64,000 bases of DNA from Mesorhizobium sp. B2-1-1 (lineage in GTDB: Bacteria > Pseudomonadota > Alphaproteobacteria > Rhizobiales > Rhizobiaceae): assembly GCF_006442975.2 (NCBI RefSeq), contig NZ_CP083955.1:124001-188000 (forward strand). The letters run 5' to 3'. This document shows positions 1 to 64,000 of this stretch, one piece after another (the first letter of the stretch is position 1; each line of letters starts with the position of its first letter). A model generated the notes under the pieces. That model ran no database searches, was not told the origin of the DNA, and saw only the letters and a program-made list of their open reading frames with translations. A program made the position numbers and the translations under genes.

Positions 1-158
1 CCGCAATTCAGTGCTGACCTGATTTTCACTTATCTCGTCTTTGTGACACGTGATTGACTCCTTTAGTGTACATTCGATGCGTGTCCCATTGAAGATGGTG
101 TCTAGACAGCCATAGGTTGTTCTGCGGGGTAGGGCCTGACTTTGGTTGAGGTCTTCCA

Positions 159-887
159 ATGGAGAACGAAACTGTTGTCGACCTTTTTGCGGCGATCACC
201 AAGATCGATACTGCGCGGTCGGCTGATGCAATCCTTCAAGAGTTCCGCTCAGCCATGGGGCGTTACGGATTGCGCAATTTTCTGATCACCGGACTGCCCG
301 TGCCGCACGATACGGACTGGCAGCGTGAAATCCTGGGCGATGGCTGGCCTATCGATTGGTATCGGCGCTACGTCTCCGAGGATCACTTTTTGCACGATCC
401 GTGTGTTGCGCAGTGCCGGCACTCGCCGGAGCCCTTCCTGTGGCGCGAGCTGCCGGCCGCAAGGTTGGGTGCACGCGCGAAGCTGGTCATGGACGAAGCT
501 GCCGAGTTCGGGATGAAAGAAGGTATCTGTGTACCCATTCACGTGCCTCTGGCGGGCCCAAGTGTGGTCACTGCGGCGAGCGACCGGATGGACGTGCCGC
601 CGAGCGCCATGCCCCTTATCGAGACGGTTTGCGTGCATACCTTTCGCAGCCTCTCAGGGCTGGGAACACCCGGCGATGGCGAAGAGCCCACGCCCTTGAC
701 GGCGCGCGAGCGCGAACTCCTGGAGTGGAGCGCGCAAGGCAAATCCACCGATGACATCGCTTGTATCCTTGGTGTCACCAGGAACACGGTTGAAAGCCAT
801 CAGCGCAACATTCGAGCAAAGCTCGATGCGATCAATGTCGCGCATGCCATCGTCAAGGCGCTGCGACGGCAGGAAATCCAGATTTAG
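159..887 (+). CDS. LuxR-family quorum-sensing transcriptional regulator
   Basis: 242 aa, the usual length for acyl-homoserine-lactone-responsive LuxR/TraR proteins. The N-terminal half keeps the signal-pocket residues expected of the autoinducer-binding domain (W67, Y71, the D80-P81 pair, W95, G122). The C-terminal part (about 178-235) is a GerE/LuxR helix-turn-helix with the LTARERELL start, a TVESH recognition helix and the closing KL. The acyl-homoserine-lactone synthase follows 66 bases downstream on the same strand, so this is probably its cognate receptor, and the trb operon nearby is a plausible target. Domain assignment is firm. Which ligand it binds and whether it activates or represses cannot be read from the sequence. 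Confidence 0.92.
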   Translation: MENETVVDLFAAITKIDTARSADAILQEFRSAMGRYGLRNFLITGLPVPHDTDWQREILGDGWPIDWYRRYVSEDHFLHDPCVAQCRHSPEPFLWRELPAARLGARAKLVMDEAAEFGMKEGICVPIHVPLAGPSVVTAASDRMDVPPSAMPLIETVCVHTFRSLSGLGTPGDGEEPTPLTARERELLEWSAQGKSTDDIACILGVTRNTVESHQRNIRAKLDAINVAHAIVKALRRQEIQI

Positions 888-953
888 CAATACCTGAATA
901 CCGTCATACGTACGGCAAGTCCGTTTTCCTACGACCCTCCGCCTGGAGGCGTC

Positions 954-1568
954 ATGGTTCGTATACATCTGGTCACTTGGGATAACAGGAAGCACTACAG
1001 GAAAGTTCTGGAGCGCTACTTTCGGATACGCTACGAGATTTACGTCAAGCAGAGGCGATGGCGCGCCGTCGCACGGCCCATCAACATCGAGATCGACGCC
1101 TTCGATAACGAGCATACGCTTTATGTTCTGGCGCTTGATACCAACGGCAAGATCCTAGGCGGCTCCCGTCTCGTCCCGACGCTGGAGCCGCATCTCATGA
1201 GCGAAGTGTTCCCGGTTCTCGCCGGCGACAGGCCTCCGCGAGCGGCTGAAATTTTCGAGTGGACGCGTTTCTTCGTCGTTCCATCGCTTCGTACGCACGG
1301 CACCCCGTCGCCGATCGCCGGCTTGGTTCTCTGCGGTCTGCTCGAGATCGCTCAACGTCTGGGGATTCGACAGATCAGTGTGGTGTGCGAGACATTCTGG
1401 CCAAAACGGCTGCGCGCGCTTGGGTGGACGCTGACCGAGCTCGGTGACGTTCTCGAACATCCCGACGGCGATATCATCGCGTTGCTGATCGAGGTCACGC
1501 CCGAAGCTGTTGAACAGACGCGCCGCGCTTACGGCATCAGCGGCGTCATACTTGCCGACAACATCTAG
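954..1568 (+). CDS. Acyl-homoserine-lactone synthase (LuxI/TraI family)
   Basis: 204 aa enzyme that would make an N-acyl-homoserine lactone from S-adenosylmethionine and an acyl carrier. The LuxI fingerprint is present: an arginine followed by an aromatic at +4 (tyrosine here, usually phenylalanine) and a tryptophan at +10, then E/D residues near 45-48, the GGSRL arginine, and an E-x-x-R pair in EWTRFF. The start is supported by GGAGG at 945-949 just before the ATG at 954. It lies directly downstream of the LuxR-type gene. The position beside trb resembles the traI/traR-trb arrangement of rhizobial conjugative elements; that functional link is inference. Confidence 0.95.
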   Translation: MVRIHLVTWDNRKHYRKVLERYFRIRYEIYVKQRRWRAVARPINIEIDAFDNEHTLYVLALDTNGKILGGSRLVPTLEPHLMSEVFPVLAGDRPPRAAEIFEWTRFFVVPSLRTHGTPSPIAGLVLCGLLEIAQRLGIRQISVVCETFWPKRLRALGWTLTELGDVLEHPDGDIIALLIEVTPEAVEQTRRAYGISGVILADNI

Positions 1569-1687
1569 GCTCGTAACCAGGCACCTGCGGGAAGCGCGCG
1601 AGGGCTCGATCGTCAGGGGTGTATTGTCATCGCGCCCATTTGCGCGGTAGTCAGCCCTATGATGTGTCGAACCCGGTTGATGGACTC

Positions 1688-2386
1688 ATGAAGCCGCTGG
1701 TCCTGATCGCCTCGAAGGACCCGGATTTCTTCCTGGTCTTCGGCCACATACTTTCGGTAGCCGGCTTCGAAACACAGCTGATCACGGGAGACCGGGAAAT
1801 CGCACGTGCCATCGCGGCGACAGCCCCGCTTGCCATAATCGTGGACTGCCATCCGGGCGACCGTGCAATCGTCAAGCAGTGCAGCTGGTTGAAGTCGACC
1901 GCCGCAACCAAAGCGACGCCGGTCGCGAGCCTGGTTGCCCCGCGCTCCGGCAGGCTGCATCTGGACTTGATCAAGGCTGGCGTCGACGAAATATTTTCCC
2001 GGCCGTTCGCCCCCGAACAGCTGCTGACATGGCTGCACGGCAAGGCGGGCATAGCGAAGCTTTCACGCGAAACGGACTCGGGTGAGTTGGTGCAGGGCGA
2101 TTTTCGGCTCGAGCGACAGACCCACCGGACATTCTTCAAGCAAAAGGAGATCGTCATGCCACCGATCGAGTTCAAGCTTTTGCGCAGCCTTTTGGGGCAA
2201 CCTGGCAAGGTCTTGAGTCGCGAGGAGCTGGTCGCGACGGCATGGCCTGAACATGCCGCCGCAACCGACGTGCGGGGCGTCGACGTCCATATAGCCAGGT
2301 TGCGCAAAAGGCTTCGGGCGTCGGTGGGAAGCGATGTGATCCGGACCGTTCGCTCGGCAGGTTACGCGTTCGCGCCGGACTGGTGA
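1688..2386 (+). CDS. Orphan response regulator, atypical receiver plus OmpR/PhoB winged helix
   Basis: 232 aa from the ATG at 1688 (an in-frame start at 1619 would add 23 residues with no family support). The N-terminal domain is receiver-like, with D11 and a likely phospho-acceptor D53, but the conserved KPF lysine is an arginine (R105 in SRPF). The C-terminal region (about 135-230) is an OmpR/PhoB winged helix with the usual REELV, DVHIARLRKRL and IRTVRSAGYAF motifs. No histidine kinase is encoded beside it. It follows the quorum-sensing pair on the same strand after 119 bases. Possible roles include control of the transporter or the transfer genes, but nothing in the sequence decides this. 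Confidence 0.85.
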   Translation: MKPLVLIASKDPDFFLVFGHILSVAGFETQLITGDREIARAIAATAPLAIIVDCHPGDRAIVKQCSWLKSTAATKATPVASLVAPRSGRLHLDLIKAGVDEIFSRPFAPEQLLTWLHGKAGIAKLSRETDSGELVQGDFRLERQTHRTFFKQKEIVMPPIEFKLLRSLLGQPGKVLSREELVATAWPEHAAATDVRGVDVHIARLRKRLRASVGSDVIRTVRSAGYAFAPDW

Positions 2387-2450
2387 TCTGACGGGCGTGC
2401 AGCGTTCCTGCGCGGGCGGTGCCGGCACGCCGGTCGACACGCGTCTCATC

Positions 2451-3227
2451 TCAATGGCTCAAGATGGTGTCCAGGAACAGCCGCGCGCGTGGGTGAGCGG
2501 CCGCTGAGAAAAACTCTTTGGAAGAGGCACGCTCGATAATGCGGCCGTCGTCCATGAAAACAATCTCATCGGCGACTTCGCGTGCGAAACCCATCTCATG
2601 CGTCACGCAGACCATGGTCATGCCGGTTTTCGCGAGCGCGATCATGACGTCGAGGGCTTCCTTGATCATTTCCGGGTCGAGCGCGGAGGTGGGTTCGTCG
2701 AACAGCATGATTCGGGGATTGAGGCAGAGCGCACGCGCGATCGCCACCCTTTGTTGTTGACCACCCGAGAGCTGGGCCGGGTAGGCTTGCGCCTTTTCGG
2801 GAATGCGCACCGCCGTCAGATGCTGCATGGCGATCTCTTCGGCCTCCCGGCCGGTTTTCAGGAGAACCCGTCGCAGCGCCAGCGTGCAGTTGGCAAGCAC
2901 GGTGAGATGCGGAAAGAGGTTGAAACTCTGGAACACCATGCCTGTCAGCCGGCGCGCCGTCGCCGTGTCCCGGGCATTTCTTCCCAGTGCTATCCCGTCG
3001 AGCTGGATCGTTCCCTTTTGAAAAGGCTCAAGACCGTTGCAGCAGCGGATCAGCGTCGATTTGCCCGAGCCGGAAGGCCCGCAAACGACGATGCGTGTGC
3101 CCGCGCGGATCGTCAGATCAATATCCTTCAAGACGTGCAGGGCACCGAACCATTTATTGAGGCCATCGACCCGGAGATGCGCGGTGGTTTGAACGGAGGA
3201 GACTGGGAGCGAGACTTGAGCGAGCAT
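2451..3227 (-). CDS. Polar amino-acid ABC transporter ATP-binding protein
   Basis: 258 aa ATPase of the GlnQ/HisP type that powers uptake of a polar amino acid. Visible motifs are Walker A GPSGSGKST, the Q-loop region, the LSGGQQQR signature, Walker B with MLFDEPTSALDPE, and the H-loop in CVTHEMGFA. Its ATG overlaps the stop of the upstream permease by one base, so it is the last gene of a three-gene minus-strand operon. No substrate-binding protein is encoded in the window, so the substrate cannot be named. Confidence 0.93.
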   Translation of the reverse strand: MLAQVSLPVSSVQTTAHLRVDGLNKWFGALHVLKDIDLTIRAGTRIVVCGPSGSGKSTLIRCCNGLEPFQKGTIQLDGIALGRNARDTATARRLTGMVFQSFNLFPHLTVLANCTLALRRVLLKTGREAEEIAMQHLTAVRIPEKAQAYPAQLSGGQQQRVAIARALCLNPRIMLFDEPTSALDPEMIKEALDVMIALAKTGMTMVCVTHEMGFAREVADEIVFMDDGRIIERASSKEFFSAAAHPRARLFLDTILSH

Positions 3228-3886
3228 CAGCGACGTCCGGATGCAAGCAGGCGCTGCTCGACACGCTTTACGCCATAAGCAACGATCAGCGCCAAGGCGA
3301 GAAACAGAATGCCGGCGACGGTGAGCGGCTCCGCGTATCGATAGGTTTCAGACGCGATATCGAAGGCGCGGCCGAGCATTTCGGGTACCGCCAGGATCGC
3401 GAGATAGGGCGTGGCCTTGAGGATCGAAACGAGATAGTTGCCCAACGGTGCGGCGACGTTGCGCAACATTTGCGGCGCGACAATGAAAACGACCGTGTCG
3501 CGGCGGCTGAGCGACAAGGCTCTGGCTGCTTCCTGTTGGCCCTTCGGGATCGCGTCGATGCCCGCCTTGAACACCTCCGCCAGATAGCCGCTGTAATACA
3601 GGCTCAGCCCCAGTATGCCGACCGTCATGGCCCCAAGCCGGATGCCGTAGAAAGGCATGACGAAATACAGGAAATAGAGCCAGGCCAGAACCGGCGTCGA
3701 GCGGATGAAGTCAATCAGAAAGCGGACGGCGAGGCCGGGCGCGCCGCCGCCGCGGCGGATCATCTCGAAACTGAAACCAAGCGCTGAAGCGCCGAGACAA
3801 CTCAACACCGTTGCCAGCAGAGTCGCTCCGATTGCCCCGAGAATGGTCGGAATGGTCGAGAGCGCGAAGTCAAAGTTAAATCCCAC
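3227..3886 (-). CDS. Amino-acid ABC transporter permease (HisM/GlnP type)
   Basis: 219 aa integral membrane permease with about five hydrophobic segments and the EAA-type loop (GQQEAARALSLSRRD) that contacts the ATPase. I chose the GTG at 3886 because AAGAGG lies 8 bases upstream and this start avoids overlap with the preceding permease, whose stop is at 3901-3903. An ATG at 3955 in the same frame would overlap that gene by 55 bases. It forms a heterodimer candidate with the adjacent 211-aa permease. Confidence 0.9.
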   Translation of the reverse strand: MGFNFDFALSTIPTILGAIGATLLATVLSCLGASALGFSFEMIRRGGGAPGLAVRFLIDFIRSTPVLAWLYFLYFVMPFYGIRLGAMTVGILGLSLYYSGYLAEVFKAGIDAIPKGQQEAARALSLSRRDTVVFIVAPQMLRNVAAPLGNYLVSILKATPYLAILAVPEMLGRAFDIASETYRYAEPLTVAGILFLALALIVAYGVKRVEQRLLASGRR

Positions 3887-3900
3887 CAGGCGTTCCTCTT

Positions 3901-4536
3901 TCAGGATTTGACCCGCGCCTCGAGCCAGCGGCCGGCGAGTGCGATCGGATAACACACGACGAAGAAGGCCAGCAGCAGCGCTGAGTAGATCGCCACCGGA
4001 TCGTATTCGGTCTGCGCGATCTCCTTGGCCCGGAAGGTCATGTCCGTCAGCGTGACCAGCGAAACGAGGGACGTCGCCTTGACGAGCTGGATAAGATTGT
4101 TGACGAAGGTGGGGCTCATGGCGACCAAGGCCTGCGGCAGCTCGATCAGAAACAGGATCGCCGGGCGCGAGAGGCCGAGCGCCATGCCCGCCTCGCGTTG
4201 GCCGGCGGGAAGAGATTGCAGTCCGGCGCGCACCGCCTGGCTGGCGTAGCCGCCCGTGTTGAGACCGAGCACCAGTGCACTGACGGTCAGCGCCGATAGG
4301 GTGACCCCCATCACCGGCAGCACATAGTAAAAGACGAAGAGCAGGACGACCACCGCGGAACTGCGCCAGAATTCAATCATGGCGGTGACCAGGAAGCGGG
4401 TCATGCCGGTGGTCAGAAACTGCGCGACGCCGAAGACGAGCGCGAAGGGGATCGCAAAGACCAGGCCATAGGCCGTGACCTTCAGGGTGATGCCCAGCCC
4501 CTGCAGAATGCCTAGCCAGATCTCGAACATGTTCAC
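3901..4536 (-). CDS. Amino-acid ABC transporter permease (HisQ/GlnP type)
   Basis: 211 aa membrane protein, first gene of the minus-strand transporter operon. It contains several transmembrane stretches and the permease signature loop GQREAGMALGLSRP. Its partner permease starts 14 bases downstream. The 5' flank (4537-4961) is shared with the divergent trb operon and contains no gene for a periplasmic binding protein, which would normally sit next to such permeases. The transporter therefore depends on a binding protein from elsewhere or is an incomplete copy. Confidence 0.9.
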   Translation of the reverse strand: MNMFEIWLGILQGLGITLKVTAYGLVFAIPFALVFGVAQFLTTGMTRFLVTAMIEFWRSSAVVVLLFVFYYVLPVMGVTLSALTVSALVLGLNTGGYASQAVRAGLQSLPAGQREAGMALGLSRPAILFLIELPQALVAMSPTFVNNLIQLVKATSLVSLVTLTDMTFRAKEIAQTEYDPVAIYSALLLAFFVVCYPIALAGRWLEARVKS

Positions 4537-4961
4537 GAGGTGCCACCTATCTTTGCTGAAAGGGGTGCCGATGATGTCAGTATGGTTTCAGCGTGCCTCA
4601 GGTCGGCGGCTTTCCGCTCAGAAATCGCGTCCTTCTGACCGGACCTCATGGCAATTCTCCGTGCGGTGGAAAGAACGATCGCCTTTCCGGAGAGGCCATC
4701 GGTGGCTTTGTCATAAACCCGGCGGGAGTCTTCTGTCAATAAACATGGACATCTTACTGCAAAAGTTCATATTTGAGCTGCGGCGAAGGCGGAAAGACGT
4801 CGGGCTTAAAGCGCGATGACCGTCGGCGCCGCCGTTGGCCGGTAATTTTACGCTACGCTACGACGACGGCTGAAACCGGTTGAACCGGGCTGCTCCAAGG
4901 CTCTTTTGATCGTCCCCGACCGGGCGTTGTTCGACGTGTTCCCGGCCAGAACGGGGACAGT
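4537..4961. other. Divergent intergenic region between ABC transporter and trb operon
   Basis: 425 bases between the minus-strand permease start and the plus-strand trbB start. Short open frames here have no recognisable product. It should hold promoters for both units. I looked for a convincing 18-base tra/lux-type inverted repeat and did not find one I would defend. GGGGAC lies just before the trbB ATG and can serve as its ribosome site. Confidence 0.5.
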
Positions 4962-5945
4962 ATGGCCATCTCGCACAACGATACCGAAGGACGCGCGCGC
5001 AGTTCGCGCATGCTGCGCACCGCGCTTGGACCCGCCATCGCCCGGTTTCTCGACGATCCCGCGATCGTCGAGGTCATGCTCAACCCGGATGGCCGCATCT
5101 GGGTGGATCGGCTTTCGGACGGTCTGGCCGATACAGGGAACATGCTGGCGCCCGCCGCCGGCGAGCGCATTGTGCGTCTGGTCGCCCATCATGTCGGCGT
5201 CGAGGTCCATTCCCGTTCTCCACGCGTCTCGGCCGAGTTGCCGCAGACCGGCGAGCGTTTCGAGGGCCTGTTGCCGCCCGTGGTGGCCGCGCCGGCCTTC
5301 GCAATCCGCAAGCCCGCCGTCGCCGTGTTCACGCTCGATGACTATGTCGCGGCGGGCACAATGTCGGCCGCCCAGGCCGCGATATTGCGTGCCGCGGTTG
5401 CCGTGCGCGCCAACATCCTCGTCGCCGGCGGCACGTCGACTGGCAAGACGACGCTCACCAACGCGCTGCTTGCCGAAGTGGCGAAAGGGACGGACCGGGT
5501 CGTCCTGATCGAGGACACCCGTGAACTCCAATGCGCCGCGCCCAACCTTGTCGCAATGCGCACGAAGGACGGCGTCGCCACGCTTTCCGACCTGGTTCGC
5601 TCGTCTTTGCGCCTGCGGCCCGACCGCATCCCCATCGGCGAGGTGCGCGGCGCCGAAGCTCTGGATCTGTTGAAGGCATGGGGCACAGGGCACCCTGGCG
5701 GGATAGGCACCCTTCATGCGGGCTCCGGTATAGGCGCGCTGCGCCGTCTTGAGCAGCTTATCCAGGAAGCCGTTGTCACCGTGCCGCGTGCGCTGATCGC
5801 CGACACGATCGGGCTTGTCGCTGTGCTCGCCGGACGCGGCAACGCGCGGCGGCTTGTCGAACTGGTCAGAGTCGAGGGTCTCGGCGCCGACGGCGATTAC
5901 CGCATTGCTGAAGCTGCCCCCATCAACACAGGAGAAAATTCATGA
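4962..5945 (+). CDS. trbB: Conjugal transfer ATPase TrbB (VirB11-like)
   Basis: 327 aa cytoplasmic secretion ATPase of the VirB11/TrbB family, which energises assembly of the mating-pair type IV secretion channel and pilus. The N-terminal domain (1-130) is followed by the RecA-like core with Walker A at 156-164 (GGTSTGKTT), an Asp box (LIEDTRELQ), Walker B region (IPIGEVRG) and a His box ([12 protein letters not shown]). It is the first gene of the trb operon, and its stop overlaps the start of trbC by 4 bases. Length and order match trb operons of Agrobacterium-type plasmids and rhizobial mobile elements. Confidence 0.96.
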
Positions 5946-6274
5946 TCCGCCTGCTTTCGCGCTGCCGCGCCGGCCTGGCTGCGGCCTGCGTCGCAATTGC
6001 CGTCAATCTCGTGGTGGCTCCGGTCGCCCATGCGTCAGGCTCCTCGATGCCGTGGGAACAGCCGCTCGAAAAGATTCTTCAGTCCGTCGAGGGACCGGTT
6101 TCCAAGATCGTCGCCGTGATCATCATCATCGTCACCGGCCTGACGCTGGCCTTCGGCGACAGTTCGGGTGGCTTCAGGCGGCTCATCCAGATCGTTTTTG
6201 GCCTTTCGATCGCCTTTGCGGCGTCGAGTTTCTTCCTGTCGTTCTTCTCGTTCGGCGGCGGAGCGCTGATCTGA
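5942..6274 (+). CDS. trbC: Conjugal transfer pilin TrbC (VirB2-like)
   Basis: 110 aa pilin precursor. A long N-terminal signal sequence ends near the AHA motif at about residue 30. Two hydrophobic helices follow (about 57-75 and 85-105) separated by a short polar loop with GDSSGGFRR, the classic TrbC/VirB2 topology. It overlaps trbB upstream and shares an ATGA overlap with trbD downstream. It would be processed and exported as the conjugative pilus subunit. Confidence 0.93.
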   Translation: MIRLLSRCRAGLAAACVAIAVNLVVAPVAHASGSSMPWEQPLEKILQSVEGPVSKIVAVIIIIVTGLTLAFGDSSGGFRRLIQIVFGLSIAFAASSFFLSFFSFGGGALI

Positions 6275-6555
6275 TGACAACCGCTCTTGAACAACTCGAC
6301 GCGGTGCGGGGGTGGACGGTGCCCGTCCACCGGGCGCTGACGGAGCAGATCCTGCTCGGCGGCGCGCCGCGCGGAATAGCGATCCTCAATGGCACGCTGG
6401 CGGGCGCGGTCGGCCTTGGGCTGCGGCTGTGGCTGGTCGGTCTCCTCATCTGGGCAATCGGACATCTCACGGCGGTATGGGCCGCCAGGCGCGATCCGCT
6501 GTTTTTCGAGGTTGGGCGCCGACACCTGCGGCTCCCCGGACATCTTTCGGTTTGA
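6274..6555 (+). CDS. trbD: Conjugal transfer protein TrbD (VirB3-like)
   Basis: 93 aa inner-membrane protein beginning at the ATG at 6274, which overlaps the trbC stop as ATGA. It has the usual TrbD layout: a short polar N-terminus with a PVHRALTEQ-type segment, one or two membrane helices (about 36-70), and a basic C-terminus ending near LRLPGH. VirB3-type proteins help place the pilin and work with the TrbE ATPase, encoded 10 bases downstream. Confidence 0.9.
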   Translation: MTTALEQLDAVRGWTVPVHRALTEQILLGGAPRGIAILNGTLAGAVGLGLRLWLVGLLIWAIGHLTAVWAARRDPLFFEVGRRHLRLPGHLSV

Positions 6556-6565
6556 GGGCGCCGCT

Positions 6566-9015
6566 ATGATGAGCCTTGCCGAATACCGCCGAACCGCTGC
6601 TCGCCTTGCCGACTATCTGCCTTGGGCAGCACTCGTCGCGCCGGGCGTCGTGCTCAACAAGGACGGCAGTTTTCAGCGCACCGCGAGGTTTCGCGGCCCC
6701 GATCTCGACTCCGCCGTCGCGGCAGAGCTTGTCGCGGTGGCGTCGCGCATCAACAATGCCTTTCGTCGCCTCGGCTCGGGCTGGAGCGTCTTTGTCGAAG
6801 CACAGCGGCACGAAGCCGCCTCCTATCCCGAGAGCCAGTTTCCCAATGCGGCCGCCAGCCTGCTCGATGCCGAGCGCAAAGCCGATTTCGACGAGGAAGG
6901 GGTTCATTTCGTATCGAGCTACTTTCTCACATTCCTGTTTTTGCCACCGCCCGAAGACGCCACGCGCGCCGAGGGGTGGCTTTATGAGGGTCGCGACCAG
7001 TCGGACGCGGATCGGGCGAGATCGTGCGCGCCTTTGTCGACCGGACAGGGCGCGTGCTGTCCCTGCTCGACGGGTTCATGCCGGAATGCCATTGGCTCGA
7101 TGACGGCGAAACGCTCACTTATCTGCATTCGACGATCTCGACCAAACGCCATAAGGTGCGCGTCCCCGAGACGCCGATCTATCTCGATGCGCTGCTCGCT
7201 GATGAACCGCTCGCCGGCGGGCTCGAGCCACGACTTGGCGATAAGCATCTTCGCGTGCTCTCGATCGCCGGCTTCCCGACCGCAACGACACCCGGCCTGC
7301 TTGATGACCTCAATCGGCTGGCCTTCCCTTACCGCTGGTCGACCCGTGCGATCCTGCTCGACAAGGTCGACGCTGTCCGACTGTTGACCAGGATACGGCG
7401 GCAATGGTTTGCGAAGCGCAAGAGCATCGCCTCGATCCTCAAGGAGGTGATGACCAACGAAGCGTCGGCCCTCCTCGACACCGACGCCGCCAACAAGGCG
7501 GCCGACGCCGACACCGCATTGCAGGAGCTCGGCGCCGACATGGCGGGCATGGCCTATGTCACCGCGACCGTCGCGATATGGGATTGTGACCCGCGCGTGG
7601 CCGACGAGAAATTACGGCTTGTCGAGAAGGTCATCCAGGGCCGCGACTTCACGGCGATTGCCGAGACCGTCAACGCCATCGACGCCTGGCTTGGTTCCTT
7701 GCCCGGGCACGCCTACGCCAATGTCCGTCAGCCTCCCATCTCAACGCTCAATCTCGCCCACATGATGCCCCTCTCTGCCGTGTGGGCGGGGCCGGAACGG
7801 GACGAGCATCTGGTCAGTCCTCCCTTGCTTTACGGCAAGACCGAAGGCTCGACCCCGTTCCGGTTGGTCCTTCATGTCGGCGATGTAGGTCATACGCTGG
7901 TCGTCGGCCCCACTGGAGCCGGCAAGTCGGTGCTGCTCGCGCTGATGGCGCTGCAGTTCTGCCGCTACCGCAACGCTCAGATCTTCGCCTTCGATTTCGG
8001 CGGGTCTATCCGCGCCGCGGCGCTCGCCATGGGGGGCGACTGGCACGATCTCGGAGGGCACCTCACCGAAGGCGTGGACGCCTCCGTTTCGCTGCAGCCG
8101 CTCGCCCGGGTTCATGACACATACGAGCGTGCCTGGACGGCTGACTGGATCGTCGCGATCCTGATGCGCGAAGGCATCCAGATCACCCCGGACGCAAAGG
8201 AGCATATCTGGGCGGCGCTAACGTCGCTTGCCTCGGCTCCCGTCGAGGAGCGCACCATCACCGGGCTCAGTGTGCTCTTGCAAGCCAATGACCTGAAACA
8301 GGCATTGCGCCCATACTGTGTCGGAGGCGCTCACGGCCGATTGCTCGACGCCGAGGCCGAACACCTCGGACAGGCATCCGTGCAGGCCTTCGAGATCGAA
8401 GGACTGGTGGGCACGCAAGCCGCGCCGGCCGTCCTCTCCTACCTGTTCCATCGCATCGGGGACCGGCTCGACGGGCGTCCGACGTTGCTCATCATCGACG
8501 AAGGCTGGCTCGCCCTCGATGACGGGGGGTTTGCCGGGCAGTTGCGCGAGTGGCTGAAGACGCTGCGCAAGAAAAACGCCAGCGTCGTCTTCGCCACCCA
8601 GTCGCTTGCCGATATCGACAATTCGACTATTGCGCCCGCGATCATCGAAAGCTGTCCAACCCGGCTGCTGTTGCCCAATGAGCGCGCGGTTGAGCCGCAG
8701 ATTGCCGCCATCTATCGGCGCTTCGGCCTGAACGACCGCCAGATCGAAATCCTGGCACGAGCCACACCCAAGCGCGACTACTACTGCCAGTCCCGCCGCG
8801 GCAACCGTCTCTTCGAGCTCGGCCTGTCCGAGGTCGGGCTGGCGCTTTGCGCCGCGTCCTCGAAGAGCGATCAGGCCCTGATTGGCAGCATCATCGCCGA
8901 GCATGGCCGCAACGGCTTCCTGGCGGCCTGGCTGCGTGCCCGTGACGTGGGCTGGGCCGCCGACCTCATTCCCAACCTAACCCTTTCCGAACCTGAAAAG
9001 GATTCCCAGCCATGA
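6566..9015 (+). pseudogene. trbE: Conjugal transfer ATPase TrbE (VirB4-like), single-base frameshift
   Basis: The reading frame starts at the ATG at 6566 (GAGGG upstream) and reads typical TrbE N-terminus for about 150 codons. At about 7014-7020 the frame shifts by one base, and the rest is intact from about 7024 to the stop at 9015. Adding one G in the GCGAG at 7017-7020 would give 816 codons, the normal TrbE length, with continuous family sequence (ADRAEIVRAFVDR across the join). The downstream part keeps Walker A (GPTGAGKS) and Walker B (LLIIDEGWLAL). TrbE is the essential inner-membrane ATPase of the mating channel. Either this element cannot conjugate on its own or the base is a sequencing error. 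As it stands, a 663-residue product could start at 7024. Confidence 0.9.
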
Positions 9016-9764
9016 CTGTTCGTCAAAGGCGCCCACACGCCCTTCTCATGGTCGCGGCGATACTCGCCGCGCCGGTCGCCATCTCGCCGACTGCGCCAGC
9101 GTATGCCTTCATCGTGTTTGATCCATCGAACTATTCCCAGAATGTTCTGACGGCCGCGCGTTCGCTGCAGCAGATCACAAACCAGATCACCTCCCTTCAG
9201 AATCAGGCCCAGATGCTGATCAACCAGGCGCGCAACCTGGCGAGCCTGCCTTTGTCCTCGCTCCAGCAACTGCAACAGTCGGTGCAACGCACGCAACAGC
9301 TTCTCGGGCAAGCACAAAACATCGCCTTCGACGTCCAGCAGGTCGACAAGGCCTTTCAGCAGCAATACGGCAGCGTCTCGCTTTCTGCATCCGACCAGGA
9401 GCTCGTCACGGACGCGCGCTCGCGCTGGCAAAACACGGTGGGCGGCCTTCAGGACGCCATGCGCATCCAGGCGGGCGTCGTTGGAAACATCGAGACCGGC
9501 CGCGCGCAAATGTCGGCGCTGGTCGGCGCCAGCCAATCGGCGACCGGAGCGCTGCAGGCGACGCAAGCTGGCAATCAGCTTCTTGCGCTTCAGGGCCAGC
9601 AGCTCGCGGACCTGACCGCTGTTGTCGCCGCCAACGGTCGCGCCCAGGCGCTGACCGAGGCCGAACGTGCCGCCGCGGTCGATCAGGGGCGGGAGCAGCG
9701 CCGGCGCTTCCTCACTCCCGGCTCGGGCTACGAGGTCGGCTCGGTCCAGATGTTTAACCGCTGA
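9012..9764 (+). CDS. trbJ: P-type conjugative transfer protein TrbJ (VirB5-like)
   Basis: 250 aa exported protein with an N-terminal signal sequence ending near the AYA at about residue 32. A glutamine-rich, alpha-helical coiled-coil-prone body follows (repeated LQQ, SLQNQAQ, QQLLGQAQ), as in TrbJ/VirB5, a minor pilus component. It overlaps the trbE stop by four bases and is followed by trbK. Confidence 0.92.
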   Translation: MTVRQRRPHALLMVAAILAAPVAISPTAPAYAFIVFDPSNYSQNVLTAARSLQQITNQITSLQNQAQMLINQARNLASLPLSSLQQLQQSVQRTQQLLGQAQNIAFDVQQVDKAFQQQYGSVSLSASDQELVTDARSRWQNTVGGLQDAMRIQAGVVGNIETGRAQMSALVGASQSATGALQATQAGNQLLALQGQQLADLTAVVAANGRAQALTEAERAAAVDQGREQRRRFLTPGSGYEVGSVQMFNR

Positions 9765-9769
9765 GGTCG

Positions 9770-10093
9770 ATGGCCATGGACGGCAAAACCCTCGCTCGCG
9801 CGGTGGCTGTGATCTTTGTCGCGGCCGCCCTCTCGGCGGCCGCGCTCGGTATGAGCCGGAAACAGAATAAGCTGGCGGGCGAGGGCGCGCACACAAGCGC
9901 AGGCTTGATGCCGAACCCGCTTCGCGAGGGTCTGCGCCGTTGCCAGGTCCTCGGCGAGGCTGCCCTGCGTGACGATGGATGCGCGCGGCTATGGGCCGAA
10001 CAGCGCGATCGCTTCCTCGGCCTGAAACAGCCATCGGGGCCTTCGATAGGCGAGCCCGACGCGCCAGATGCAGCCCTGCACGAGGCCCGATAG
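9770..10093 (+). CDS. trbK: Putative entry exclusion protein TrbK-alt
   Basis: 107 aa, between trbJ and trbL where TrbK is always found. The N-terminus has one hydrophobic segment (about 9-27). The mature part contains the RCQ...GDDGCARLWAE-like pattern seen in the TrbK-alt form (here RRCQVLGEAALRDDGCARLW). It lacks a lipobox, unlike RP4 TrbK. Entry exclusion blocks redundant transfer between cells already carrying the element. The assignment rests on position and the short conserved C-terminal pattern. Confidence 0.82.
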   Translation: MAMDGKTLARAVAVIFVAAALSAAALGMSRKQNKLAGEGAHTSAGLMPNPLREGLRRCQVLGEAALRDDGCARLWAEQRDRFLGLKQPSGPSIGEPDAPDAALHEAR

Positions 10094-10095
10094 AT

Positions 10096-11445
10096 ATGGG
10101 CAATACTGGCGTCATCGACCAATTCCTGGCGACTTTCACCCGCTACATCGACAGCGGTTTCGGCCTGCTCGGCGGCGAGGTCGCCTTCGTCGCCACCACG
10201 CTGATCGTCATCGACGTGACGCTCGCCGCGCTCTTCTGGAGCTGGGGCGCTGATGACGACATTCTTGCGCGGCTTGTCAAGAAGACGCTCTTCGTCGGTG
10301 TCTTTGCCTATCTGATATCCAACTGGAACGGTCTCGCCCAGATCGTATTCGAGAGTTTTTCCGGTCTTGGCCTGAAGGCGAGTGGAACCGGTTTCTCGGC
10401 TCAGGACCTGCTGCACCCCGGCAAGGTGGCGCAAACCGGTCTCGATGCGGGACGGCCATTGCTCGAGGCGATCTCAGGTTTGATGGGCTACGTCTCCTTC
10501 TTTGAAAACTTCATCCAGATCGTCTGCCTTCTATTCGCCTGGTCACTGGTCCTGCTTGCCTTCTTCATCTTGGCGGTACAGCTCTTCGTAACGCTGATCG
10601 AATTCAAGCTGGCGACGCTGGCCGGTTTTGTGCTGATCCCCTTTGGCCTCTTCGGCAAGACAGCCTTCATGGCCGAGCGCGTCCTTGGCAACGTCATCTC
10701 ATCGGGCATCAAGGTGCTGGTGCTGGCCGTCGTCATCGGCATTGGCTCGACCCTGTTCGGCGAGTTCACTCAAGGGTTCGGCGGCGAAAACCCCACCATC
10801 GATCAAGCTATGGCAATCGTGCTGGCTGCATTGTCGCTTCTCGGTCTCGGCATCTTCGGCCCGGGCATCGCCAACGGCATCGTCTCTGGCGGACCGCAAC
10901 TCGGTGCGGGTGCCGCCGTCGGTACAGGCCTGGCCGCAGGCGGCATGGTGCTTGCCACGGGCGGCACCGCAAGCCTCGCAGCCCGCGGCGGCTCGGCGGC
11001 TTTCTCCGCAGGCAGCTCCATTGTGCGTGGCGGCTCGATTGCAGGCGCGTCGGGCCAGGGTGACACCGCAGCTGCCGCCTCCGCCCTGGGCGGCGGCGTT
11101 GGCAGCGGCGGTGTTTCGCAAAATGGCTCGCCGCTCAGGCGCGCCGCCGCGCGTGCCGGTGAATCCGTGCAATCGGCCTCCTCGGCTAGCCCACGGTCCG
11201 CCAACGCGGAACGCGGTGAGACCGCGACAGCGGGGACGGTTAGGGGCAATGCCGAACGCGCAAGCGACCCTCCCGTCTCCCGCGCGGCCGGCGCGGGCGA
11301 AGTGGCACAAAATACACCCGACTGGGCCAAGCGCATGCAGCGGTCCCAGCGCCTGTCGCACGGCGTCCAAACCGCTGCCCACGCAGTTCGCGCTGGCGAC
11401 GGCCATGGCAGCGGTAGTTCCGTTTCTCTCTCCGAAGGCAAATGA
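10096..11445 (+). CDS. trbL: Conjugal transfer protein TrbL (VirB6-like)
   Basis: 449 aa polytopic inner-membrane channel component starting at the ATG at 10096, 2 bases after trbK. The first 290 residues hold about six transmembrane segments. From about residue 290 the protein becomes an Ala/Gly/Ser-rich low-complexity tail, which is normal for TrbL. An earlier in-frame start at 9979 lies inside trbK and is not supported. VirB6/TrbL proteins form the membrane-spanning core of the DNA translocation path. Confidence 0.93.
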   Translation: MGNTGVIDQFLATFTRYIDSGFGLLGGEVAFVATTLIVIDVTLAALFWSWGADDDILARLVKKTLFVGVFAYLISNWNGLAQIVFESFSGLGLKASGTGFSAQDLLHPGKVAQTGLDAGRPLLEAISGLMGYVSFFENFIQIVCLLFAWSLVLLAFFILAVQLFVTLIEFKLATLAGFVLIPFGLFGKTAFMAERVLGNVISSGIKVLVLAVVIGIGSTLFGEFTQGFGGENPTIDQAMAIVLAALSLLGLGIFGPGIANGIVSGGPQLGAGAAVGTGLAAGGMVLATGGTASLAARGGSAAFSAGSSIVRGGSIAGASGQGDTAAAASALGGGVGSGGVSQNGSPLRRAAARAGESVQSASSASPRSANAERGETATAGTVRGNAERASDPPVSRAAGAGEVAQNTPDWAKRMQRSQRLSHGVQTAAHAVRAGDGHGSGSSVSLSEGK

Positions 11446-11448
11446 CCC

Positions 11449-12138
11449 ATGAACATCTTTCGACGGCCCGCCACCCACTACGGCAAGGCGCCCCAGCCCG
11501 AGACTTCATACCAGAAGGCCGCGCAAGTCTGGGACGACCGCATCGGCTCTGCTCGCGTGCAGGCCAGAAGCTGGCGCTTAATGGCCTTCGGGTCATTGAT
11601 CCTGTCGGCCGGCCTGGCCGCCACGCTCGTTTCGCAATCACTGCGAGGGACGGTGATCCCTTGGGTGGTGCAGGTTGACACGCTCGGACAGGCGCAGGCA
11701 CTCGCGCCCGCCACCTCGGACTATAGGCCAACCGACCCGCAAATTGCGTGGCATCTCGCCCGTTTCATCGAGCAGGTCCGCTCCATCCCGGCCGATCCGA
11801 TCGTCGTGCGCCAGAACTGGATGCGCGCCTACGAATGGACCACCGACGGGGGCGCCGCGGCACTCAACGACTATGCCCGTGTCAACGACCCCTTCTCCAG
11901 GGTGGGCAAGCAGCAGGTCTCCGTCGATGTCTCGTCCGTCATTCGTGCCTCGGCGGACTCCTTTCGCGTCGCCTGGGCCGAACGTCATTACGAGGATGGC
12001 CAGCTCTCCACCAGCGAGCGATGGACAGCCATTCTGACAACCGTGATCCAGGCGCCACGCGACGCTGACCGGCTGCGGGCCAATCCGCTTGGCATATACG
12101 TCAACGCCATAAACTGGTCGCGGGAGATGAGCCAATGA
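11449..12138 (+). CDS. trbF: Conjugal transfer protein TrbF (VirB8-like)
   Basis: 229 aa bitopic inner-membrane protein. It has a short cytoplasmic N-terminus (FRRPATHYG), a membrane helix at about 46-63 and a periplasmic VirB8-like domain containing RPTDPQIAWHLARFI and the conserved NPLGIYVNAINWSRE ending. It nucleates the secretion channel together with TrbG and TrbI. The stop overlaps the trbG start. Confidence 0.94.
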   Translation: MNIFRRPATHYGKAPQPETSYQKAAQVWDDRIGSARVQARSWRLMAFGSLILSAGLAATLVSQSLRGTVIPWVVQVDTLGQAQALAPATSDYRPTDPQIAWHLARFIEQVRSIPADPIVVRQNWMRAYEWTTDGGAAALNDYARVNDPFSRVGKQQVSVDVSSVIRASADSFRVAWAERHYEDGQLSTSERWTAILTTVIQAPRDADRLRANPLGIYVNAINWSREMSQ

Positions 12139-13190
12139 ACCAGCCATTCGGTATCATCGCCACTCCAGCTTTGAGAAAGTCGGCGTTTGCCGCGGTGTTG
12201 TTGTCGGGCTGGCTACTTGCCGGTTGCGCCACACCGCAGAAACCACCTCAGATCTCCTATGACGCCTCCGTGCCGCCTTTGCCTGCCGCTCCGGTGGCCG
12301 CACTCGATGAGAGACCCAAACCGCTGCACGTTCCACCAGGGTGGGTCCCGGCCCGCGGCGGCGCGGCCGGCAGCACGCCGGTGGCGCGCGTCGAGAACGC
12401 GAACGCGGCGGCGCGGGTCCAGCCGCGTCGTGAGGGTTATTACAACGCCATTCAGATTTATCCTTGGAGTGAAGGAGCCCTTTATCAGGTCTATGCCGCT
12501 CCAGGACAGATAACGGACATCGCGCTTGAGCCCGGCGAAAGCCTGACCGGCGAAGGTCCGATCGCGGCGGGCGATACCGCGCGCTGGATCATCGGTGACA
12601 CCGAAAGCGGAGCGGGCGTCTCCAGGCGCGTCCATGTGCTGGTCAAGCCTTCGCGTCCGGACATCAACACCAATCTCGTCATCACCACCGACCGGCGCAG
12701 CTACATGATCGAGCTGCAATCGGGCGAGGAGCCTTACATGCCCGCCGTGTCATGGGCCTATCCCGCGGCGCCGGCCGGACAAGCGCGCGCGATCCCCGCG
12801 ACACCGGTGATTCCCGCCATCACCGCACGCAATTATCGTTATGGTTTCACCGGCGACGCGGCCCCGTGGCGGCCCGTCAGCGTCTATGACGACGGCAGGC
12901 GGGCCTACGTCGAGTTTCCACGCGGGATCGTGCAAGGCGAGATGCCGCCCATCTTCGTCATAGGCCCGGACGGCGAGGCCGAGATTGCCAACAGCCGCGT
13001 CTACCAGAACACCCTGATCGTCGACCGTCTCTTTGGCGCCGCGGAATTGCGGCTTGGCAGTGGCAAGCGGCAACAGACCGTCAGGATCGTCCGCACCGAT
13101 GCCACGAGGAGAGGTCTGTGGATGTCAGGCACCAATGCGGCGCCGAGTGCAAAGAACGCATTTCGTCAAAGGGGAGGGGAACAATCATGA
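12135..13190 (+). CDS. trbG: Conjugal transfer outer-membrane lipoprotein TrbG (VirB9-like)
   Basis: 351 aa. A lipobox (LLAGC, C31) marks it as a lipoprotein. A proline-rich linker leads to the VirB9/CagX-type beta domain, with YPWSEGALYQVYAAPGQ, the region DINTNLVITTDRRSY and FPRGIVQGEMPPIFVIG. TrbG/VirB9 builds the outer-membrane core ring with TrbI. It overlaps trbF upstream and trbI downstream by four bases each. Confidence 0.95.
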   Translation: MNQPFGIIATPALRKSAFAAVLLSGWLLAGCATPQKPPQISYDASVPPLPAAPVAALDERPKPLHVPPGWVPARGGAAGSTPVARVENANAAARVQPRREGYYNAIQIYPWSEGALYQVYAAPGQITDIALEPGESLTGEGPIAAGDTARWIIGDTESGAGVSRRVHVLVKPSRPDINTNLVITTDRRSYMIELQSGEEPYMPAVSWAYPAAPAGQARAIPATPVIPAITARNYRYGFTGDAAPWRPVSVYDDGRRAYVEFPRGIVQGEMPPIFVIGPDGEAEIANSRVYQNTLIVDRLFGAAELRLGSGKRQQTVRIVRTDATRRGLWMSGTNAAPSAKNAFRQRGGEQS

Positions 13191-14344
13191 GCGAGAACGA
13201 AATCCCGGCTGCCCCCATGCAGCTTCGCGCCGATCCGCCGCGCGTCACGCGCTTGTCGCGCAAGGTGCTTGCCGGCATCGGCTTATGTGCATCGCTTGGC
13301 GTCGGCGGCGCGCTGATCTACGCGCTTCGGACGAGTGAAACCGGCAGGCATGGCGACGAGCTCTACTCGACGTCCAACAGGCAGCCCGCCGAGGGACTGG
13401 CCAGCCTGCCGCGCGACTATACTGGCCCTGTTCTTGGACCGCCGCTGCCTGGCGATCTTGGCCGGCCGATGCTTGATGCCCAGAACAAGGGACAGCCCGT
13501 CGTGCCGCCTACGATCGCAACGCCGATGGTTGATGAAGCCGAACAGCGCCGGCGGGCCGAAGAGGAGGCGGCCCGAACGTCGCGTGTTTTCTTCCAGACG
13601 GGGCAGTCAATCGCGGCATTGGCCGAAACCCCGCCCGCAGGAACTTCCCCGCCGAACCTTGGCGGCCCCGACCTTGCCGGTCAGATCGGCCAGTCGACCA
13701 CGCAAGACCGCCAGCTCGGCTTTCTGAATGCGGCCGCTGATCGGCGCACCGTGGCGCCGGATCGCGTCACGCCGCCGGCGTCGCCCTATGTGCTCCAAGC
13801 AGGGGCCGTCATCCCGGCGGCCCTCATCACCGGTATCCGTTCCGATCTGCCCGGTCAGATCACCGCCCAGGTGATCGAAAATGTCTATGACAGTCCGACG
13901 GGTCGCTCGCTGCTGATCCCGCAAGGCACGCGTGTCATTGGCCAGTACGACAATGGCGTCGGCTTCGGCCAGCGGCGCGTGCTGCTTGTCTGGAACAGGC
14001 TGGTCTTTCCCAACGGACGCTCCATTGTTCTTGAACGCCAGCCTGGCACTGACGCCCAAGGCTATGCCGGCCTTGAGGACGGCGTCGACTACCATTGGGC
14101 CGAGCTGTTCAAGGCGGCCGCACTCACCACCATTCTCAGCGTTGGCGCGGAGGCCGGCTCGTCCGGCCAGGAAGGTGACATCGTGCGCGCCTTGCGCAGC
14201 GGCGCCTCCGACAGCCTCAGCCAGATGGGCCAGCAGATCGTCCAGCGCCAACTCAACATCGCACCCACACTGACGATACGGCCTGGCGTCAATGTGCGTG
14301 TCGTCGTTACGCGCGATCTCGTGCTCGAACCCTACGGAGGCTGA
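13187..14344 (+). CDS. trbI: Conjugal transfer protein TrbI (VirB10-like)
   Basis: 385 aa from the ATG at 13187, preceded by a strong GGGGAGGGG ribosome site and overlapping the trbG stop. A cytoplasmic N-terminus is followed by one membrane helix (about 24-43), a proline-rich periplasmic stretch, and the C-terminal VirB10 barrel domain (from about residue 195, VIPAALITGIRSDLPGQ, GTRVIGQYD, GVNVRVVVTRDLVLEPY). It spans the envelope and transmits energy to the outer pore. Confidence 0.95.
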   Translation: MSENEIPAAPMQLRADPPRVTRLSRKVLAGIGLCASLGVGGALIYALRTSETGRHGDELYSTSNRQPAEGLASLPRDYTGPVLGPPLPGDLGRPMLDAQNKGQPVVPPTIATPMVDEAEQRRRAEEEAARTSRVFFQTGQSIAALAETPPAGTSPPNLGGPDLAGQIGQSTTQDRQLGFLNAAADRRTVAPDRVTPPASPYVLQAGAVIPAALITGIRSDLPGQITAQVIENVYDSPTGRSLLIPQGTRVIGQYDNGVGFGQRRVLLVWNRLVFPNGRSIVLERQPGTDAQGYAGLEDGVDYHWAELFKAAALTTILSVGAEAGSSGQEGDIVRALRSGASDSLSQMGQQIVQRQLNIAPTLTIRPGVNVRVVVTRDLVLEPYGG

Positions 14345-14346
14345 AA

Positions 14347-14571
14347 ATGGCCAATCTGAAACTCGGTCCGATTGCAGACGACAAGCCGGTTAAGGTCACA
14401 GTGGAACTGCCGGCGCCGCTGCACCGCGATCTGTCCAGATATGCTGAGATCCTTGGCCGCGACGGGGGTCAGCCTTCCACTGATCCTCTTCGCCTGATTG
14501 TGCCCATGCTTGAGCGATTTATCGCGACCGATCGGGGCTTTGCTAGAGCCAAGCGGGAGCGGAAAGGTTGA
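14347..14571 (+). CDS. DUF2274 domain-containing protein, last gene of trb operon
   Basis: 74 aa starting 2 bases after the trbI stop. It has a VTVELPAPLHRDLSRYAEIL segment and a LIVPMLERFIATDRGFARAKR tail, typical of the small DUF2274 proteins that follow trbI in many trb operons. The beta-helix pattern hints at a ribbon-helix-helix-like fold, so a regulatory role is possible but unproven. No terminator with a convincing T-run was seen downstream. Confidence 0.85.
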   Translation: MANLKLGPIADDKPVKVTVELPAPLHRDLSRYAEILGRDGGQPSTDPLRLIVPMLERFIATDRGFARAKRERKG

Positions 14572-14592
14572 GGGCCACCTCTGCCGCCAAGG

Positions 14593-15005
14593 TTAAAACT
14601 TTGTAATGCTGTAGCACGACTGCAAAACTGCGTGGGAGGTGTCAACTCGTGGGGAGCTGACGGGCAGCGGCTTCCGCAGTGTCCTCGGGTCTGGTGTTGA
14701 GGCGGCGTTAGGCGCCGCCTTGTGGATGATGTTCACAACGGTTTCGAACAAGGGTAGCCCCTTGGGCGGCAGCCTAGGCCGCCACCGATCACCACGCAAT
14801 CGTACGTCGCATTGCTCAGCGCTCCTTTGAGTGCGGCATCGGGCGTAATCATGCAGGTGTCACCCTGCCAGCCCCGTTCCTCGATTTTCGCCACGCCCAA
14901 AGCGATCCCAGCGTTGATTTTTTCGGCATTGAAGCCGGGCGGCAAGGACGGGTCCGAGAAGTCGACGGTTTCAGGTTTCTGGCCGGCAAACAGTATTCGC
15001 GTCAT
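14593..15005 (-). pseudogene. Broken conserved hypothetical protein
   Basis: Minus-strand gene starting at the ATG at 15005 (MTRILFAGQKPETV...). The first frame runs to ...YDCVVIGGG and then leaves the family sequence. The neighbouring frame continues naturally with PPKGLPLFETVVNIIHKAAP. Restoring one base at about 14771-14778 would join the two. The shape (a valine-rich strand ending in GGG) suggests a small Rossmann-like fold, but no function is known to me. It sits in the decayed zone between the trb operon and the stress island. Confidence 0.55.
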
Positions 15006-15453
15006 TGAAACACTCCATGAAGTTTCGGGTTTCCGAAAGTGGCCGTATGTCTTCGGCGACAAGGGTGCGAAGGCCGGATCTTGTTCGGGTCGAGGCAACG
15101 AGTATCCACGCAGAGACGCAGCCCTTGTGCTAGGAGTAGCCGCCCTCCCGTTTTGTGCAGAACCATAGGTGGCGGCCGGCCCGAAGGTTCGGAACGGGCA
15201 CACGCCTTTTTGTCGTATTTTATGGCAATGTCAGCCACTCAGTGATTAATCCAGATTGGTCATCTCCGATTGACATCGTGTTCTCGCCAAGAATCACAGC
15301 CGAACCAGATTGATTGCCGCCCGATGCTGCAGTGCGGTCGGCGGATTGGCGGGGCTTGTTCGAGCGCGCTCAGAGACCGATTGAAAACGCCTTGAACGGT
15401 GCGATCGCACGTAATTCAAGCTTGGGATGTGGACCCGAGCGACGCGTGGCCGG
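15006..15453. other. Non-coding or degenerate DNA before the IS remnant
   Basis: About 450 bases with only short unsupported open frames on either strand. The left end of the IS5-type element should lie here, but I could not identify its terminal inverted repeat or a target-site duplication. Confidence 0.4.
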
Positions 15454-15825
15454 ATGGCCGACGTCGAGAAGAAGACCAAGCGTTATCCGTCCGATCTGAC
15501 GGATGAGGAATGGTCGCGGATACAACCGTTCCTGCCGGGCGCGTCCATGACCGGGCGGCGCGTGGCGAGGGACCTGCGCGAGTCTTGAACGCGATCCGCT
15601 ACATGGCCCGACCGGGTGGCGGCTGGCGCATGCTGCCGAAGGATTTCCCGCCCTGGCAGACCGTCTACTGGTGGTGCCGCAGCTTCGTGCGCCGTTTCAG
15701 TTCAAGACAATCCACGATGTGGCGCTGATGCTGGACCGTGAACGGGAGGGTCGCGAGGCGAGCCCGTCGGGAGGCGTCCTCGACGTCAGTCGGTCAAAGG
15801 TCCGGAAGCCCCGAAATGACATGGA
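15454..15825 (+). mobile_element. IS5-family transposase remnant
   Basis: From the ATG at 15454 the DNA encodes an IS5-type transposase N-terminus: [10 protein letters not shown], then an in-frame TGA at 15586. In the next frame comes [23 protein letters not shown], then after another shift [14 protein letters not shown] and GGVLD. These pieces line up as one protein if single bases are restored at about 15582 and 15690. Family similarity stops near 15825, so the catalytic C-terminal two thirds are missing. It is a dead, truncated element in the junction between the conjugation module and the metabolic island. Confidence 0.8.
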
Positions 15826-16009
15826 TCGCGGTGACCGCCGGTGCCATCGTTGCGTCGTCTTCCGCTTGGGCATTGACGTCTGACAAGAGACAACATTCGC
15901 TCCAAAATAGCGACAGGTTTTCGCCCATGCAATTGAGCCAGCGCAGCGACGGCGGGCGACACGATGTCGGCGTGGGCGCCGACGCGGATCTCGTCCAGTG
16001 GTCACGCAT
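15826..16009. other. Unassigned sequence upstream of first stress operon
   Basis: No supported gene on either strand. It leads into the FixK-type box at 16010 and the universal stress protein start at 16101. Confidence 0.35.
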
Positions 16010-16023
16010 TTGCGGTGGATCAA
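16010..16023 (+). promoter_or_regulatory. FixK/FNR-type box upstream of USP-MBL-xfp-ackA
   Basis: TTGCGGTGGATCAA fits the FixK consensus TTG(A/C)-N6-(T/G)CAA with no mismatch. It is 77 bases before the universal stress protein start and could drive the whole run down to ackA. Confidence 0.65.
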
Positions 16024-16100
16024 AGCCGGGCTCGCCCACCGCGACTACCAATACCACGCAAGTTGGCCATCCGGGCCGGCATCAATGGAGGCGAAAACCG

Positions 16101-16937
16101 ATGAAGCTAATGGCAGTTCTTTGTCTGGCGACGTATCCGGACGCAAATGCTGGGGCAGTGGCCGTAAACGCTGTTGCCGTCGCCAAGCAGATCGGAGCGG
16201 CGCTTCATGCCGTCGCCATCAATGTCGATATTCCCGACGTTTCAAATGCGCTCTCAACCTACCTCCTCGACCTCCCCTACAAGATAGCGGAAGCTGAGGC
16301 GACAAGCCGCAAGCACGGCAAAGCTCTGCTTGAGGCGGTTGCCAATGAGGCCTCATCAGGTGCGGTGATCCTGTCCGCCCAGGAGATCGCAGCGCCACTG
16401 GCCCTGATGGGAGATGTTGCCGCAGAGCACTCCCGCTATTTCGACACCTGCCTTGTCGGCTGGGCGCCCGCCAACCAGACGGCACGGACGCTGGCCGAGG
16501 CGACAGTCTTCGGCTCCGGTAGGCCGACCGTTCTTCTTCCCGATTCCACGAAGGTGGAACCCTTTGAACATGTCGTTATCGCCTGGGATGGCAGCCGAGT
16601 GGCCGCAAGGGCTGTTGCAGACGCGCGGGCGTTTCTCGAACGTGCCTCAATGGTTACGGTTGTGACCGTCACCGACGAGAAGCCGCTTCCGGGGCAAGGC
16701 ATTGGCGAGCGCCTTGCTTCGGGCTTGAGGGCGCGTGGTCTGATGGCCGAGGCGGTCTCGATCCAGGCACAGGACCGTTCGGTCGCGACTGCACTGCAGG
16801 AGCATGCCCTCAAAATCGGCGGCAAGCTTCTGGTCATGGGCGGATATGGCCATTCTCGTGTCAGGGATTTCGTGCTCGGTGGCGCTACGGACGGGGTGCT
16901 TGCCGATCTGCGCCTGCCTGTCCTGCTCTCCCACTAG
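16101..16937 (+). CDS. Universal stress protein, tandem-domain
   Basis: 278 aa from the ATG at 16101; the open frame extends upstream without family support. It is a cytoplasmic tandem UspA-type protein. The second domain (about 150-278) has the strand-1 VVIAWDGSRVAARA motif and the ATP-binding GGYGHSRVRDFVLGG signature (G-x2-G-x9-G). The first domain is degenerate. Such proteins bind nucleotides and help survival under growth arrest or low oxygen. It is the first gene after a FixK-type box and is followed 11 bases later by a metallo-hydrolase. Confidence 0.9.
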   Translation: MKLMAVLCLATYPDANAGAVAVNAVAVAKQIGAALHAVAINVDIPDVSNALSTYLLDLPYKIAEAEATSRKHGKALLEAVANEASSGAVILSAQEIAAPLALMGDVAAEHSRYFDTCLVGWAPANQTARTLAEATVFGSGRPTVLLPDSTKVEPFEHVVIAWDGSRVAARAVADARAFLERASMVTVVTVTDEKPLPGQGIGERLASGLRARGLMAEAVSIQAQDRSVATALQEHALKIGGKLLVMGGYGHSRVRDFVLGGATDGVLADLRLPVLLSH

Positions 16938-16948
16938 GGCGTGGCGAC

Positions 16949-18562
16949 ATGCAAGGCGCTCGCGGCACGGATCCTATCCTGCGCTTTCACGGCGCGGCCC
17001 ACGGCGTCACCGGCTCATGCTACGAGATCGAAACCTCCCGCTGGCGGGTTCTCGTCGATTGCGGCCTTTTCCAGGGATCGAAGTCGGAACGGGAACTTAA
17101 TTATGGCCAGTTTCCGTTCCCGCCGGAGACGATCGACGCTGTCATCCTGACGCATGCGCATATCGACCATAGTGGGCTGTTGGCGAAGCTGGTCAAGGAG
17201 GGCTTTTCCGGTCCCATCCATTCGACCCGCGCCACCATCGATCTCTGCTCAGTGATGCTGCCCGACGCGGCGCATATCCAGGAAATGGAAGTCGAACAGC
17301 TGAACAGACGCAACGCGCGGCGCGGTCGGCCGCTGGTCGAGCCGATCTACACTCTTTCAGATGCGGCCGCCTGCATGACCTTGTTCCGGGCCCTGGAATA
17401 TGGCGAATGGACAACCGTCGCCGAAGGCCTTCGGGCCCGCTTCTGGAACGCTGGTCACCTGCTCGGCTCTGCCTCGGTCGAACTTGAGATCGATCTGGAT
17501 CACCAGAAGAGACCCATGCGCATTCTGTTTTCAGGCGATATCGGGCCTGGACACAAGTTGCTGCAGACCGGCCCGGAAGGTCCGGCTGGGGTCGACTACC
17601 TGATCTGCGAATCGACCTATGGCGACCGCGAGCGCCCGGATGTATCGCCCGAGCAGCGGCGATCGCAGCTGGGTGACATCGTGCGTGGCGCCGCCGAGAC
17701 CGGCGGACCTCTCATCATTCCGTCCTTCGCCGTGGAGCGAACGCAGGAACTGCTGGTCGATCTCCATCTGCTCATGCGGACCGGTGCCGTGCCCTCCGCG
17801 CCGGTCTTTGTCGACTCGCCGCTGGCGACACGCGCCAGCGCGATTTTTGAGCGGCATGCCGACGAGATCGAACAGGGTGACGCGCTACGGCAGGCCCTCA
17901 ACTCGAAGGAGTTACGCTTTACCGAGACGGTGGAACAGAGCAAGGCGATCAATCGCCTGACCGGCTTCTTCGTGGTGATCGCTGCCAGCGGCATGTGCGA
18001 CGCGGGCCGGATCCGCCATCACCTCAAGGCCAATCTCTGGCGCCGGAATGCCACGGTGATGATCGCCGGCTACCAGGCCCAGGGCTCTCTAGGCAGGATC
18101 CTGCTCGACGGCGCTCGGCGCGTGCGCATCCAGGGCGAGGAGGTCGAGGTCAAGGCGCATGTCAGCCTGTTCGACCTCTATTCCGGTCATGCCGACGCAG
18201 CCGAACTGGTTGCGTGGGTCGCGTCCAGAGGTCCGGTAAGGCAGGCGGTGTTCCTCACCCATGGCGAGGAGGAAGGGCTGCGTGGCTTCAGCGAGCGGCT
18301 GCAATCGATTATGCCTGACGGCAGGATCATCACGCCGCGGCTGGATGATGCCTTCCAATTGACGTTCAGTGGCAGTCTGCCGGTCGAACTCAACCAGCCC
18401 CGCCGTCTGAGACCAGAAAGCGTTGCCCGCCTCGACTGGCACAACGACCTTTCCAGACTTCTCCTCGACATCAACGAAGCGGTCGGCGCTGCGGCCGACG
18501 AGCGGGGACGTGCGGCGGTCATCAGGCGCATGCGCCGCGCGCTCGACGGCAATGATGCTTAA
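16949..18562 (+). CDS. MBL-fold/beta-CASP metallo-hydrolase (RNA-processing type)
   Basis: 537 aa. The metallo-beta-lactamase zinc motif HAHIDH is at 69-74, with further ligands at the GHLLGS histidine and the SGDIG aspartate. A beta-CASP region follows (ESTYGDRE, IIPSFAVERTQELL, VDSPLA) and a C-terminal RMMBL part with SGHADAAEL and LTHGEEEG. This is the architecture of bacterial YSH1/CPSF-like exonucleases. In rhizobia such genes travel with phosphoketolase and stress proteins, so a role in RNA turnover under stress is inferred rather than shown. Confidence 0.9.
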   Translation: MQGARGTDPILRFHGAAHGVTGSCYEIETSRWRVLVDCGLFQGSKSERELNYGQFPFPPETIDAVILTHAHIDHSGLLAKLVKEGFSGPIHSTRATIDLCSVMLPDAAHIQEMEVEQLNRRNARRGRPLVEPIYTLSDAAACMTLFRALEYGEWTTVAEGLRARFWNAGHLLGSASVELEIDLDHQKRPMRILFSGDIGPGHKLLQTGPEGPAGVDYLICESTYGDRERPDVSPEQRRSQLGDIVRGAAETGGPLIIPSFAVERTQELLVDLHLLMRTGAVPSAPVFVDSPLATRASAIFERHADEIEQGDALRQALNSKELRFTETVEQSKAINRLTGFFVVIAASGMCDAGRIRHHLKANLWRRNATVMIAGYQAQGSLGRILLDGARRVRIQGEEVEVKAHVSLFDLYSGHADAAELVAWVASRGPVRQAVFLTHGEEEGLRGFSERLQSIMPDGRIITPRLDDAFQLTFSGSLPVELNQPRRLRPESVARLDWHNDLSRLLLDINEAVGAAADERGRAAVIRRMRRALDGNDA

Positions 18563-18683
18563 ATCCTGCGAAGAGATGCACTGAAACGCCGACGCGTTTG
18601 TGTTCCTTCGCTGCAGCTCGACGAAACACAGGCGCAAGTCGAAATCGCAAGACTCAAGACTGTCGCCAACAACGGAGCCAGAC

Positions 18684-21161
18684 ATGACCGAGCACACGAC
18701 AAATCCAGCCTCCAGTGGTGTCCTGTCCAACCGCGAGGCGTACGACATCCATGCCTATTGGCGTGCCGCCAACTATCTCACGATCGGCCAGATCTACCTG
18801 CTCGACAATCCACTGCTGCGCGAACCGTTGCGGCTGGAGCACGTCAAGCCACGCCTGCTCGGCCATTGGGGAACGTCGCCGGGGCTGAGTTTCATCTACG
18901 CCCACCTCAATCGCATGATCAGGCTCAGTGACGCGAATGTGATCTATGTCTGCGGACCTGGTCACGGCGGACCGGCAATGGTGGCGAACAGCTATCTTGA
19001 GGGCAGCTACAGTGAGCTCAATCCCGACATATCGATGGATGAGCAGGGGATGCGCAAACTTTTCCGCCAGTTCTCCTTTCCGGGCGGCATACCGAGCCAC
19101 GCGGCGCCCGACGTGCCGGGCTCGATCCATGAGGGCGGCGAACTGGGCTACGCGCTTTCTCATGCCTATGGCGCGGCCTTCGACAATCCCGATCTCGTGG
19201 TCGCCTGCGTCGTCGGCGACGGAGAGGCCGAGACCGGGCCGATGGCCACCGCATGGCATTCCAACAAGTTTCTGAATCCTGAGCGCGATGGAGCGGTTCT
19301 GCCGATCCTGCATCTGAACGGCTACAAAATCGCCAATCCGACCATTCTGGCCCGTATCCCAGAAGACGAATTGCGCTCGCTGTTCGTCGGCTATGGCTAT
19401 GAACCGCTGTTCGTCGAGGGGCACGAGCCGGCGCTGATGCATGAGCGCATGGCGAGCGTGCTCGACGATGCGTTCGACCGGATCCGTGCGATCCAGCAGA
19501 CCGCGCGGAGCGGTTCCGCAACAGGGACTTCGCGACCAAGATGGCCGATGATCGTGCTGCGCAGCCCCAAAGGCTGGACCGGACCGAAGGAGGTCGATGG
19601 ACTGAAGACCGAGAGCTTCTGGCGCTCGCACCAGGTTCCCTTGTCGGGCCTTGCGGAAAACCCGGCGCATCTCAAGCTGCTCGAGGACTGGCTGAGAAGC
19701 TACCGGCCCGAAGAACTGTTCGATGCAGCCGGCGCCCCTATTGAAGCGATCCGCGCTTCCGCCCCTGAGGGCACATGGCGCATGGGTGCCAACCCGCATG
19801 CCAATGGCGGCCTGCTGCGCAAGTCCCTCGTCCTGCCCCTAGTGCACGACCACGCGGTTGCGATCGAACGACCGGGCGCGGTGAAGACCGAATCGACACG
19901 GGCGATGGGCAAGTTCCTGCGCGCCGTCATGGAGCTGAACGAGGCGGCGCAGAACTTCCGCATCGTCGGTCCCGATGAGACGGCCTCGAACCGGCTTCAG
20001 GACGTGTTCGAGGTCACCGAGCGCGCCTGGATGGAAACGATCCTGCCCGAAGACGTTCATCTTGGCCGCGACGGCAGGGTCCTGGAGATTCTCTCGGAAC
20101 ACACATGCCAGGGTTGGCTCGAAGGCTACCTGCTCACCGGGCGGCACGGCTTGTTTTCCTGCTACGAGGCGTTCATTCACATTGTCGATTCCATGTTCAA
20201 TCAGCATGCCAAATGGCTGGATGCCTGCCGCGACATTCCGTGGCGTCGGCCGGTGGCGTCGCTGAACTATCTGCTGTCGAGCCATGTCTGGCACCAGGAG
20301 CACAATGGCTTCAGCCATCAGGATCCAGGCTTCATCGATGTCGCTCTCAACAAGAAAGCCGATATTGTGCGGGTCTACCTGCCGCCGGATGCCAACACCT
20401 TGCTGTGCGTGACCGATCACGTGCTGCAGACATGGAACCGCATCAACGTGATCGTCGCCGGCAAGCCGCCATCGTGGCAGTGGCTTTCAATGGACAAGGC
20501 CATCGTTCATTGCGGGACGGGTATCGGCATCTGGGACTGGGCTTCGACCGACAATGGCGAGGATCCTGACGTCGTGATGGCTTGCGCCGGCGACGTCCCG
20601 ACGCTCGAAACGCTGGCGGCCGTGCAGATCCTCAGGTATGCCATTCCCGAACTCAAGATCAGGGTGGTGAATGTCGTCGACCTGATGACCCTGCAACCCA
20701 AGGAGCATCACCCCCATGGGTTGTCGGACCGTGAATTCGACGCCCTGTTTACCTCGGAAAAGCCGGTGATCTTCGCCTATCACGGCTATCCCTGGACCAT
20801 CCATCGCCTGACTTACCGGCGCACCAATCACGACAACATCCATGTGCGCGGCTACAATGAGGAAGGCACGACGACAACGCCATTCGACATGACGGTGCTC
20901 AATGGCCTGGATCGATACCATCTCGTCCAGAGCGTCCTTGAGCGGCTGCCAAAGGGCAAGGGCGCCAATATCGGGCAGGTGCAGGAGATGGAAGGCAAAC
21001 TGATTGAGCATCGGGCCTATATCCGTGCTCATGGTCAGGATATGCCGGAGATCCTTGGCTGGAAATGGGAGCAGGGCATGGATGCGGCGCCAGACTTGCC
21101 CAATAAGCCGACGAGCGGGTTTCGGCGCACCACCGGGCCGAGAATGCGGACGGCTTCATGA
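18684..21161 (+). CDS. xfp: Xylulose-5-phosphate/fructose-6-phosphate phosphoketolase
   Basis: 825 aa from the ATG at 18684; the upstream in-frame extension to 18600 lacks family similarity. This thiamine-diphosphate enzyme cleaves xylulose 5-P (or fructose 6-P) with phosphate to acetyl phosphate and an aldose phosphate. Recognisable features include [18 protein letters not shown], the ThDP motif [20 protein letters not shown] and the C-terminal [14 protein letters not shown]. Its stop overlaps the start of ackA by four bases, so acetyl phosphate would feed directly into acetate kinase to yield ATP. Confidence 0.96.
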
Positions 21162-22324
21162 GTGATGCGTTCCTTGTCCTGAACAGCGGGTCATCGAGCT
21201 TGAAATTCGCGGTGTTCGAGGCAAGCGCCGAGCTTTCCGAGCTGCTGCGCGGCAGTATTTCGTCGCTCGCACGGCATCCGCGCCTGCACGTCGCGGCCGC
21301 GGCCGGATCCCCCGAGATCGACATCAGCCTGGGCGAAAAATCGATCGATGTTGCCAAAGCCTTCTCAACGGTCGCTGCGCTGCTCGCCGATCGCAACCTT
21401 CTTGGCCGCATCAACAGGGTCGGGCATAGGATCGTCCATGGCGGGCGCGACTTCACCCAAGCGACGCTGCTCGACACGGACGCGCTCGAGGCACTACAGC
21501 TGCTGGAGCCGCTGGCGCCCATCCATCAAAGGATCAATCTCGAGATCGTTGCCCGGGCTGCAGAGCTCCTCCCGCGGGCGCGTCAGGTCGGATGCTTCGA
21601 CACTGCGTTTCATGCGAGCCGGCCAGCACTTGTCAAGATCTACGGGCTGCCGCGCGCGATGACCGAGGCGGGCATCGTTTCCTATGGTTTTCACGGCCTG
21701 TCCTACAGCCATATCGCTGCGAAGCTGCGCGAGCGCTACGGTGCGGCCGCCGGCGGTCGGGTGATCGTCGCCCATCTCGGCAGCGGCGCCAGCCTCTGCG
21801 CGATGAAGGCTGGACGCAGTGTCGCCACGACGATGGGGTTCTCGACGCTTGACGGCCTCGTCATGAGCACCCGCTGCGGCGTGCTGGACCCGGGCGTCAT
21901 CCTGTATTTGCTGCAGGAGAGGAGGCTGTCGAGCGAAGACCTGGCCAGCCTTCTCTACGAACGTTCGGGCCTGCTGGGCGTCTCCGGCATTTCTGGAGAC
22001 ATGCAGGTTCTGCTGGGCGCAAAAGAGCCTTCGGCCGTTCAAGCCGTCGACCTATTTGTTTATCGTGTCGGACGTGAAATCGGCTCGCTTGCCGCCGCGC
22101 TTGGCGGGCTCGACACGCTGGTGTTCACCGCTGGCATCGGCGAACACGCGCCACTGATCCGGCACAGGATCTGCGAAGCAGCTGCGTGGCTTGGCGTCGA
22201 GCTCGATGAGCATTTGAACCAGAAAGGTGCGGAGAGTGTCAGCGCGCCAAATTCGCGCGTCGACATTCTCGTCATTCCGGCCGGTGAGGAACAGGCCGTT
22301 GCCCGCGAGACGCTGGCATTCTGA
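21158..22324 (+). CDS. ackA: Acetate kinase
   Basis: 388 aa enzyme interconverting acetyl phosphate plus ADP with acetate plus ATP. Family motifs are [13 protein letters not shown] at the N-terminus, [35 protein letters not shown] and the C-terminal [13 protein letters not shown]. It is translationally coupled to phosphoketolase (ATGA-type overlap at 21158-21161). Together they form a short pathway from pentose phosphate to acetate that produces ATP without respiration, in keeping with the low-oxygen theme of the island. Confidence 0.96.
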
Positions 22325-22357
22325 GCGGTCTGTCTGCCGCTGGAACCGCGTGCCCAG

Positions 22358-22873
22358 CTACTTCGGCAACTTGGCCCCTCGCTTGCGTTGCACCAGCACG
22401 AGGGTTGCGTCATCCGGATCCGTCGTGACGGTGAAGCCCATCTCGCGCTCAAGCTCGATTGCCGCACGGTTTTCCCGGTGTTCGATCGACTCGATGGTTT
22501 CGAGACCGAGCTCATCCGCGTAGCGCGCAATGTGGGCGAGCAATTCCCAGCTGACGCCCAGTTGCTTGCGGTCATCGCGAATGCAGACAGCGACCTCGCC
22601 ACGCCGGTCGGCCGGATCGCTGGCCAGTGTCGCCACCGCGATCAGCATTCCGTCTGGTGCGAATGCAAGAAAATTATGGATGTGCGCATCATCGGACCGC
22701 GTCATTGCCACCAGCCGTTCGTGCGAAACTTCCCGCACGGCGCCGAGAAAGCGGAAGCGCAGATCTTCAGGGGTCACATGGGTGAAAAACTCAGCCAGTG
22801 CCGGCTCGTCCTCGGGGCGCGCGCCGCGCACTTGGAAACAGAATCCCGTGTGGGTGGTGAGCGTCTTGTTCAT
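22358..22873 (-). CDS. GNAT-family N-acetyltransferase
   Basis: 171 aa. The fold is GNAT, beginning with FQVRGARPEDEPALAEFF and the phrase VTPEDLRFRFLGAV. An acetyl-CoA loop follows near DDRKQLGVSWELLAHI. Its closest relative visible in this window is the C-terminal GNAT domain of the 892-residue synthetase fusion (41593-44271), which has the same ISPDDLRLRFLSP-type opening. That resemblance suggests protein-lysine acetylation rather than antibiotic modification, but the substrate is unknown. It converges with ackA. Confidence 0.85.
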   Translation of the reverse strand: MNKTLTTHTGFCFQVRGARPEDEPALAEFFTHVTPEDLRFRFLGAVREVSHERLVAMTRSDDAHIHNFLAFAPDGMLIAVATLASDPADRRGEVAVCIRDDRKQLGVSWELLAHIARYADELGLETIESIEHRENRAAIELEREMGFTVTTDPDDATLVLVQRKRGAKLPK

Positions 22874-22924
22874 CGTCTCAAATCCTTGGGTGTTGTCTGG
22901 CGTCGTCGCAGCGGCGAGGGTGGG

Positions 22925-23563
22925 TTATTCACCCATGTCCAAAAGCACGTCCTGCTTGAGGATTTCGATGCTGCGCAAACCGAGCAGGCGAATGACGCCT
23001 TTGTCCTTCAGTCGGGTGAAGACCCGCGACACCGTCTCGATGGTGAGGCCGAGATAGTCGCCAATATCCAGTCGCGACATCGGCAAGTCGACCTGGCGCA
23101 AGCCGCCCTGCCGTTCCGTCATGTCGACTAGGAACGCTGCGACCCGTTCGATGGCGTTCTGGCGGCCAAGGACCAGCAGATGTTCCTGAGCTCTGATCAA
23201 GCCCTTGAGCGCAAGCGGCAGCAACTGGCGGGACATGTCCGCGGCCGCAGCGATCCGGACAACGCGGATACCGGTCGCGTTGATGGCCTCGGCGAAGAAA
23301 TGATGGGTGGCCTCGGCCTCGAAGCCGAAAGTCTCTCCGGCCATGTGGAAGGCGCTGATCTGCCGGCGGCCGTCGGCGAGCAGCCGGTAGACACGCACCG
23401 CGCCGAATTCGACCTGGTAAAGGGGTCCTGCCTTTTCGCCTTGGGCGTAGATCTCCGTGCCAGCCGGGAAGAAGCTGACCGGTTGCGCCATAGCCCCATC
23501 GAGGAGAGCGAAAGGGCTCGGCTGCGTTGGCAGTTCAATCTTGGCGATCTGTTGAGCGTACAT
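22925..23563 (-). CDS. fixK: Crp/Fnr-family regulator, FixK type
   Basis: 212 aa from the ATG at 23563 (a start at 23596 is also open). It has a cyclic-nucleotide-like beta roll with the FFPAGTEIYAQGE, FGAVRVYRLLADGRRQISAF and GETFGFEAE pattern. The C-terminal helix-turn-helix contains SRLDIGDYLGLTIETVSRVFTRL, whose E-x2-SR recognition helix matches proteins that read TTGAT-N4-ATCAA. The protein contains no cysteine at all, so it cannot carry the FNR iron-sulfur cluster. This is FixK-like and implies that oxygen is sensed elsewhere, by FixL. It is the obvious candidate reader of the many boxes in this window. Confidence 0.85.
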   Translation of the reverse strand: MYAQQIAKIELPTQPSPFALLDGAMAQPVSFFPAGTEIYAQGEKAGPLYQVEFGAVRVYRLLADGRRQISAFHMAGETFGFEAEATHHFFAEAINATGIRVVRIAAAADMSRQLLPLALKGLIRAQEHLLVLGRQNAIERVAAFLVDMTERQGGLRQVDLPMSRLDIGDYLGLTIETVSRVFTRLKDKGVIRLLGLRSIEILKQDVLLDMGE

Positions 23564-23629
23564 GGCTGTGTTCCCGGTTGATCCGTAACACAGCAATCGC
23601 GCGAATCCGCAGATCGCGAAATTCGGTTA

Positions 23630-23651
23630 TGTCCCTAAGGGAAACCACCTA
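23630..23651 (-). promoter_or_regulatory. Possible FixJ-binding region upstream of fixK
   Basis: Read on the minus strand, this stretch contains GGTGGTTTCCCTTAGGGACA, which resembles the GTTTCCC-type core I associate with FixJ-activated fixK promoters. It lies 67-88 bases before the fixK ATG. This rests on remembered consensus and position only. Confidence 0.45.
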
Positions 23652-23795
23652 ATCCGTTCAGGCTGGCCCGTTGCATCGGCGAATGGCCATCCAGAACCGG
23701 GTGTCCGTTCGGCATTTGAACGATAGCCTTTGCGGTAGGTCAAGGCCCGCTCTATTCACCTGATTAAAGATGTTGGGAACGAGGGAAACACCCAA

Positions 23796-26363
23796 ATGTC
23801 CCAATCCACCCGACCCACTATCGCTTTGTCTGGTCTCAGCGAGGTCGAGGCACAAGCCAGGCTCGCCCTCGATGGTTTCAACGAACTGCCCAGATCGAAC
23901 CGGCGGACGCCGCTGCGGATTGCCTTCGAAGTCGTGCGCGAACCGATGCTGGCCCTTCTGTTGGGCGGAGGTGCCGTTTACCTGCTGCTTGGGGATCTGC
24001 ATGAGGCGTTGATCCTGGCTGCTTTTGCCACCTTGTCGGTGGGGATAACCATCGTACAGGAAGCGCGGACAGAACGCGTTCTGGAGGCGTTGCGCGACCT
24101 GACAAGCCCGCGTGCCCTGGTGATACGCGACGGTGAACGTAGGCGCATTGCAGGGCGCGAGGTCGTGCGCGGCGATCTGGTGGTGCTGGGCGAGGGCGAT
24201 CGGGTGCCGGCCGACGTCTTGCTGATCCAAAGCCTGGATCTCCAGACCGATGAATCGCTGCTGACCGGTGAGTCGGTTCCGGTGCGCAAGTTTGCAGCCA
24301 AGGATGGCGACCCGCCAGCCGAACGCCGCCCAGGCGGCGACGACCTGCCTTTCGCATTTTCCGGATCACTCGTGGTGCGCGGTTCGGGCATTGGCGAAGT
24401 TCTGGCAACCGGGCCGCTGAGCCAAATCGGTGCGATCGGCCAATCGCTCAGCATTATGGAGACCGAAGCACCCCGCTTGCAGCGACAGACGAAACGTCTT
24501 GTCGGCATCTTCGCACTGGTCGGTGGTGCGGTCAGCGTTCTGGCGGTCGTGCTTTATGGCGTTTTGCGGGGCGGGTGGCTCGACGCGGTCCTTGCTGGCA
24601 TCGCGCTGGGCATGTCGATGCTGCCCGAGGAATTCCCGATGGTGTTGACCATCTTCATGGCCATGGGCGCCTGGCGCATCTCGCAGGCGCGCGTGCTCAC
24701 CCGTCGTGCGGCGGCGATCGAAACGCTTGGCTCGGCGACAGTTCTCTGCACCGACAAGACCGGAACGTTGACCGAAAACCGCATGACAATCGCGGAGCTG
24801 AGAACGCCTGACGGCAAACGGTTCCGGTTACCGGACAACATGAATGCCGGGATGCCGGCGGCCTTTGGCGAGCTGGTCGAGCTTGGTGTGCTCGCCAGCG
24901 CCGAAATTCCTTTTGATCCGATGGAAAAGGCATTTCACACCCTTTCGCAGGAGCGATCACCCAGTCGCAAGGATCTGGACAGTGTTGATCGGAAACTTGT
25001 CCGCGCCTATGGGTTGCGTCCCGAGCTGCTGGCCATGTCGAATGCTTGGCGATCACCGGCTGACGGCAGCGACTGTCTGGTCGCCGCCAAGGGCTCGCCG
25101 GAGGCCATAGCGGCACTCTGTCGTCTGAGCGCGGAGCGCTTCGCTTCGATCAAGGCTTCCGTGGACGCCATGGCGACCGAAGGACTGCGCGTCCTCGGGG
25201 TGGCCCGAGCCAGTCATTGTGCTGGTGAACTGCCAGAAAGGCAGACAGGCTTCGATTTCGAGTTCATGGGCCTCGTCGGGCTGGCTGACCCCCTCCGCCC
25301 GGAGGTTCCGGATGCCGTGAACAACTGCCGGTCCGCTGGAATCAGAGTGGTCATGATCACGGGGGATTATCCGGCGACCGCCAGAGCAATAGCCAGTCAG
25401 GCTGGGCTCGATTTCAACGACGTCGTGACCGGTGAAACGCTCAAGACAATGGACGATGCGGCACTTTGCGCGCGCGTCAAGACCGCCACAGTGTTCGCGC
25501 GGATCACGCCCGAGCAGAAACTGGCGATCGTCAGAGCGTTGAAGGCCAATGGCGAGATCGTCGGCATGACAGGAGACGGCGTCAACGACGCCCCCTCGCT
25601 GAAAGCGGCCAACATCGGCATTGCCATGGGAGGTCGCGGCACCGACGTCGCGCGCGAGGCTTCATCCATTGTCCTTCTCGACGACGACTTCGGGTCGATC
25701 GTCAAAGCCATACGGCTGGGCCGCCGCATCTACGACAATTTGCGCAAGGCCATGGGCTTCATTCTTGCCGTGCATGTGCCGATCGCTGGGCTGGCCCTTC
25801 TTCCTCTGCTGTTTGGCCTGCCCATTCTGTTCGGACCGATGCACATAGCCTTTCTGGAAATGGTGATCGATCCGGTGTGTTCCTTGGTCTTTGAAGCCGA
25901 GACCGAGGAAGATGACGTCATGAATCGCCCTCCACGAGATCCGCAAGCATCGCTCTTTTCGCGCTCGCTCATAGCCTGGAGCGTTGTGCAGGGCCTGCTG
26001 GCGTTCGCACTTGTCGCAAGCATCTTCCTTTTTGCCTTCCACTGGGGAATGCCGGAGAACGAAATTCGCGCCTTGACGTTTTTTTCGCTGGTCCTCTCGA
26101 TCGTCGGCCTGATCTTCGTCAACCGTACGTTCGGCGACTCGCTGCTGATTGCGTTGTTCCGGCCCAATCGATCGCTTGCTCTTGTCGTCGTGGTGGTTGC
26201 TGCAGCGCTGGGCGGGACACTTCTCTGGCCATTCGCCAGTGGTCTCTTCCAGTTCGGACCGCTGCACCTTGACGACCTCTCGATGACGCTGGCGGCAGGA
26301 GCCGCAGTGCTGGTCTGCCTTGAGTTCCTGAAGCATTTCTGGAGAGGGTGGTTAAAAGCCTGA
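23796..26363 (+). CDS. Cation-translocating P-type ATPase (P2-like)
   Basis: 855 aa polytopic ATPase. It has an N-terminal cation-ATPase domain (GLSEVEAQARLALDGFNELP), the TGES actuator loop (LLTGESVPV), the phosphorylation motif DKTGTLTEN, and the hinge TGDGVNDAPSLKAANIGIAMG. The M4 motif reads MLPEEFPM rather than the PEGLP of classical calcium pumps, so the ion is uncertain. The C-terminal cation-ATPase domain is complete, with about ten membrane segments in total. It is divergent from the FixK-type gene, and no clear box precedes it. Confidence 0.9.
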   Translation: MSQSTRPTIALSGLSEVEAQARLALDGFNELPRSNRRTPLRIAFEVVREPMLALLLGGGAVYLLLGDLHEALILAAFATLSVGITIVQEARTERVLEALRDLTSPRALVIRDGERRRIAGREVVRGDLVVLGEGDRVPADVLLIQSLDLQTDESLLTGESVPVRKFAAKDGDPPAERRPGGDDLPFAFSGSLVVRGSGIGEVLATGPLSQIGAIGQSLSIMETEAPRLQRQTKRLVGIFALVGGAVSVLAVVLYGVLRGGWLDAVLAGIALGMSMLPEEFPMVLTIFMAMGAWRISQARVLTRRAAAIETLGSATVLCTDKTGTLTENRMTIAELRTPDGKRFRLPDNMNAGMPAAFGELVELGVLASAEIPFDPMEKAFHTLSQERSPSRKDLDSVDRKLVRAYGLRPELLAMSNAWRSPADGSDCLVAAKGSPEAIAALCRLSAERFASIKASVDAMATEGLRVLGVARASHCAGELPERQTGFDFEFMGLVGLADPLRPEVPDAVNNCRSAGIRVVMITGDYPATARAIASQAGLDFNDVVTGETLKTMDDAALCARVKTATVFARITPEQKLAIVRALKANGEIVGMTGDGVNDAPSLKAANIGIAMGGRGTDVAREASSIVLLDDDFGSIVKAIRLGRRIYDNLRKAMGFILAVHVPIAGLALLPLLFGLPILFGPMHIAFLEMVIDPVCSLVFEAETEEDDVMNRPPRDPQASLFSRSLIAWSVVQGLLAFALVASIFLFAFHWGMPENEIRALTFFSLVLSIVGLIFVNRTFGDSLLIALFRPNRSLALVVVVVAAALGGTLLWPFASGLFQFGPLHLDDLSMTLAAGAAVLVCLEFLKHFWRGWLKA

Positions 26364-26483
26364 CCGCGCCATTGGTGCTGACCCTGCGGGTTTCACCAAG
26401 CCGCGCTAACCTTGCCTACGAGATGGTTGGGTACAAATCCGCCGGTTTAGGAGGCGTTTTGACGCCGCCGCCGTCACCTTGTC

Positions 26484-26818
26484 TTGGCCGTTCTGGCCTC
26501 GGGTTCGCAAGATGCCGTAGAGCGTTTGCAGGATCCGTTCGACCTCCGTGTGGCTCACCCAGGTTTCCGGATGCTCGGCGGCTACGCCCTCGCCCCCGGC
26601 GTTCTCCTGGTTGCGCTGGCAATCACCGCGTTACGCGCGCGCCATGCGATCGCGGTGGCCGGCGTTCTGATCGGAGGAGCGTCGTCCATCGGCTTGATGT
26701 CGGCGGTCAACTTCACAATCGGCTCCGACTTTAGGTGGCCACTCTTCGCCCGCGACTGGTCTGGGCCGTCAGCCTCATCGTCTATGGGCTCGAAAGCTCC
26801 CGCAACGACAATCGCTGA
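26484..26818 (+). pseudogene. Remnant of a small membrane protein
   Basis: A hydrophobic open frame contains GGYALAPGVLLVALAITAL, AGVLIGGASSIGLMSAV and NFTIGSDFRWPLFA. It shifts frame at about 26746-26758 and continues as WAVSLIVYGLESSRND, ending at the TGA at 26816-26818. The N-terminal boundary is unclear. The two halves read like one short multi-helix protein with one base lost. I do not recognise the family. Confidence 0.4.
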
Positions 26819-26837
26819 CAAATAAGGAACCCACCCC

Positions 26838-26972
26838 ATGAACACCAACAACGTGCACCGCATGTTCGATCCCCCGACCGGGTCCGAACCAGAACCGAAG
26901 GCCGAGGCAGGCGGATTTTGGACTTCGAAGGCCGGTCTGGTCACGATCGCTTTCCTGCTGATCGCCGCTTAG
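26838..26972 (+). CDS. Truncated small membrane protein, DUF2933-like
   Basis: 44 aa. The sequence GGFWTSKAGLVTIAFLLIAA matches the start of DUF2933 proteins, which continue for another 30 residues or so with FLLTEH and a second hydrophobic segment. Here it stops at TAG 26970-26972. Seven bases later begins an N-terminally truncated cation efflux gene. Both lost sequence at this point, suggesting a deletion junction. Confidence 0.5.
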   Translation: MNTNNVHRMFDPPTGSEPEPKAEAGGFWTSKAGLVTIAFLLIAA

Positions 26973-26978
26973 CGGAGC

Positions 26979-28115
26979 GTGATCTCCGATATGCTCGATA
27001 GCCTTATGTCGGAACGGCAAGGCTGCGGTCGACACGAATGGCAGCAACTGGCGAAATGGCGGGTGGACAACAGTGGACGACATTTGTTGGGAGAGGGGTT
27101 TCGACGGACCTTCACCTACGGCCTTGGCCGGGTCGAGGATCTGGCCGGCATCATCATCGTCCTGATTATCCTCTTCAGTGCCATCGTCGCCGGCTATGAG
27201 GCGATCGACAGGTTGATCCATCCCCAAGCCATCAGCTTCCTCGGCTGGGTTGCCGCCGCCGGCCTGGTCGGTTTCCTGGGCAATGAGGCTGTCGCGGTAT
27301 TCCGCATCCGCGTCGGCCGCGAGATAAACAGCGCGGCCCTGATCGCCGACGGCTATCACGCCCGCACCGATGGCTTCACCAGCCTTGCGGTGGTGCTTGG
27401 CGCGGCCGGCGTCTGGCTAGGCTTCCCGCTCGCGGACCCGATCATCGGCCTTTTGATCACTGTGGCTATCCTCGCCATCGTCTGGCAGTCCTCAAAGGCG
27501 GTGCTGACACGCATGCTGGATGGCGTCGAGCCGGGCATCGTCGAGGAAATCCATCATGCGGCTGAACATGTGGGGGGCATCCAACGGGTCGCCCAGGTGC
27601 GGGCGCGCTGGATAGGCCACAGGCTGCACGCCGATATCGCCATCAAGGTGGCCGAGACAGCGAGCGCAAAGGATGTGGTCGGCATCGCGGAGGCTTTGAG
27701 AGGGGAGCTGTTCGACCACCTGCCGGCGCTCTCGGAGGCGAACATCCGTCTGGAAGGCGAAGTCGGATCCGTGGCGGGCGGTTCGGCCCACGCCGATCAT
27801 GCGCCGGAGCCTTTCAAGGTCGTCAGCGACCTGGCAACGGGAACGCTCGAAATCGTCGATACGCCCGCTGGCGAGCGCTTCCGTCTCACCATCGACAGCC
27901 ATGCCGACGATCTAGGGGCGACCGTGATCATCGACCGGTCCGAAGATCCCGAGACGCTTTCGCTCGGGCCTGTCGCCGGCAATCACCACCGTCGTGAAAG
28001 CAGCGTCGCCCCCGCCGAGCCGCACGAGTTCGAGGCGAGGCTGATCCTGACCTCAAAGGGCAAGCAACAGGTCCTGCCGTTCAAGATGGTTGAGCCGGAA
28101 GGCCACAAACACTGA
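26979..28115 (+). CDS. Cation diffusion facilitator family transporter, N-terminally truncated
   Basis: 378 aa from a GTG. After about 40 unrelated residues the protein enters the CDF fold at the TM2-TM3 loop (TFTYGLGRVEDLAG). TM3-TM6 follow, with the second half of the metal site (DGYHARTDGFTS, H-x3-D) and the cytoplasmic domain (VGGIQRVAQVRARWIGHRLHADI). TM1 and TM2 with the first aspartate pair are missing, so transport is doubtful. The tail beyond residue 265 is an extra domain of about 100 residues ending in a His-containing stretch, unusual for CDF proteins. Confidence 0.8.
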   Translation: MISDMLDSLMSERQGCGRHEWQQLAKWRVDNSGRHLLGEGFRRTFTYGLGRVEDLAGIIIVLIILFSAIVAGYEAIDRLIHPQAISFLGWVAAAGLVGFLGNEAVAVFRIRVGREINSAALIADGYHARTDGFTSLAVVLGAAGVWLGFPLADPIIGLLITVAILAIVWQSSKAVLTRMLDGVEPGIVEEIHHAAEHVGGIQRVAQVRARWIGHRLHADIAIKVAETASAKDVVGIAEALRGELFDHLPALSEANIRLEGEVGSVAGGSAHADHAPEPFKVVSDLATGTLEIVDTPAGERFRLTIDSHADDLGATVIIDRSEDPETLSLGPVAGNHHRRESSVAPAEPHEFEARLILTSKGKQQVLPFKMVEPEGHKH

Positions 28116-28168
28116 TCCTACTACTGGCGTGGCACCTTACGCCGCCCAAGCATCCCGAGAAGATAATC

Positions 28169-28332
28169 ATGCTGGAAGTTCTCGCCGATCGCACCTATCG
28201 GCATCTGTTCATGGCGCAGGTCATCGCGCTCATCGGCACCGGCCTCGCCACTGTCGCGCTCGGGCTTCTCGCCTATGATCTTGCCGGCGCAGATGCGGGC
28301 GCGGTGCTCGGCACTGCGCTCGCCATCGACTG
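28169..28332 (+). pseudogene. MFS transporter N-terminal remnant
   Basis: Starts at ATG 28169 and reads LADRTYRHLFMAQVIALIGTG and LATVALGLLAYDLAGADAG, a typical first and second helix of a major facilitator transporter. Similarity ends at about 28332, where the sequence joins the 5' end of a universal stress gene in the opposite orientation. Only about 54 residues of roughly 400 remain. Confidence 0.65.
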
Positions 28333-28334
28333 CT

Positions 28335-28502
28335 CCCACAAACTGCGCGGCCAGCTCGGCGCCTTCCGGAGCCATTGTCACCGGCAGCGGAGCTTCGGCC
28401 GCGCAAAAAGCCTATCAACCGGGCGAGGTCGATACCTACCCTGGCAATGGGCTCGATCGGACCGTCAATGTCCACGTTCAAGCGAATGGATTTGTAGCTC
28501 AT
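28335..28502 (-). pseudogene. Universal stress protein N-terminal remnant
   Basis: On the minus strand the ATG at 28502 begins MSYKSIRLNVDIDGPIEPIARVGIDLA. This is the strand-1/helix-1 signature of the tandem universal stress proteins found intact elsewhere in this island (compare MSYKSIIANLAVDTPPAAIV at 55805). The frame then shifts and the gene stops where the MFS remnant begins. Its FixK-type box survives upstream. Confidence 0.65.
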
Positions 28503-28558
28503 CCGCCGGCGCCCCGTTCGCGTTTCCAGGAGCAACCTAACGTGCGACGCGGCTTGCC

Positions 28559-28572
28559 TTGACGGCGATCAA
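28559..28572 (-). promoter_or_regulatory. Orphan FixK-type box before USP remnant
   Basis: TTGACGGCGATCAA fits TTG(A/C)-N6-(T/G)CAA. It is 56 bases before the remnant start codon, the same spacing as for intact targets. Confidence 0.55.
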
Positions 28573-28664
28573 GCGATGCGCATGACGATGAATTTTAGAG
28601 GTACTGGGATCTCAGCGAGCAACCCGGCTGGAAAAATGCTCGAAGGCCTTGAAGGCCGGACGGC

Positions 28665-29570
28665 TCAGGGGGCGAACAGGGTGCCTCGCTCGCCTTTGAC
28701 GATTTCAACGGCGTCCTTGAGTTGGCCTATCGCTGAAGGATTGCCAGTCGCTTGCGCGAATTCGACCGCAGCTTCGATCTTTGGCCCCATCGATCCCACT
28801 GCAAAATTCCGCCCTGATATTTCCGTTGACCGCACTTGACGAAGCGCGCGAGCGCCCGGCGTGCCGTAGCCTTCATAAACGGCGTCGACATCGGTCAGCA
28901 TGAGCAGCATGTCGGCTCTCAGCTGTCGGGCGAGAAGTGCGCTTGCCAGGTCCTTATCGATGACTGCCTCCACACCGCAAAGACTGCCGTCCTCCCTTGC
29001 TATCACAGGAACACCGCCGCCACCGGTGCAGATGACGATCACGCCGCGCTCGACCAGGAACGCGATTACCGATGCTTCCAGGATTGCCAGGGGCCTGGGC
29101 GAAGGCACGACGCGGCGCCACTTGTCGCCATCTGGCGCGATCTGCCAATCGCGCTCGCTGGCAAGCCTGCGTGCGGTTGTCTCATCGTAGACAGGGCCGA
29201 TAGGCTTCGTTGGATGAGCGAAGGCCGGATCCTGCGGATCGACCCTCACCTGCGTCAGCAGCGTCGCAAAAAGCCTCTCCTTAAGGAGGTTGCAGAGCTC
29301 CTGCTCAATGACGTAGCCGATCATCCCCGCGCTCTCGGCGCCAAGCACGTCGAGTGGAAATGTGCGACCGTCCGCAGTTGTCGCTGCCTGCAGGGCCAAC
29401 AGTCCCACCTGCGGACCGTTGCCGTGCGTGACGACAATCGAGTGCCCTGTGTTGACCAGCTTCGCCAACACAGCGGCAGCGCGCACGATGTTGGCGCGCT
29501 GGTTTTCGGCCGTCATCGGTTCGCCGCGTCGCAGTAGCGCGTTTCCGCCAAGTGCAACGACGATCAGCAT
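28665..29570 (-). CDS. arcC: Carbamate kinase
   Basis: 301 aa from the ATG at 29570, one base after the arcB stop; the open frame extends further upstream inside arcB. It converts carbamoyl phosphate and ADP to ATP, ammonia and carbon dioxide, the energy-yielding last step of the arginine deiminase pathway. Motifs are [14 protein letters not shown] at the N-terminus, [39 protein letters not shown] and the C-terminal [17 protein letters not shown]. It is the last gene of the arcD-A-B-C operon. Confidence 0.96.
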
Positions 29571-29571
29571 C

Positions 29572-30573
29572 TCAGTTACCGATCGTGGCGACGAGGAGCG
29601 CCTTGATTGTATGCATGCGATTTTCGGCCTGATCAAAAACGATGGAGGCAGCAGACTCGAACACCTGGTGGGTGACCTCCATGCAATCGATGCCATATTC
29701 CTTCGCAACGAAGGCACCGATCTCGGTATCCGTGTCATGGAACGCCGGCAGGCAATGCATGAATTTGACGTGGGGGTTGCCGGCGGCAGCCATTACCTCG
29801 CCGGTCACGCGGTAGGGTGTCAAAAGACGAATACGCTCGGCCCAGCCGGATTTGTCCTCGCCCATTGACATCCACACGTCGGTGTAAATGAAATCGGCAT
29901 CCTGGACGCAACCCGTCACATTCTCGTCGAGCCGGAAGCGGCCGCCGCTTTGTGCTGCGAGCTCTCCGACATGGCCGCAAAATACCTCATCCGGCCAGAG
30001 CTCCCTTGGCGAGGCGATGCGCATGTCGATACCGACCTTGGCTGCGCCTAGTGCCAGCGACAGCGCGACGTTGTCGCGCCCTTCGCCGACGAAGGTGACG
30101 GTCATGTCCGAAAGATGCTTGTGCGTGTATTCGCGCATGGTCATGAGGTCGGCGAGGATCTGTGTTGGATGCGCCTCGTTGGTGAGGCCGTTGTAGACGG
30201 GCACGCCGGCATGCGCGGCAAGCAATTCCGCCTGGTGCTGGCCAAAGCCGCGATATTCGATCGCATCGTACATGCGACCGAGCACGCGCGCCGTGTCCTT
30301 CATCGATTCCTTGTGGCCAATATGGCTGCCGCTGGGACCAAAGTAAGTCACGTGTGCGCCCTGGTCGTAGGCCGCGACTTCGAACCCTGTGCGCGTGCGA
30401 GTCGAGTCCTTCTCGAAGATCAGTGCGATGTTTTTCCTGACCAGACGCGGGATCTCATGCCCGGCGAGTTTGGCCGCCTTGAGGTCCGCGGCAAGCTTAA
30501 GAAGAAAGCGGATTTCATCGGCGGTGAGATCGTCCAGCGTCAGGACGGAGCGGCCGTGAAGATTGGTCGACAT
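29572..30573 (-). CDS. arcB: Ornithine carbamoyltransferase, catabolic
   Basis: 333 aa enzyme that phosphorolyses citrulline to ornithine and carbamoyl phosphate when working in the arginine deiminase pathway. The carbamoyl-phosphate motif STRTR (in [16 protein letters not shown]), the HQAEL-type histidine region and the catalytic HCLPAFHDT are all present. The 333-residue length matches catabolic ArcB-type enzymes. It lies 17 bases after arcA and immediately before arcC. Confidence 0.96.
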
Positions 30574-30590
30574 CCAGAATTCCTTTCACG

Positions 30591-31805
30591 TCAGATTGCG
30601 TCGCGGACCACCGGACAGGTCATGCAATGGCCACCGCCGCGGCCGCGGCTGAGTTCAGCCCCCTCGACGGTGATCACTTCGATGCCCGCGCGGCGCAGAA
30701 GCGTGTTGGTGTAGACGTTGCGGTCATAACCGACCACCACGCCGGGTTCGACCGCAACGACATTGTTGCCATCATCCCATTGTTCGCGTTCGGCCTCGTA
30801 GCGGTCGCCACCGGTGGCGATGATTCGGAGCGTTTTCAGCCCAAGCGCTTCGGCAATGACAGCCGTGAATGGTTTTGCCTCATCCGTGACCTCGACCGCC
30901 GCCTCGCCATCGCCCGGCCGCAGCGAGAAGGAGCGCAAGCGGTCGACCACCGGTGGATACAAGGTCACAAGATCGCGATCGCAGAAGGTGAAGACGGTGT
31001 CGAGATGCATGAAACTGCGGTCGCGTGGCATCAAGGCGGCAATCACGCGTGTTGCCTCACCGGCTGCGAACAGCTTGCGGGCCAGGTCGCCAACGGCTTG
31101 CGGCGTGGTGCGCTCCCCCATGCCGACGAGAACAGTCCCGCCACCGATCGGCATAACGTCGCCGCCTTCGAGGCTCGTGCCTGTGCCTAGGTCCGGCGAC
31201 ACGAAAGGTATGCCGCTGTCGCGAAAGCGAGGATGGAAGCGGTAGACGGCCTCGACGTTGGCGGCTTCAGGGCGCCGCGCAGCCCAGTACATGGAATTGA
31301 CCGAGACTGAGCCGTAGATCCAGCAGGAACTGTCGCGGGTGAACAGCTGGTTCGGAAGCGGCGGCAGCACGAAATCTTGGGGGGCGAGCGTCCTCCCGGT
31401 CAGACCTTTGGGTTCGAAAGGAAGCTCCGCCCTGGCAACCCCGCCGACGAGGAAGGACGAAAGCTGCGCCGACGGCATATCATCGAGCCATCCGCGCAGC
31501 TCATTGACCATGTCGAGACCGACGACCCCGGGGTGGACCCTGCGGTCGAGAAGCCACTCGCGGGCCTTGGCCAGGCTCATCGTCTCAGCCAGGAGCTCTC
31601 CGAAGGAATGGACCACGACGCCGCGTTCACGCAATGCATCGACGAAGACATCGTGCTCCTGGCGGGCGCGCTTGACCCATAGCACGTCATCGAAAAGCAG
31701 CGCCTTGCAGTTCTCCGGCGTCAGCCTGCGCAGGCTGAGGTCCGGACGATGGACCATAACCTCGCGCAGACGGCCGACTTCGGAGTGAACACCCAGGCTT
31801 GTCAT
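30591..31805 (-). CDS. arcA: Arginine deiminase
   Basis: 404 aa from the ATG at 31805; longer in-frame starts lie inside the transporter gene. It hydrolyses arginine to citrulline and ammonia. Recognisable sites are the N-terminal [38 protein letters not shown], the histidine in [12 protein letters not shown] and the C-terminal catalytic cysteine C397 in [10 protein letters not shown]. It starts 13 bases after the antiporter gene, so it should be transcribed from the FixK-type box at 33351. Confidence 0.96.
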
Positions 31806-31818
31806 CGAACCGATCCCT

Positions 31819-33285
31819 TCAAAGCGGGCTGACGGCGCCGGTCCACATCTCGTAAACGGCGAGGATGGCGACGGCGACGAGAGCTGCGGCGAGCGCTGCT
31901 TCGGCAGGGTGGAACACACGCTGGTTGGTTTCGCGGCGCGCCCAGATGTAGAAGATGATGCCGGGCGCATAGAGGATCGCGCACATGAACAGGTAGGCGG
32001 GTCCCGCCGCATAGACGAGCCACAGTCCGTAGACCGTGGCCAGCAATCCGGCAAAAAGAGCCCCGACGCGCTGCTCGCCATTCCCGTAACTCTCGTCGGT
32101 CAGCGCGAGCTTGGCTGCGTAAGCTCCGGAAAAAATGTAGGGAACCAGGATCGCGGCCGACGCGATGTAGAACAGCGCTTGATAGGTGCTTTGGGCGAAG
32201 AGCGTGATCACCAGGAATGCCTGGACGAGCAGGTTGGTGATCAGCAGCGAGGTCGATGGCACACCGCGTTCGCTCTCCCAGCCGAAGAACTTCGGCATTG
32301 TGCCGTCCTTGGCGGCGACATGCGGAATTTCAGCCGCAAGCAGCGTCCAGCTCAGGAAGGCGCCGACCACCGACACCACGAGCGCGATGTTGATGAGGCT
32401 AGCGCCCCACGGGCCGACAACGGCTTCTAGCACACCGGCCATGGAGGGGTTCTTCAGGCCGGCGAGTTCGGGTTGACTGAGGACGCCGAGTGACAGCAGC
32501 GACACCAGGGCGTAGAGCGCGAGGCATGTGAAGAAGCCAAGAACCGTCGCGGTGGCGATGTCCTTGCGGCGCTCCGCACGGCCAGAAAAGACGCTGGCGC
32601 CCTCGATGCCGATAAACACCCACAACGTCACCAGCATCGTGCTCTTCACCTGTGCGGTGATCGAGCCGAGACTGGCGTTGCCGAGACCGGTAAAGTCGAG
32701 GGACCAGACCTGAAGCTTGAAGGCAACGGCAACAACGCCAACGAACAGGACGATCGGAGCGATCTTTGCCGCGGTGACTATGAGGTTGACGACCGCGGCC
32801 TGCCGGATGCCGGCGAGAACCAGGATGTGGATCAGCCACAGCAGGACCGATGCGCCGAGCACCGCCTGCCAGGTGTTTCCGTCACCGAAGGCCGGAAAGA
32901 AATAGGACAGGGCGCTGAACACGATCACAGCATAGGAGACGTTGCCGACCCAGGCACTGATCCAGTAGCCCCAGGCGCTGTTAAAGCCGATGAAGGGACC
33001 AAAGCCGGCCTTGGCGTAAGCATAGGGACCGGCGTCGAGCTCGGGCTTGCGGGTCGCAAGCGATTGATAGACGAAGACCAGCGCCAGCATGCCGAACGCG
33101 GTGATACCCCAGCCAATCAGAATTGCGAGGGGACCAGCGCCTGCCGCCATGTTCTGCGGCAGGCTGAAGACGCCGGACCCGACCATCGAGCCGATGACCA
33201 AGGCGGTCAACGACCCCAATCGAAGTTTCGCAGGCGCCAAGGTACCGACTTGCGGAACCGGGATGTTGAAATCAGCCGTAGTCAT
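31819..33285 (-). CDS. arcD: Arginine/ornithine antiporter-type APC permease
   Basis: 488 aa from the ATG at 33285, which has GGGGAG just upstream; a start at 33324 is less likely. It is a twelve-helix basic amino-acid/polyamine antiporter of the APC family, opening with [20 protein letters not shown] and containing [16 protein letters not shown] and [16 protein letters not shown]. Heading arcA-arcB-arcC, it would import arginine and export ornithine. The substrate is inferred from the operon. A FixK-type box is 65 bases upstream. Confidence 0.92.
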
Positions 33286-33350
33286 GATGCTCTCCCCACT
33301 TTTGAAAGCTCTGATGGGAGGCAATAAACAGGAAGGCAGGACCGGCAGCT

Positions 33351-33364
33351 TTGATGCGGGTCAA
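33351..33364 (-). promoter_or_regulatory. FixK/FNR-type box of the arc operon
   Basis: TTGATGCGGGTCAA, one mismatch to TTGAT-N4-ATCAA, 65 bases before the arcD start. Oxygen control of arginine deiminase operons by FNR-type factors is well known in other bacteria. Confidence 0.8.
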
Positions 33365-33558
33365 TAAGCGGTTGCTGAATAAAAAGAGTGGCGTTGGTGT
33401 TCCGGTTTCTGGGTCGCCGCACCAATGCCTGCTCTTATATTATCCGCTCCGCCCATGTCGCATCGCGCGCTTCCAGGGCCATGTTGAACAAGGAGCGACC
33501 GACACGCGCCCCCGATATCGGCCGGGGCGCAAATCGAATTTGGCCCATTGGCAGGTCG

Positions 33559-34155
33559 TCAGGCGATGTCCGCCGACTCGGCTTTGCGTTTTCGCCCGGT
33601 GATCATGGCCCGTACCAGGTTTTCGCGATGGCGAAAGCTTGCCAGCGCGACGCCGCCTATATGGAAGAGGACCAGCACAAGTAAGCCGTGCGCGCTCAGG
33701 CTGTGCGCCGTTTCAACCCGCGACACGCCGAAATAGGCGTCCGTAGTCATCAGCCAGCCGGTCAGTGCGGTTGACCCCATCGCAGCCATCAGCGCGACCA
33801 CCATTGCGCCGCCGGCCGGGTTGTGGCCGATGTAGCGGGCTTCGCGACCGCTCGGTATTGCAGAGAGATAGCGCAGCACCGTCGCCGGGTCTCGCACGAA
33901 TTGAGTGAACCGCGCATAGGGCGTGCCCACAACGCCCCACAGGAGCCGCATCACGACCAGGGCGGCGGCGGCGTAACCTGCCAAATGGTGCAAGACCTCG
34001 GAGGAATGGGAGGTGAACCAGGCCGTTACGAAGCTGAGCACCAGCGCCCAGTGGAAACTCCGTACGACCAGGTCCCAGACGCGCACCATCTGCGAAGATG
34101 GCTGCACGTCCGCAGTGGCTGAAACACGCAGATCAGTTTTCGCCGGCTTCGGCAT
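33559..34155 (-). CDS. Cytochrome b561 family protein
   Basis: 198 aa from the ATG at 34155 (an in-frame ATG at 34182 is possible). Four membrane helices carry the expected heme-ligand histidines, for example in VRSFHWALVLSF, SSEVLHHLAGY and LSAHGLLVLVLFHIGG. It is a membrane b-type cytochrome that could pass electrons to soluble partners. It overlaps the end of the PepSY gene, which suggests an operon in which the PepSY protein is a periplasmic partner. Confidence 0.88.
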   Translation of the reverse strand: MPKPAKTDLRVSATADVQPSSQMVRVWDLVVRSFHWALVLSFVTAWFTSHSSEVLHHLAGYAAAALVVMRLLWGVVGTPYARFTQFVRDPATVLRYLSAIPSGREARYIGHNPAGGAMVVALMAAMGSTALTGWLMTTDAYFGVSRVETAHSLSAHGLLVLVLFHIGGVALASFRHRENLVRAMITGRKRKAESADIA

Positions 34156-34411
34156 TGTCGAGCTTTTCAAGGGTTTCGGCATTGTAGGCCAGGTTGACTT
34201 TCTTGCCGGCCTTGTCGACCGCGTAGACTTCGTAGCAACCCTTCTCGACCTTGATCTGGCGCACGGTGAGGCCTTGGCCGGTCAATTGCGCCTCGAGCGT
34301 TGCCTTGGGCTTGAACTGTGATTTCGGGGCGGTGCTGCAGCTGTCGCCGGCGGCGAGCGCCGGTCCTGCAATCATGCCAGCGAGAGCGGCGAGGACGAGT
34401 GTGCGATACAT
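34133..34411 (-). CDS. PepSY domain-containing periplasmic protein
   Basis: 92 aa with a signal peptide (cleavage near ALAAGDS) and a PepSY-like body (LEAQLTGQGLTVRQIKVEKGCYEVYAVDKAGKKVNLAYN). PepSY domains next to cytochrome b561 are common; the role is unknown. One cysteine pair (CS and GCYEVY) could form a disulfide. Confidence 0.85.
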   Translation of the reverse strand: MYRTLVLAALAGMIAGPALAAGDSCSTAPKSQFKPKATLEAQLTGQGLTVRQIKVEKGCYEVYAVDKAGKKVNLAYNAETLEKLDNAEAGEN

Positions 34412-34575
34412 GATGGCTCCATTCGGGAGTTGGGCGCCGATTTTGCGCCTGCGGGTGGATTTCGATCGGTCTGTCAGACGGCCTTTTCGCCGTCATTGGT
34501 TCCGAAATAACCACTTCAACCTGACAACTGGCTGACAGTTTGGTCGGGCCGCAGATCGGGCTCGCATCGGTCGGT

Positions 34576-34589
34576 TTGATCTGGCGCAA
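34576..34589 (+). promoter_or_regulatory. FixK-type box between PepSY and cupredoxin genes
   Basis: TTGATCTGGCGCAA fits TTG(A/C)-N6-(T/G)CAA. It is 77 bases before the cupredoxin start and 164 bases before the divergent PepSY start, so the cupredoxin gene is the more likely target. Confidence 0.6.
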
Positions 34590-34666
34590 CGACCGCGGGT
34601 GTGCTGCGAGCATGATGACCGCCAGGATGTAGAGCGCTTCTGCTGCCGTCCTGAAAGAGGAATACC

Positions 34667-35164
34667 GTGGAAACCATATCGAGGAGAGTGGCGCTCGGGC
34701 TTGCGGCCGCAATGCTGATGGCAAGCAGTGCGGGCGTTGCGCGGACTGCCGAGCTTGTTCAGGTCTCGCTTTCGGACAAGGGCGCGAGTACGGAGATGCC
34801 GATGGCTCTTGCTTATGCAACGCCAGGACGCGATCTCTCGAAGGCCACCATGGGCATCAAGGCGTCCCCCGGAGCCGTGAAGGCCGGGGAGGTCACATTC
34901 AAAGTGAAGAATGACTCCAAGGACACCGTTCACGAAATGATCGTGATGTACCTTGCCGATCCCGGCAAGCCGCTTCCCTATGTTGAGGCCGAGAACCGGG
35001 TCGACGAAGACAAGGCGGGCGACAAGGGCGAGGTTTCGGAGCTCGATCCCGGCAAATCGGGCACATTGACCGTCGACCTGAAGGCTGGAAAATACCTGCT
35101 TATCTGCAACGTGCCAGGTCATTTTGGCGCCGGCATGTGGACCGAGTTCACCGTCGGTCCATGA
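34667..35164 (+). CDS. Periplasmic cupredoxin (blue copper protein)
   Basis: 165 aa with a twin-arginine-like or Sec N-terminal signal (SRRVALGLAAAMLMASS). The type-1 copper ligands are visible: H89 in TVHEMIV, then C147, H152 and M157 in ICNVPGHFGAGMW. Such proteins shuttle electrons in the periplasm, for example to nitrite or oxygen reductases. No such reductase is in the window, so its partner is unknown. It is divergent from PepSY/b561, and a FixK-type box lies 77 bases upstream. Confidence 0.9.
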   Translation: METISRRVALGLAAAMLMASSAGVARTAELVQVSLSDKGASTEMPMALAYATPGRDLSKATMGIKASPGAVKAGEVTFKVKNDSKDTVHEMIVMYLADPGKPLPYVEAENRVDEDKAGDKGEVSELDPGKSGTLTVDLKAGKYLLICNVPGHFGAGMWTEFTVGP

Positions 35165-35302
35165 ACCCCCAAAACAGAGCAGCGCTAGGAGCCTGCGACT
35201 TGTCGCCGTTTTCGAAAGGTTGCCCGGATCGCATCCCATCGCCTGGTGCCGGGAATAGCGGAGGAGTTGATCGTAATCGGCTTCGTTTGTTTGCGGGGCA
35301 AC

Positions 35303-36296
35303 ATGGAGCGCGTCATAAGAGCAATGGTGCTCGAAAGCATAGGCACTCCCTTGAAACTGGTCGAAGATTCGACCCCTTACCGGGGATGGGTGAGATCAGG
35401 TTGAAGGTCGAGGCATGCGCTATCTGTCGGACCGATCTCACGTCATAGATGGCGATCTGCATCACCCAAAATTGCCGCTCGTTCCCGGTCACGAAATCGT
35501 CGGCATCGTCGATGCCGTGGGCAAGGGGGTGGCGCCTTCCAGGATCGGGCAGAGAGTCGGTGTGCCATGGCTTGGGCATACTTGCGGGCGTTGTCCCTAC
35601 TGCGCCACAGGACATGAAAATCTTTGCGATCAGCCAGATTTCACGGGCTACACGCGCGATGGCGGCTTTGCCAGCCATGTCATTGCCGACGCGCAATTCG
35701 CCTTCGATCTGGACCGGGATGCCGACCCCGTATCGCTGGCACCCTTGCTTTGCGCCGGCCTGATCGGCTGGCGATGCCTGAAGAAGGCCGGCGACGGCAA
35801 GCGGCTCGGGATTTACGGCTTCGGCGCCGCCGCGCACATCGTCGCTCAGATCGCGATCTGGCAAGGCCGTGAGATTTTCGCTGTCACCCGGCCCGGTGAC
35901 GAGCAAGCACAGGATTTCGCGCGCTCGCTTGGAGCGACCTGGGCGGGCGGTTCGGATCAACTTCCGCCCGGGCAACTCGATGCCGCGATCATCTTTGCTC
36001 CTGTGGGTGACTTGGTGCCGATCGCGCTTGGTGCCGTCCGCAAGGGCGGCCGGGTGGTTTGCGGCGGCATCCCTATGAGTGACATTCAGGCGATGGCCTA
36101 CGAGTTGCTCTGGGAAGAGCGCGAACTGGTGTCGGTGGCAAACCTGACGCGCCGCGATGCCGAAGAGTTTTTCCCCATTGCCAAGCGTGCGCAGGCACGC
36201 ACCCACACCAAGGTCTACTCACTGGAACAGGCCAATCAGGCACTGGACGATCTGAGGCAAGGCAGATTGAGCGGCGCCGCCGTCCTGGTACCGTGA
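35303..36296 (+). pseudogene. Zinc-dependent alcohol dehydrogenase, two frameshifts
   Basis: The gene begins at ATG 35303 (RAMVLESIGTPLKLVEDSTP). It shifts at about 35372-35379 into MGEIRLKVEACAICRTDL, and again at about 35437-35440 into VIDGDLHHPKLPLVPGHEI. It then reads cleanly to 36296. Restoring one base at each site would give 331 residues, a normal zinc-ADH length. Catalytic zinc (ICRTDL cysteine, GHE) and structural zinc (CGRCPYCATGHENLC) sites are present, as are a Rossmann region and the C-terminal LEQANQALDDL. It would oxidise or reduce an alcohol/aldehyde with NAD(P). As written only a 293-residue C-terminal product could be made, lacking part of the metal site. Confidence 0.85.
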
Positions 36297-36310
36297 TTGG
36301 CGGTTGAGGA

Positions 36311-36901
36311 TTATCTGGCCCGCTCGCCAAGATTTCGGATCTGGCTGATCCACTTCGCGCGGGTCGCATCGCTGGCGCCGGCGACCATGCCGAACAACGT
36401 CTCGCGCACCGGACTGATACCGACAAAATGCAGGATGCTTCGCTTCATGCCGGCGATGCCGTGTCCCAGGAACCATAGCCGGTAAAGAACGGAAGGCATA
36501 CCCATCGTCACCACAACGCGCGCGGAGCGGCCGCGAAGCAGTGTCTTGGTAAAGCTGCCGCCCTTGTCCGGATAGGCAAAGGCCGTCCCCGGCCGCATGA
36601 CCTGTTCCAGAAATGCCTTGAGCATGGCCGGCATGGTCCCAAGCCACAGCGGAAAAACAAAGACAATGTGCTCCGCCCAGACGATCGCTTCGGCTGCGTC
36701 CTTCAGTTCATCGGGAATTGAACCGTGCTCGAACTCCTGCATTGTCCGCAGCATCGGGAAATCGATCGCCGCCAGGTCGACCCGGCGGACGGCGTGCCCC
36801 GCCTTCTCCGCGCCCTCGCCATAGGCCCTGGCGAGACCGCGGCAGAGCCGGTCCGGGGACGGATCGGGATGGCCGACCACAATCAAGATGCGTCGCGACA
36901 T
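36311..36901 (-). CDS. NAD(P)H quinone oxidoreductase-like flavodoxin-fold protein
   Basis: 196 aa FMN-binding flavodoxin-like fold of the KefF/NQO1 type: RILIVVGHPDPSPDRLC at the N-terminus, a central VWAEHIVFVFPLWLGTMPAMLKAF, and VVVTMGMPSVLYRLWF. It may reduce quinones or aldehydes using NAD(P)H. It is downstream of a 128-residue hypothetical gene in a two-gene minus-strand unit with a FixK-type box. Confidence 0.88.
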   Translation of the reverse strand: MSRRILIVVGHPDPSPDRLCRGLARAYGEGAEKAGHAVRRVDLAAIDFPMLRTMQEFEHGSIPDELKDAAEAIVWAEHIVFVFPLWLGTMPAMLKAFLEQVMRPGTAFAYPDKGGSFTKTLLRGRSARVVVTMGMPSVLYRLWFLGHGIAGMKRSILHFVGISPVRETLFGMVAGASDATRAKWISQIRNLGERAR

Positions 36902-36933
36902 GGTCTACTCCAGGGGAGCCTTGCGTCGCCGCG

Positions 36934-37320
36934 TCAGGGCCGCTCGACCCTCGCCACCTGGTACGTGTGCATGGCGCCGTTGCGCTCGATCGACACATAC
37001 TCGCCGGTCACGAACCGTTCGTCGCCGAGACGAAAGCCGATCTCGTCGTCGCGGTCGCCGTCGGCATAGTCGAAGAACCAATGTCCGCCGGGCTTGCGCC
37101 TCAGCCGACCGACCAGATCCTCCTCGCCAGTGCGAAATCGGCGAACGCGGCACGAGGCCTTGTGCGATTTCCACTCTTGCGCATCGATCCGGCCTTCGCC
37201 GGTCAACGGAGCGAGCACGTCATAGCCCTCTTCGCGGTCGCCTTCCGGATGACCTTTCTCACGGGCGAGCAGCAGCCGGACGTTGCGGAATTTCGGGGTG
37301 AGGTCCTTCACACTGGTCAT
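36934..37320 (-). CDS. Conserved hypothetical protein, FixK-controlled operon
   Basis: 128 aa soluble acidic protein. It is rich in charged residues and has patterns such as KDLTPKFRNVRLLLAREKGHPEG and GGHWFFDYADGDRDDEIGF. It has no signal peptide, membrane segment or motif I can name. It precedes the flavodoxin-fold gene by 32 bases and has a perfect FixK-type box 49 bases upstream, so it is probably expressed in low oxygen. Confidence 0.75.
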   Translation of the reverse strand: MTSVKDLTPKFRNVRLLLAREKGHPEGDREEGYDVLAPLTGEGRIDAQEWKSHKASCRVRRFRTGEEDLVGRLRRKPGGHWFFDYADGDRDDEIGFRLGDERFVTGEYVSIERNGAMHTYQVARVERP

Positions 37321-37369
37321 GGCGAACTCCTTCTACGGAGTTTCATAGAGCGGTGGCGGGACCTAGCTC

Positions 37370-37383
37370 TTGATCCGTATCAA
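37370..37383 (-). promoter_or_regulatory. FixK/FNR-type box, perfect half-sites
   Basis: TTGATCCGTATCAA matches TTGAT-N4-ATCAA exactly. It lies 49 bases before the hypothetical gene at 37320 and just beyond the end of the DUF4010 gene. Confidence 0.85.
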
Positions 37384-37405
37384 AAAAAGCGCGAGCACAG
37401 CACTT

Positions 37406-38659
37406 CTATCCAGGACCGAGCAACAACAGGGCGCAGATACCCATGGCCGCGGCTATCAGTGTTGTGACGGCCAGTGGCAACCAGAACGTGATCGGACCAG
37501 CAAATACTGCGAGCGACAGGCGACCGATCGCGTTTGCTGCGAGCGCCGCGAGCACGGCCTGGCCCACGGTCTCGACGGACACGGAATGCTTGACCAGGCG
37601 CAGCGCGCCAAGCACCGAGACATCGACATCGAATGCGCCGGCCAGCGCCGAACTCGCCAGCAGACCGCGCCCACCGAATTGAACGGCCAGCCCGGCACTT
37701 GCGGTCGCGACGATGGCAAAGAGCAAGGCGAAGAGCAGCAAGGGGCCCAGTTCGAATGGATTGCGCGCGATCGCGCTGCCTTTACCGTTCCCGCTGTCAC
37801 GAGCCAGCAGCAATGCGCCGCAGACAGCGAAGGCAAGCGCTGCGGTAATCGCCGGAATCACGACCGATGCGAGCACACTTGGCTCGACGATCAGAACCAC
37901 GGCGCAGACGCGGAGCACCGAAACCATTGCTGCCAGGGACGCCGCCCCGGCGAGCGGCAGCGGATTGCTTGCCGACGCGGCATTGCGGGCAAGCGCCAAG
38001 GTCACTGCTGTGGAAGAGACGATTGCACCGGTGAGCGAACTGACCAGCAGACCGCGTGTATTTCCCAGAATGCGAACAGCCACGTATCCGGCGAACGAAA
38101 TCGAGGCCATCAGCACCGTCAGGAACCAGACTTCCCAGGGATTGAAACCGGCCCACGGGTCGATCGTGCGGTTTGGCAGCAAGGGCAAGACGATCGCCGT
38201 CATCACCGCAAGGACCAGCGCCGAACGCAGTTCGACCCAGGTCAGTCGCTTCAAAAGACCGTGCAGGACCTCGCGGCTGGCCAGGATTACCGCCAATGCC
38301 GCGCCACCGGCGGCTGCAGCACGATAATCGCCGGCGACGGAAAGCGCGCCAAGGGCAAACACCCCCAGGCCCGCGATCACGCTGGTGACGCTGAAGTCCT
38401 CGTCATGGGCAGCCTCGCGTGCCTTGTACCAGGCAAAGATTGTCGCAAAGGCGATGAACCCGCCGACCAGCACGGATACAGCGCCGAGTGCGTTGGCGAG
38501 TGCAGCGAGCACGCCACCCAGCAGGCCAGATATGCCGAATGTCCGGATGCCAGCTGTGCGACTGCGATCGGGCGCGTCCCGCTCCTGCCAACCACGCTCC
38601 AAGCCGACAAGAAGACCTATTGCGAGCGCCAGCCCAAGCCGGGCGATGATCGGATCCAT
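37406..38659 (-). CDS. MgtC/SapB-type membrane protein with DUF4010
   Basis: 417 aa from the ATG at 38659. The N-terminal MgtC-like half (LGLALAIGLLVGLERGWQERD, TAGIRTFGISGLLGG) is followed by a DUF4010 half (from about 175), with about a dozen helices in total. The function of this fusion is not established; relatives are linked to magnesium or membrane homeostasis. It is the last gene of a DUF302, heavy-metal ATPase, thioredoxin, DUF4010 operon, starting 13 bases after the thioredoxin stop. Confidence 0.87.
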   Translation of the reverse strand: MDPIIARLGLALAIGLLVGLERGWQERDAPDRSRTAGIRTFGISGLLGGVLAALANALGAVSVLVGGFIAFATIFAWYKAREAAHDEDFSVTSVIAGLGVFALGALSVAGDYRAAAAGGAALAVILASREVLHGLLKRLTWVELRSALVLAVMTAIVLPLLPNRTIDPWAGFNPWEVWFLTVLMASISFAGYVAVRILGNTRGLLVSSLTGAIVSSTAVTLALARNAASASNPLPLAGAASLAAMVSVLRVCAVVLIVEPSVLASVVIPAITAALAFAVCGALLLARDSGNGKGSAIARNPFELGPLLLFALLFAIVATASAGLAVQFGGRGLLASSALAGAFDVDVSVLGALRLVKHSVSVETVGQAVLAALAANAIGRLSLAVFAGPITFWLPLAVTTLIAAAMGICALLLLGPG

Positions 38660-38672
38660 TGGCGCGACGACT

Positions 38673-39131
38673 TCAGGCGGTGACCGTTGGCGGCAGGCGG
38701 TCACGAACCCACCTGACGATTTGGCCTGCCGTCATTGCGCCGGATGTGCGCGCGATCTCGCGCCCGCCATGGAACAGGATCATGGTCGGAATGCCACGGA
38801 TGCCGAGCCTGGCCGCGACAGCCTGCTCATTGTCGGAGTTGAGTTTGATCAGACGAACATGCGGCTCCAGTTCACTTGCCGCCGCTTCATAGGCTGGCGC
38901 CATCATCTTGCAGGGGCCGCACCAGGGTGCCCAGACGTCGACGACAACGGGCAGACTGCTGCGCGCGATCTGATGATCGAAACGCGCGGCGTCGACATCT
39001 TCCGGGTGACCCGAAAACAGCGCGGTCCCGCACTTTCCGCATTTCGCCTCACTGGCATTGCGGGCTGGCGGCAGGCGGTTGACCCCACCGCATTTGCTGC
39101 AAACCACCAGATTTTGCTGTGCCATCGCCAT
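38673..39131 (-). CDS. trxC: Thioredoxin TrxC (zinc-ribbon thioredoxin 2)
   Basis: 152 aa (or 150 from the second ATG at 39125). The N-terminal zinc ribbon has two C-x2-C pairs (CSKCGG and CGKCGT). The thioredoxin domain has the active site WCGPC in VWAPWCGPCKMMAP and the cis-proline IRGIPTMILF. It reduces protein disulfides and responds to oxidative stress in other bacteria. Its place between a heavy-metal ATPase and DUF4010 suggests a thiol or metal-stress role. Confidence 0.93.
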   Translation of the reverse strand: MAMAQQNLVVCSKCGGVNRLPPARNASEAKCGKCGTALFSGHPEDVDAARFDHQIARSSLPVVVDVWAPWCGPCKMMAPAYEAAASELEPHVRLIKLNSDNEQAVAARLGIRGIPTMILFHGGREIARTSGAMTAGQIVRWVRDRLPPTVTA

Positions 39132-39153
39132 TCACCGATTTTGTTCTCAACCA

Positions 39154-41007
39154 CTATGCGCGCCACAGATGCCCATCGCCAAGCGTGCGCAAGGCGTTCA
39201 GGATAACCGCGACGTCAATCCCCTCCTGAAGCAGCGCTCCGGCAACCGGCGTGATCTGCCCCATGGCCGCCGCGATCATTGCCAGCCCGGACAACGCCAG
39301 CCCGGCGATGATGCTCTGCAAGGCGATCGATCGCGTTCGCCGTGCAATCCGAACCGCGTCCGCAACCGGCTGCAGCCTGTCGGTCAGCACGATGACGTCG
39401 GCCGCCTCGGAGGAGGCGGTCGCACCACGGGCGCCCATGGCGATACCGACCGTTGCGGCGGCAAGGGCAGGTGCATCGTTGATGCCATCGCCAACCATCA
39501 TTGTGGGCGCTGTTGCTTTCTCGGCCTCGACGGTGGTGACCTTGTCCGCAGGGACGGCATCGGCGATGATGACATCCAGATCAAGCCTGGAGGAAACACG
39601 CTTTGCTGCCGCACTGTCATCACCTGTAAGCATGACCATGCGCGTGATGCCAGCCGAGCGCAGATTGGCGAGCGCGTCGCGTGCATCAGGACGCAACGCA
39701 TCGCCCAAGGTGAAAATCCCAGCAAGCTCTCCAGCGACGGCGACAAAAACCCTAAGCACCGGCTCGTCCCGGTATTTTTCTTCGCCGCTTTTCGCCCAGC
39801 CGGGCAGCGGCTCGTCGGCGAGCACGAAAGCCCGCGATCCAGCCGCGACCGACATGGTGTCGACCCGGCCGTTGAGGCCTGCACCGCGATGCTCGCTGAC
39901 ATCATGCGGATGCGAAAGCATCAGCTGCCTGCCGCGCGCCGCCCGGATGATCGAGTCGGCGAGCACATGGTGCGATGCCTGTTCCAGGGATGCCAGCAGC
40001 TGCAGCGATTGGTTCGCTTCACAGCCGGGTGCGGCTTCGATGTCGATGAGCTCGGCGCCGCCGATGGTCAAGGTCCCCGTCTTGTCGAAGATCGCGGTTC
40101 GGACTTGCGCAAGCGCTTCCAGAGCCGCGCTGCCTTTCATCAGGATGCCTGCACGCGCGGCACGCGAGACGCCGCCGATGAAGGCAACAGGGGCAGCCAG
40201 GATGAGCGGGCAAGGTGTGGCGACTACCAGCACGGCCAGCGCCCGGATTGGATCACCGGAGATGTACCAGGCGGCGCCGGAAACCACCAGAGTGGCAGGC
40301 AGCAGGAACAGGGCGAAACGGTCGGCCATGCGAATGAAGGGGGATTTCGCCGTCTGCGCTGCAGCGACCATGCGTACGATCGCGGCATAGGTGCTCTGGT
40401 CTGCCAAGGCGGAAGCCTGCATGCTGAATGTCTCGCCGGCATTGATGGTGCCGCTGCGCAGCGTGTCGCCCGCTATCCGCCGCTCGGGCAGCGGCTCGCC
40501 GGTCACCGCGGACTCGTTGAGGGAGGCCGAAGGATCAAGCAATATACCATCGACGGGAAGCAATTCGCCGGCCCGGACCAGAAGCTCGTCCCCGACAGCA
40601 ACATCTTCGACGGGGACTGTCTCTGTCCCTCGGGTTGTCGTCCGATGGGCCACACGCGGCGATCGGTCGGTCAACGCCTTGAGGTTCCGTTCCGCGCGGC
40701 CACGAGCGAAATCCTCAAGGACTGTACCACCGGCATACATGATAGCGACCACCACTGCCGCAAGCGGTTGTCCGAGCAGCAGCGCGGCGGACATCGAGAC
40801 CAGCGCAATCGCATCAACGCCGAAGCGGCCGATCCAGAAATCGCGCAGAATGGAGATTGCGAGAGCCGCCACCACGGGCAAGGTCGACACCGTCCAGATC
40901 GTGTGGGCTTCGATGGGACCGAGCCCCGTTCGCCAGGCTCCGGCTCCGACGGCGAGACCCAGGATAGCGATGACCAGCAATGCGCGTCGTAGAGCAGACT
41001 CGCTCAT
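39154..41007 (-). CDS. Heavy-metal-translocating P-type ATPase (P1B)
   Basis: 617 aa from the ATG at 41007. P1B features are the TPCPL metal-binding motif in M6 (VVATPCPLILA), the actuator TGE loop (VTGEPLP), DKTGTLT and GDGINDAPALAAATVGIAMG. The usual HP-locus SxHPLA reads SHHVLA here. There is no N-terminal HMA domain, and TPCPL rather than CPC makes a copper/silver pump less likely; zinc, cobalt, cadmium or iron are possible. It sits in an operon with DUF302 upstream and trxC downstream. Confidence 0.9.
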   Translation of the reverse strand: MSESALRRALLVIAILGLAVGAGAWRTGLGPIEAHTIWTVSTLPVVAALAISILRDFWIGRFGVDAIALVSMSAALLLGQPLAAVVVAIMYAGGTVLEDFARGRAERNLKALTDRSPRVAHRTTTRGTETVPVEDVAVGDELLVRAGELLPVDGILLDPSASLNESAVTGEPLPERRIAGDTLRSGTINAGETFSMQASALADQSTYAAIVRMVAAAQTAKSPFIRMADRFALFLLPATLVVSGAAWYISGDPIRALAVLVVATPCPLILAAPVAFIGGVSRAARAGILMKGSAALEALAQVRTAIFDKTGTLTIGGAELIDIEAAPGCEANQSLQLLASLEQASHHVLADSIIRAARGRQLMLSHPHDVSEHRGAGLNGRVDTMSVAAGSRAFVLADEPLPGWAKSGEEKYRDEPVLRVFVAVAGELAGIFTLGDALRPDARDALANLRSAGITRMVMLTGDDSAAAKRVSSRLDLDVIIADAVPADKVTTVEAEKATAPTMMVGDGINDAPALAAATVGIAMGARGATASSEAADVIVLTDRLQPVADAVRIARRTRSIALQSIIAGLALSGLAMIAAAMGQITPVAGALLQEGIDVAVILNALRTLGDGHLWRA

Positions 41008-41041
41008 CCGATGTCCCTCAACCTTGATGGCCCCTTTGGCG

Positions 41042-41428
41042 CTAGAGCTCGCGGACCATCTCCTCGAGCACGCGACGCACAACGTTCGCGACCTGCGCAA
41101 GCTCGCGATTGGCGATGGCCCCCATTGAAGCGACCGGATCCACCGCCGCGACTTCTACCTTTCCTGGTTCGACCTCGGTGACGATGACATTGCAGGGCAG
41201 CATGGTTCCGATCTTGTCTTCGGCCTGAAGGGCTCGCCAGGCGAAATGCGGATTGCACGCGCCCAGGATCACATAGGGCCTGAAATCTTCACCAAGCTTG
41301 GCCTTCATGGTCTGCTGAACATTGATCGAGGTCAGAACGCCAAACCCCTTGCTTGCGAGCTTGTCGCTCACGTGGTCGATTGCCGCTGTGAACGGCATGG
41401 CGACGATCTTGCTGAAATAGTAACTCAT
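41042..41428 (-). CDS. DUF302 domain-containing protein
   Basis: 128 aa from the ATG at 41428. The DUF302 pattern is clear: MPFTAAIDHVSDKLASKGFGVLTSINVQQTMK condensed around the central VILGACNPHFAWRALQAED and LPCNVIVTE. The conserved cysteines in GACNP and LPCN could bind metal or heme. It is first in the DUF302, P1B-ATPase, trxC, DUF4010 operon (34 bases to the ATPase). A FixK-type box lies 99 bases upstream, shared with the divergent synthetase gene. Confidence 0.88.
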   Translation of the reverse strand: MSYYFSKIVAMPFTAAIDHVSDKLASKGFGVLTSINVQQTMKAKLGEDFRPYVILGACNPHFAWRALQAEDKIGTMLPCNVIVTEVEPGKVEVAAVDPVASMGAIANRELAQVANVVRRVLEEMVREL

Positions 41429-41527
41429 CTTAACTCTCCAATCCTTGACCGCAGCAGTGGCTGCTACGTCGCAAGCGACCGCTTCGAACCCTCTTGCAAC
41501 AGCTAATCGCGAGAACCGGACGAGGCT

Positions 41528-41541
41528 TTGATCCAGCGCAA
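41528..41541 (+). promoter_or_regulatory. FixK-type box between DUF302 and acyl-CoA synthetase genes
   Basis: TTGATCCAGCGCAA fits TTG(A/C)-N6-(T/G)CAA. It is 51 bases before the synthetase GTG and 99 bases before the DUF302 start. It is nearly the same 14-mer as the site at 46382. Confidence 0.6.
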
Positions 41542-41592
41542 TGAAGGGGCAGGATCGATTGGCGACTATCGCCGCGAACGGGAGACCCACCG

Positions 41593-44271
41593 GTGACGAT
41601 CCGAAATCTTGAACATGCGTTCGCCCCGAGGTCGGTCGCCGTATTCGGCGCATCGGTGCGCGAAGGCTCCGTCGGCCGCGTCGTCTTCGACAATATGGTC
41701 AGCGGCGGCTTCGAGGGCGAGATCTGGCCGGTCAACCCGAAATATTCGCAAGTGGCTGGTCGGCAATCCTATGCCAAGGCGGCCGATCTTCCAGGCGTTC
41801 CAGACCTTGGTGTCATCGTCACGCCGCCCCGAACAGTTCCGGCCATAGTGCGCGACCTTGCAGAGAAGGGCACGCGGGCGGCGATCGTCATCACCGCCGG
41901 GCTCACGCACGAAAACGGCCTGCGTCAGGCGATGCTCGATGCGGCCAAGCCCACCGTTTTCCGCATCATTGGGCCGAACACGGTCGGGCTGATGATCCCG
42001 CCATTGAAGCTCAATGCTGGATTTGCGCACATGGCCGCCAAACCCGGCAGCATCGCGCTGCTGTCGCAATCCGGCGCCATCGCGACGTCGCTGATAGACT
42101 GGGCGGCGGACAACAATGTCGGCTTCGCCCAGATCGTCTCTCTGGGCGACATGGCGGATGTCGACGTGGGAGATTGTCTCGACATGCTGGCGGGCGACAT
42201 GCACACGCGCGCCATCGTAATGTATCTCGAAACCATCCCCAATCCGCGCAAGTTCATCTCGGCCGCGCGTGCGGCGGCACGCATAAAGCCGGTGATTGCG
42301 ATAAAGTCGGGCCGGCACGAGCAATCAGCCAAAGCAGCCGCGACCCATACCGGCGCGCTATCGGGCGCCGATCGCGTCGTCGATGCGGCATTGCTGCGTG
42401 CTGGCATACTGCGCGTCAAAGGTCTCACCGAGTTGTTCGATGCGGTTGAAACGACCGCCCGTTTCGTTCCGCTGGAACGAGCCCGCGTCGGCATAGTCAC
42501 CAATGGTGGCGGCGCCGGCGTGCTTGCCGTCGATCAACTCGTCGAAGGCAACGGGCACCTGGCCGAGCTATCGCCGGAAACGATCACTCGTCTGGATGCC
42601 GTCCTGCCGAGTACATGGTCCCACGCCAATCCGGTCGACATTATCGGGGACGCCCCGCCAGAACGCTATGCCGCCGCGATCGAGGCGATCATGGCCGATG
42701 CCGGCACCGACGTCGTCCTGGTCATGAACTGCCCGACTGGGCTCGGCTCGCCGCTTGCCGCGGCAAGCGCCGTGGCGGTGCTCGCGCAGGGCGGCAAGAT
42801 CAGCGGCAAACCTGTCCTGACCTGCTGGCTCGGCGAACACACGGCGCGCGAGGGGCGACGTGTTCTTCAGGATGCTGGTCTTGCCAGCTTCGAGACGCCG
42901 GCGGACGCCGCAACGGCGGTTTCTTATCTCAGCGAATGGTCGCGTGCCCAGCGGGCATTGATGCGCACGCCGTCGAGCCGCAGCGACATCGCGAGCGACC
43001 GGGAAGCCGCGCTTGCAATATTCAGGGCCGTCGCCAGGGAAGGGCGGCGTATGCTGACCGAGTCCGAAGCCAAGGCGGCAATCTCGGCCTACGGCATCCC
43101 TGTCCCCGAGACGATCGTCGCCAGATCTCCTGCCGAAGCGCAACTGGCAGCCAGCCGGTTCCTCAAGACATCCGAGCAGGCCGTCGTCAAACTCCTGTCC
43201 AAGGCGATCACGCACAAGTCGGACATTGGTGGGGTGGTGCTTGGCATCGCCGACCCCGTTGCCGCCGGGGAGGCGGCACGCGCAATCGAGGCGCGCGTGC
43301 GCAAGCACGCACCGCAAGCCGACATTGAAGGCTATGCCGTTCAGCCAATGGTGGCGCGAAAACAGGCGCAGGAACTCATCCTCGGGATAAGCCGCGACCC
43401 GATCTTCGGGCCAGTCATCCTCTTTGGAGCCGGGGGCGTCGCGGTCGAAGTGATGAACGACACGGCGATCGCGTTGCCGCCGCTCGACGACATTCTTGCC
43501 GGTGACCTAATCGACCAAACCCGGATCGGCCGCGTTCTTGCCGGGTTTCGTGATCGCAAGCCGGCCGATCGGCAATCGATCATTGCTTCACTCAACGGCC
43601 TATCGCAGATGATCGTCGACTTTCCGTGCCTCGTTGCGGTGGATATCAATCCGCTGCTGGCCGACGCCGAGGGTGTGATTGCACTCGACGCCCGCATCGA
43701 GATCGAGCCGGAACGGGTGGAAGAGGCGGGGCCGAACCCGGCACTTGCCATAAGGCCCTATCCGTCGGGTTGGGAAAAGGTGTTTTCGGCGGGCGACATC
43801 GACTACAATATCCGTCCGATCAAGCCGGCCGACATCTCGCTCTATCCCGAATTCCTTGCCAGGATTTCGCCCGATGATCTGCGCCTGCGTTTTCTGTCGC
43901 CCCGCAAAAGCTTCTCCGACCAGATGCTGAAGCGGCTCACCCAGCTAGACTACGGTCGCAACATGGCTTTCGTTGCGCTGAATACGAGCTCCGGCGCGCT
44001 GGCCGGTATCAGCCGGATATCTTGCGATCCCGACCACACCGTCGCCGAATACGCCTTGCTGGTGCGTACAGATCTCCAGGGTAATGGTCTTGGCTGGGAA
44101 TTGCTCAGCCAGATCGTCGATTATGCGAGGGCCGATGGGATCGGACGAATCGAAGGGATAATGCTCGCCGAGAACACGAGGATGTTGGCCATGTGCCGCG
44201 AGTTTGGCTTCTCGATAAGGCGTCATCCTAGCGAACCCGGCCTTGTCGAGGTAACGCTCGAACTCAGTTGA
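41593..44271 (+). CDS. NDP-forming acyl-CoA synthetase fused to GNAT acetyltransferase
   Basis: 892 aa from a GTG. The order is a CoA-binding domain (1-130, RSVAVFGASVREGSVG), a succinyl-CoA-ligase-like domain with the phospho-histidine motif (H252 in ATHTGALSG), an ATP-grasp domain (about 480-700, LTESEAKAAISAYGIPVPET, LFGAGGVAVEV, VAVDINPLL) and a C-terminal GNAT domain (from about 738, acetyl-CoA loop DLQGNGLG). This is the layout of Pat protein-lysine acetyltransferases. Keeping the catalytic histidine suggests the ligase part may still interconvert acetyl-CoA, ADP and phosphate with acetate and ATP. A FixK-type box lies 51 bases upstream. Confidence 0.9.
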   Translation: MTIRNLEHAFAPRSVAVFGASVREGSVGRVVFDNMVSGGFEGEIWPVNPKYSQVAGRQSYAKAADLPGVPDLGVIVTPPRTVPAIVRDLAEKGTRAAIVITAGLTHENGLRQAMLDAAKPTVFRIIGPNTVGLMIPPLKLNAGFAHMAAKPGSIALLSQSGAIATSLIDWAADNNVGFAQIVSLGDMADVDVGDCLDMLAGDMHTRAIVMYLETIPNPRKFISAARAAARIKPVIAIKSGRHEQSAKAAATHTGALSGADRVVDAALLRAGILRVKGLTELFDAVETTARFVPLERARVGIVTNGGGAGVLAVDQLVEGNGHLAELSPETITRLDAVLPSTWSHANPVDIIGDAPPERYAAAIEAIMADAGTDVVLVMNCPTGLGSPLAAASAVAVLAQGGKISGKPVLTCWLGEHTAREGRRVLQDAGLASFETPADAATAVSYLSEWSRAQRALMRTPSSRSDIASDREAALAIFRAVAREGRRMLTESEAKAAISAYGIPVPETIVARSPAEAQLAASRFLKTSEQAVVKLLSKAITHKSDIGGVVLGIADPVAAGEAARAIEARVRKHAPQADIEGYAVQPMVARKQAQELILGISRDPIFGPVILFGAGGVAVEVMNDTAIALPPLDDILAGDLIDQTRIGRVLAGFRDRKPADRQSIIASLNGLSQMIVDFPCLVAVDINPLLADAEGVIALDARIEIEPERVEEAGPNPALAIRPYPSGWEKVFSAGDIDYNIRPIKPADISLYPEFLARISPDDLRLRFLSPRKSFSDQMLKRLTQLDYGRNMAFVALNTSSGALAGISRISCDPDHTVAEYALLVRTDLQGNGLGWELLSQIVDYARADGIGRIEGIMLAENTRMLAMCREFGFSIRRHPSEPGLVEVTLELS

Positions 44272-44293
44272 GGCCGATCGCCCGCTGCACCGA

Positions 44294-45847
44294 TCAGGAC
44301 GCTGTGCACAGGGTTTCGGACGCATCGCTCTCTGAGTGCCTTCTCAATTCCAAGACAATGTCGGCGAGCATCCGATCAGCGTCGATTTTTCGCCAGCCAG
44401 ACTGGGTGGCATTTCGCTCCAATTGCCGCGAGAGTATCTCGATCGTGGCATCTGAAGGGCCGCCCTTGCGCTCGCTGACCCGCTGCCACAGGACAAGCGG
44501 GGCCGCCTCCAACCAAAATCCGGAGAATCTGATAGCCCGGCTGCGCGCCGCTTTCTCGATCCGCTCACGATCGGCGGGTCTGTCGAAAACGGCATCGGCC
44601 ACGACCGAGCCGCCCTGCGAAAGGATCAGGCCGGCGCGCCATGCCATTTCGCGGTAGACGCGATCGGAAACTTCGGGCCGATAGGCTTTGTCCGGCAGCC
44701 TGGTCTCCGGCGGTACACCATGCATGGCCTTGCGGACGCGGTCGCTTTCGACAATGCGGGCGCCTGGCGCTGCACCGAAATGGGCGGCCAGCGCCTCGGC
44801 AACGGTCGTCTTTCCCGAGCCACTCAGACCGCCAACGGCAACGAGTCGCGCCGGTTTTTCCTGGAGAAATGTTCGGGCAAGGTCGAAATAGGATCTCGCC
44901 TCGGCAACCAGCCTGTCGCTGTCGGCGCTGCGTTCCTCGACCTGCGTTGCGATGACGTGGGCGCGCACGGCAGCCCGCACAGCCATGAAAAAGGGCAGCA
45001 GCACGAACCCATCCTCGTCGTCGGCTTCATCGAGATAGCGGTTCATCACAAGGTTGGCGAGCTGCGGAAAACCGCGATGCCAAAGATCCATCAACAGGAA
45101 AGCAAGGTCGTATAAAACGTCGATGCTGGCGATCTGGTCGTTGAATTCGATACAGTCGAAGAGGCGAGGCTCGCTGTCTAAAAGGCAGATGTTGTGCAAA
45201 TGCAGGTCGCCATGGCAGCCGCGGATCTTGCCTGCGGCTTCCCGGCGGTCGAGCAATCCGGAATGCCGGGCGAGGGCGTTGCGGAAGGCCTCGGCAAAGC
45301 TCGTGACCTCAGCTTTTGCGAAAACGTGGCTGGTGGCAAAGCCAGCCTCGTTGATGTCGAGCACGCCAGCCAGATTTGATGAGCCGCCGCCATTGTGGAT
45401 CGTCGGCGCGGCACGGTGGTAGCTGACGATCATGCGCGCAACCGCGGTCATCAGCGCCGGCGTCAATTCTCCGGCGGTTGCCATCCGATCGAGGAGCTTC
45501 GACTGGTCGAAGCGGACCATCTCGATCGCAGCATCGACCATTTGGCCGGTGCCATTGAAAGCCAGTTTGCCGTCGGCTTCGCGGGTGATTCGACGCACGA
45601 CCAAATAGAGGCCGGGCGCGGTCTTCGAGTTGAGTTCCACCTCTTTCTCGCAAGCGGCAAGCCTGAGGGCCGGCGCCGAGAAATCGACATAGGGCAGCTT
45701 GACCCCCCGCTTCATCTTGTAGGCGCGTTGGCCAACGAGGAAAATACGGGAAATGTGAGTCTCGATCGCCTCGACGGCCCCGACCGCGCCATGGGTAGCA
45801 GGATCAAGCAGAAAAGAGGCAGCGGCTTGCTGCTCATCGACGATCAT
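44294..45847 (-). CDS. Aminoglycoside phosphotransferase-like/AAA kinase fusion protein
   Basis: 517 aa from the ATG at 45847. The N-terminal two thirds is an APH/choline-kinase-like fold with the catalytic loop HGDLHLHN (H212, D214) and metal motif IEFND. The C-terminal part (from about 333) is a P-loop kinase with Walker A VGGLSGSGKTT and a SDRVRKAMHG loop. Such two-kinase proteins are widespread in proteobacteria; the substrate is unknown and antibiotic resistance should not be assumed. It may share a transcript with the cytochrome c gene 49 bases upstream. Confidence 0.87.
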   Translation of the reverse strand: MIVDEQQAAASFLLDPATHGAVGAVEAIETHISRIFLVGQRAYKMKRGVKLPYVDFSAPALRLAACEKEVELNSKTAPGLYLVVRRITREADGKLAFNGTGQMVDAAIEMVRFDQSKLLDRMATAGELTPALMTAVARMIVSYHRAAPTIHNGGGSSNLAGVLDINEAGFATSHVFAKAEVTSFAEAFRNALARHSGLLDRREAAGKIRGCHGDLHLHNICLLDSEPRLFDCIEFNDQIASIDVLYDLAFLLMDLWHRGFPQLANLVMNRYLDEADDEDGFVLLPFFMAVRAAVRAHVIATQVEERSADSDRLVAEARSYFDLARTFLQEKPARLVAVGGLSGSGKTTVAEALAAHFGAAPGARIVESDRVRKAMHGVPPETRLPDKAYRPEVSDRVYREMAWRAGLILSQGGSVVADAVFDRPADRERIEKAARSRAIRFSGFWLEAAPLVLWQRVSERKGGPSDATIEILSRQLERNATQSGWRKIDADRMLADIVLELRRHSESDASETLCTAS

Positions 45848-45896
45848 GGCCGGCCTTCCACGTGTGTTTTGCGTATTTCGTTTGCGCGAGCTGCGT

Positions 45897-46294
45897 TCAT
45901 TGCTGCAATGTCTGGACATAGCCTGCCAACTCATGGATCCGTTCCCTGGTGACGATTTCGCCTGCGTTCGGGCCATATTTCTTCACGTCGGCAGGCAGGA
46001 ATTGGCTGCCCCACACCGGCATGTCGCGCTCGCCATGCGCCGGCACCATGGCGCGGCCGTCGATCACGGCATAAACACGCCAGTAAGGGAATTCGCCGCC
46101 ATTGCGCCTGGAGAGGCGCGTCAGGTCGCTCGGCCGCTTCAACAACTCGTCGCCAACGGGCCGTCCCCCTTGCCTTCCGGACCATGGCAGACCGCGCACG
46201 AGTTCATGTATTCGGCCTTGCCGTCGCCAAGTTCCTGGGCGCGAGCCGCGTTGAAGGCCAATCCTGCCAGAGCCGCCGCGATCAGGAATTTCAT
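45897..46294 (-). pseudogene. c-type cytochrome with single-base frameshift
   Basis: From ATG 46294 the frame reads a signal peptide (KFLIAAALAGLAFNAARAQ) and the heme motif SCAVCH, then hits a stop after GDGPLATSC. The adjacent frame carries on with GDELLKRPSDLTRLSRRNGG and MPVWGSQFLP to the stop at 45897. One G restored at about 46157 would give a normal class I cytochrome of about 132 residues, with the axial methionine in DMPVWG. A perfect FixK-type box is 53 bases upstream. Confidence 0.82.
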
Positions 46295-46347
46295 CTGCGT
46301 TTTCCGATTGATTAGCTGAAAACCTACAGCCCTGGTTTGGCAGTACG

Positions 46348-46361
46348 TTGATGCGGATCAA
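46348..46361 (-). promoter_or_regulatory. FixK/FNR-type box between cytochrome c and USP genes
   Basis: TTGATGCGGATCAA matches TTGAT-N4-ATCAA exactly. It is 53 bases from the cytochrome start on one side and 106 bases from the universal stress protein start on the other. Confidence 0.85.
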
Positions 46362-46381
46362 ATGCCCCGCGGTCACGGTAT

Positions 46382-46395
46382 TTGATTCAGCGCAA
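46382..46395 (+). promoter_or_regulatory. Second FixK-type box upstream of USP gene
   Basis: TTGATTCAGCGCAA fits TTG(A/C)-N6-(T/G)CAA, 72 bases before the USP start. Two boxes in one divergent region may let each gene have its own site. Confidence 0.6.
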
Positions 46396-46467
46396 TGAGC
46401 GCGCCGGGCACCCGCGCTAATGACTGAAGCCAGATTGACCTTTCAATCGAAATCAGGAGTTGCCGCC

Positions 46468-47304
46468 GTGACTTTCAGGACGCTGCTTACGGTTACTGGG
46501 CCGAACCAGGGCGAAGCCGATCTAAAGCTGGCCGCCTCACTGTGCGAACAGGTCGGTGCCCATCTCTCCGTGCTCGTTCTCGAGCTGGCCGCGCCGCCCT
46601 CTGGGGGCGAGTATGCCGCTGTCGTCTCGCCTGCCTGGCTTGCGGAGCGGCAGGCCGAGTTGAGAAGGCTTGAGAAACGAAAATCAGACGTCGCCGGCTT
46701 TCTCTCCCAGACTGCCGTATCGGCCGATCTGAGCGACGACTATCCCGACATGGGATGGGCCGACGACGTCATCGGAAGGCGTGCCCGCTACGCCGATCTG
46801 ACCCTTCTCGGACCAGATCTGCTGGCAAGCCATGCGCTGAAGGAGAAAGTCATCGAGGGCACGCTGTTTTCATCGGGAAAGCCCATCCTGCTTGTTCCCG
46901 AGGGCTCGCGCCCGACGCTGAAGCCGAAACGCATCCTCGTTGCATGGGACGCCCGCCTGGAGTCATCGCGCGCCGTCCGCGAGTCGCTCGATATGCTGAA
47001 AGGCGCCGAAGATGTGCGCCTTGTCATCATCGATCCCATCGAAAATGAGTTCCATCACGGCGACGAGCCAGGTGCAGATGCCGCGGCTTATCTTGCCCGG
47101 CACGGCGTGAAGGTTACCGTCGAGCGGCTACCGAGTTCGAATCATTCGGTTGCCGACGTGCTTCGCCAGCATGCCGGCGACGTCGCGGCCGAGCTCTTGG
47201 TCATGGGCGCCTATGGTCATTCCCGCCTGCGGGAGCGAATCTTCGGCGGGGTCACTAAGTCAATGCTTGAGGGCTCGTCACTACCGGTCTTAATGGCGCG
47301 ATAA
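46468..47304 (+). CDS. Universal stress protein, tandem-domain
   Basis: 278 aa from the GTG at 46468, chosen because AGGAG at 46455-46459 is ideally placed; an ATG at 46420 would add 16 residues. The first domain opens FRTLLTVTGPNQGEADLKLAASL. The second has RILVAWDARLESSRAVRES and the nucleotide-binding signature GAYGHSRLRERIFGG, ending SLPVLMAR. Two FixK-type boxes upstream suggest low-oxygen expression. Confidence 0.9.
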   Translation: MTFRTLLTVTGPNQGEADLKLAASLCEQVGAHLSVLVLELAAPPSGGEYAAVVSPAWLAERQAELRRLEKRKSDVAGFLSQTAVSADLSDDYPDMGWADDVIGRRARYADLTLLGPDLLASHALKEKVIEGTLFSSGKPILLVPEGSRPTLKPKRILVAWDARLESSRAVRESLDMLKGAEDVRLVIIDPIENEFHHGDEPGADAAAYLARHGVKVTVERLPSSNHSVADVLRQHAGDVAAELLVMGAYGHSRLRERIFGGVTKSMLEGSSLPVLMAR

Positions 47305-47368
47305 CAATCCAAAAGGGCCGGTGCAGATTGCGCCAGCCCTTCGCATCTCGCGCAAATTGATGGAATGA

Positions 47369-47815
47369 CTACTCGCTCGCTTCCCGTCCCGATACCCGTT
47401 CGATCAGGATCCGAAAGAAGACATGCGGCGCACTGTCGGCTGTGGGAGGAACCAGCGGCTTGAGTGCGCCGGGTTCCCACCAGTCGGAGTGCTTGCTCAA
47501 GACCGTCCAGGCATGATCCCGCTCAAGCTTGTGGCCGATCCGGTCAGGCAGTTCTTCGTATCGGCCGTCAACAACGACGCTTCTCCATCCCCGCCCCTGT
47601 CCATGCTCATCCACCTGGACGCACACCAGCGGATTGGCCCGCATCCATTCGATCTTTTTGCCCGGCATGGAAAACGCGTAAAGATGGGCGTCCGAATAGG
47701 CGTAGTGGAACGGCACGACATAGGGCTGTCCATCCTTTGCGCATGCCAGGCGGCCCACGCGATTGGCCGTCAGCAATTTGGTACATTCCAAAGCAGAAAG
47801 CGTGCGGATCTGCAT
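47369..47815 (-). CDS. Pyridoxamine 5'-phosphate oxidase-family protein
   Basis: 148 aa from the ATG at 47815. It has a split-barrel flavin-binding fold with VGRLACAKDGQPYVVPFHYAYSD and KIEWMRANPLVCVQVDE, typical of the small PNPOx-like/pyridoxamine oxidase-related proteins rather than true PdxH. It probably binds FMN, F420 or heme; the substrate is unknown. It starts 19 bases after the phosphoribosyltransferase gene and seems to be the third gene of the operon led by DUF2267. Confidence 0.85.
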   Translation of the reverse strand: MQIRTLSALECTKLLTANRVGRLACAKDGQPYVVPFHYAYSDAHLYAFSMPGKKIEWMRANPLVCVQVDEHGQGRGWRSVVVDGRYEELPDRIGHKLERDHAWTVLSKHSDWWEPGALKPLVPPTADSAPHVFFRILIERVSGREASE

Positions 47816-47834
47816 CAGTTCGATCTCCTGTTCT

Positions 47835-48520
47835 TCATGGCCTTTGAACCAGGCCGGAAACGTGCCACTGGCCAGTTTTGTACAGCTGGGCAGCCTCGTC
47901 CATAGCGGAGACAACGTCGTTGTCAGAGAGTTGCGGGAACTGGCGATAATGATGGCTCAAGGCCTGGAACTGTCCTGGCCTACTGAGGCAGACTACACGG
48001 TCCGCTTCCTGCTCCAGCGCGGCGACCGTCACTTGCGGTGAAACGGGAACCGCCACGACGATTTCCCTCGGTGACCGGCGCTTGAGGGCGCGGATCGCGA
48101 TTTTCATGGTCGTACCGGTCGCGACACCGTCATCGACGATGATAGCCGTCTTTCCTGCGATCGACATCGGTTTGGTCTTGCCACGATAGGCAACGCGCCG
48201 GCGTTCGAGTTCAGGACGTTCATTTGCAATCAAGACACGTAAGGCGTCGTCGTCGAGCCCATAGGCTCGACAATTTCACGGTTCAGCACGACCTCCCCAG
48301 GGTCGCCATCGATGATTGCGGCAACAGCCAATTCGGGATTGCCCGGGGCGCCGATCTTGCGGACGATCAGCAGGTCAAGAGGAGCGTTGAGGGCTTTGGC
48401 CACTTCCACTGCGACGGGCACGCCGCCACGCGGCAATGCCAGTACGATGGGCCGATGCAGTTGAAGTCTGCTCAGCTCCAGGCCAAGCTTCGCTCCAGCG
48501 TCTTCCCGGTCACGGAACAT
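47835..48520 (-). pseudogene. Phosphoribosyltransferase family protein, single-base frameshift
   Basis: The first frame (from ATG 48520) reads LALPRGGVPVAVEVAKAL, VRKIGAPGNPELAVAAI and LNREIVEPMG. At about 48257 it shifts, and the next frame continues RVLIANERPELERRR, the PRPP-binding loop AIIVDDGVATGTT and VVAVPVSPQVTVAAL. Restoring one C (GGCTC to GGCCTC on the coding strand) would give about 228 residues, normal for the PRTase-like proteins that accompany stress genes. Their true substrate is unclear. It starts 3 bases after the DUF2267 stop. Confidence 0.85.
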
Positions 48521-48523
48521 CGG

Positions 48524-48958
48524 TCAATCCACCGGCCACAGGTTTCGCAGCGACTTTTTCATCGAGTTTCTGACCTGTACGATCTCGCCATGCGAAATGT
48601 GACGGTCGAGAAGCTTGAACACGGCACTGATCGCGACATCGAAATCGATCTCCTCATCGTAGCCGAAACTGTTTCTGACACTGATAATGAAGTCGCGCTT
48701 CGTGCGCTCATGCGCAGGCACCGACGGCTTCCAACCTTCGAAATAGATGCCGCGGACCAAAACAGGCAGTTGCGCCGAGAGATCGGCCATTTCCGCCGGC
48801 GACAGCCAGTCCCGCACCGTGTGCAGGACAGCCCTCAGCAGCCGGCACGCGCTCGGTTCGCTCCAGCAGAGGTCTTTGGCGAGCTCCTTGACCCATTGTT
48901 GCGCCTGCTGGCCGGCATGCGTGAAGTCAGCGAAGGACGTGTGAGGACAAGGACCCAT
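48524..48958 (-). CDS. DUF2267 domain-containing protein
   Basis: 144 aa from the ATG at 48958. The pattern AQQWVKELAKDLCW, ACRLLRAVLHTVRDWLSPAEM, LPVLVRGIYFEGW is characteristic of DUF2267, an alpha-helical domain of unknown function. It is first in a DUF2267, phosphoribosyltransferase, PNPOx operon. A FixK-type box lies 53 bases upstream. Confidence 0.88.
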   Translation of the reverse strand: MGPCPHTSFADFTHAGQQAQQWVKELAKDLCWSEPSACRLLRAVLHTVRDWLSPAEMADLSAQLPVLVRGIYFEGWKPSVPAHERTKRDFIISVRNSFGYDEEIDFDVAISAVFKLLDRHISHGEIVQVRNSMKKSLRNLWPVD

Positions 48959-49011
48959 GGCGATGCTCCTGAGATTTGGCGCCATTCTGGGGCATAATAA
49001 GGCTCTGAGCA

Positions 49012-49025
49012 TTGAGCGGGATCAA
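49012..49025 (-). promoter_or_regulatory. FixK-type box of the DUF2267-PRTase-PNPOx operon
   Basis: TTGAGCGGGATCAA fits TTG(A/C)-N6-(T/G)CAA, 53 bases before the DUF2267 start. Confidence 0.65.
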
Positions 49026-49072
49026 ATCGTTCGGGCTCTGCGTCAAACGAACCGGAGGTGCTGGGCGCCAGT

Positions 49073-50350
49073 TCAGCCAAAAGCCTGCTGCACCAGCAGG
49101 GGAATGATCCGGTCGGTCTTGGCCACGGAAGGTCGTCCTGCTGAACCATAGGAAATGCCGAGCGCGTCCCAGGTCTCGACCAGGGCGTCCTGCAGCTCGG
49201 CGATCAGCGCATCCGAATGGAACGGCGTCGGCGTGATGCGCAGCCGCTCCGTGCCGCGCGGCACGGTCGGATAGTTGATCGGCTGGATGTAGATGCCGTG
49301 CACGCCGAGCAGCCGGTCGCTTGCCATCTTGCAAAGCTCGGGGTCGCCAACCAGCACTGGCACGATATGGGTCGCCGATTCCATCACCGGCAGGCCGGCG
49401 GCGGAGAGGATCTGCTTGGTCCGCGTCGCCTGCTGCTGCTGGGCGTCACGCTCGGCCTGCGAGCGCTTGAGATGACGGATCGAGGTGGTGGCAGCGGCGG
49501 CGATGGCCGGCGGCAGCGCGGTGGTGAAGATGAAGCCCGGCGCATAGGAGCGCACGGCGTCGATGACAGCACTCGTGCCGGTGATGTAGCCGCCCAGCGT
49601 GCCGAAAGCCTTGGCCAGCGTGCCCTCGATGATGTTGATGCGGTCGGCGAGGCCTTCCCGCTCGGTGATGCCACCGCCGCGCGGACCATACATGCCCACG
49701 GCGTGGACCTCGTCGATATAGGTCATGGCGTTATAGCGCTCGGCGAGGTCGACGATCTCCCGGATCGGCGCGATATCGCCATCCATCGAATAGACGCTCT
49801 CGAACACGATCAGCTTGGCGCGTTCGCGGCCCGCCGCCTGCAGCAGGCTTTCCAGGTGCGCGACATCGTTGTGGCGAAAAATCTTCTTTTCCGCGCCCGA
49901 GCGCCGCACGCCTTCGATCATCGAGGCATGGTTGAGCTCGTCCGAAATGATCAGGCAGTTGGGCAAAAGCCGCGCGATGGTCGAGATCGAGGCTTCGTTG
50001 GAGACAAAACCGGAGGTGAAGACCAGCGCGGCTTCCTTGTCGTGCAGGTCGGCGAGCTCATGCTCGAGTTCGACCAGCGGATTGCTGGTGCCGGAGATGT
50101 TGCGGGTGCCGCCGGCGCCCGAACCCATCCGGCCCGCCGCGTTCTGGAACGCTGCGATGACATCCGGGTGCTGGCCCATGCCGAGATAGTCGTTGGAGCA
50201 CCAGACGGTGATTTCCTCTGCGCGGCCGTTGGCGCGCCAGATGGCACGCGGAAATTTGCCCGCTATGCGCTCGAGGTCGGCAAAGACGCGGTAGCGTCGT
50301 TCCGCATGGAGCTGGTCGATCGCGTCCTCGAAGAACCGCTGATAATTCAT
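49073..50350 (-). CDS. hemA: 5-aminolevulinate synthase
   Basis: 425 aa PLP enzyme that condenses glycine and succinyl-CoA to 5-aminolevulinate, the first step of heme synthesis in alphaproteobacteria. Features are [37 protein letters not shown] and the PLP lysine K247 in [12 protein letters not shown]. Length and C-terminal [12 protein letters not shown] are standard. A FixK-type box 97 bases upstream links heme supply to low oxygen, which fits the demand of b- and c-type cytochromes and of FixL itself. It may be an additional copy beside a housekeeping hemA. Confidence 0.96.
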
Positions 50351-50447
50351 GTCCGAATCTCCTTATTTACTCGCTGTCGCGCTGCGGGCATCGGCTACAC
50401 CGAATTTGGCAAGGGTTGGACGTAACCCTTTGCGGCAACGGACGACC

Positions 50448-50461
50448 TTGATTCATGTCAA
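50448..50461 (-). promoter_or_regulatory. FixK/FNR-type box upstream of hemA
   Basis: TTGATTCATGTCAA, one mismatch to TTGAT-N4-ATCAA, 97 bases before the hemA start. Confidence 0.75.
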
Positions 50462-50487
50462 AATCACGACTCCGAGGCTCCGCCTGC

Positions 50488-51138
50488 TCAGGTCGATATG
50501 AACCGATGCAATGATCCGCTGCGCAGCACAGAACGCGTCACGCCGCCAAAGGTCCTCTCCAGTAGCCGACTGTGACCGTAGCCGCCGAGAACTATGAGAT
50601 CGGCCGCAATATCCTGTCCGATCTGCAGGAGGATGTCCGCCGGTTCGGAGAGGCGCGCATCCAAGACCACAGATCGCGCTGTCACTCCGTGCCGTGCCAG
50701 AAAGAGCTAACGTCCGCGACATCGTCGCCACGGGACGCCAGGATGAGACTCGCCGCATCCAGCATACGATTATGGTCGACCACCAGATCGGTCGACGGCG
50801 AGCCGGTCAAGATCAAATCGGCAGCACGCGCATTGAGTGCAAGTTCGCGCGTGGGATTGCCTATCTTTGCGCGCCAAGATGCACGATTGCTGCCGTTGAC
50901 GGTGCTCAGGAATTCCTCTCTCAGGCAGTCGAGGCGACCTTCTATCTCCTCCACCTGGCACCACAACGCCTTGGGCGCGGCCTGGTCGTCAGTGCCGGTC
51001 GGAAGGACAAAATGCGGCTCGGCGGCGCTAGAAGCCAGAGGTCGGCCTCGAGCCGTTGAGCCAAATCCCATGCCATCGAGATGCGCGGCGCGGCGTCGCG
51101 TCTACGTCCAGTTGCACCATAATCATCTTAAAAGCCAT
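50488..51138 (-). pseudogene. Universal stress protein with internal deletion and frameshifts
   Basis: The start at ATG 51138 (MAFKMIMVQLDVDA) and the fragments MAWDLAQRLEADLW, GNPTRELALNARAADLILTG and DLVVDHNRMLDAASLILAS give the first USP domain. The reading frame then jumps to HGVTARSVVLDARLSEPADILLQIG and ends GGYGHSRLLERTFGG...SLHRFIST, the end of the second domain. About 50 residues around the inter-domain junction are missing, and several one-base shifts occur. It sits just upstream of hemA's box on the same strand. Confidence 0.75.
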
Positions 51139-51248
51139 CGCTCATTCCATCTGCGGTTGAACCGACTTGGCCATCAAATAGAGGGAGGCGTAAAAGCAAG
51201 GAAAACGGCTGGTGCCGGCACGCTCGTACAGCCCGCAAGACCATAGGG

Positions 51249-51262
51249 TTGATCCTGATCAA
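51249..51262 (+). promoter_or_regulatory. FixK/FNR-type box upstream of phasin gene
   Basis: TTGATCCTGATCAA matches TTGAT-N4-ATCAA exactly, 61 bases before the phasin start. Confidence 0.85.
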
Positions 51263-51323
51263 GGACATGACGACGAATGGCGTCAACGTCGTGCTGTGGA
51301 GATTCAGAACGGAGTAGTCGATA

Positions 51324-51707
51324 ATGCACACTCAGCCCGAGCCATCCTCATTAGGCACACAATTGTTGCCGGTGGCGGAGAATGGCCAGAAGCTCTTCCT
51401 CGCCGCCGCGTCCCTTCAGGTGCACGCCTTCAAGGCCATGATGCGCTTCAATGTTGAAACGCTGGCGTTTCTGAAGCATCGTTGTGAGCAGGACGTGAGG
51501 CTGGCCGATGACTTGATCAGTGGTCCGCAGTTCAATGATGCCTTCGACATCTTCGCTGCTTTCGTGCAGAATGCGACGTCGCAATACGTGATCGAAGCCG
51601 GCAAGGTCGCCGCATTGACCTCCAGGCTCGCTTCCGAAACGGCCAGAAACATGCGTAAGGGCGCCAGGATAGCGATCGAGGATGCCGCGGCTAAGACTGT
51701 CGTGTAG
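51324..51707 (+). CDS. Phasin family protein
   Basis: 127 aa, all-helical, without signal peptide. The pattern LFLAAASLQVHAFKAMMRFNVETLAFLKHRCEQDVRLADDL condensed around FDIFAAFVQNATSQYVIEAG is that of phasin-type proteins, which coat polyhydroxybutyrate granules. A perfect FixK-type box precedes it. Linking carbon-storage granules to low oxygen is plausible for a rhizobium, but the binding target is not proven. Confidence 0.8.
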   Translation: MHTQPEPSSLGTQLLPVAENGQKLFLAAASLQVHAFKAMMRFNVETLAFLKHRCEQDVRLADDLISGPQFNDAFDIFAAFVQNATSQYVIEAGKVAALTSRLASETARNMRKGARIAIEDAAAKTVV

Positions 51708-51734
51708 ACGGCAATGCGGAGGTCGTCAGACAAC

Positions 51735-52076
51735 ATGAACGCCGTTTACAGACATAGTCGTCTCAGGGCTTCCGTATTTGCGTTGATGTTACTCGGATGT
51801 GTGCAGCCAGCCTTGGCCGATAGCGTAACGGAGCATGGCAAGGCGTTGGTGGAGGTCAACTGCGCCCGCTGTCACGCCGTCGGAAAAACTGACAGGAGCA
51901 ACCATCCCGACGCTCCGCCATTTCGCACCTTGTCAAAGCGCTATCCGATCTCCGATCTGGAGGAAGCTCTTGCGGAGGGCATTTCGACTGGCCATCCGGA
52001 TATGCCAGAGTGGACTGCGAGCCCCGATCAGATCGAAGCAATCATCACGTATATCAGCACGCTGCAGCAGCCGTGA
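51735..52076 (+). CDS. c-type cytochrome, single heme
   Basis: 113 aa from the ATG at 51735 (an ATG at 51714 is also in frame). The signal peptide includes ASVFALMLLGCVQPALADS. The heme motif is CARCH, and the axial methionine is probably in GHPDMPEW. The C-terminal helix DQIEAIITYISTLQ is typical. It follows the phasin gene by 27 bases and may share its FixK-controlled promoter. It would act as a periplasmic electron carrier. Confidence 0.88.
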   Translation: MNAVYRHSRLRASVFALMLLGCVQPALADSVTEHGKALVEVNCARCHAVGKTDRSNHPDAPPFRTLSKRYPISDLEEALAEGISTGHPDMPEWTASPDQIEAIITYISTLQQP

Positions 52077-52581
52077 CCCAGTCTCGAATGCGGCAGGCGA
52101 TCGGGTCTGAACGGCTCCGGCTATTCGCGGCCAATTGCCGGCCAGCAAACTGCTACCGGAGAGGGCCAGGGCAACATCCGGCCAGGGGCACGAAGAAACG
52201 ACTGCGCATGCGCCAGGATCTGGGCCTCGGTAGGAGGATCCGCCGGTTCGATGCCGACAATGCGATTGTTTAAGCCGGTGTTGTACTCGCGGATGTGCGT
52301 GGCCAGCTCGTGCTTCGCCGACCCTGGTCGCGGACCGAAGGGCGCTGAGGATGTCGTGGTAGAAGGCCTGATTTCCCAATGCACGCTTGCCGTCGACCGA
52401 GCCAGCCTTGTTGTGGCTCGGATGATGCGCAAGCGTCGTCGCAAGTCTCACACTGTCGGAGGTTCTCGCGGTTGAAAAAGAACACCTTGGCTTCACAATG
52501 GTCGCAGGCGCGGCGTGTCGGGTCGCCATTGCTGGAAATCCTTGCGTGTATTGCTGAACGGCAATCTGAGGCGCTGAGGGC
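52077..52581 (-). other. Degenerate coding region, unidentified
   Basis: The minus strand carries protein-like pieces in different frames: CEAKVFFFNRENLRQCETCDD (20-odd residues, paired cysteines suggesting a zinc ribbon), then ALGNQAFYHDILSALRSATRV, then REYNTGLNNRIVGIEPADPP and AQILAHAQSFLRAPGRMLPW. They look like parts of one or two genes broken by frameshifts. I do not recognise the family. Confidence 0.3.
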
Positions 52582-52800
52582 TTAAGCAGGCTGCGACACC
52601 AGGATTGCCAGGATCGATCCAGGTTTAATGACGGTATTCGCCGATGCGACAATGGTCGCACGCCCAGCTGCCGGCGCGACAATCTCGTGCAGCGCGCTTT
52701 CGACGCGAACCTCGGCTATGCGCTCTCCGGCCCTGATCGGGTCGCCGCTGGCAATGAACCAGTGCTCCAGGATGCCCTCTGGCAACATGCTGGCCGCCAC
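52582..52800 (-). CDS. Biotin/lipoyl attachment-like single-domain protein
   Basis: 72 aa from a GTG at 52800. The sequence LPEGILEHWFIASGDPIRAGERIAEV and ATIVASANTVIKPGSILAIL has the beta-hairpin repeat of biotinyl/lipoyl domains, but the lysine that would carry the cofactor is not in the usual E-x-x-K setting (VESALHEI). Family similarity seems to extend upstream through a TAG stop (an ATG near 52830 reads MRYT then stop), so the gene may be broken at its 5' end. A perfect FixK-type box is 80 bases upstream of the GTG. Confidence 0.6.
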   Translation of the reverse strand: MAASMLPEGILEHWFIASGDPIRAGERIAEVRVESALHEIVAPAAGRATIVASANTVIKPGSILAILVSQPA

Positions 52801-52880
52801 TGCGCCTTCGTCGACCTAGGTATACCGCATGGCAAATCTCGTTTTGCCGTCGAACGATAGGCTCCTAGGCGGCGCAGTCC

Positions 52881-52894
52881 TTGATCACGATCAA
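52881..52894 (-). promoter_or_regulatory. FixK/FNR-type box upstream of lipoyl-like gene
   Basis: TTGATCACGATCAA matches TTGAT-N4-ATCAA exactly. It faces the minus-strand lipoyl-like gene; another box lies 36 bases further for the plus-strand side. Confidence 0.82.
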
Positions 52895-52930
52895 TCGGCG
52901 TATGGCGCAGATGCCGCGATTGTGCGGTGA

Positions 52931-52944
52931 TTGACGCGGATCAA
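52931..52944 (+). promoter_or_regulatory. FixK-type box upstream of USP-like remnant
   Basis: TTGACGCGGATCAA, one mismatch to TTGAT-N4-ATCAA, about 53 bases before the likely start at 52998. Confidence 0.7.
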
Positions 52945-52997
52945 ATTCTGGTTCGGCAGCCGGCCTAAGATGGCCGATCATCGCCGGAGCGAGGTCA

Positions 52998-53230
52998 TGG
53001 AGCAGTTCAGGGAAATGGTGCCCATCGCCATGGACGTCGGATCAGATATCAATGCTGCAATCGCGATCGATTGGGCTGCCCGCGGCGCGCATGTGATTGC
53101 GGCCGGTATGGCGTCTGCCGCAGGAATTGTGGTCGACATCGGTTCGACACAGGCAATCGCGCCCGCTTTGCCGGTAATTTCAAAAAGTGATGCAGATCAA
53201 GGCGCGCCACACCGTTTGCGAAGATTTTGA
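52998..53230 (+). pseudogene. Probable universal stress protein N-terminal remnant
   Basis: From ATG 52998 the frame reads FREMVPIAMDVGSDINAAIAI, then DWAARGAHVIAAGMASAAGI and VVDIGSTQAIAP, which resembles the first strand and helices of USP domains. It stops after about 77 codons, far short of the 270 or so in intact relatives. The assignment is by pattern only, helped by the FixK-type box at the usual distance. Confidence 0.4.
53187..53200 (+). promoter_or_regulatory. Weak FixK-like site upstream of hypothetical gene
   Basis: GTGATGCAGATCAA has a perfect ATCAA right half and one mismatch in the left half. It is 34 bases before the proposed start at 53235, closer than the other sites. Confidence 0.35.
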
Positions 53231-53234
53231 TGCG

Positions 53235-53459
53235 ATGTGGAAACCAATCCTAAGCGCTCCTTTTGGTCGCGATCTAGAACTGGCCGTTTTCGACGAAGAC
53301 GGCGAGCACGCGCTTGTGTTTGCCTGCAGAAGGATAAAGGAGGGCTGGAAGAATGCTGCTAGTGGTGCCCGTCTCGACATCCGGCCGACCCATTGGCGCG
53401 ATTGGGATTGGGAAAGGACCGAGGTCAGAAATCGCAATCCTCTCGAGGACTCTCCCTAG
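53235..53459 (+). CDS. Conserved hypothetical protein
   Basis: 74 aa from the ATG at 53235; a longer frame opens at 53187, but family-like sequence begins at MWKPILSAPFGRDLELAV. The body FDEDGEHALVFACRRIKEGW and THWRDWDW is typical of a short rhizobial protein family of unknown function. No signal or membrane segment. It converges with fixJ, overlapping its end by four bases. Confidence 0.65.
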   Translation: MWKPILSAPFGRDLELAVFDEDGEHALVFACRRIKEGWKNAASGARLDIRPTHWRDWDWERTEVRNRNPLEDSP

Positions 53460-54070
53460 GGTCGGGACTCCACGATCAACGCCATACGCACCAGGTGTGA
53501 CAGACTACTCGCCTCCATTTTGCTCATGACATTGGCCCGGTGGATTTCGACCGTGCGCGGGCTGATCCCCAGATCGTAGGCAATCGTCTTGTTGGGTAAA
53601 CCGGCAACGAGTCCGTCCAGCACTTGGCGCTCGCGGTCAGACAAGGTCGATAGACGCGCGCGGATATCCGCGGACTGGGGATGCGCCGCGTTCGCCTCGT
53701 TCCGGTTGGCCAGTGCAGAGCGTATCGCCTGGATCAGCATCTCGTCGTCAAACGGCTTTTCGACGAAATCGGAAGCGCCTTCCTTCATGGCCTGAACGGC
53801 GAGCGCCACGTCGGCGTGACCTGTCATGATGATGACCGGAATCTTGTGGCCGCCTGTTCTGAGTTGCCGTAGCAATTCGATGCCGTCTATTCCCGGCATG
53901 CGCACGTCCGTAACGATGCAGCCGTCGAGATGGCCATCCGCCGCTGAGAGAAAAGCAGTGGCCGACTCGTACAGGCGTACGGCAAAGTCGGCTGTCGCCA
54001 GCAGAAAACCGAGAGACTTGCGAACATCAACATCGTCGTCGACGACGTGGACCAGATCACTGTCGGCCAT
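53456..54070 (-). CDS. fixJ: Two-component response regulator FixJ
   Basis: 204 aa from the ATG at 54070, exactly the usual FixJ length. The receiver domain has the acidic pocket DDD near 11-13, phospho-acceptor D55 in VTDVRMPG and the KPF lysine (VEKPFDD). The LuxR-type helix-turn-helix (about 140-200) has [22 protein letters not shown] and [14 protein letters not shown]. Phosphorylated FixJ activates fixK and nifA-type promoters in rhizobia. Its start overlaps the fixL stop by 14 bases. Confidence 0.93.
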
Positions 54071-55646
54071 TTGTGACCTCATCCTTCTCAACGATGCGTA
54101 AGGTGAACCGAAAGGCGGTGCCGCCCGTCGGCATTGCCTCGGCCCAGATGTGGCCGCCGTGCGATTCAACGATGGTGCGGCAGATGGAGAGACCGACACC
54201 CATACCCTGCTTCTTGGTGGTCACAAATGGCTGGAACAGTTGCGCCGAAACCTCTGGCGCGAGCCCCGGACCGGTATCGATCACGCTCACTTCAGCCATG
54301 CCATCGTCCCGGGCAACGGTTGTGATTTTCAATTCACGGCGCTGCGTTTCCTGCATGGCCTCCACTGCGTTGCGCATCAGATTGAGCAGAACCTGCTGAA
54401 TTTGGATGCGATCGGTCAAGACCAGTTCCGCGGCAGGGTCGAGCTTGTAGCCGATCTGGACATTGATCTCCCTCGCACCAACCAGGGCGAGCGACGAGGC
54501 TTCCTCGATGAGCGCCGGCAATCGCTCGACCTGGCGCTCGCTTTCGCCCCTGGCAACAAAATCGCGCAGATGACGAATGACGTCGCCTGCCCGCAGGGCC
54601 TGCTCGGCGGCCTTTTCCACGGCATCCCGCAGCATCGGCGCGTTTGCTTCCGTGCTCTTCTCCAGGAGCCGTCGGCTGCCCTTCAGGTAATTGGTGATGG
54701 CTGTCAGCGGTTGGTTGATCTCATGAGCGAGCGTCGATGCCATCTCGCCAAGGGCGGTAAACCGCGCCATGTGCAGAAGCTCCTGCTGCTGTTCCTGAAT
54801 TCTTGCTTCCGCGCGATGACGTTCAGTCAGGTCGCGGCAAAAGCCGGTAAAGAAGCGTCCGGTTCCCGGGTGCATTTCGCCGACGGAAAGCTCCATCGGG
54901 AAAGTCGTGCCATCCTTGCGTGCCCCGGTCACGGTGCGGCCGAGCCCGATGATCCGACGCTCCCCGGTCGTCAGGTAGCGAAGCAGATAAGCATCGTGCT
55001 CTTCGCGATAGGGCGCCGGCATCAGCATCTTGACGTTCTGTCCGATGACCTCGCCCGACTGGTAACCGAACAGCGTTTCGGCGGCCGTGCTGAAGGACTG
55101 GATACTGCCTTGCTCGTCAATGACGACCATCGCATCAGGCACGGTCGCCAGGATTGAACGCAGATGATCTTCGCGCAACAGAAGCGCGGCATTCGCAAAT
55201 GAGAGGTCGCTGACATCCGTGCCTTCAATGAAGATGGCGGTAATTCGACCGTCATCGGCCCTGATCGGCTGATAGACAACATCCAGGATACGCTCTTCAA
55301 TTGGCCCATTGCTGCTGTTGCGGAATCCGACCTTCACGCCTTTGCCGCTGTAGGACTCGCCAGTCACGTACACGCGGTCGAGCCGTTCGAGGAATTCGTG
55401 TCTTTCGAGTTCGGGAAAGGCCTCGCGCGCCGATTTTCCAATAACCTGCCGGTCGCCAATGAGTTGCTGGTAGGCGGCATTGGTCAGTACGAACACATGG
55501 TCAGGCTCGCGTATCAGAGCCATGAACCCGGGCGCCCGATCGAACATTTGCGACAATAGGGATTCGAGCGTCGTCCCGCCAGGCGTCAAACTGAATGCTT
55601 CGTCTTGGATCACCCGCGGTTCCTTAGGCTCGAGACACATAAACAA
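54057..55646 (-). CDS. fixL: Oxygen-sensing histidine kinase FixL
   Basis: 529 aa soluble kinase without membrane segments. PAS 1 is at about 33-145. The heme PAS is at about 150-270 and keeps the proximal heme histidine H217 ([10 protein letters not shown]) and the oxygen-contacting arginine R237 (IIGLGR). The HisKA has H308 in LAHEINQPL, and an HATPase domain has [19 protein letters not shown] and [18 protein letters not shown]. When oxygen leaves the heme the kinase phosphorylates FixJ. Upstream lies a FixK-type box shared with the divergent USP gene, so feedback by FixK is possible. Confidence 0.94.
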
Positions 55647-55725
55647 GGCCTAACTATCACTTCTCCGATCAGAGACAAAACGGATCGAGGCCGAAGTCTA
55701 GATGCAAAAGCGATTGGCCGGTTCT

Positions 55726-55739
55726 TTGACGCGCATCAA
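55726..55739 (+). promoter_or_regulatory. FixK/FNR-type box between fixL and USP-ATPase operon
   Basis: TTGACGCGCATCAA, one mismatch to TTGAT-N4-ATCAA. It is 65 bases before the USP start and 79 bases before the divergent fixL start. Confidence 0.7.
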
Positions 55740-55804
55740 GGAAGCCAGCGCCCGTGAATGCAATTCATAGCACATTCGAAACGCTTGAGTGAAAGGCGCG
55801 TCCA

Positions 55805-56617
55805 ATGTCCTACAAGTCCATAATCGCGAATCTCGCCGTCGATACGCCCCCTGCTGCGATTGTGAAAGTGGGTATCGAACTCGCAGAGCGTTTCGGCGCC
55901 CATCTCATTGGTCTGGCGGCGGCGGATGTTCCGCCCTTGGTCGCGACGGGTGAAGGCATGGTCTACGAAGGGGAGGTCATGCAGATTCAGCGGACTGAAA
56001 TCGAAAAGAGGCTTGCCGAACTGCGTGCCGAGTTCGAAAGCCTGGTCCCGGCTTCGATCACAAGCGAGTGGGGACAGGCCGTCTGCAGCCCGACCCGCTT
56101 CCTCAGCGTTTTCGCCCGCGCAGCCGATCTTGTCGTGACCGGTGCGTCGGGAGACGACGTGTTTCGCGCCGCCGATGTTGGCAGCCTGGCGCTCGGCATC
56201 GGCCGGCCAGTCCTGGTCATCGGAAACAACGTCGAACACCTCCGCGCTAATACGGTCCTGGTTGCCTGGAAGGATACCAGGGAGGCGCGACGGGCGGTGG
56301 CGGATGCCTTGCCTTTTCTGGCCAAGGCCAATGAGGTTGTCGTCGCCACGATCGCCGCCGCCAAAGGCGACGACAATGTTCGTGACAGTCTCGCCGATGT
56401 CGCTGTCTATCTTGAGCACCATGGCATCATGGCGCAGACGGAACTGATCACCGGTGAAGTCGATGGCGAGCAGTTGTTGACATTCGCACGCTCGATCAAT
56501 GCCGACATGATCGTCTCAGGCGCCTATGGCCATAGCCGCCTGCGCGAATGGGCGTTTGGTGGCGTCACCCGCACGCTGATCGAAGAGAGCAGCATCAACC
56601 GCTTCCTGTCATACTGA
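55805..56617 (+). CDS. Universal stress protein, tandem-domain
   Basis: 270 aa. Domain 1 begins SYKSIIANLAVDTPPAAIVKVG, read as MSYKSII... at the N-terminus. Domain 2 (from about 150) has TVLVAWKDTREARRAVADAL and the nucleotide-binding signature GAYGHSRLREWAFGG, ending INRFLSY. It is the best-preserved member of the USP set in this window and the likely template for the remnants at 28335 and 50488. Its TGA overlaps the ATG of a P-type ATPase (TGATG), so the two are probably translated together. Confidence 0.92.
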   Translation: MSYKSIIANLAVDTPPAAIVKVGIELAERFGAHLIGLAAADVPPLVATGEGMVYEGEVMQIQRTEIEKRLAELRAEFESLVPASITSEWGQAVCSPTRFLSVFARAADLVVTGASGDDVFRAADVGSLALGIGRPVLVIGNNVEHLRANTVLVAWKDTREARRAVADALPFLAKANEVVVATIAAAKGDDNVRDSLADVAVYLEHHGIMAQTELITGEVDGEQLLTFARSINADMIVSGAYGHSRLREWAFGGVTRTLIEESSINRFLSY

Positions 56618-59262
56618 TGGCGAATATCGTGTCTTCTGGCGTGGACCAACATTCCGTTGCGGCGGCCGCAAGTCCGTATTGGTCGATCACCAGCGAAGAT
56701 CTCGTGCGAGGTCTGGCAACTTCGCCCACATCGGGCCTGGCTGGGTCGGATGCCGCCTCGCGGCTCATCAAATACGGCGCGAATACGCCGGCCTCGAAGT
56801 CAGGCGCGTCGGCGCTTAGCGTGTTCGTTCGCCAGTTCCGTAGCCCGCTTGTCCTGATCCTGATCTTCGCGGCTAGCGTTTCGGCCTTCGTCGGTGCAGG
56901 TCAGGAGGCCGCAATCATCGGGGCGATCGTGCTGGCAAGTTGCGTTCTCAGCTTCACCCAGGAGTATGGGGCGTCGCGGGCGACAGAGGCACTTAAACAG
57001 CGTATCTCGCGCAAGGCTACCGTGCTGCGAGATGGCGTCGAATCCTCCGTTTCTGCCGAAGAAATCGTGCCGGGCGACCTCATCCGGCTATCGGCCGGAA
57101 ACCTCATACCTGCCGACTGCGTCATCCTCGAAGCGCGGGATTTCAATGTCAGCGAGGCGGTGCTGACTGGCGAAACCTTCCCCGTCCTGAAGGCGGCGGG
57201 GCGATCAGATCCTGATGCGTCCGTCGCCCAACGCAACAATGCGGTGTTTACCGGTACGTCCGTGCGCAGCGGCACGGCGACCGTGCTTGCGGCAGCGACC
57301 GGCCGGCGCACCGAATTCGCCTCCATCGCAGCGGCACTGGAGCGACAAATCCCGGAAACGGATTTTGCCCGCGGGATCAGATCGTTTGGCTATCTGATGA
57401 CCGAGATCATGCTGGCGATTGTCATCATCGTGTTTTTTGCCAATCTGATGCTGCATCGTCCGCTGATAGAATCGCTGTTGTTTTCCCTGGCACTCGCGGT
57501 CGGCCTCACACCTGAACTGCTCCCGGCCATTATCAGTGTAACACTTGCTCGTGGCGCCCGCGCCATGGCTGCCAATGGCGTCATCGTGCGCCGTCTCGAC
57601 GCCATCGAGAATCTGGGCAGCATGGACGTGCTTTGCACCGACAAGACCGGCACGCTGACGGAAGGCGTGATCCACCTTGACGGATGGCTTGATGTCGACG
57701 GCAACCCGTCAACCGACATCCTGCTTTGGGCACGTCTCAACGCAACCCTGCACACTGGACTGAAGAACCCGCTGGACGAAGCCATCGCCGGTGCGCCGGG
57801 CAAGGGTGCATCATTGGCCGCTTTCACCAAGGTCGACGAGATCCCTTATGATTTCATTCGCAAGCGCCTATCCGTTGTTGTGCGAACCAAGGATGGCGAA
57901 GATCTTCTGATCACGAAAGGCGCAGTACAGAACGTCCTCGAAACCTGCAGCTTCGTCGGCACAGCGAAAGGCCTGGAACCTCTCGAAGACACGCACCGCG
58001 CGGCGATCGACAAGATGTTTCGACGCTGGAGCGCGGAAGGATATCGCGTTCTGGGGCTAGCGACGCGTCGATTTGAAAGCCACGCTACCTATGGCAGGAA
58101 GGACGAGGTCGATCTCGCCTTCGCCGGCTTTCTGCTTTTCCTAGACCCGCCCAAGGAAGGCGTAAAGAGCACGCTTGCCGAACTCGCCCACCGGGGCATC
58201 GCCGTGAACGTCATTACGGGCGACAACCGCTACGTTGCAGCCCATCTTGCTCAAGCGGTCGGCTTGCGTAGCGATCGGATCATGACCGGGGAGGATCTGT
58301 CGAAGTTGACCAAGAGCGCGCTCTTTGCAGCCGTGCAGGACACTGACCTCTTCGTCGAGATCGATCCCAACCAGAAAGAACGCATTGTCCAGGCCTTGCG
58401 GAGCAGGGGCCATGTCGTTGGCTATCTGGGTGACGGCATCAATGATGCGCCCGCGCTCCATGAGGCCGATATTGGGGTCTCCGTCGACACCGCATGCGAT
58501 GTCGCGCGTGAGGCTGCCGATATCATCCTTCTCAAGCAGGATCTCGGAGTGCTGGTGCGGGGCGTCGACGACGGCCGCAAGACCTTCGCCAACACCATGA
58601 AATATATCTCCATCACCACCAGCGCCAATTTCGGCAACATGATAAGTATGGCGGTCGCCTCGCTATTCCTGCCTTTCCTGCCACTTCTGGCAAAGCAGAT
58701 CCTGCTCAACAATTTCCTTTCCGACGTGCCCTCACTCGCCATCGCAAGTGACAACGTTGACGCAGATCAGCTGCACAGGCCGCGCCACTGGGACATCCGT
58801 TTCGTGAGGCGATTCATGATCAGCTTTGGCCTGGTCAGTTCGCTGTTCGATTTCGCAACCTTCGCGTTCCTGCTGCTCTTCGCCCATGCCACAGAGGCTG
58901 CATTCCAGACAGCCTGGTTTGTCGAATCGTTGCTGACCGAGCTTGCAATCGTGCTCATCGTTCGTACGCACCGCGCTTTTTGGGCGAGCCGTCCGAGCCC
59001 CTTGCTCGCCTGGCTGACACTGGGCGTCGGGTTTGTCGCGATCATGATTCCGTATCTGCCGTTCGCAGACTGGTTCGGTTTCGTGCCCTTGCCGCTGCCT
59101 ATACTTGCCGGACTTGTCGCTATCACCGCGCTCTATCTATGGGCCTCAGAGGCGACAAAGCGCGGGTTCTTCGGCCAGGAGGAGCCGCAGTCGCACCCGA
59201 AGAGGCCGGGGCAACCTATTGGCAGAGCCACCAAGTCTCATTCTGCGTACCCGACATTATAG
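56617..59262 (+). CDS. mgtA: Magnesium-type P-type ATPase (MgtA-like)
   Basis: 881 aa from the ATG at 56617; an earlier in-frame start at 56548 lies inside the USP gene. It has a P3B-type layout, with the M4 motif GLTPELLPAI, the TGE loop VLTGETFPV, phosphorylation site DKTGTLTEG and hinge GDGINDAPALHEADIGVSVD. The C-terminal membrane domain includes LLAKQILLNNFLSDVPSLAIA, characteristic of MgtA/MgtB. It would import magnesium. Coupling to a USP gene behind a FixK-type box suggests ion control when respiration falls. Confidence 0.92.
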   Translation: MANIVSSGVDQHSVAAAASPYWSITSEDLVRGLATSPTSGLAGSDAASRLIKYGANTPASKSGASALSVFVRQFRSPLVLILIFAASVSAFVGAGQEAAIIGAIVLASCVLSFTQEYGASRATEALKQRISRKATVLRDGVESSVSAEEIVPGDLIRLSAGNLIPADCVILEARDFNVSEAVLTGETFPVLKAAGRSDPDASVAQRNNAVFTGTSVRSGTATVLAAATGRRTEFASIAAALERQIPETDFARGIRSFGYLMTEIMLAIVIIVFFANLMLHRPLIESLLFSLALAVGLTPELLPAIISVTLARGARAMAANGVIVRRLDAIENLGSMDVLCTDKTGTLTEGVIHLDGWLDVDGNPSTDILLWARLNATLHTGLKNPLDEAIAGAPGKGASLAAFTKVDEIPYDFIRKRLSVVVRTKDGEDLLITKGAVQNVLETCSFVGTAKGLEPLEDTHRAAIDKMFRRWSAEGYRVLGLATRRFESHATYGRKDEVDLAFAGFLLFLDPPKEGVKSTLAELAHRGIAVNVITGDNRYVAAHLAQAVGLRSDRIMTGEDLSKLTKSALFAAVQDTDLFVEIDPNQKERIVQALRSRGHVVGYLGDGINDAPALHEADIGVSVDTACDVAREAADIILLKQDLGVLVRGVDDGRKTFANTMKYISITTSANFGNMISMAVASLFLPFLPLLAKQILLNNFLSDVPSLAIASDNVDADQLHRPRHWDIRFVRRFMISFGLVSSLFDFATFAFLLLFAHATEAAFQTAWFVESLLTELAIVLIVRTHRAFWASRPSPLLAWLTLGVGFVAIMIPYLPFADWFGFVPLPLPILAGLVAITALYLWASEATKRGFFGQEEPQSHPKRPGQPIGRATKSHSAYPTL

Positions 59263-59288
59263 GCTGGGTGGAGAGGCTTGAAACCATC

Positions 59289-59738
59289 GTGAAAAGAGCG
59301 CCGGCATTTTGCCTTATCGCAGATTGGACAAGGGGCTGCAGGTGCTGCTCGTTCATCCAGGCGGCCCATTCTGGCAAAAGCGAGATCTTGGGGCCTGGTC
59401 GATTGCAAGGGCGAGTATAATCCTAGCGGGGACGGCGCGGCGCGAGTTCACCGAAGAGACAGGCTGGGAGCTCAAGGGCCCACTGCTGAATTTGGGTGAG
59501 TAGCGCCAGCGAGAAGGCAAACCCAGCGCTCGAGGGTGATTTCGACACCGCGATGATGCGCAGCAATCTGTCTGCTATGGAGTGGCCACCACGCAGTGGC
59601 CGGGGACAATTGTTTGTCGACGTCGACCGCGGTGAATGGCTGGATCTAGCCTTGGCCCGGGACAAGTTGGTAGTCGGCCAACGGCGTTTTCTCGACCGCC
59701 TTGTCGCTTCAGCTCAGAGCCCAAGCCCTCCCGTTTAG
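59289..59738 (+). pseudogene. NUDIX hydrolase, multiple frameshifts
   Basis: Pieces in changing frames spell one NUDIX protein: ILPYRRLDKGLQVLLVHPGG, FWQKRDLGAWSIA, ARREFTEETGWELKGPLLNLGE (the NUDIX box REFTEETGWE), then FDTAMMRSNLSAMEWPPRSG and FLDRLVAS. Frame changes occur near 59295, 59412, 59440 and 59503-59520. The order and spacing match a bacterial NUDIX protein of about 150 residues. It follows mgtA by 26 bases. Confidence 0.75.
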
Positions 59739-59766
59739 CCTCAGGGATTAGCAACGACGCCTGCTG

Positions 59767-59780
59767 TTGATCGAGATCAA
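59767..59780 (+). promoter_or_regulatory. FixK/FNR-type box upstream of DUF6455 gene
   Basis: TTGATCGAGATCAA matches TTGAT-N4-ATCAA exactly, 52 bases before the start at 59833. Confidence 0.85.
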
Positions 59781-59832
59781 TGATTGCGGCCGCCGACATG
59801 ACAATGATGGTCGCTAGGCAGGAGTGATCAGC

Positions 59833-60102
59833 ATGACATTTCTCGATTATCTGGTTTCAGTCGACGCCAGGACCGCCCTGATGGGCCGCATGATGCAGAA
59901 GCTTGGCGTCGACAAACAATTGAAATCGGTGCCGGATCATGCCGCCGTCACCAACCGGGCAGTGGACCGATGCCGCTCGTGTGGGCATCAGGACGAATGC
60001 TCGACCTGGCTCGACGAACACCAGCAAGCCGATAATCCGCCAGACTATTGCCGCAACCGTGATCTTATCGCACGGCTGCAACACGCCGCCGGTCAACGTT
60101 AG
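59833..60102 (+). CDS. DUF6455-family small cysteine-containing protein
   Basis: 89 aa from the ATG at 59833, preceded by GGAG at 59821-59824; a GTG at 59824 is in frame but sits on the ribosome site. The cysteine pattern C-x2-C-x4-C (CRSCGHQDEC) followed by W and a later YC (PPDYC) is that of DUF6455 proteins and may bind a metal or cluster. Function unknown. A perfect FixK-type box precedes it. Confidence 0.78.
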   Translation: MTFLDYLVSVDARTALMGRMMQKLGVDKQLKSVPDHAAVTNRAVDRCRSCGHQDECSTWLDEHQQADNPPDYCRNRDLIARLQHAAGQR

Positions 60103-60391
60103 AACCGTCGACGCCTCGAGCTGGATGGAGGGTCACTCAACCTCTGGAAAGACCGTACGTCTTGGAGGTCCAGCGCAACCGGATGCGTAGGCTCCGGACT
60201 CCATGGATCGCCCTGGCGGGCTTGATAGCACGGACCTCTTCAGCTGGTGGCCACATCTTCAGGCGAGCATCCAAACCCGTTTGGCATGGTAATCGGCTGG
60301 TGATGTTCTCATTCTCGACAATTCGCTGTCGAGCGAGATTGATCGTGGACCCGCGGCTTGCAGTGGCAAGTTCGTCGGGATCGTCCCGCCG

Positions 60392-61090
60392 CTACGAAAC
60401 AAGCACCACGGACAACGGATCGGCGCAGAAGAGACCATCCCTGACAGCCTTTACGCCGGCAACGTTTTCGGCTGCCACAAAGGCTGCCTGGCGCTCACGT
60501 TCGTCGAAGATGACACCGCTCAATATCACCACGCCCTTGTTCACCATCACGTGGATCAGGTCTTTGCCGGTCCATTTGTGCTTTGCAAGCTCGCCAGCGA
60601 CGTTGTGGCGAATCTGCTCGTCATCGATGACCGAACGGCCTGCATCCGGAAGGACGCTGAGCAATGCCCGCAGCAGATCAGAACGGGTGATGATGCCGAC
60701 GACTTTCCCGGCATCGATGACCGGAATGCGTTTGACGTGATGTTGCGTCATGAGTTCGACGACCTCGGCGAGCGACGCGGCGGGAGACGCCGTGACGACA
60801 TCGCTGGACATCACCTCCTCGATCCGTCGACCATTGGCGTGGACATATTCGTCGGCGGCCTTTCCAGGACTGACGAGAAACTCTAGCCAGCGCGAGCGCT
60901 TTTGCTCGGTGTCCAGTTCTCCTCGTCGCAGGAAATCGCCCTCGCTGACAATCCCCACCAGCGTGCCGTCGCCGCGAACAACAGGCAGGCCGCTGATCTT
61001 ATTGGACAGCATCAGCCCGGCCACCTCGGCGATCGAGGCGGACGGGTCCGTGCAGATGACTGGCTTGCTCATGATGGCTTCGGCTTGCAT
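60392..61090 (-). CDS. CBS-domain protein with C-terminal BON domain
   Basis: 232 aa from the ATG at 61090, which has GGGGAG just upstream. Two CBS motifs (about 3-60, AEAIMSKPVICTDPSASIAE; about 90-150, VMSSDVVTASPAASLAEVVE and GKVVGIITRSDLLRAL) form a nucleotide-binding Bateman module. A BON domain (about 165-230) follows. Such CBS-BON proteins are stress-linked sensors of adenylate charge. A near-match FixK box is 59 bases upstream. Confidence 0.9.
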   Translation of the reverse strand: MQAEAIMSKPVICTDPSASIAEVAGLMLSNKISGLPVVRGDGTLVGIVSEGDFLRRGELDTEQKRSRWLEFLVSPGKAADEYVHANGRRIEEVMSSDVVTASPAASLAEVVELMTQHHVKRIPVIDAGKVVGIITRSDLLRALLSVLPDAGRSVIDDEQIRHNVAGELAKHKWTGKDLIHVMVNKGVVILSGVIFDERERQAAFVAAENVAGVKAVRDGLFCADPLSVVLVS

Positions 61091-61149
61091 GCTCGCTCCC
61101 CGGAGATATTTCATTCCCGGCTTCTTAGATGCCGCATGAGCGAAGGGCC

Positions 61150-61163
61150 TTGATTTGAATCAT
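61150..61163 (-). promoter_or_regulatory. FixK-like box upstream of CBS/BON gene
   Basis: TTGATTTGAATCAT has a perfect left half and one mismatch in the last base. It lies 59 bases before the CBS/BON start, the usual distance. Confidence 0.55.
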
Positions 61164-61220
61164 TTTGCCCTCGAGACAAATGACCCAAGCTGGGGCTGCA
61201 AATAACCAGGCGCGTGCCCG

Positions 61221-61688
61221 TCAACCAGCGATCGCGGTCTTAGCGACGTTCACGCCAAGTTCGTAGACAAGCAGTCCACCATAATAGGCCGTCGCCGTGA
61301 CCAGAATTGCTCCGCCAATTTCGACCAGAGGAATAGCAATGGTCAGTAGCCGCAGTTCACGATTCCGCACCCAAAGGCCGAGCCTCACTAGGCCCCAGAT
61401 CAGAAACGCGAACGCTGTGATACCTCCCAGGCTCTCGTGGATCTCCGCTATGTCACTGCTGAAGCCGGCGGCTTCAGCATGATCGAGTGCCATTCCCCCA
61501 TAGAACCAGGTTCCAATCGCGAACGCCCCGGCTGCGAGAGCGATAAAGGTCGATACCGTCCCCACGCCAGAACGCTTGGTCACCGCGTTGCCGCGAGCGA
61601 GCACCACAAGGTCGATCGCCGCCAAAGTGTAGATGAGGACAATGGGAAAATGCACGAGCATGGGATGGATATGCTGGACTGGGATCAT
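61221..61688 (-). CDS. DUF2231 domain-containing membrane protein
   Basis: 155 aa from the ATG at 61688. It has four membrane helices, beginning IHPMLVHFPIVLIYTLAAIDL, the DUF2231 signature with the histidines of HPMLVHFP. The function is unknown; relatives often sit beside cytochromes or electron-transfer genes. The gene ends 58 bases before the FixK-like site of the CBS gene, so the two are separate units. Confidence 0.88.
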   Translation of the reverse strand: MIPVQHIHPMLVHFPIVLIYTLAAIDLVVLARGNAVTKRSGVGTVSTFIALAAGAFAIGTWFYGGMALDHAEAAGFSSDIAEIHESLGGITAFAFLIWGLVRLGLWVRNRELRLLTIAIPLVEIGGAILVTATAYYGGLLVYELGVNVAKTAIAG

Positions 61689-61805
61689 GACAAGGAAAAT
61701 CTCCGGAGTGGCCAAGGGATGGCGCAGATAGAGGGGGTAAGTTTGGCGATAGCGCAATTGATCAGCGGACGCCCAGCTCAAGGGCTGGGCATAAGCTTTT
61801 CGGTA

Positions 61806-62084
61806 TCAGTCGTCGTCCCCCTGGCCGTCCTCGTCAGTGCTGCTGAAAACGGCCTTACTGGAAGTGTGACTGTCGTCGCATTCGTGGTCATCGCCAACGC
61901 CCTTGATCGCCTTGGGACCGGTGGCATCCTGCATGGGGATGGCCTCCAGATCGATTGGGCCGGCAGGGGCAATTGAGGATGAGGATGACGCTGCGCATGA
62001 ACCTTCTTCAGATTCAGCGGCTGCCGGCAGGGCAAAGGTCGAGAAGCATCCGAGTGCTGCGAGTAAGAACAGGGAATTGCGCAT
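61806..62084 (-). CDS. Small exported acidic protein
   Basis: 92 aa with a clear signal peptide (NSLFLLAALGCFSTFALPAAA) and a low-complexity acidic mature part (SSSSSIAPAG, DDHECDDSHTSS, STDEDGQGDDD). It is divergent from a PepSY/two-component operon whose own PepSY protein is also acidic. I do not recognise a family. An accessory to the sensor system or a metal-binding tail are possibilities, both speculative. Confidence 0.55.
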   Translation of the reverse strand: MRNSLFLLAALGCFSTFALPAAAESEEGSCAASSSSSIAPAGPIDLEAIPMQDATGPKAIKGVGDDHECDDSHTSSKAVFSSTDEDGQGDDD

Positions 62085-62215
62085 GGTTTCGACATCCTTT
62101 TCTCTGCGCGGCCATGATTGGCCGCGAGGATGCCGTGATAGCGAGCCTTTGCTTGCCGGCAGCTGTGGATGGTTGACAGCAAATTGAAAGCTTCGACGTG
62201 CGACATGCCTCCCTC

Positions 62216-62542
62216 ATGATGGTCAAACTAAAGAGCCTCGCAATCCTGGGCCTGGCCGGGCTTGTCCTGGCCCAGCCACTTGCCGCGCGGGCTGACGAGG
62301 ACGACGATGGCGATCATGACAGGGCGCGGGATCTCTACGAACACGGTGAGATAAAAGGCCTTTCCAATATCCTCGATATTGTTCGCGCGCAGGCTCCAGG
62401 CGACATCGTCGCGGTTGACCTCCTCCGCAAGGCCAACAAATGGGTCTATCGATTCCAGGTCGTCGGCGCCGATGGCCGGCGAAAGACTGTCGATGTTGAC
62501 GCCGGTGCCGGTGTCATCATGCGCGAAAGGGAGGGGGACTGA
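62216..62542 (+). CDS. PepSY domain-containing exported protein
   Basis: 108 aa from the ATG at 62216 (62219 also possible). Signal peptide (LKSLAILGLAGLVLAQPLAARA) followed by an acidic stretch and a PepSY domain (IKGLSNILDIVRAQAPGDIVAVDL, then WVYRFQVVGADGRRKTVDVDA). Its stop overlaps the response-regulator start by one base. Small periplasmic PepSY proteins encoded with a sensor kinase can modulate that kinase. Confidence 0.85.
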   Translation: MMVKLKSLAILGLAGLVLAQPLAARADEDDDGDHDRARDLYEHGEIKGLSNILDIVRAQAPGDIVAVDLLRKANKWVYRFQVVGADGRRKTVDVDAGAGVIMREREGD

Positions 62543-63207
62543 TGAAGATCCTCCTTGCCGAGGACGAGCCCCGTATCGCCGCCGATATCGCTACAGCCCT
62601 TAAGGCATCCGGTCTGGCGGTTGATATCGTTCGCGATGGAGAGGCTGCCTGGTTCGCAGGCGATGTGGAGAACTACGATGCTGCGATCCTGGACCTCGGG
62701 TTGCCGAAGCTCGATGGTCTCACTGTCTTGAAGCGCTGGCGGGCCAATGAGCGCAGGTTTCCGGTTCTCATCCTGACGGCAAGAGGTACGTGGACCGAAC
62801 GCGTGGACGGTATCAATTCCGGTGCTGACGACTATCTTCCCAAACCCTTTGAGATGGAAGAACTGCTCGCCCGATTGCGGGCGATCCTGCGTCGTTCGGC
62901 CGGGCAGGCCGCACCCGTTCTGAGGTCCGGGCCGTTGCTTCTGGATACGCGCCAGATGCGTATTTCGCTCCGTGGCGTCCCCATTTCTCTTTCGCCGCTG
63001 GAATACCGGCTCCTGGCGTTTCTGATGCATCATGCTGGTCGGGTGGTGGCGCCCACCGAACTTGCTGAGCATCTCTACGATTCAGGGAACGACCGCGATC
63101 CGAACACGATCGAGGTGATCGTCGCGCGCTTGCGTCGCAAGCTCGGGAGTGGCGCCATCGAAACGCGGCGCGGCTTCGGGTATCTGATGCCCGATGATCC
63201 CGCCTGA
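62542..63207 (+). CDS. OmpR-family two-component response regulator
   Basis: 221 aa. The receiver has the acidic pair E7/D8, phospho-acceptor D51 in AILDLGLPKLDG and the lysine of DYLPKPFEMEELLAR. The winged helix (about 125-220) has ISLSPLEYRLLAFLMHHAGR and IEVIVARLRRKLG. It resembles PhoP/QseB/PmrA-type regulators. It is in the same overlapping operon as the PepSY protein upstream and the histidine kinase downstream. Confidence 0.93.
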   Translation: MKILLAEDEPRIAADIATALKASGLAVDIVRDGEAAWFAGDVENYDAAILDLGLPKLDGLTVLKRWRANERRFPVLILTARGTWTERVDGINSGADDYLPKPFEMEELLARLRAILRRSAGQAAPVLRSGPLLLDTRQMRISLRGVPISLSPLEYRLLAFLMHHAGRVVAPTELAEHLYDSGNDRDPNTIEVIVARLRRKLGSGAIETRRGFGYLMPDDPA

Positions 63208-64000
63208 TGGGCGGCTCGATCCGCTTCAGGCTGTGGCTGGCGGCAACGATCTCGATTCTTGTCGCGCTCGCCATAGCCGGCGCCGGCTTGCGCTATCTGT
63301 TTGAACTTCACGTCGAGCGGCGCGTTGTGGGCGAGCTGACGGTCGATCTCAATGAGTTGATCGGCGCAACGACCTTCACAAGCAACGGCCAACTGGTGTT
63401 AGCCCCGGTGCTCACCGACCCGCGCTTCGCCAATCCGCTGTCCGGTTATTACTGGCAGGTCGAAGACATCGCTACCGGCGGTCTCCAGCGCTCACGATCT
63501 TTGTGGGACGCCAAGCTGGTCCTGCCTGCCCGCAGCGCAACGGGTGAGATGCGAACGGTCGAGGAGTTCACGGGACCTGGCGGAGAACTCAGCATTGCGG
63601 TCGAGCGTACAATCATCGACGCCGGAGGTCGGTCCTTTCGCGCAGTCGTGGCGGAGGATCATCGAACCATCGAGGCGTCTGTAAGCGAGTATGTTCGCGA
63701 TCTTGCTCCGGCTCTCTTGATGCTCGCCGCAGTTCTCATGGCCGCGTTTTTCATCCAGATCACGATCGGTCTCGCACCTCTGGAGACCTTGCGGGCCGCC
63801 GTCGGAAGCGTGATTGCGCAGCGAACGACACGGCTCGATGTGGTGGCACCGAGCGAAGTGCAGCCGCTCGCTGACGAAATCAATCGTCTTCTCAATGCCC
63901 AGGAGAAGGCTCTTGCTCGGGCCCGTTCGCGCGCCACCGATCTGGCGCACGGCCTCAAGACGCCGCTCCAGGTCCTGTCGGCTGACATCCGTGCCTTGCG
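63207..64000 (+). CDS. Sensor histidine kinase (partial, runs off window)
   Basis: 264 codons are visible from the ATG at 63207, which overlaps the response-regulator stop. TM1 is at about 9-30, a periplasmic domain at about 31-165, TM2 at about 166-189, then a HAMP region and the start of the HisKA domain with H248 in DLAHGLKTPLQVL. The catalytic domain lies beyond the window. It pairs with the OmpR-type regulator. Confidence 0.9.
   Translation, partial: MGGSIRFRLWLAATISILVALAIAGAGLRYLFELHVERRVVGELTVDLNELIGATTFTSNGQLVLAPVLTDPRFANPLSGYYWQVEDIATGGLQRSRSLWDAKLVLPARSATGEMRTVEEFTGPGGELSIAVERTIIDAGGRSFRAVVAEDHRTIEASVSEYVRDLAPALLMLAAVLMAAFFIQITIGLAPLETLRAAVGSVIAQRTTRLDVVAPSEVQPLADEINRLLNAQEKALARARSRATDLAHGLKTPLQVLSADIRAL

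Follow-up and report, generated by a model that had tools for sequence, protein, structure and literature searches.

A probable accessory FixLJ-FixK regulon for low-oxygen life on a plasmid-like contig of Mesorhizobium sp. B2-1-1

The 6.18-Mb genome of Mesorhizobium sp. B2-1-1 includes a 461-kb plasmid-like contig, from which we analyzed a stretch of 64 kb (hereafter the window). The region at 16010..61163 of this window is very probably an accessory FixLJ-FixK regulon for low-oxygen life, in a host in which a profile search of the genome found no nifH (best match of 29 bits against a cut-off of 394). The same contig carries LuxR/LuxI genes at 159-1568 and trb-type type IV secretion genes at 4962-14344. 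The regulon is of a well-known type, found on chromosomes or plasmids of relatives, and is not new in kind.

An earlier note, made from the DNA letters, had placed FixL, FixJ, and a FixK-type regulator within the same 45 kb, and all three are indeed encoded there (+ and - give the strand throughout). The gene fixL (54057..55646, -) encodes PAS, HisKA, and HATPase domains and aligns with the haem-domain structures 8js5 and 1dp6 at E values of about 1e-50, with the His and Arg residues aligned. No other gene of the genome matches FixL over its full length, the next match reaching 31% over residues 158-512. Its score with the NCBIfam FixL model (566) is below the cut-off of 850, and we classify it from its sequence as a predicted haem-binding PAS protein with a histidine kinase. 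The response regulator gene fixJ (53456..54082, -) scores 309.8 bits with the NCBIfam FixJ equivalog (cut-off of 255) and has the Pfam domains Response_reg and GerE, that is, a receiver with the Asp in VTDVRMPG and a LuxR-type HTH, as expected of a FixJ. The fixK-type gene (22925..23563, -) codes for a predicted CRP/FNR activator without Fe-S cysteines and with an E-SR recognition helix (IETVSR). Among solved structures its best match is FixK2 (4i2o, 145.7 bits versus 90 for the FNR type), while its score with the NCBIfam FixK model (189) is below the cut-off of 300. The total absence of cysteine rules out an FNR-type Fe-S protein.

A FixJ-type site, TAGGTGGTTTCCCTTAGGG (23633..23651, -), lies 69 bases upstream of fixK and is near-identical in eight other aligned Mesorhizobium promoters. 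The pattern GTRRTTTCCCKTA, itself derived from this site and its orthologs, occurs exactly once in the genome; with one mismatch it appears in 9 places versus 16 for the reversed control, and therefore only the exact site is informative. FixJ motifs are already in print (the available text of PMC4999443), and the match makes this a predicted FixJ-binding site at the fixK promoter. The gene has no strict FixK box (TTGAY-N4-RTCAA) here, and the loose box at 23730 is 166 bases from its start; genomes G260 and G175 have strict boxes within about 200 bases of fixK. The module had been called self-regulated, which is correct only in part: a FixJ-type site precedes fixK itself, and the candidate feedback element here is the box common to fixL and USP-c.

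Exact TTGAT-N4-ATCAA sites in the region number five (37370, 46348, 51249, 52881, and 59767); the earlier note listed these same positions, all of them truly exact, but counted six. One-mismatch sites are found at 28559, 33351, 49012, 50448, 52931, 53187 (within a small called ORF), 55726, and 61150. The published FixK2 pattern TTG(A/C)-N6-(T/G)CAA has 21 matches in the region. After setting aside three within called genes (35683, 42524, and 49321) and two with no called start nearby (52135 and 52551), and adding the near-match at 61150, 17 promoter-placed boxes remain in 45 kb, in agreement with the "about 17" proposed from the letters. Comparison with the genomic background, a check that the note itself had named, bore out the enrichment. 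The region holds five of the eight exact sites of the whole 6.18-Mb genome, 10 of its 31 strict boxes (0.15 expected; Poisson p of 2e-15), and 13 of its 164 sites with one mismatch or fewer. Allowing up to two mismatches, the window contains 45 sites versus 16.1 expected, and the maximum among 100 shuffles was 31.

None of the 10 strict boxes in the region lies within a called gene, compared to 11 of 16 on the chromosome, where genes were called with a similar gene caller. The distance from box end to start codon is 49 to 80 bases in 14 of the 17 boxes, a count that leans on the gene calls because starts are ambiguous at 16010, 23730, 34576, and 46382; the earlier note had put most boxes at 50 to 80 bases. 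With all 17 boxes oriented by a nearest-start rule, a -10-like hexamer follows 21 to 22 bases past the box, while this placement was seen neither in the opposite orientation nor at 22 intragenic control matches. The offset of 21 to 22 bases was already known when this 17-box test was made. The boxes are thus at predicted activating positions before their putative targets.

In the first part of the region, the loose match TTGCGGTGGATCAA (16010..16023, +) precedes the genes for USP-a, a beta-CASP hydrolase, phosphoketolase, and acetate kinase (16095..22324, +; Pfam); USP-a had no ortholog of 60% identity with which this box could be tested. The weak box TTGCGGTAGGTCAA (23730..23743, +), with three mismatches, is located between fixK and P-type cation ATPase 1 (23826..26363, +; Pfam). 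Box TTGATCGCCGTCAA (28559..28572, -) is 56 bases upstream of a degraded USP start belonging to a USP-c-like remnant with stops downstream (28410..28502, -; tblastn 52% over 31 amino acids, E of 3e-4). Box TTGACCCGCATCAA (33351..33364, -) lies upstream of the arginine deiminase pathway genes arcD-arcA-argF-arcC (28665..33324, -) and is also present in the one ortholog tested; arcA and arcD were identified by NCBIfam and argF and arcC from the annotation of a matching Shinella stretch. The loose box TTGATCTGGCGCAA (34576..34589, +) is upstream of a cupredoxin-like gene (+) and 165 bases from the cytochrome b561 and PepSY genes (-) (together 33559..35164; Pfam). An exact box (37370..37383, -), also exact in both orthologs tested, precedes a unit of H128 and a flavodoxin-like protein (36311..37320, -). 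H128 has no Pfam family but 515 homologs, and its structure model is useless (pLDDT of 48). The loose box TTGATCCAGCGCAA (41528..41541, +), absent in the single testable ortholog, is 51 bases upstream of an ADP-forming-type acyl-CoA synthetase with a GNAT domain (41593..44271, +; Pfam).

Further along, the exact box at 46348..46361, between cytochrome c-like pieces (-) and USP-b (46420..47304, +; Pfam Usp), is exact in 6/6 orthologs on both sides, and a loose box (46382..46395, +) also precedes USP-b. Box TTGATCCCGCTCAA (49012..49025, -) is upstream of a unit with DUF2267, phosphoribosyltransferase pieces, and a PNPOx-like gene (47369..48985, -; Pfam), with one mismatch or fewer in five of nine DUF2267 orthologs. 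Box TTGACATGAATCAA (50448..50461, -), found in 3 of 10 orthologs, precedes hemA, for 5-aminolevulinate synthase (49073..50350, -; NCBIfam TIGR01821, 654 bits, cut-off of 339). The exact box upstream of a phasin-like protein and cytochrome c (51249..51262, +; genes at 51363..52076, +; Pfam) recurs in 13/13 orthologs with one mismatch or fewer; orthologs of x50682 have upstream boxes in 9/9 cases, yet the 51249 box is not aligned with them. Another exact box (52881..52894) separates a biotin/lipoyl-domain gene (52582..52800, -; Pfam), in whose orthologs it is exact in 10/10, from a small ORF (+), which has box TTGACGCGGATCAA (52931..52944, +) 25 bases upstream. The one-mismatch box at 55726..55739, between fixL (-) and the USP-c and P-type ATPase 2 genes (55805..59262, +; Pfam), is kept in 29 of 32 USP-c and 27 of 47 fixL orthologs. 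The exact box at 59767..59780 (+) precedes DUF6455 (59833..60102, +; Pfam), and box ATGATTCAAATCAA (61150..61163, -) a CBS-BON protein (60392..61114, -; Pfam), the latter in 18 of 25 orthologs. The DUF6455 structure model is fair (pLDDT of 83), with no significant match in the PDB by sequence or by fold. Altogether, the region has three USP genes and two remnants, and the DUF4010-trx2-HMA and DUF2231 units are box-less. The regulon marks two conserved, uncharacterized genes as likely hypoxia genes, DUF6455 (four invariant cysteines, box with one mismatch or fewer in 28/28 orthologs) and H128.

The box arms are 0.89-1.00 conserved, versus 0.56-0.85 for the remainder, in seven of the eight promoters tested, and orthologs of box-less genes had no boxes (fixJ 0/41, g51801 0/13, PATP2 0/12, and DUF2231 0/10). 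Among 146 Mesorhizobium genomes, FixK (E of 1e-50) was present in 91 of the 92 FixL-positive (E of 1e-120) and none of the 54 FixL-negative ones. The median number of strict boxes per genome was 34 (13-90) in the former and 16 (3-28) in the latter, with overlapping ranges (G228 and G155, with both FixL and FixK, have only 13 and 15). The statistics of box conservation and counts ignore kinship.

Read from genes, sites, placement, conservation, and co-occurrence, the binding, the oxygen response, and the physiology would be as follows. Loss of O2 from its haem would lead FixL to phosphorylate FixJ, and phosphorylated FixJ would bind the 23633-23651 site and switch on fixK. FixK would in turn bind the TTGAY-N4-RTCAA boxes and activate promoters with the -10 element 21 to 22 bases further on, and the fixL/USP-c intergenic box may feed back on fixLJ. 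The targets would favor survival over nitrogen fixation, through universal stress proteins, haem synthesis, cytochromes, cation ATPases, CBS-BON, DUF6455, and others, with phosphoketolase-acetate kinase and arginine deiminase providing ATP without respiration.

Alternatively, the main user of the boxes might be FnrN, an oxygen sensor of the Fe-S type, with FixLJ-FixK in a secondary role. The same contig has, 47 to 58 kb past the window, fixNOQP-fixGHIS, hemN, and an FnrN-type protein (C2:243929-244657; cysteines 16, 19, 27, and 115; E-SR helix) with a box of the same type 89 bases upstream, and the FixK and FnrN motifs are described as very similar (PMC4999443, available text). FnrN, found in 127 of the 146 genomes, may therefore share sites, and probably does share some of them. 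However, strict-box number tracks FixL and not FnrN: among FixL-negative genomes the median is 17 with FnrN (n=41) and 14 without (n=13; p of 0.36), while FixL-positive genomes devoid of FnrN have a median of 26, although these are only 6 of 92. In the two of them that were read, G260 and G277, FixL and FixK are present, FnrN is missing at E of 1e-50, and fixL, fixG, and fixN still have strict boxes upstream. We consider a leading role of FnrN unlikely.

Less probable still is a symbiotic nitrogen-fixation regulatory locus. FixLJ-FixK, fixNOQP, and fixGHIS count among the classic genes of symbiosis, and the fix region of Sinorhizobium meliloti pSymA has the same core, but the nifH search largely refutes a symbiotic role in this host. 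Besides, in the available text on M. ciceri, curing of pMc1192, with its related fixLJK/fixNOQP, left chickpea N2 fixation unchanged, a fixNOQP and fixGHI copy remaining on an ICE (PMC8090884). As for a compositional accident, the contig outside the window is richer in loose matches (40 in 397 kb) than a chromosome sample (38 in 780 kb), but shuffles, whole-genome counts, the Poisson p, promoter placement, and conservation all contradict chance clustering, which can be practically dismissed.

The preferred reading, an accessory FixLJ-FixK regulon, has close counterparts. A 49-kb stretch of S. meliloti pSymA has matches to fixI, fixG, fixO, fixN, PNPOx, fixK, fixJ, fixL, and USP-b, in that order, followed by a DNR-type gene and nirK, with 47 to 81% identity and six strict boxes; there, fixLJ and fixK are reported as essential for N2 fixation (PMC8090884, in part). 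The arginine deiminase, phosphoketolase, DUF6455, and CBS-BON genes had no match in the stretch compared. The fixLJK-fixNOQP-nirK stretch of M. ciceri pMESCI01 and pMc1192 has a FixL that is 89% identical and boxes at the same places before the USP, DUF6455, and CBS genes; in pMc1192 these are accompanied by a Crp/Fnr gene, cco/fix genes, and nirK, and the fixLJ, fixK, and fixNOQP genes of that plasmid have been published (PMC8090884, in part). These stretches are shorter, with no arc, phosphoketolase, or acyl-CoA synthetase annotated within 20 kb on each side (for pMESCI01, to the record end). Bradyrhizobium diazoefficiens FixK2 uses the same TTG(A/C)-N6-(T/G)CAA box, and phosphoketolase-acetate kinase, MBL hydrolase, PNPOx-cytochrome c, USP, and CBS genes depend on it, in a far larger regulon of 970 genes (PMC9104804, available text). 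It also has a redox-sensitive C183 (same source), and the residue here aligned with the C183S position is Ser.

The likeness to Burkholderia cenocepacia lxa and Mycobacterium tuberculosis DosR suggests similar working, and we claim no membership of those systems; DosR is not known to be related to FixK. Both are likewise USP-rich low-oxygen clusters, with BON-domain and cytochrome proteins in lxa as well, for which a FixK/Anr-type regulator, BCAM0049, is suggested (PMC6127331 and PMC9104464, in part). One Phenylobacterium plasmid shares phosphoketolase, USPs, and acetate kinase, but 41 kb of it contain just a single exact box and two with one mismatch. In two further plasmids, from a Methylobacterium and a sphingomonad, the FixL neighborhood differs from the region.

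The gene block is syntenic on large chromosomal contigs of relatives (6.38 Mb in G254, 7.1 Mb in G267, and 7.9 Mb in G175) and on the 461-kb contig here, as expected of a putative portable module. The portable module proposed in the earlier note stands in that the regulators are inside and the block occurs on several replicons, but it is incomplete within the 45 kb. No PLSDB plasmid covered 80% of either query half (records of this genome are possibly absent there), and among the papers listed by literature searches, no title or opening of an abstract described the block as a whole. We advance with some hesitation that a single accessory block, moving between chromosome and plasmid, passes on the sensor, the relay, the activator, and almost all sites that the activator would bind; if true, its gain would install a complete oxygen response, and the chromosome would not be rewired. 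Since the whole network is on an accessory replicon of a host in which no nifH was found, FixLJ-FixK would be uncoupled from nitrogen fixation. M. ciceri derivatives cured of the related plasmid exist (PMC8090884, in part), which makes inheritance as a self-contained block directly testable.

On the chromosome, a search for an FNR/FixK that could use the boxes gave none at E of 0.001, the four CRP-family matches having H-NR or HTNK-type helices and not E-SR. The chromosome itself has few strict boxes, most of them within genes.

A pattern scan of the window returned five exact TTGAT-N4-ATCAA sites and eight with one mismatch; the whole genome holds eight exact sites, five of them here, and 164 with at most one mismatch, 13 of them here. 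The strict form of the box, TTGAY-N4-RTCAA, occurs 31 times genome-wide, with 16 copies in the chromosome contig (C1, 5,723,266 bp) and 15 in the plasmid-like contig C2 (460,611 bp, the window being 124001-188000), and 10 of these fall within the 45-kb box region (window 16010-61163) against a Poisson expectation of 0.15 (p = 2e-15). The earlier note's claim of box density is sound at the sequence level. Matches to the loose pattern, TTG(A/C)-N6-(T/G)CAA, numbered 21 in the region, 40 in the remaining 397 kb of C2 and 38 in a C1 sample of 39 stretches of 20 kb (780 kb, 14% of C1).

None of the 10 strict boxes in the region was contained in a called gene; on C1, 11 of the 16 were, and the other 5 were intergenic with a start at most 250 bases away (home-made codon-usage callers were used for both). 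When the 17 promoter-placed boxes were oriented to the nearest start, a -10-like signal peaked 21 to 22 bases past the box, with a mean score of 3.97 versus 2.35 across all offsets, a value reached by 0 of 20,000 random-offset draws. The signal at this distance was absent when the same boxes were taken in the opposite orientation (p = 0.28), and it was equally absent from a control set of 22 loose-pattern matches lying inside genes of C2 (p = 0.67 and 0.29). A spacing of 21 to 22 bases is that expected for an FNR-type box centred near -41.5.

Box conservation was followed in the best 80 of 312 candidate loci from a GTDB contig scan, most of them named Mesorhizobium, using orthologs with ≥60% identity, ≥60% coverage and ≥120 bases of upstream sequence (L072 and L108 were excluded as M. 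ciceri duplicates beside L073, while other near-duplicates were retained). A box with at most one mismatch preceded all orthologs of DUF6455 (28/28), phasin (13/13), lipoyl (10/10), x50682 (9/9), USP-b (6/6), the cytochrome c piece (6/6), H128 (2/2) and arcD (1/1), and a fraction of those of USP-c (29/32), CBS-BON (18/25), fixL (27/47), DUF2267 (5/9) and hemA (3/10). Some genes lacking a close box here had boxed orthologs, namely PNPOx (11/23), g45897 (1/7), fixK (1/8) and flavodoxin (1/2). No such box was found before orthologs of fixJ (0/41), g51801 and cytc51714 (0/13 each), PATP2 (0/12), g62216 and g62542 (0/11 each), DUF2231 (0/10), APH-AAA, PRTa and PRTb (0/8 each), XFP and DUF4010 (0/4 each), trx2 (0/3), ackA and ADH (0/2 each), or arcA, arcC, argF, HMA and ACS-GNAT (0/1 each). 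The box arms were among the top three conserved windows in seven of eight aligned promoters, the sole exception being x50682, whose boxes are present but not aligned.

The FixL-FixJ-FixK cascade, also proposed in the earlier note, holds up as sequence. FixL combines PAS, HisKA and HATPase domains. Solved haem domains of FixL proteins are among its structural matches, and its proximal His and distal Arg align with theirs (His200 and Arg220 of B. japonicum; the Arg position is altered in 1y28). The second-best FixL-like match in the genome has 31% identity across 355 residues. FixJ scores over its NCBIfam cut-off; FixL and FixK fall below those of their NCBIfam models. FixK, with FixK2 as best match, contains no cysteine and has Ser where the residue of the C183S structure aligns. 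A FixJ-type site, TAGGTGGTTTCCCTTAGGG, is predicted by sequence match before fixK (window 23633-23651) and is near-identical in all eight other Mesorhizobium fixK promoters aligned. The only exact occurrence of GTRRTTTCCCKTA in the genome is this site, and its one-mismatch matches are at background level (9 places versus 16 for the reversed control). FixJ motifs printed in PMC4999443 include GTAGTTTCCC (SELEX) and TAAGTAATTTCCCTTA (S. meliloti fixK). The kind of system is already known; the distinctive trait is its confinement, one contig holding most plausible strict sites and all three regulators.

FnrN is a possible rival user of these boxes. C2 carries an FnrN-type CRP-family match (243929-244657) and a DNR-type one (197462-198238), and the E-SR helix is absent from all four chromosomal CRP-family matches. 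The neighbours of fnrN are fixNOQP, fixGHIS, hemN and a nirK-like gene (named from sequence and the annotated order in pMc1192), with strict boxes 76 to 89 bases upstream of fixG, fixN and fnrN. Across 146 genomes of the genus, FnrN (1e-50) was found in 127 and FixL (E 1e-120) in 92; FixK (1e-50) was found in 91, every one FixL-positive, G271 (79% complete) being the lone FixL-positive genome lacking it. Strict boxes per genome had a median of 34 in FixL-positive genomes (13-90, n = 92) versus 16 in FixL-negative ones (3-28, n = 54; Mann-Whitney p = 5e-19), tallies and p value that ignore phylogeny. Among FixL-negative genomes FnrN had no clear effect (17 with, n = 41, versus 14 without, n = 13; p = 0.36). 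Six FixL-positive genomes lack FnrN, and the two that were read, G260 and G277, retain strict boxes before fixL, fixG and fixN. In contrast to Mesorhizobium sp. B2-1-1, G260 and G175 have strict boxes no more than about 200 bases from fixK. On the chromosome, TTGACTTTAATCAA (C1 733829-733842) lies 57 bases upstream of a gene that we take to be CYTH-like and recurs in G151, G152, G153 and G156, genomes with and without FixL; it is perhaps an FnrN site or an unrelated one.

The same block occurs in relatives. A 6.38-Mb contig of G254 has a syntenic run of about 68 kb that opens with fixK (97%) and continues with arc genes, H128, USP-b, hemA, phasin, fixLJ, USP-c, DUF6455 and CBS-BON, followed by DNR, nirK, fixI-G-O-N, fnrN and hemN; the phosphoketolase unit was not found in the 100 kb of G254 examined. 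The fixK-to-CBS part is also found on 7.1-Mb (G267) and 7.9-Mb (G175) contigs. From its end (C2 187.2 kb) to nirK (C2 233.9 kb) the distance is about 47 kb here versus about 10 kb in G254, which would imply intervening extra DNA or a changed gene order. In G152, 17 of 27 listed strict boxes (42 in total) lie within 80 kb around a second FixL, so box clustering near a FixL occurs elsewhere too.

The named candidate targets comprise universal stress proteins, phosphoketolase with acetate kinase, the arginine deiminase pathway, hemA, cytochromes, an ADP-forming-type acyl-CoA synthetase, P-type ATPases and CBS-BON. Table 2 of PMC9104804 includes, as FixK2-dependent boxed units of B. diazoefficiens, phosphoketolase-acetate kinase, an MBL hydrolase, PNPOx-cytochrome c, USP and CBS, and microoxia-raised entries in PMC6515984 include USP, CBS and phosphoketolase. 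No nifH over the cut-off was found in a genome search, and PMC8090884 describes chickpea symbiosis as unaffected by curing of the related plasmid pMc1192. MCC69 and MCC70 are the cured derivatives of M. ciceri CC1192 published there. The LuxR/LuxI genes (window 159-1568) and trb-type conjugation genes (window 4962-14344) suggest that transfer of the replicon may be under quorum control.

DUF6455 (window 59833-60102) has four cysteines (47, 50, 56 and 73; CxxC-x5-C-x16-C) invariant across 29 aligned sequences, so the protein could coordinate a metal or an Fe-S cluster. H128 (window 36934-37320; 128 aa) is strongly conserved, with 515 homologs, and matches no Pfam family. Two universal-stress-protein genes are degraded, one (window 28410-28502, minus strand) retaining a box 56 bases upstream and the other (window 50494-51095, minus strand) left as fragments beneath the 51249 box, and a phosphoribosyltransferase split over two adjacent frames (window 47835-48520) is possibly a broken gene. 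Elsewhere on C2, two strict boxes (91602 and 104597) lie fairly close to two 108-aa genes that are near-duplicates of each other and start at 90959 and 104953; no low-oxygen link was seen.
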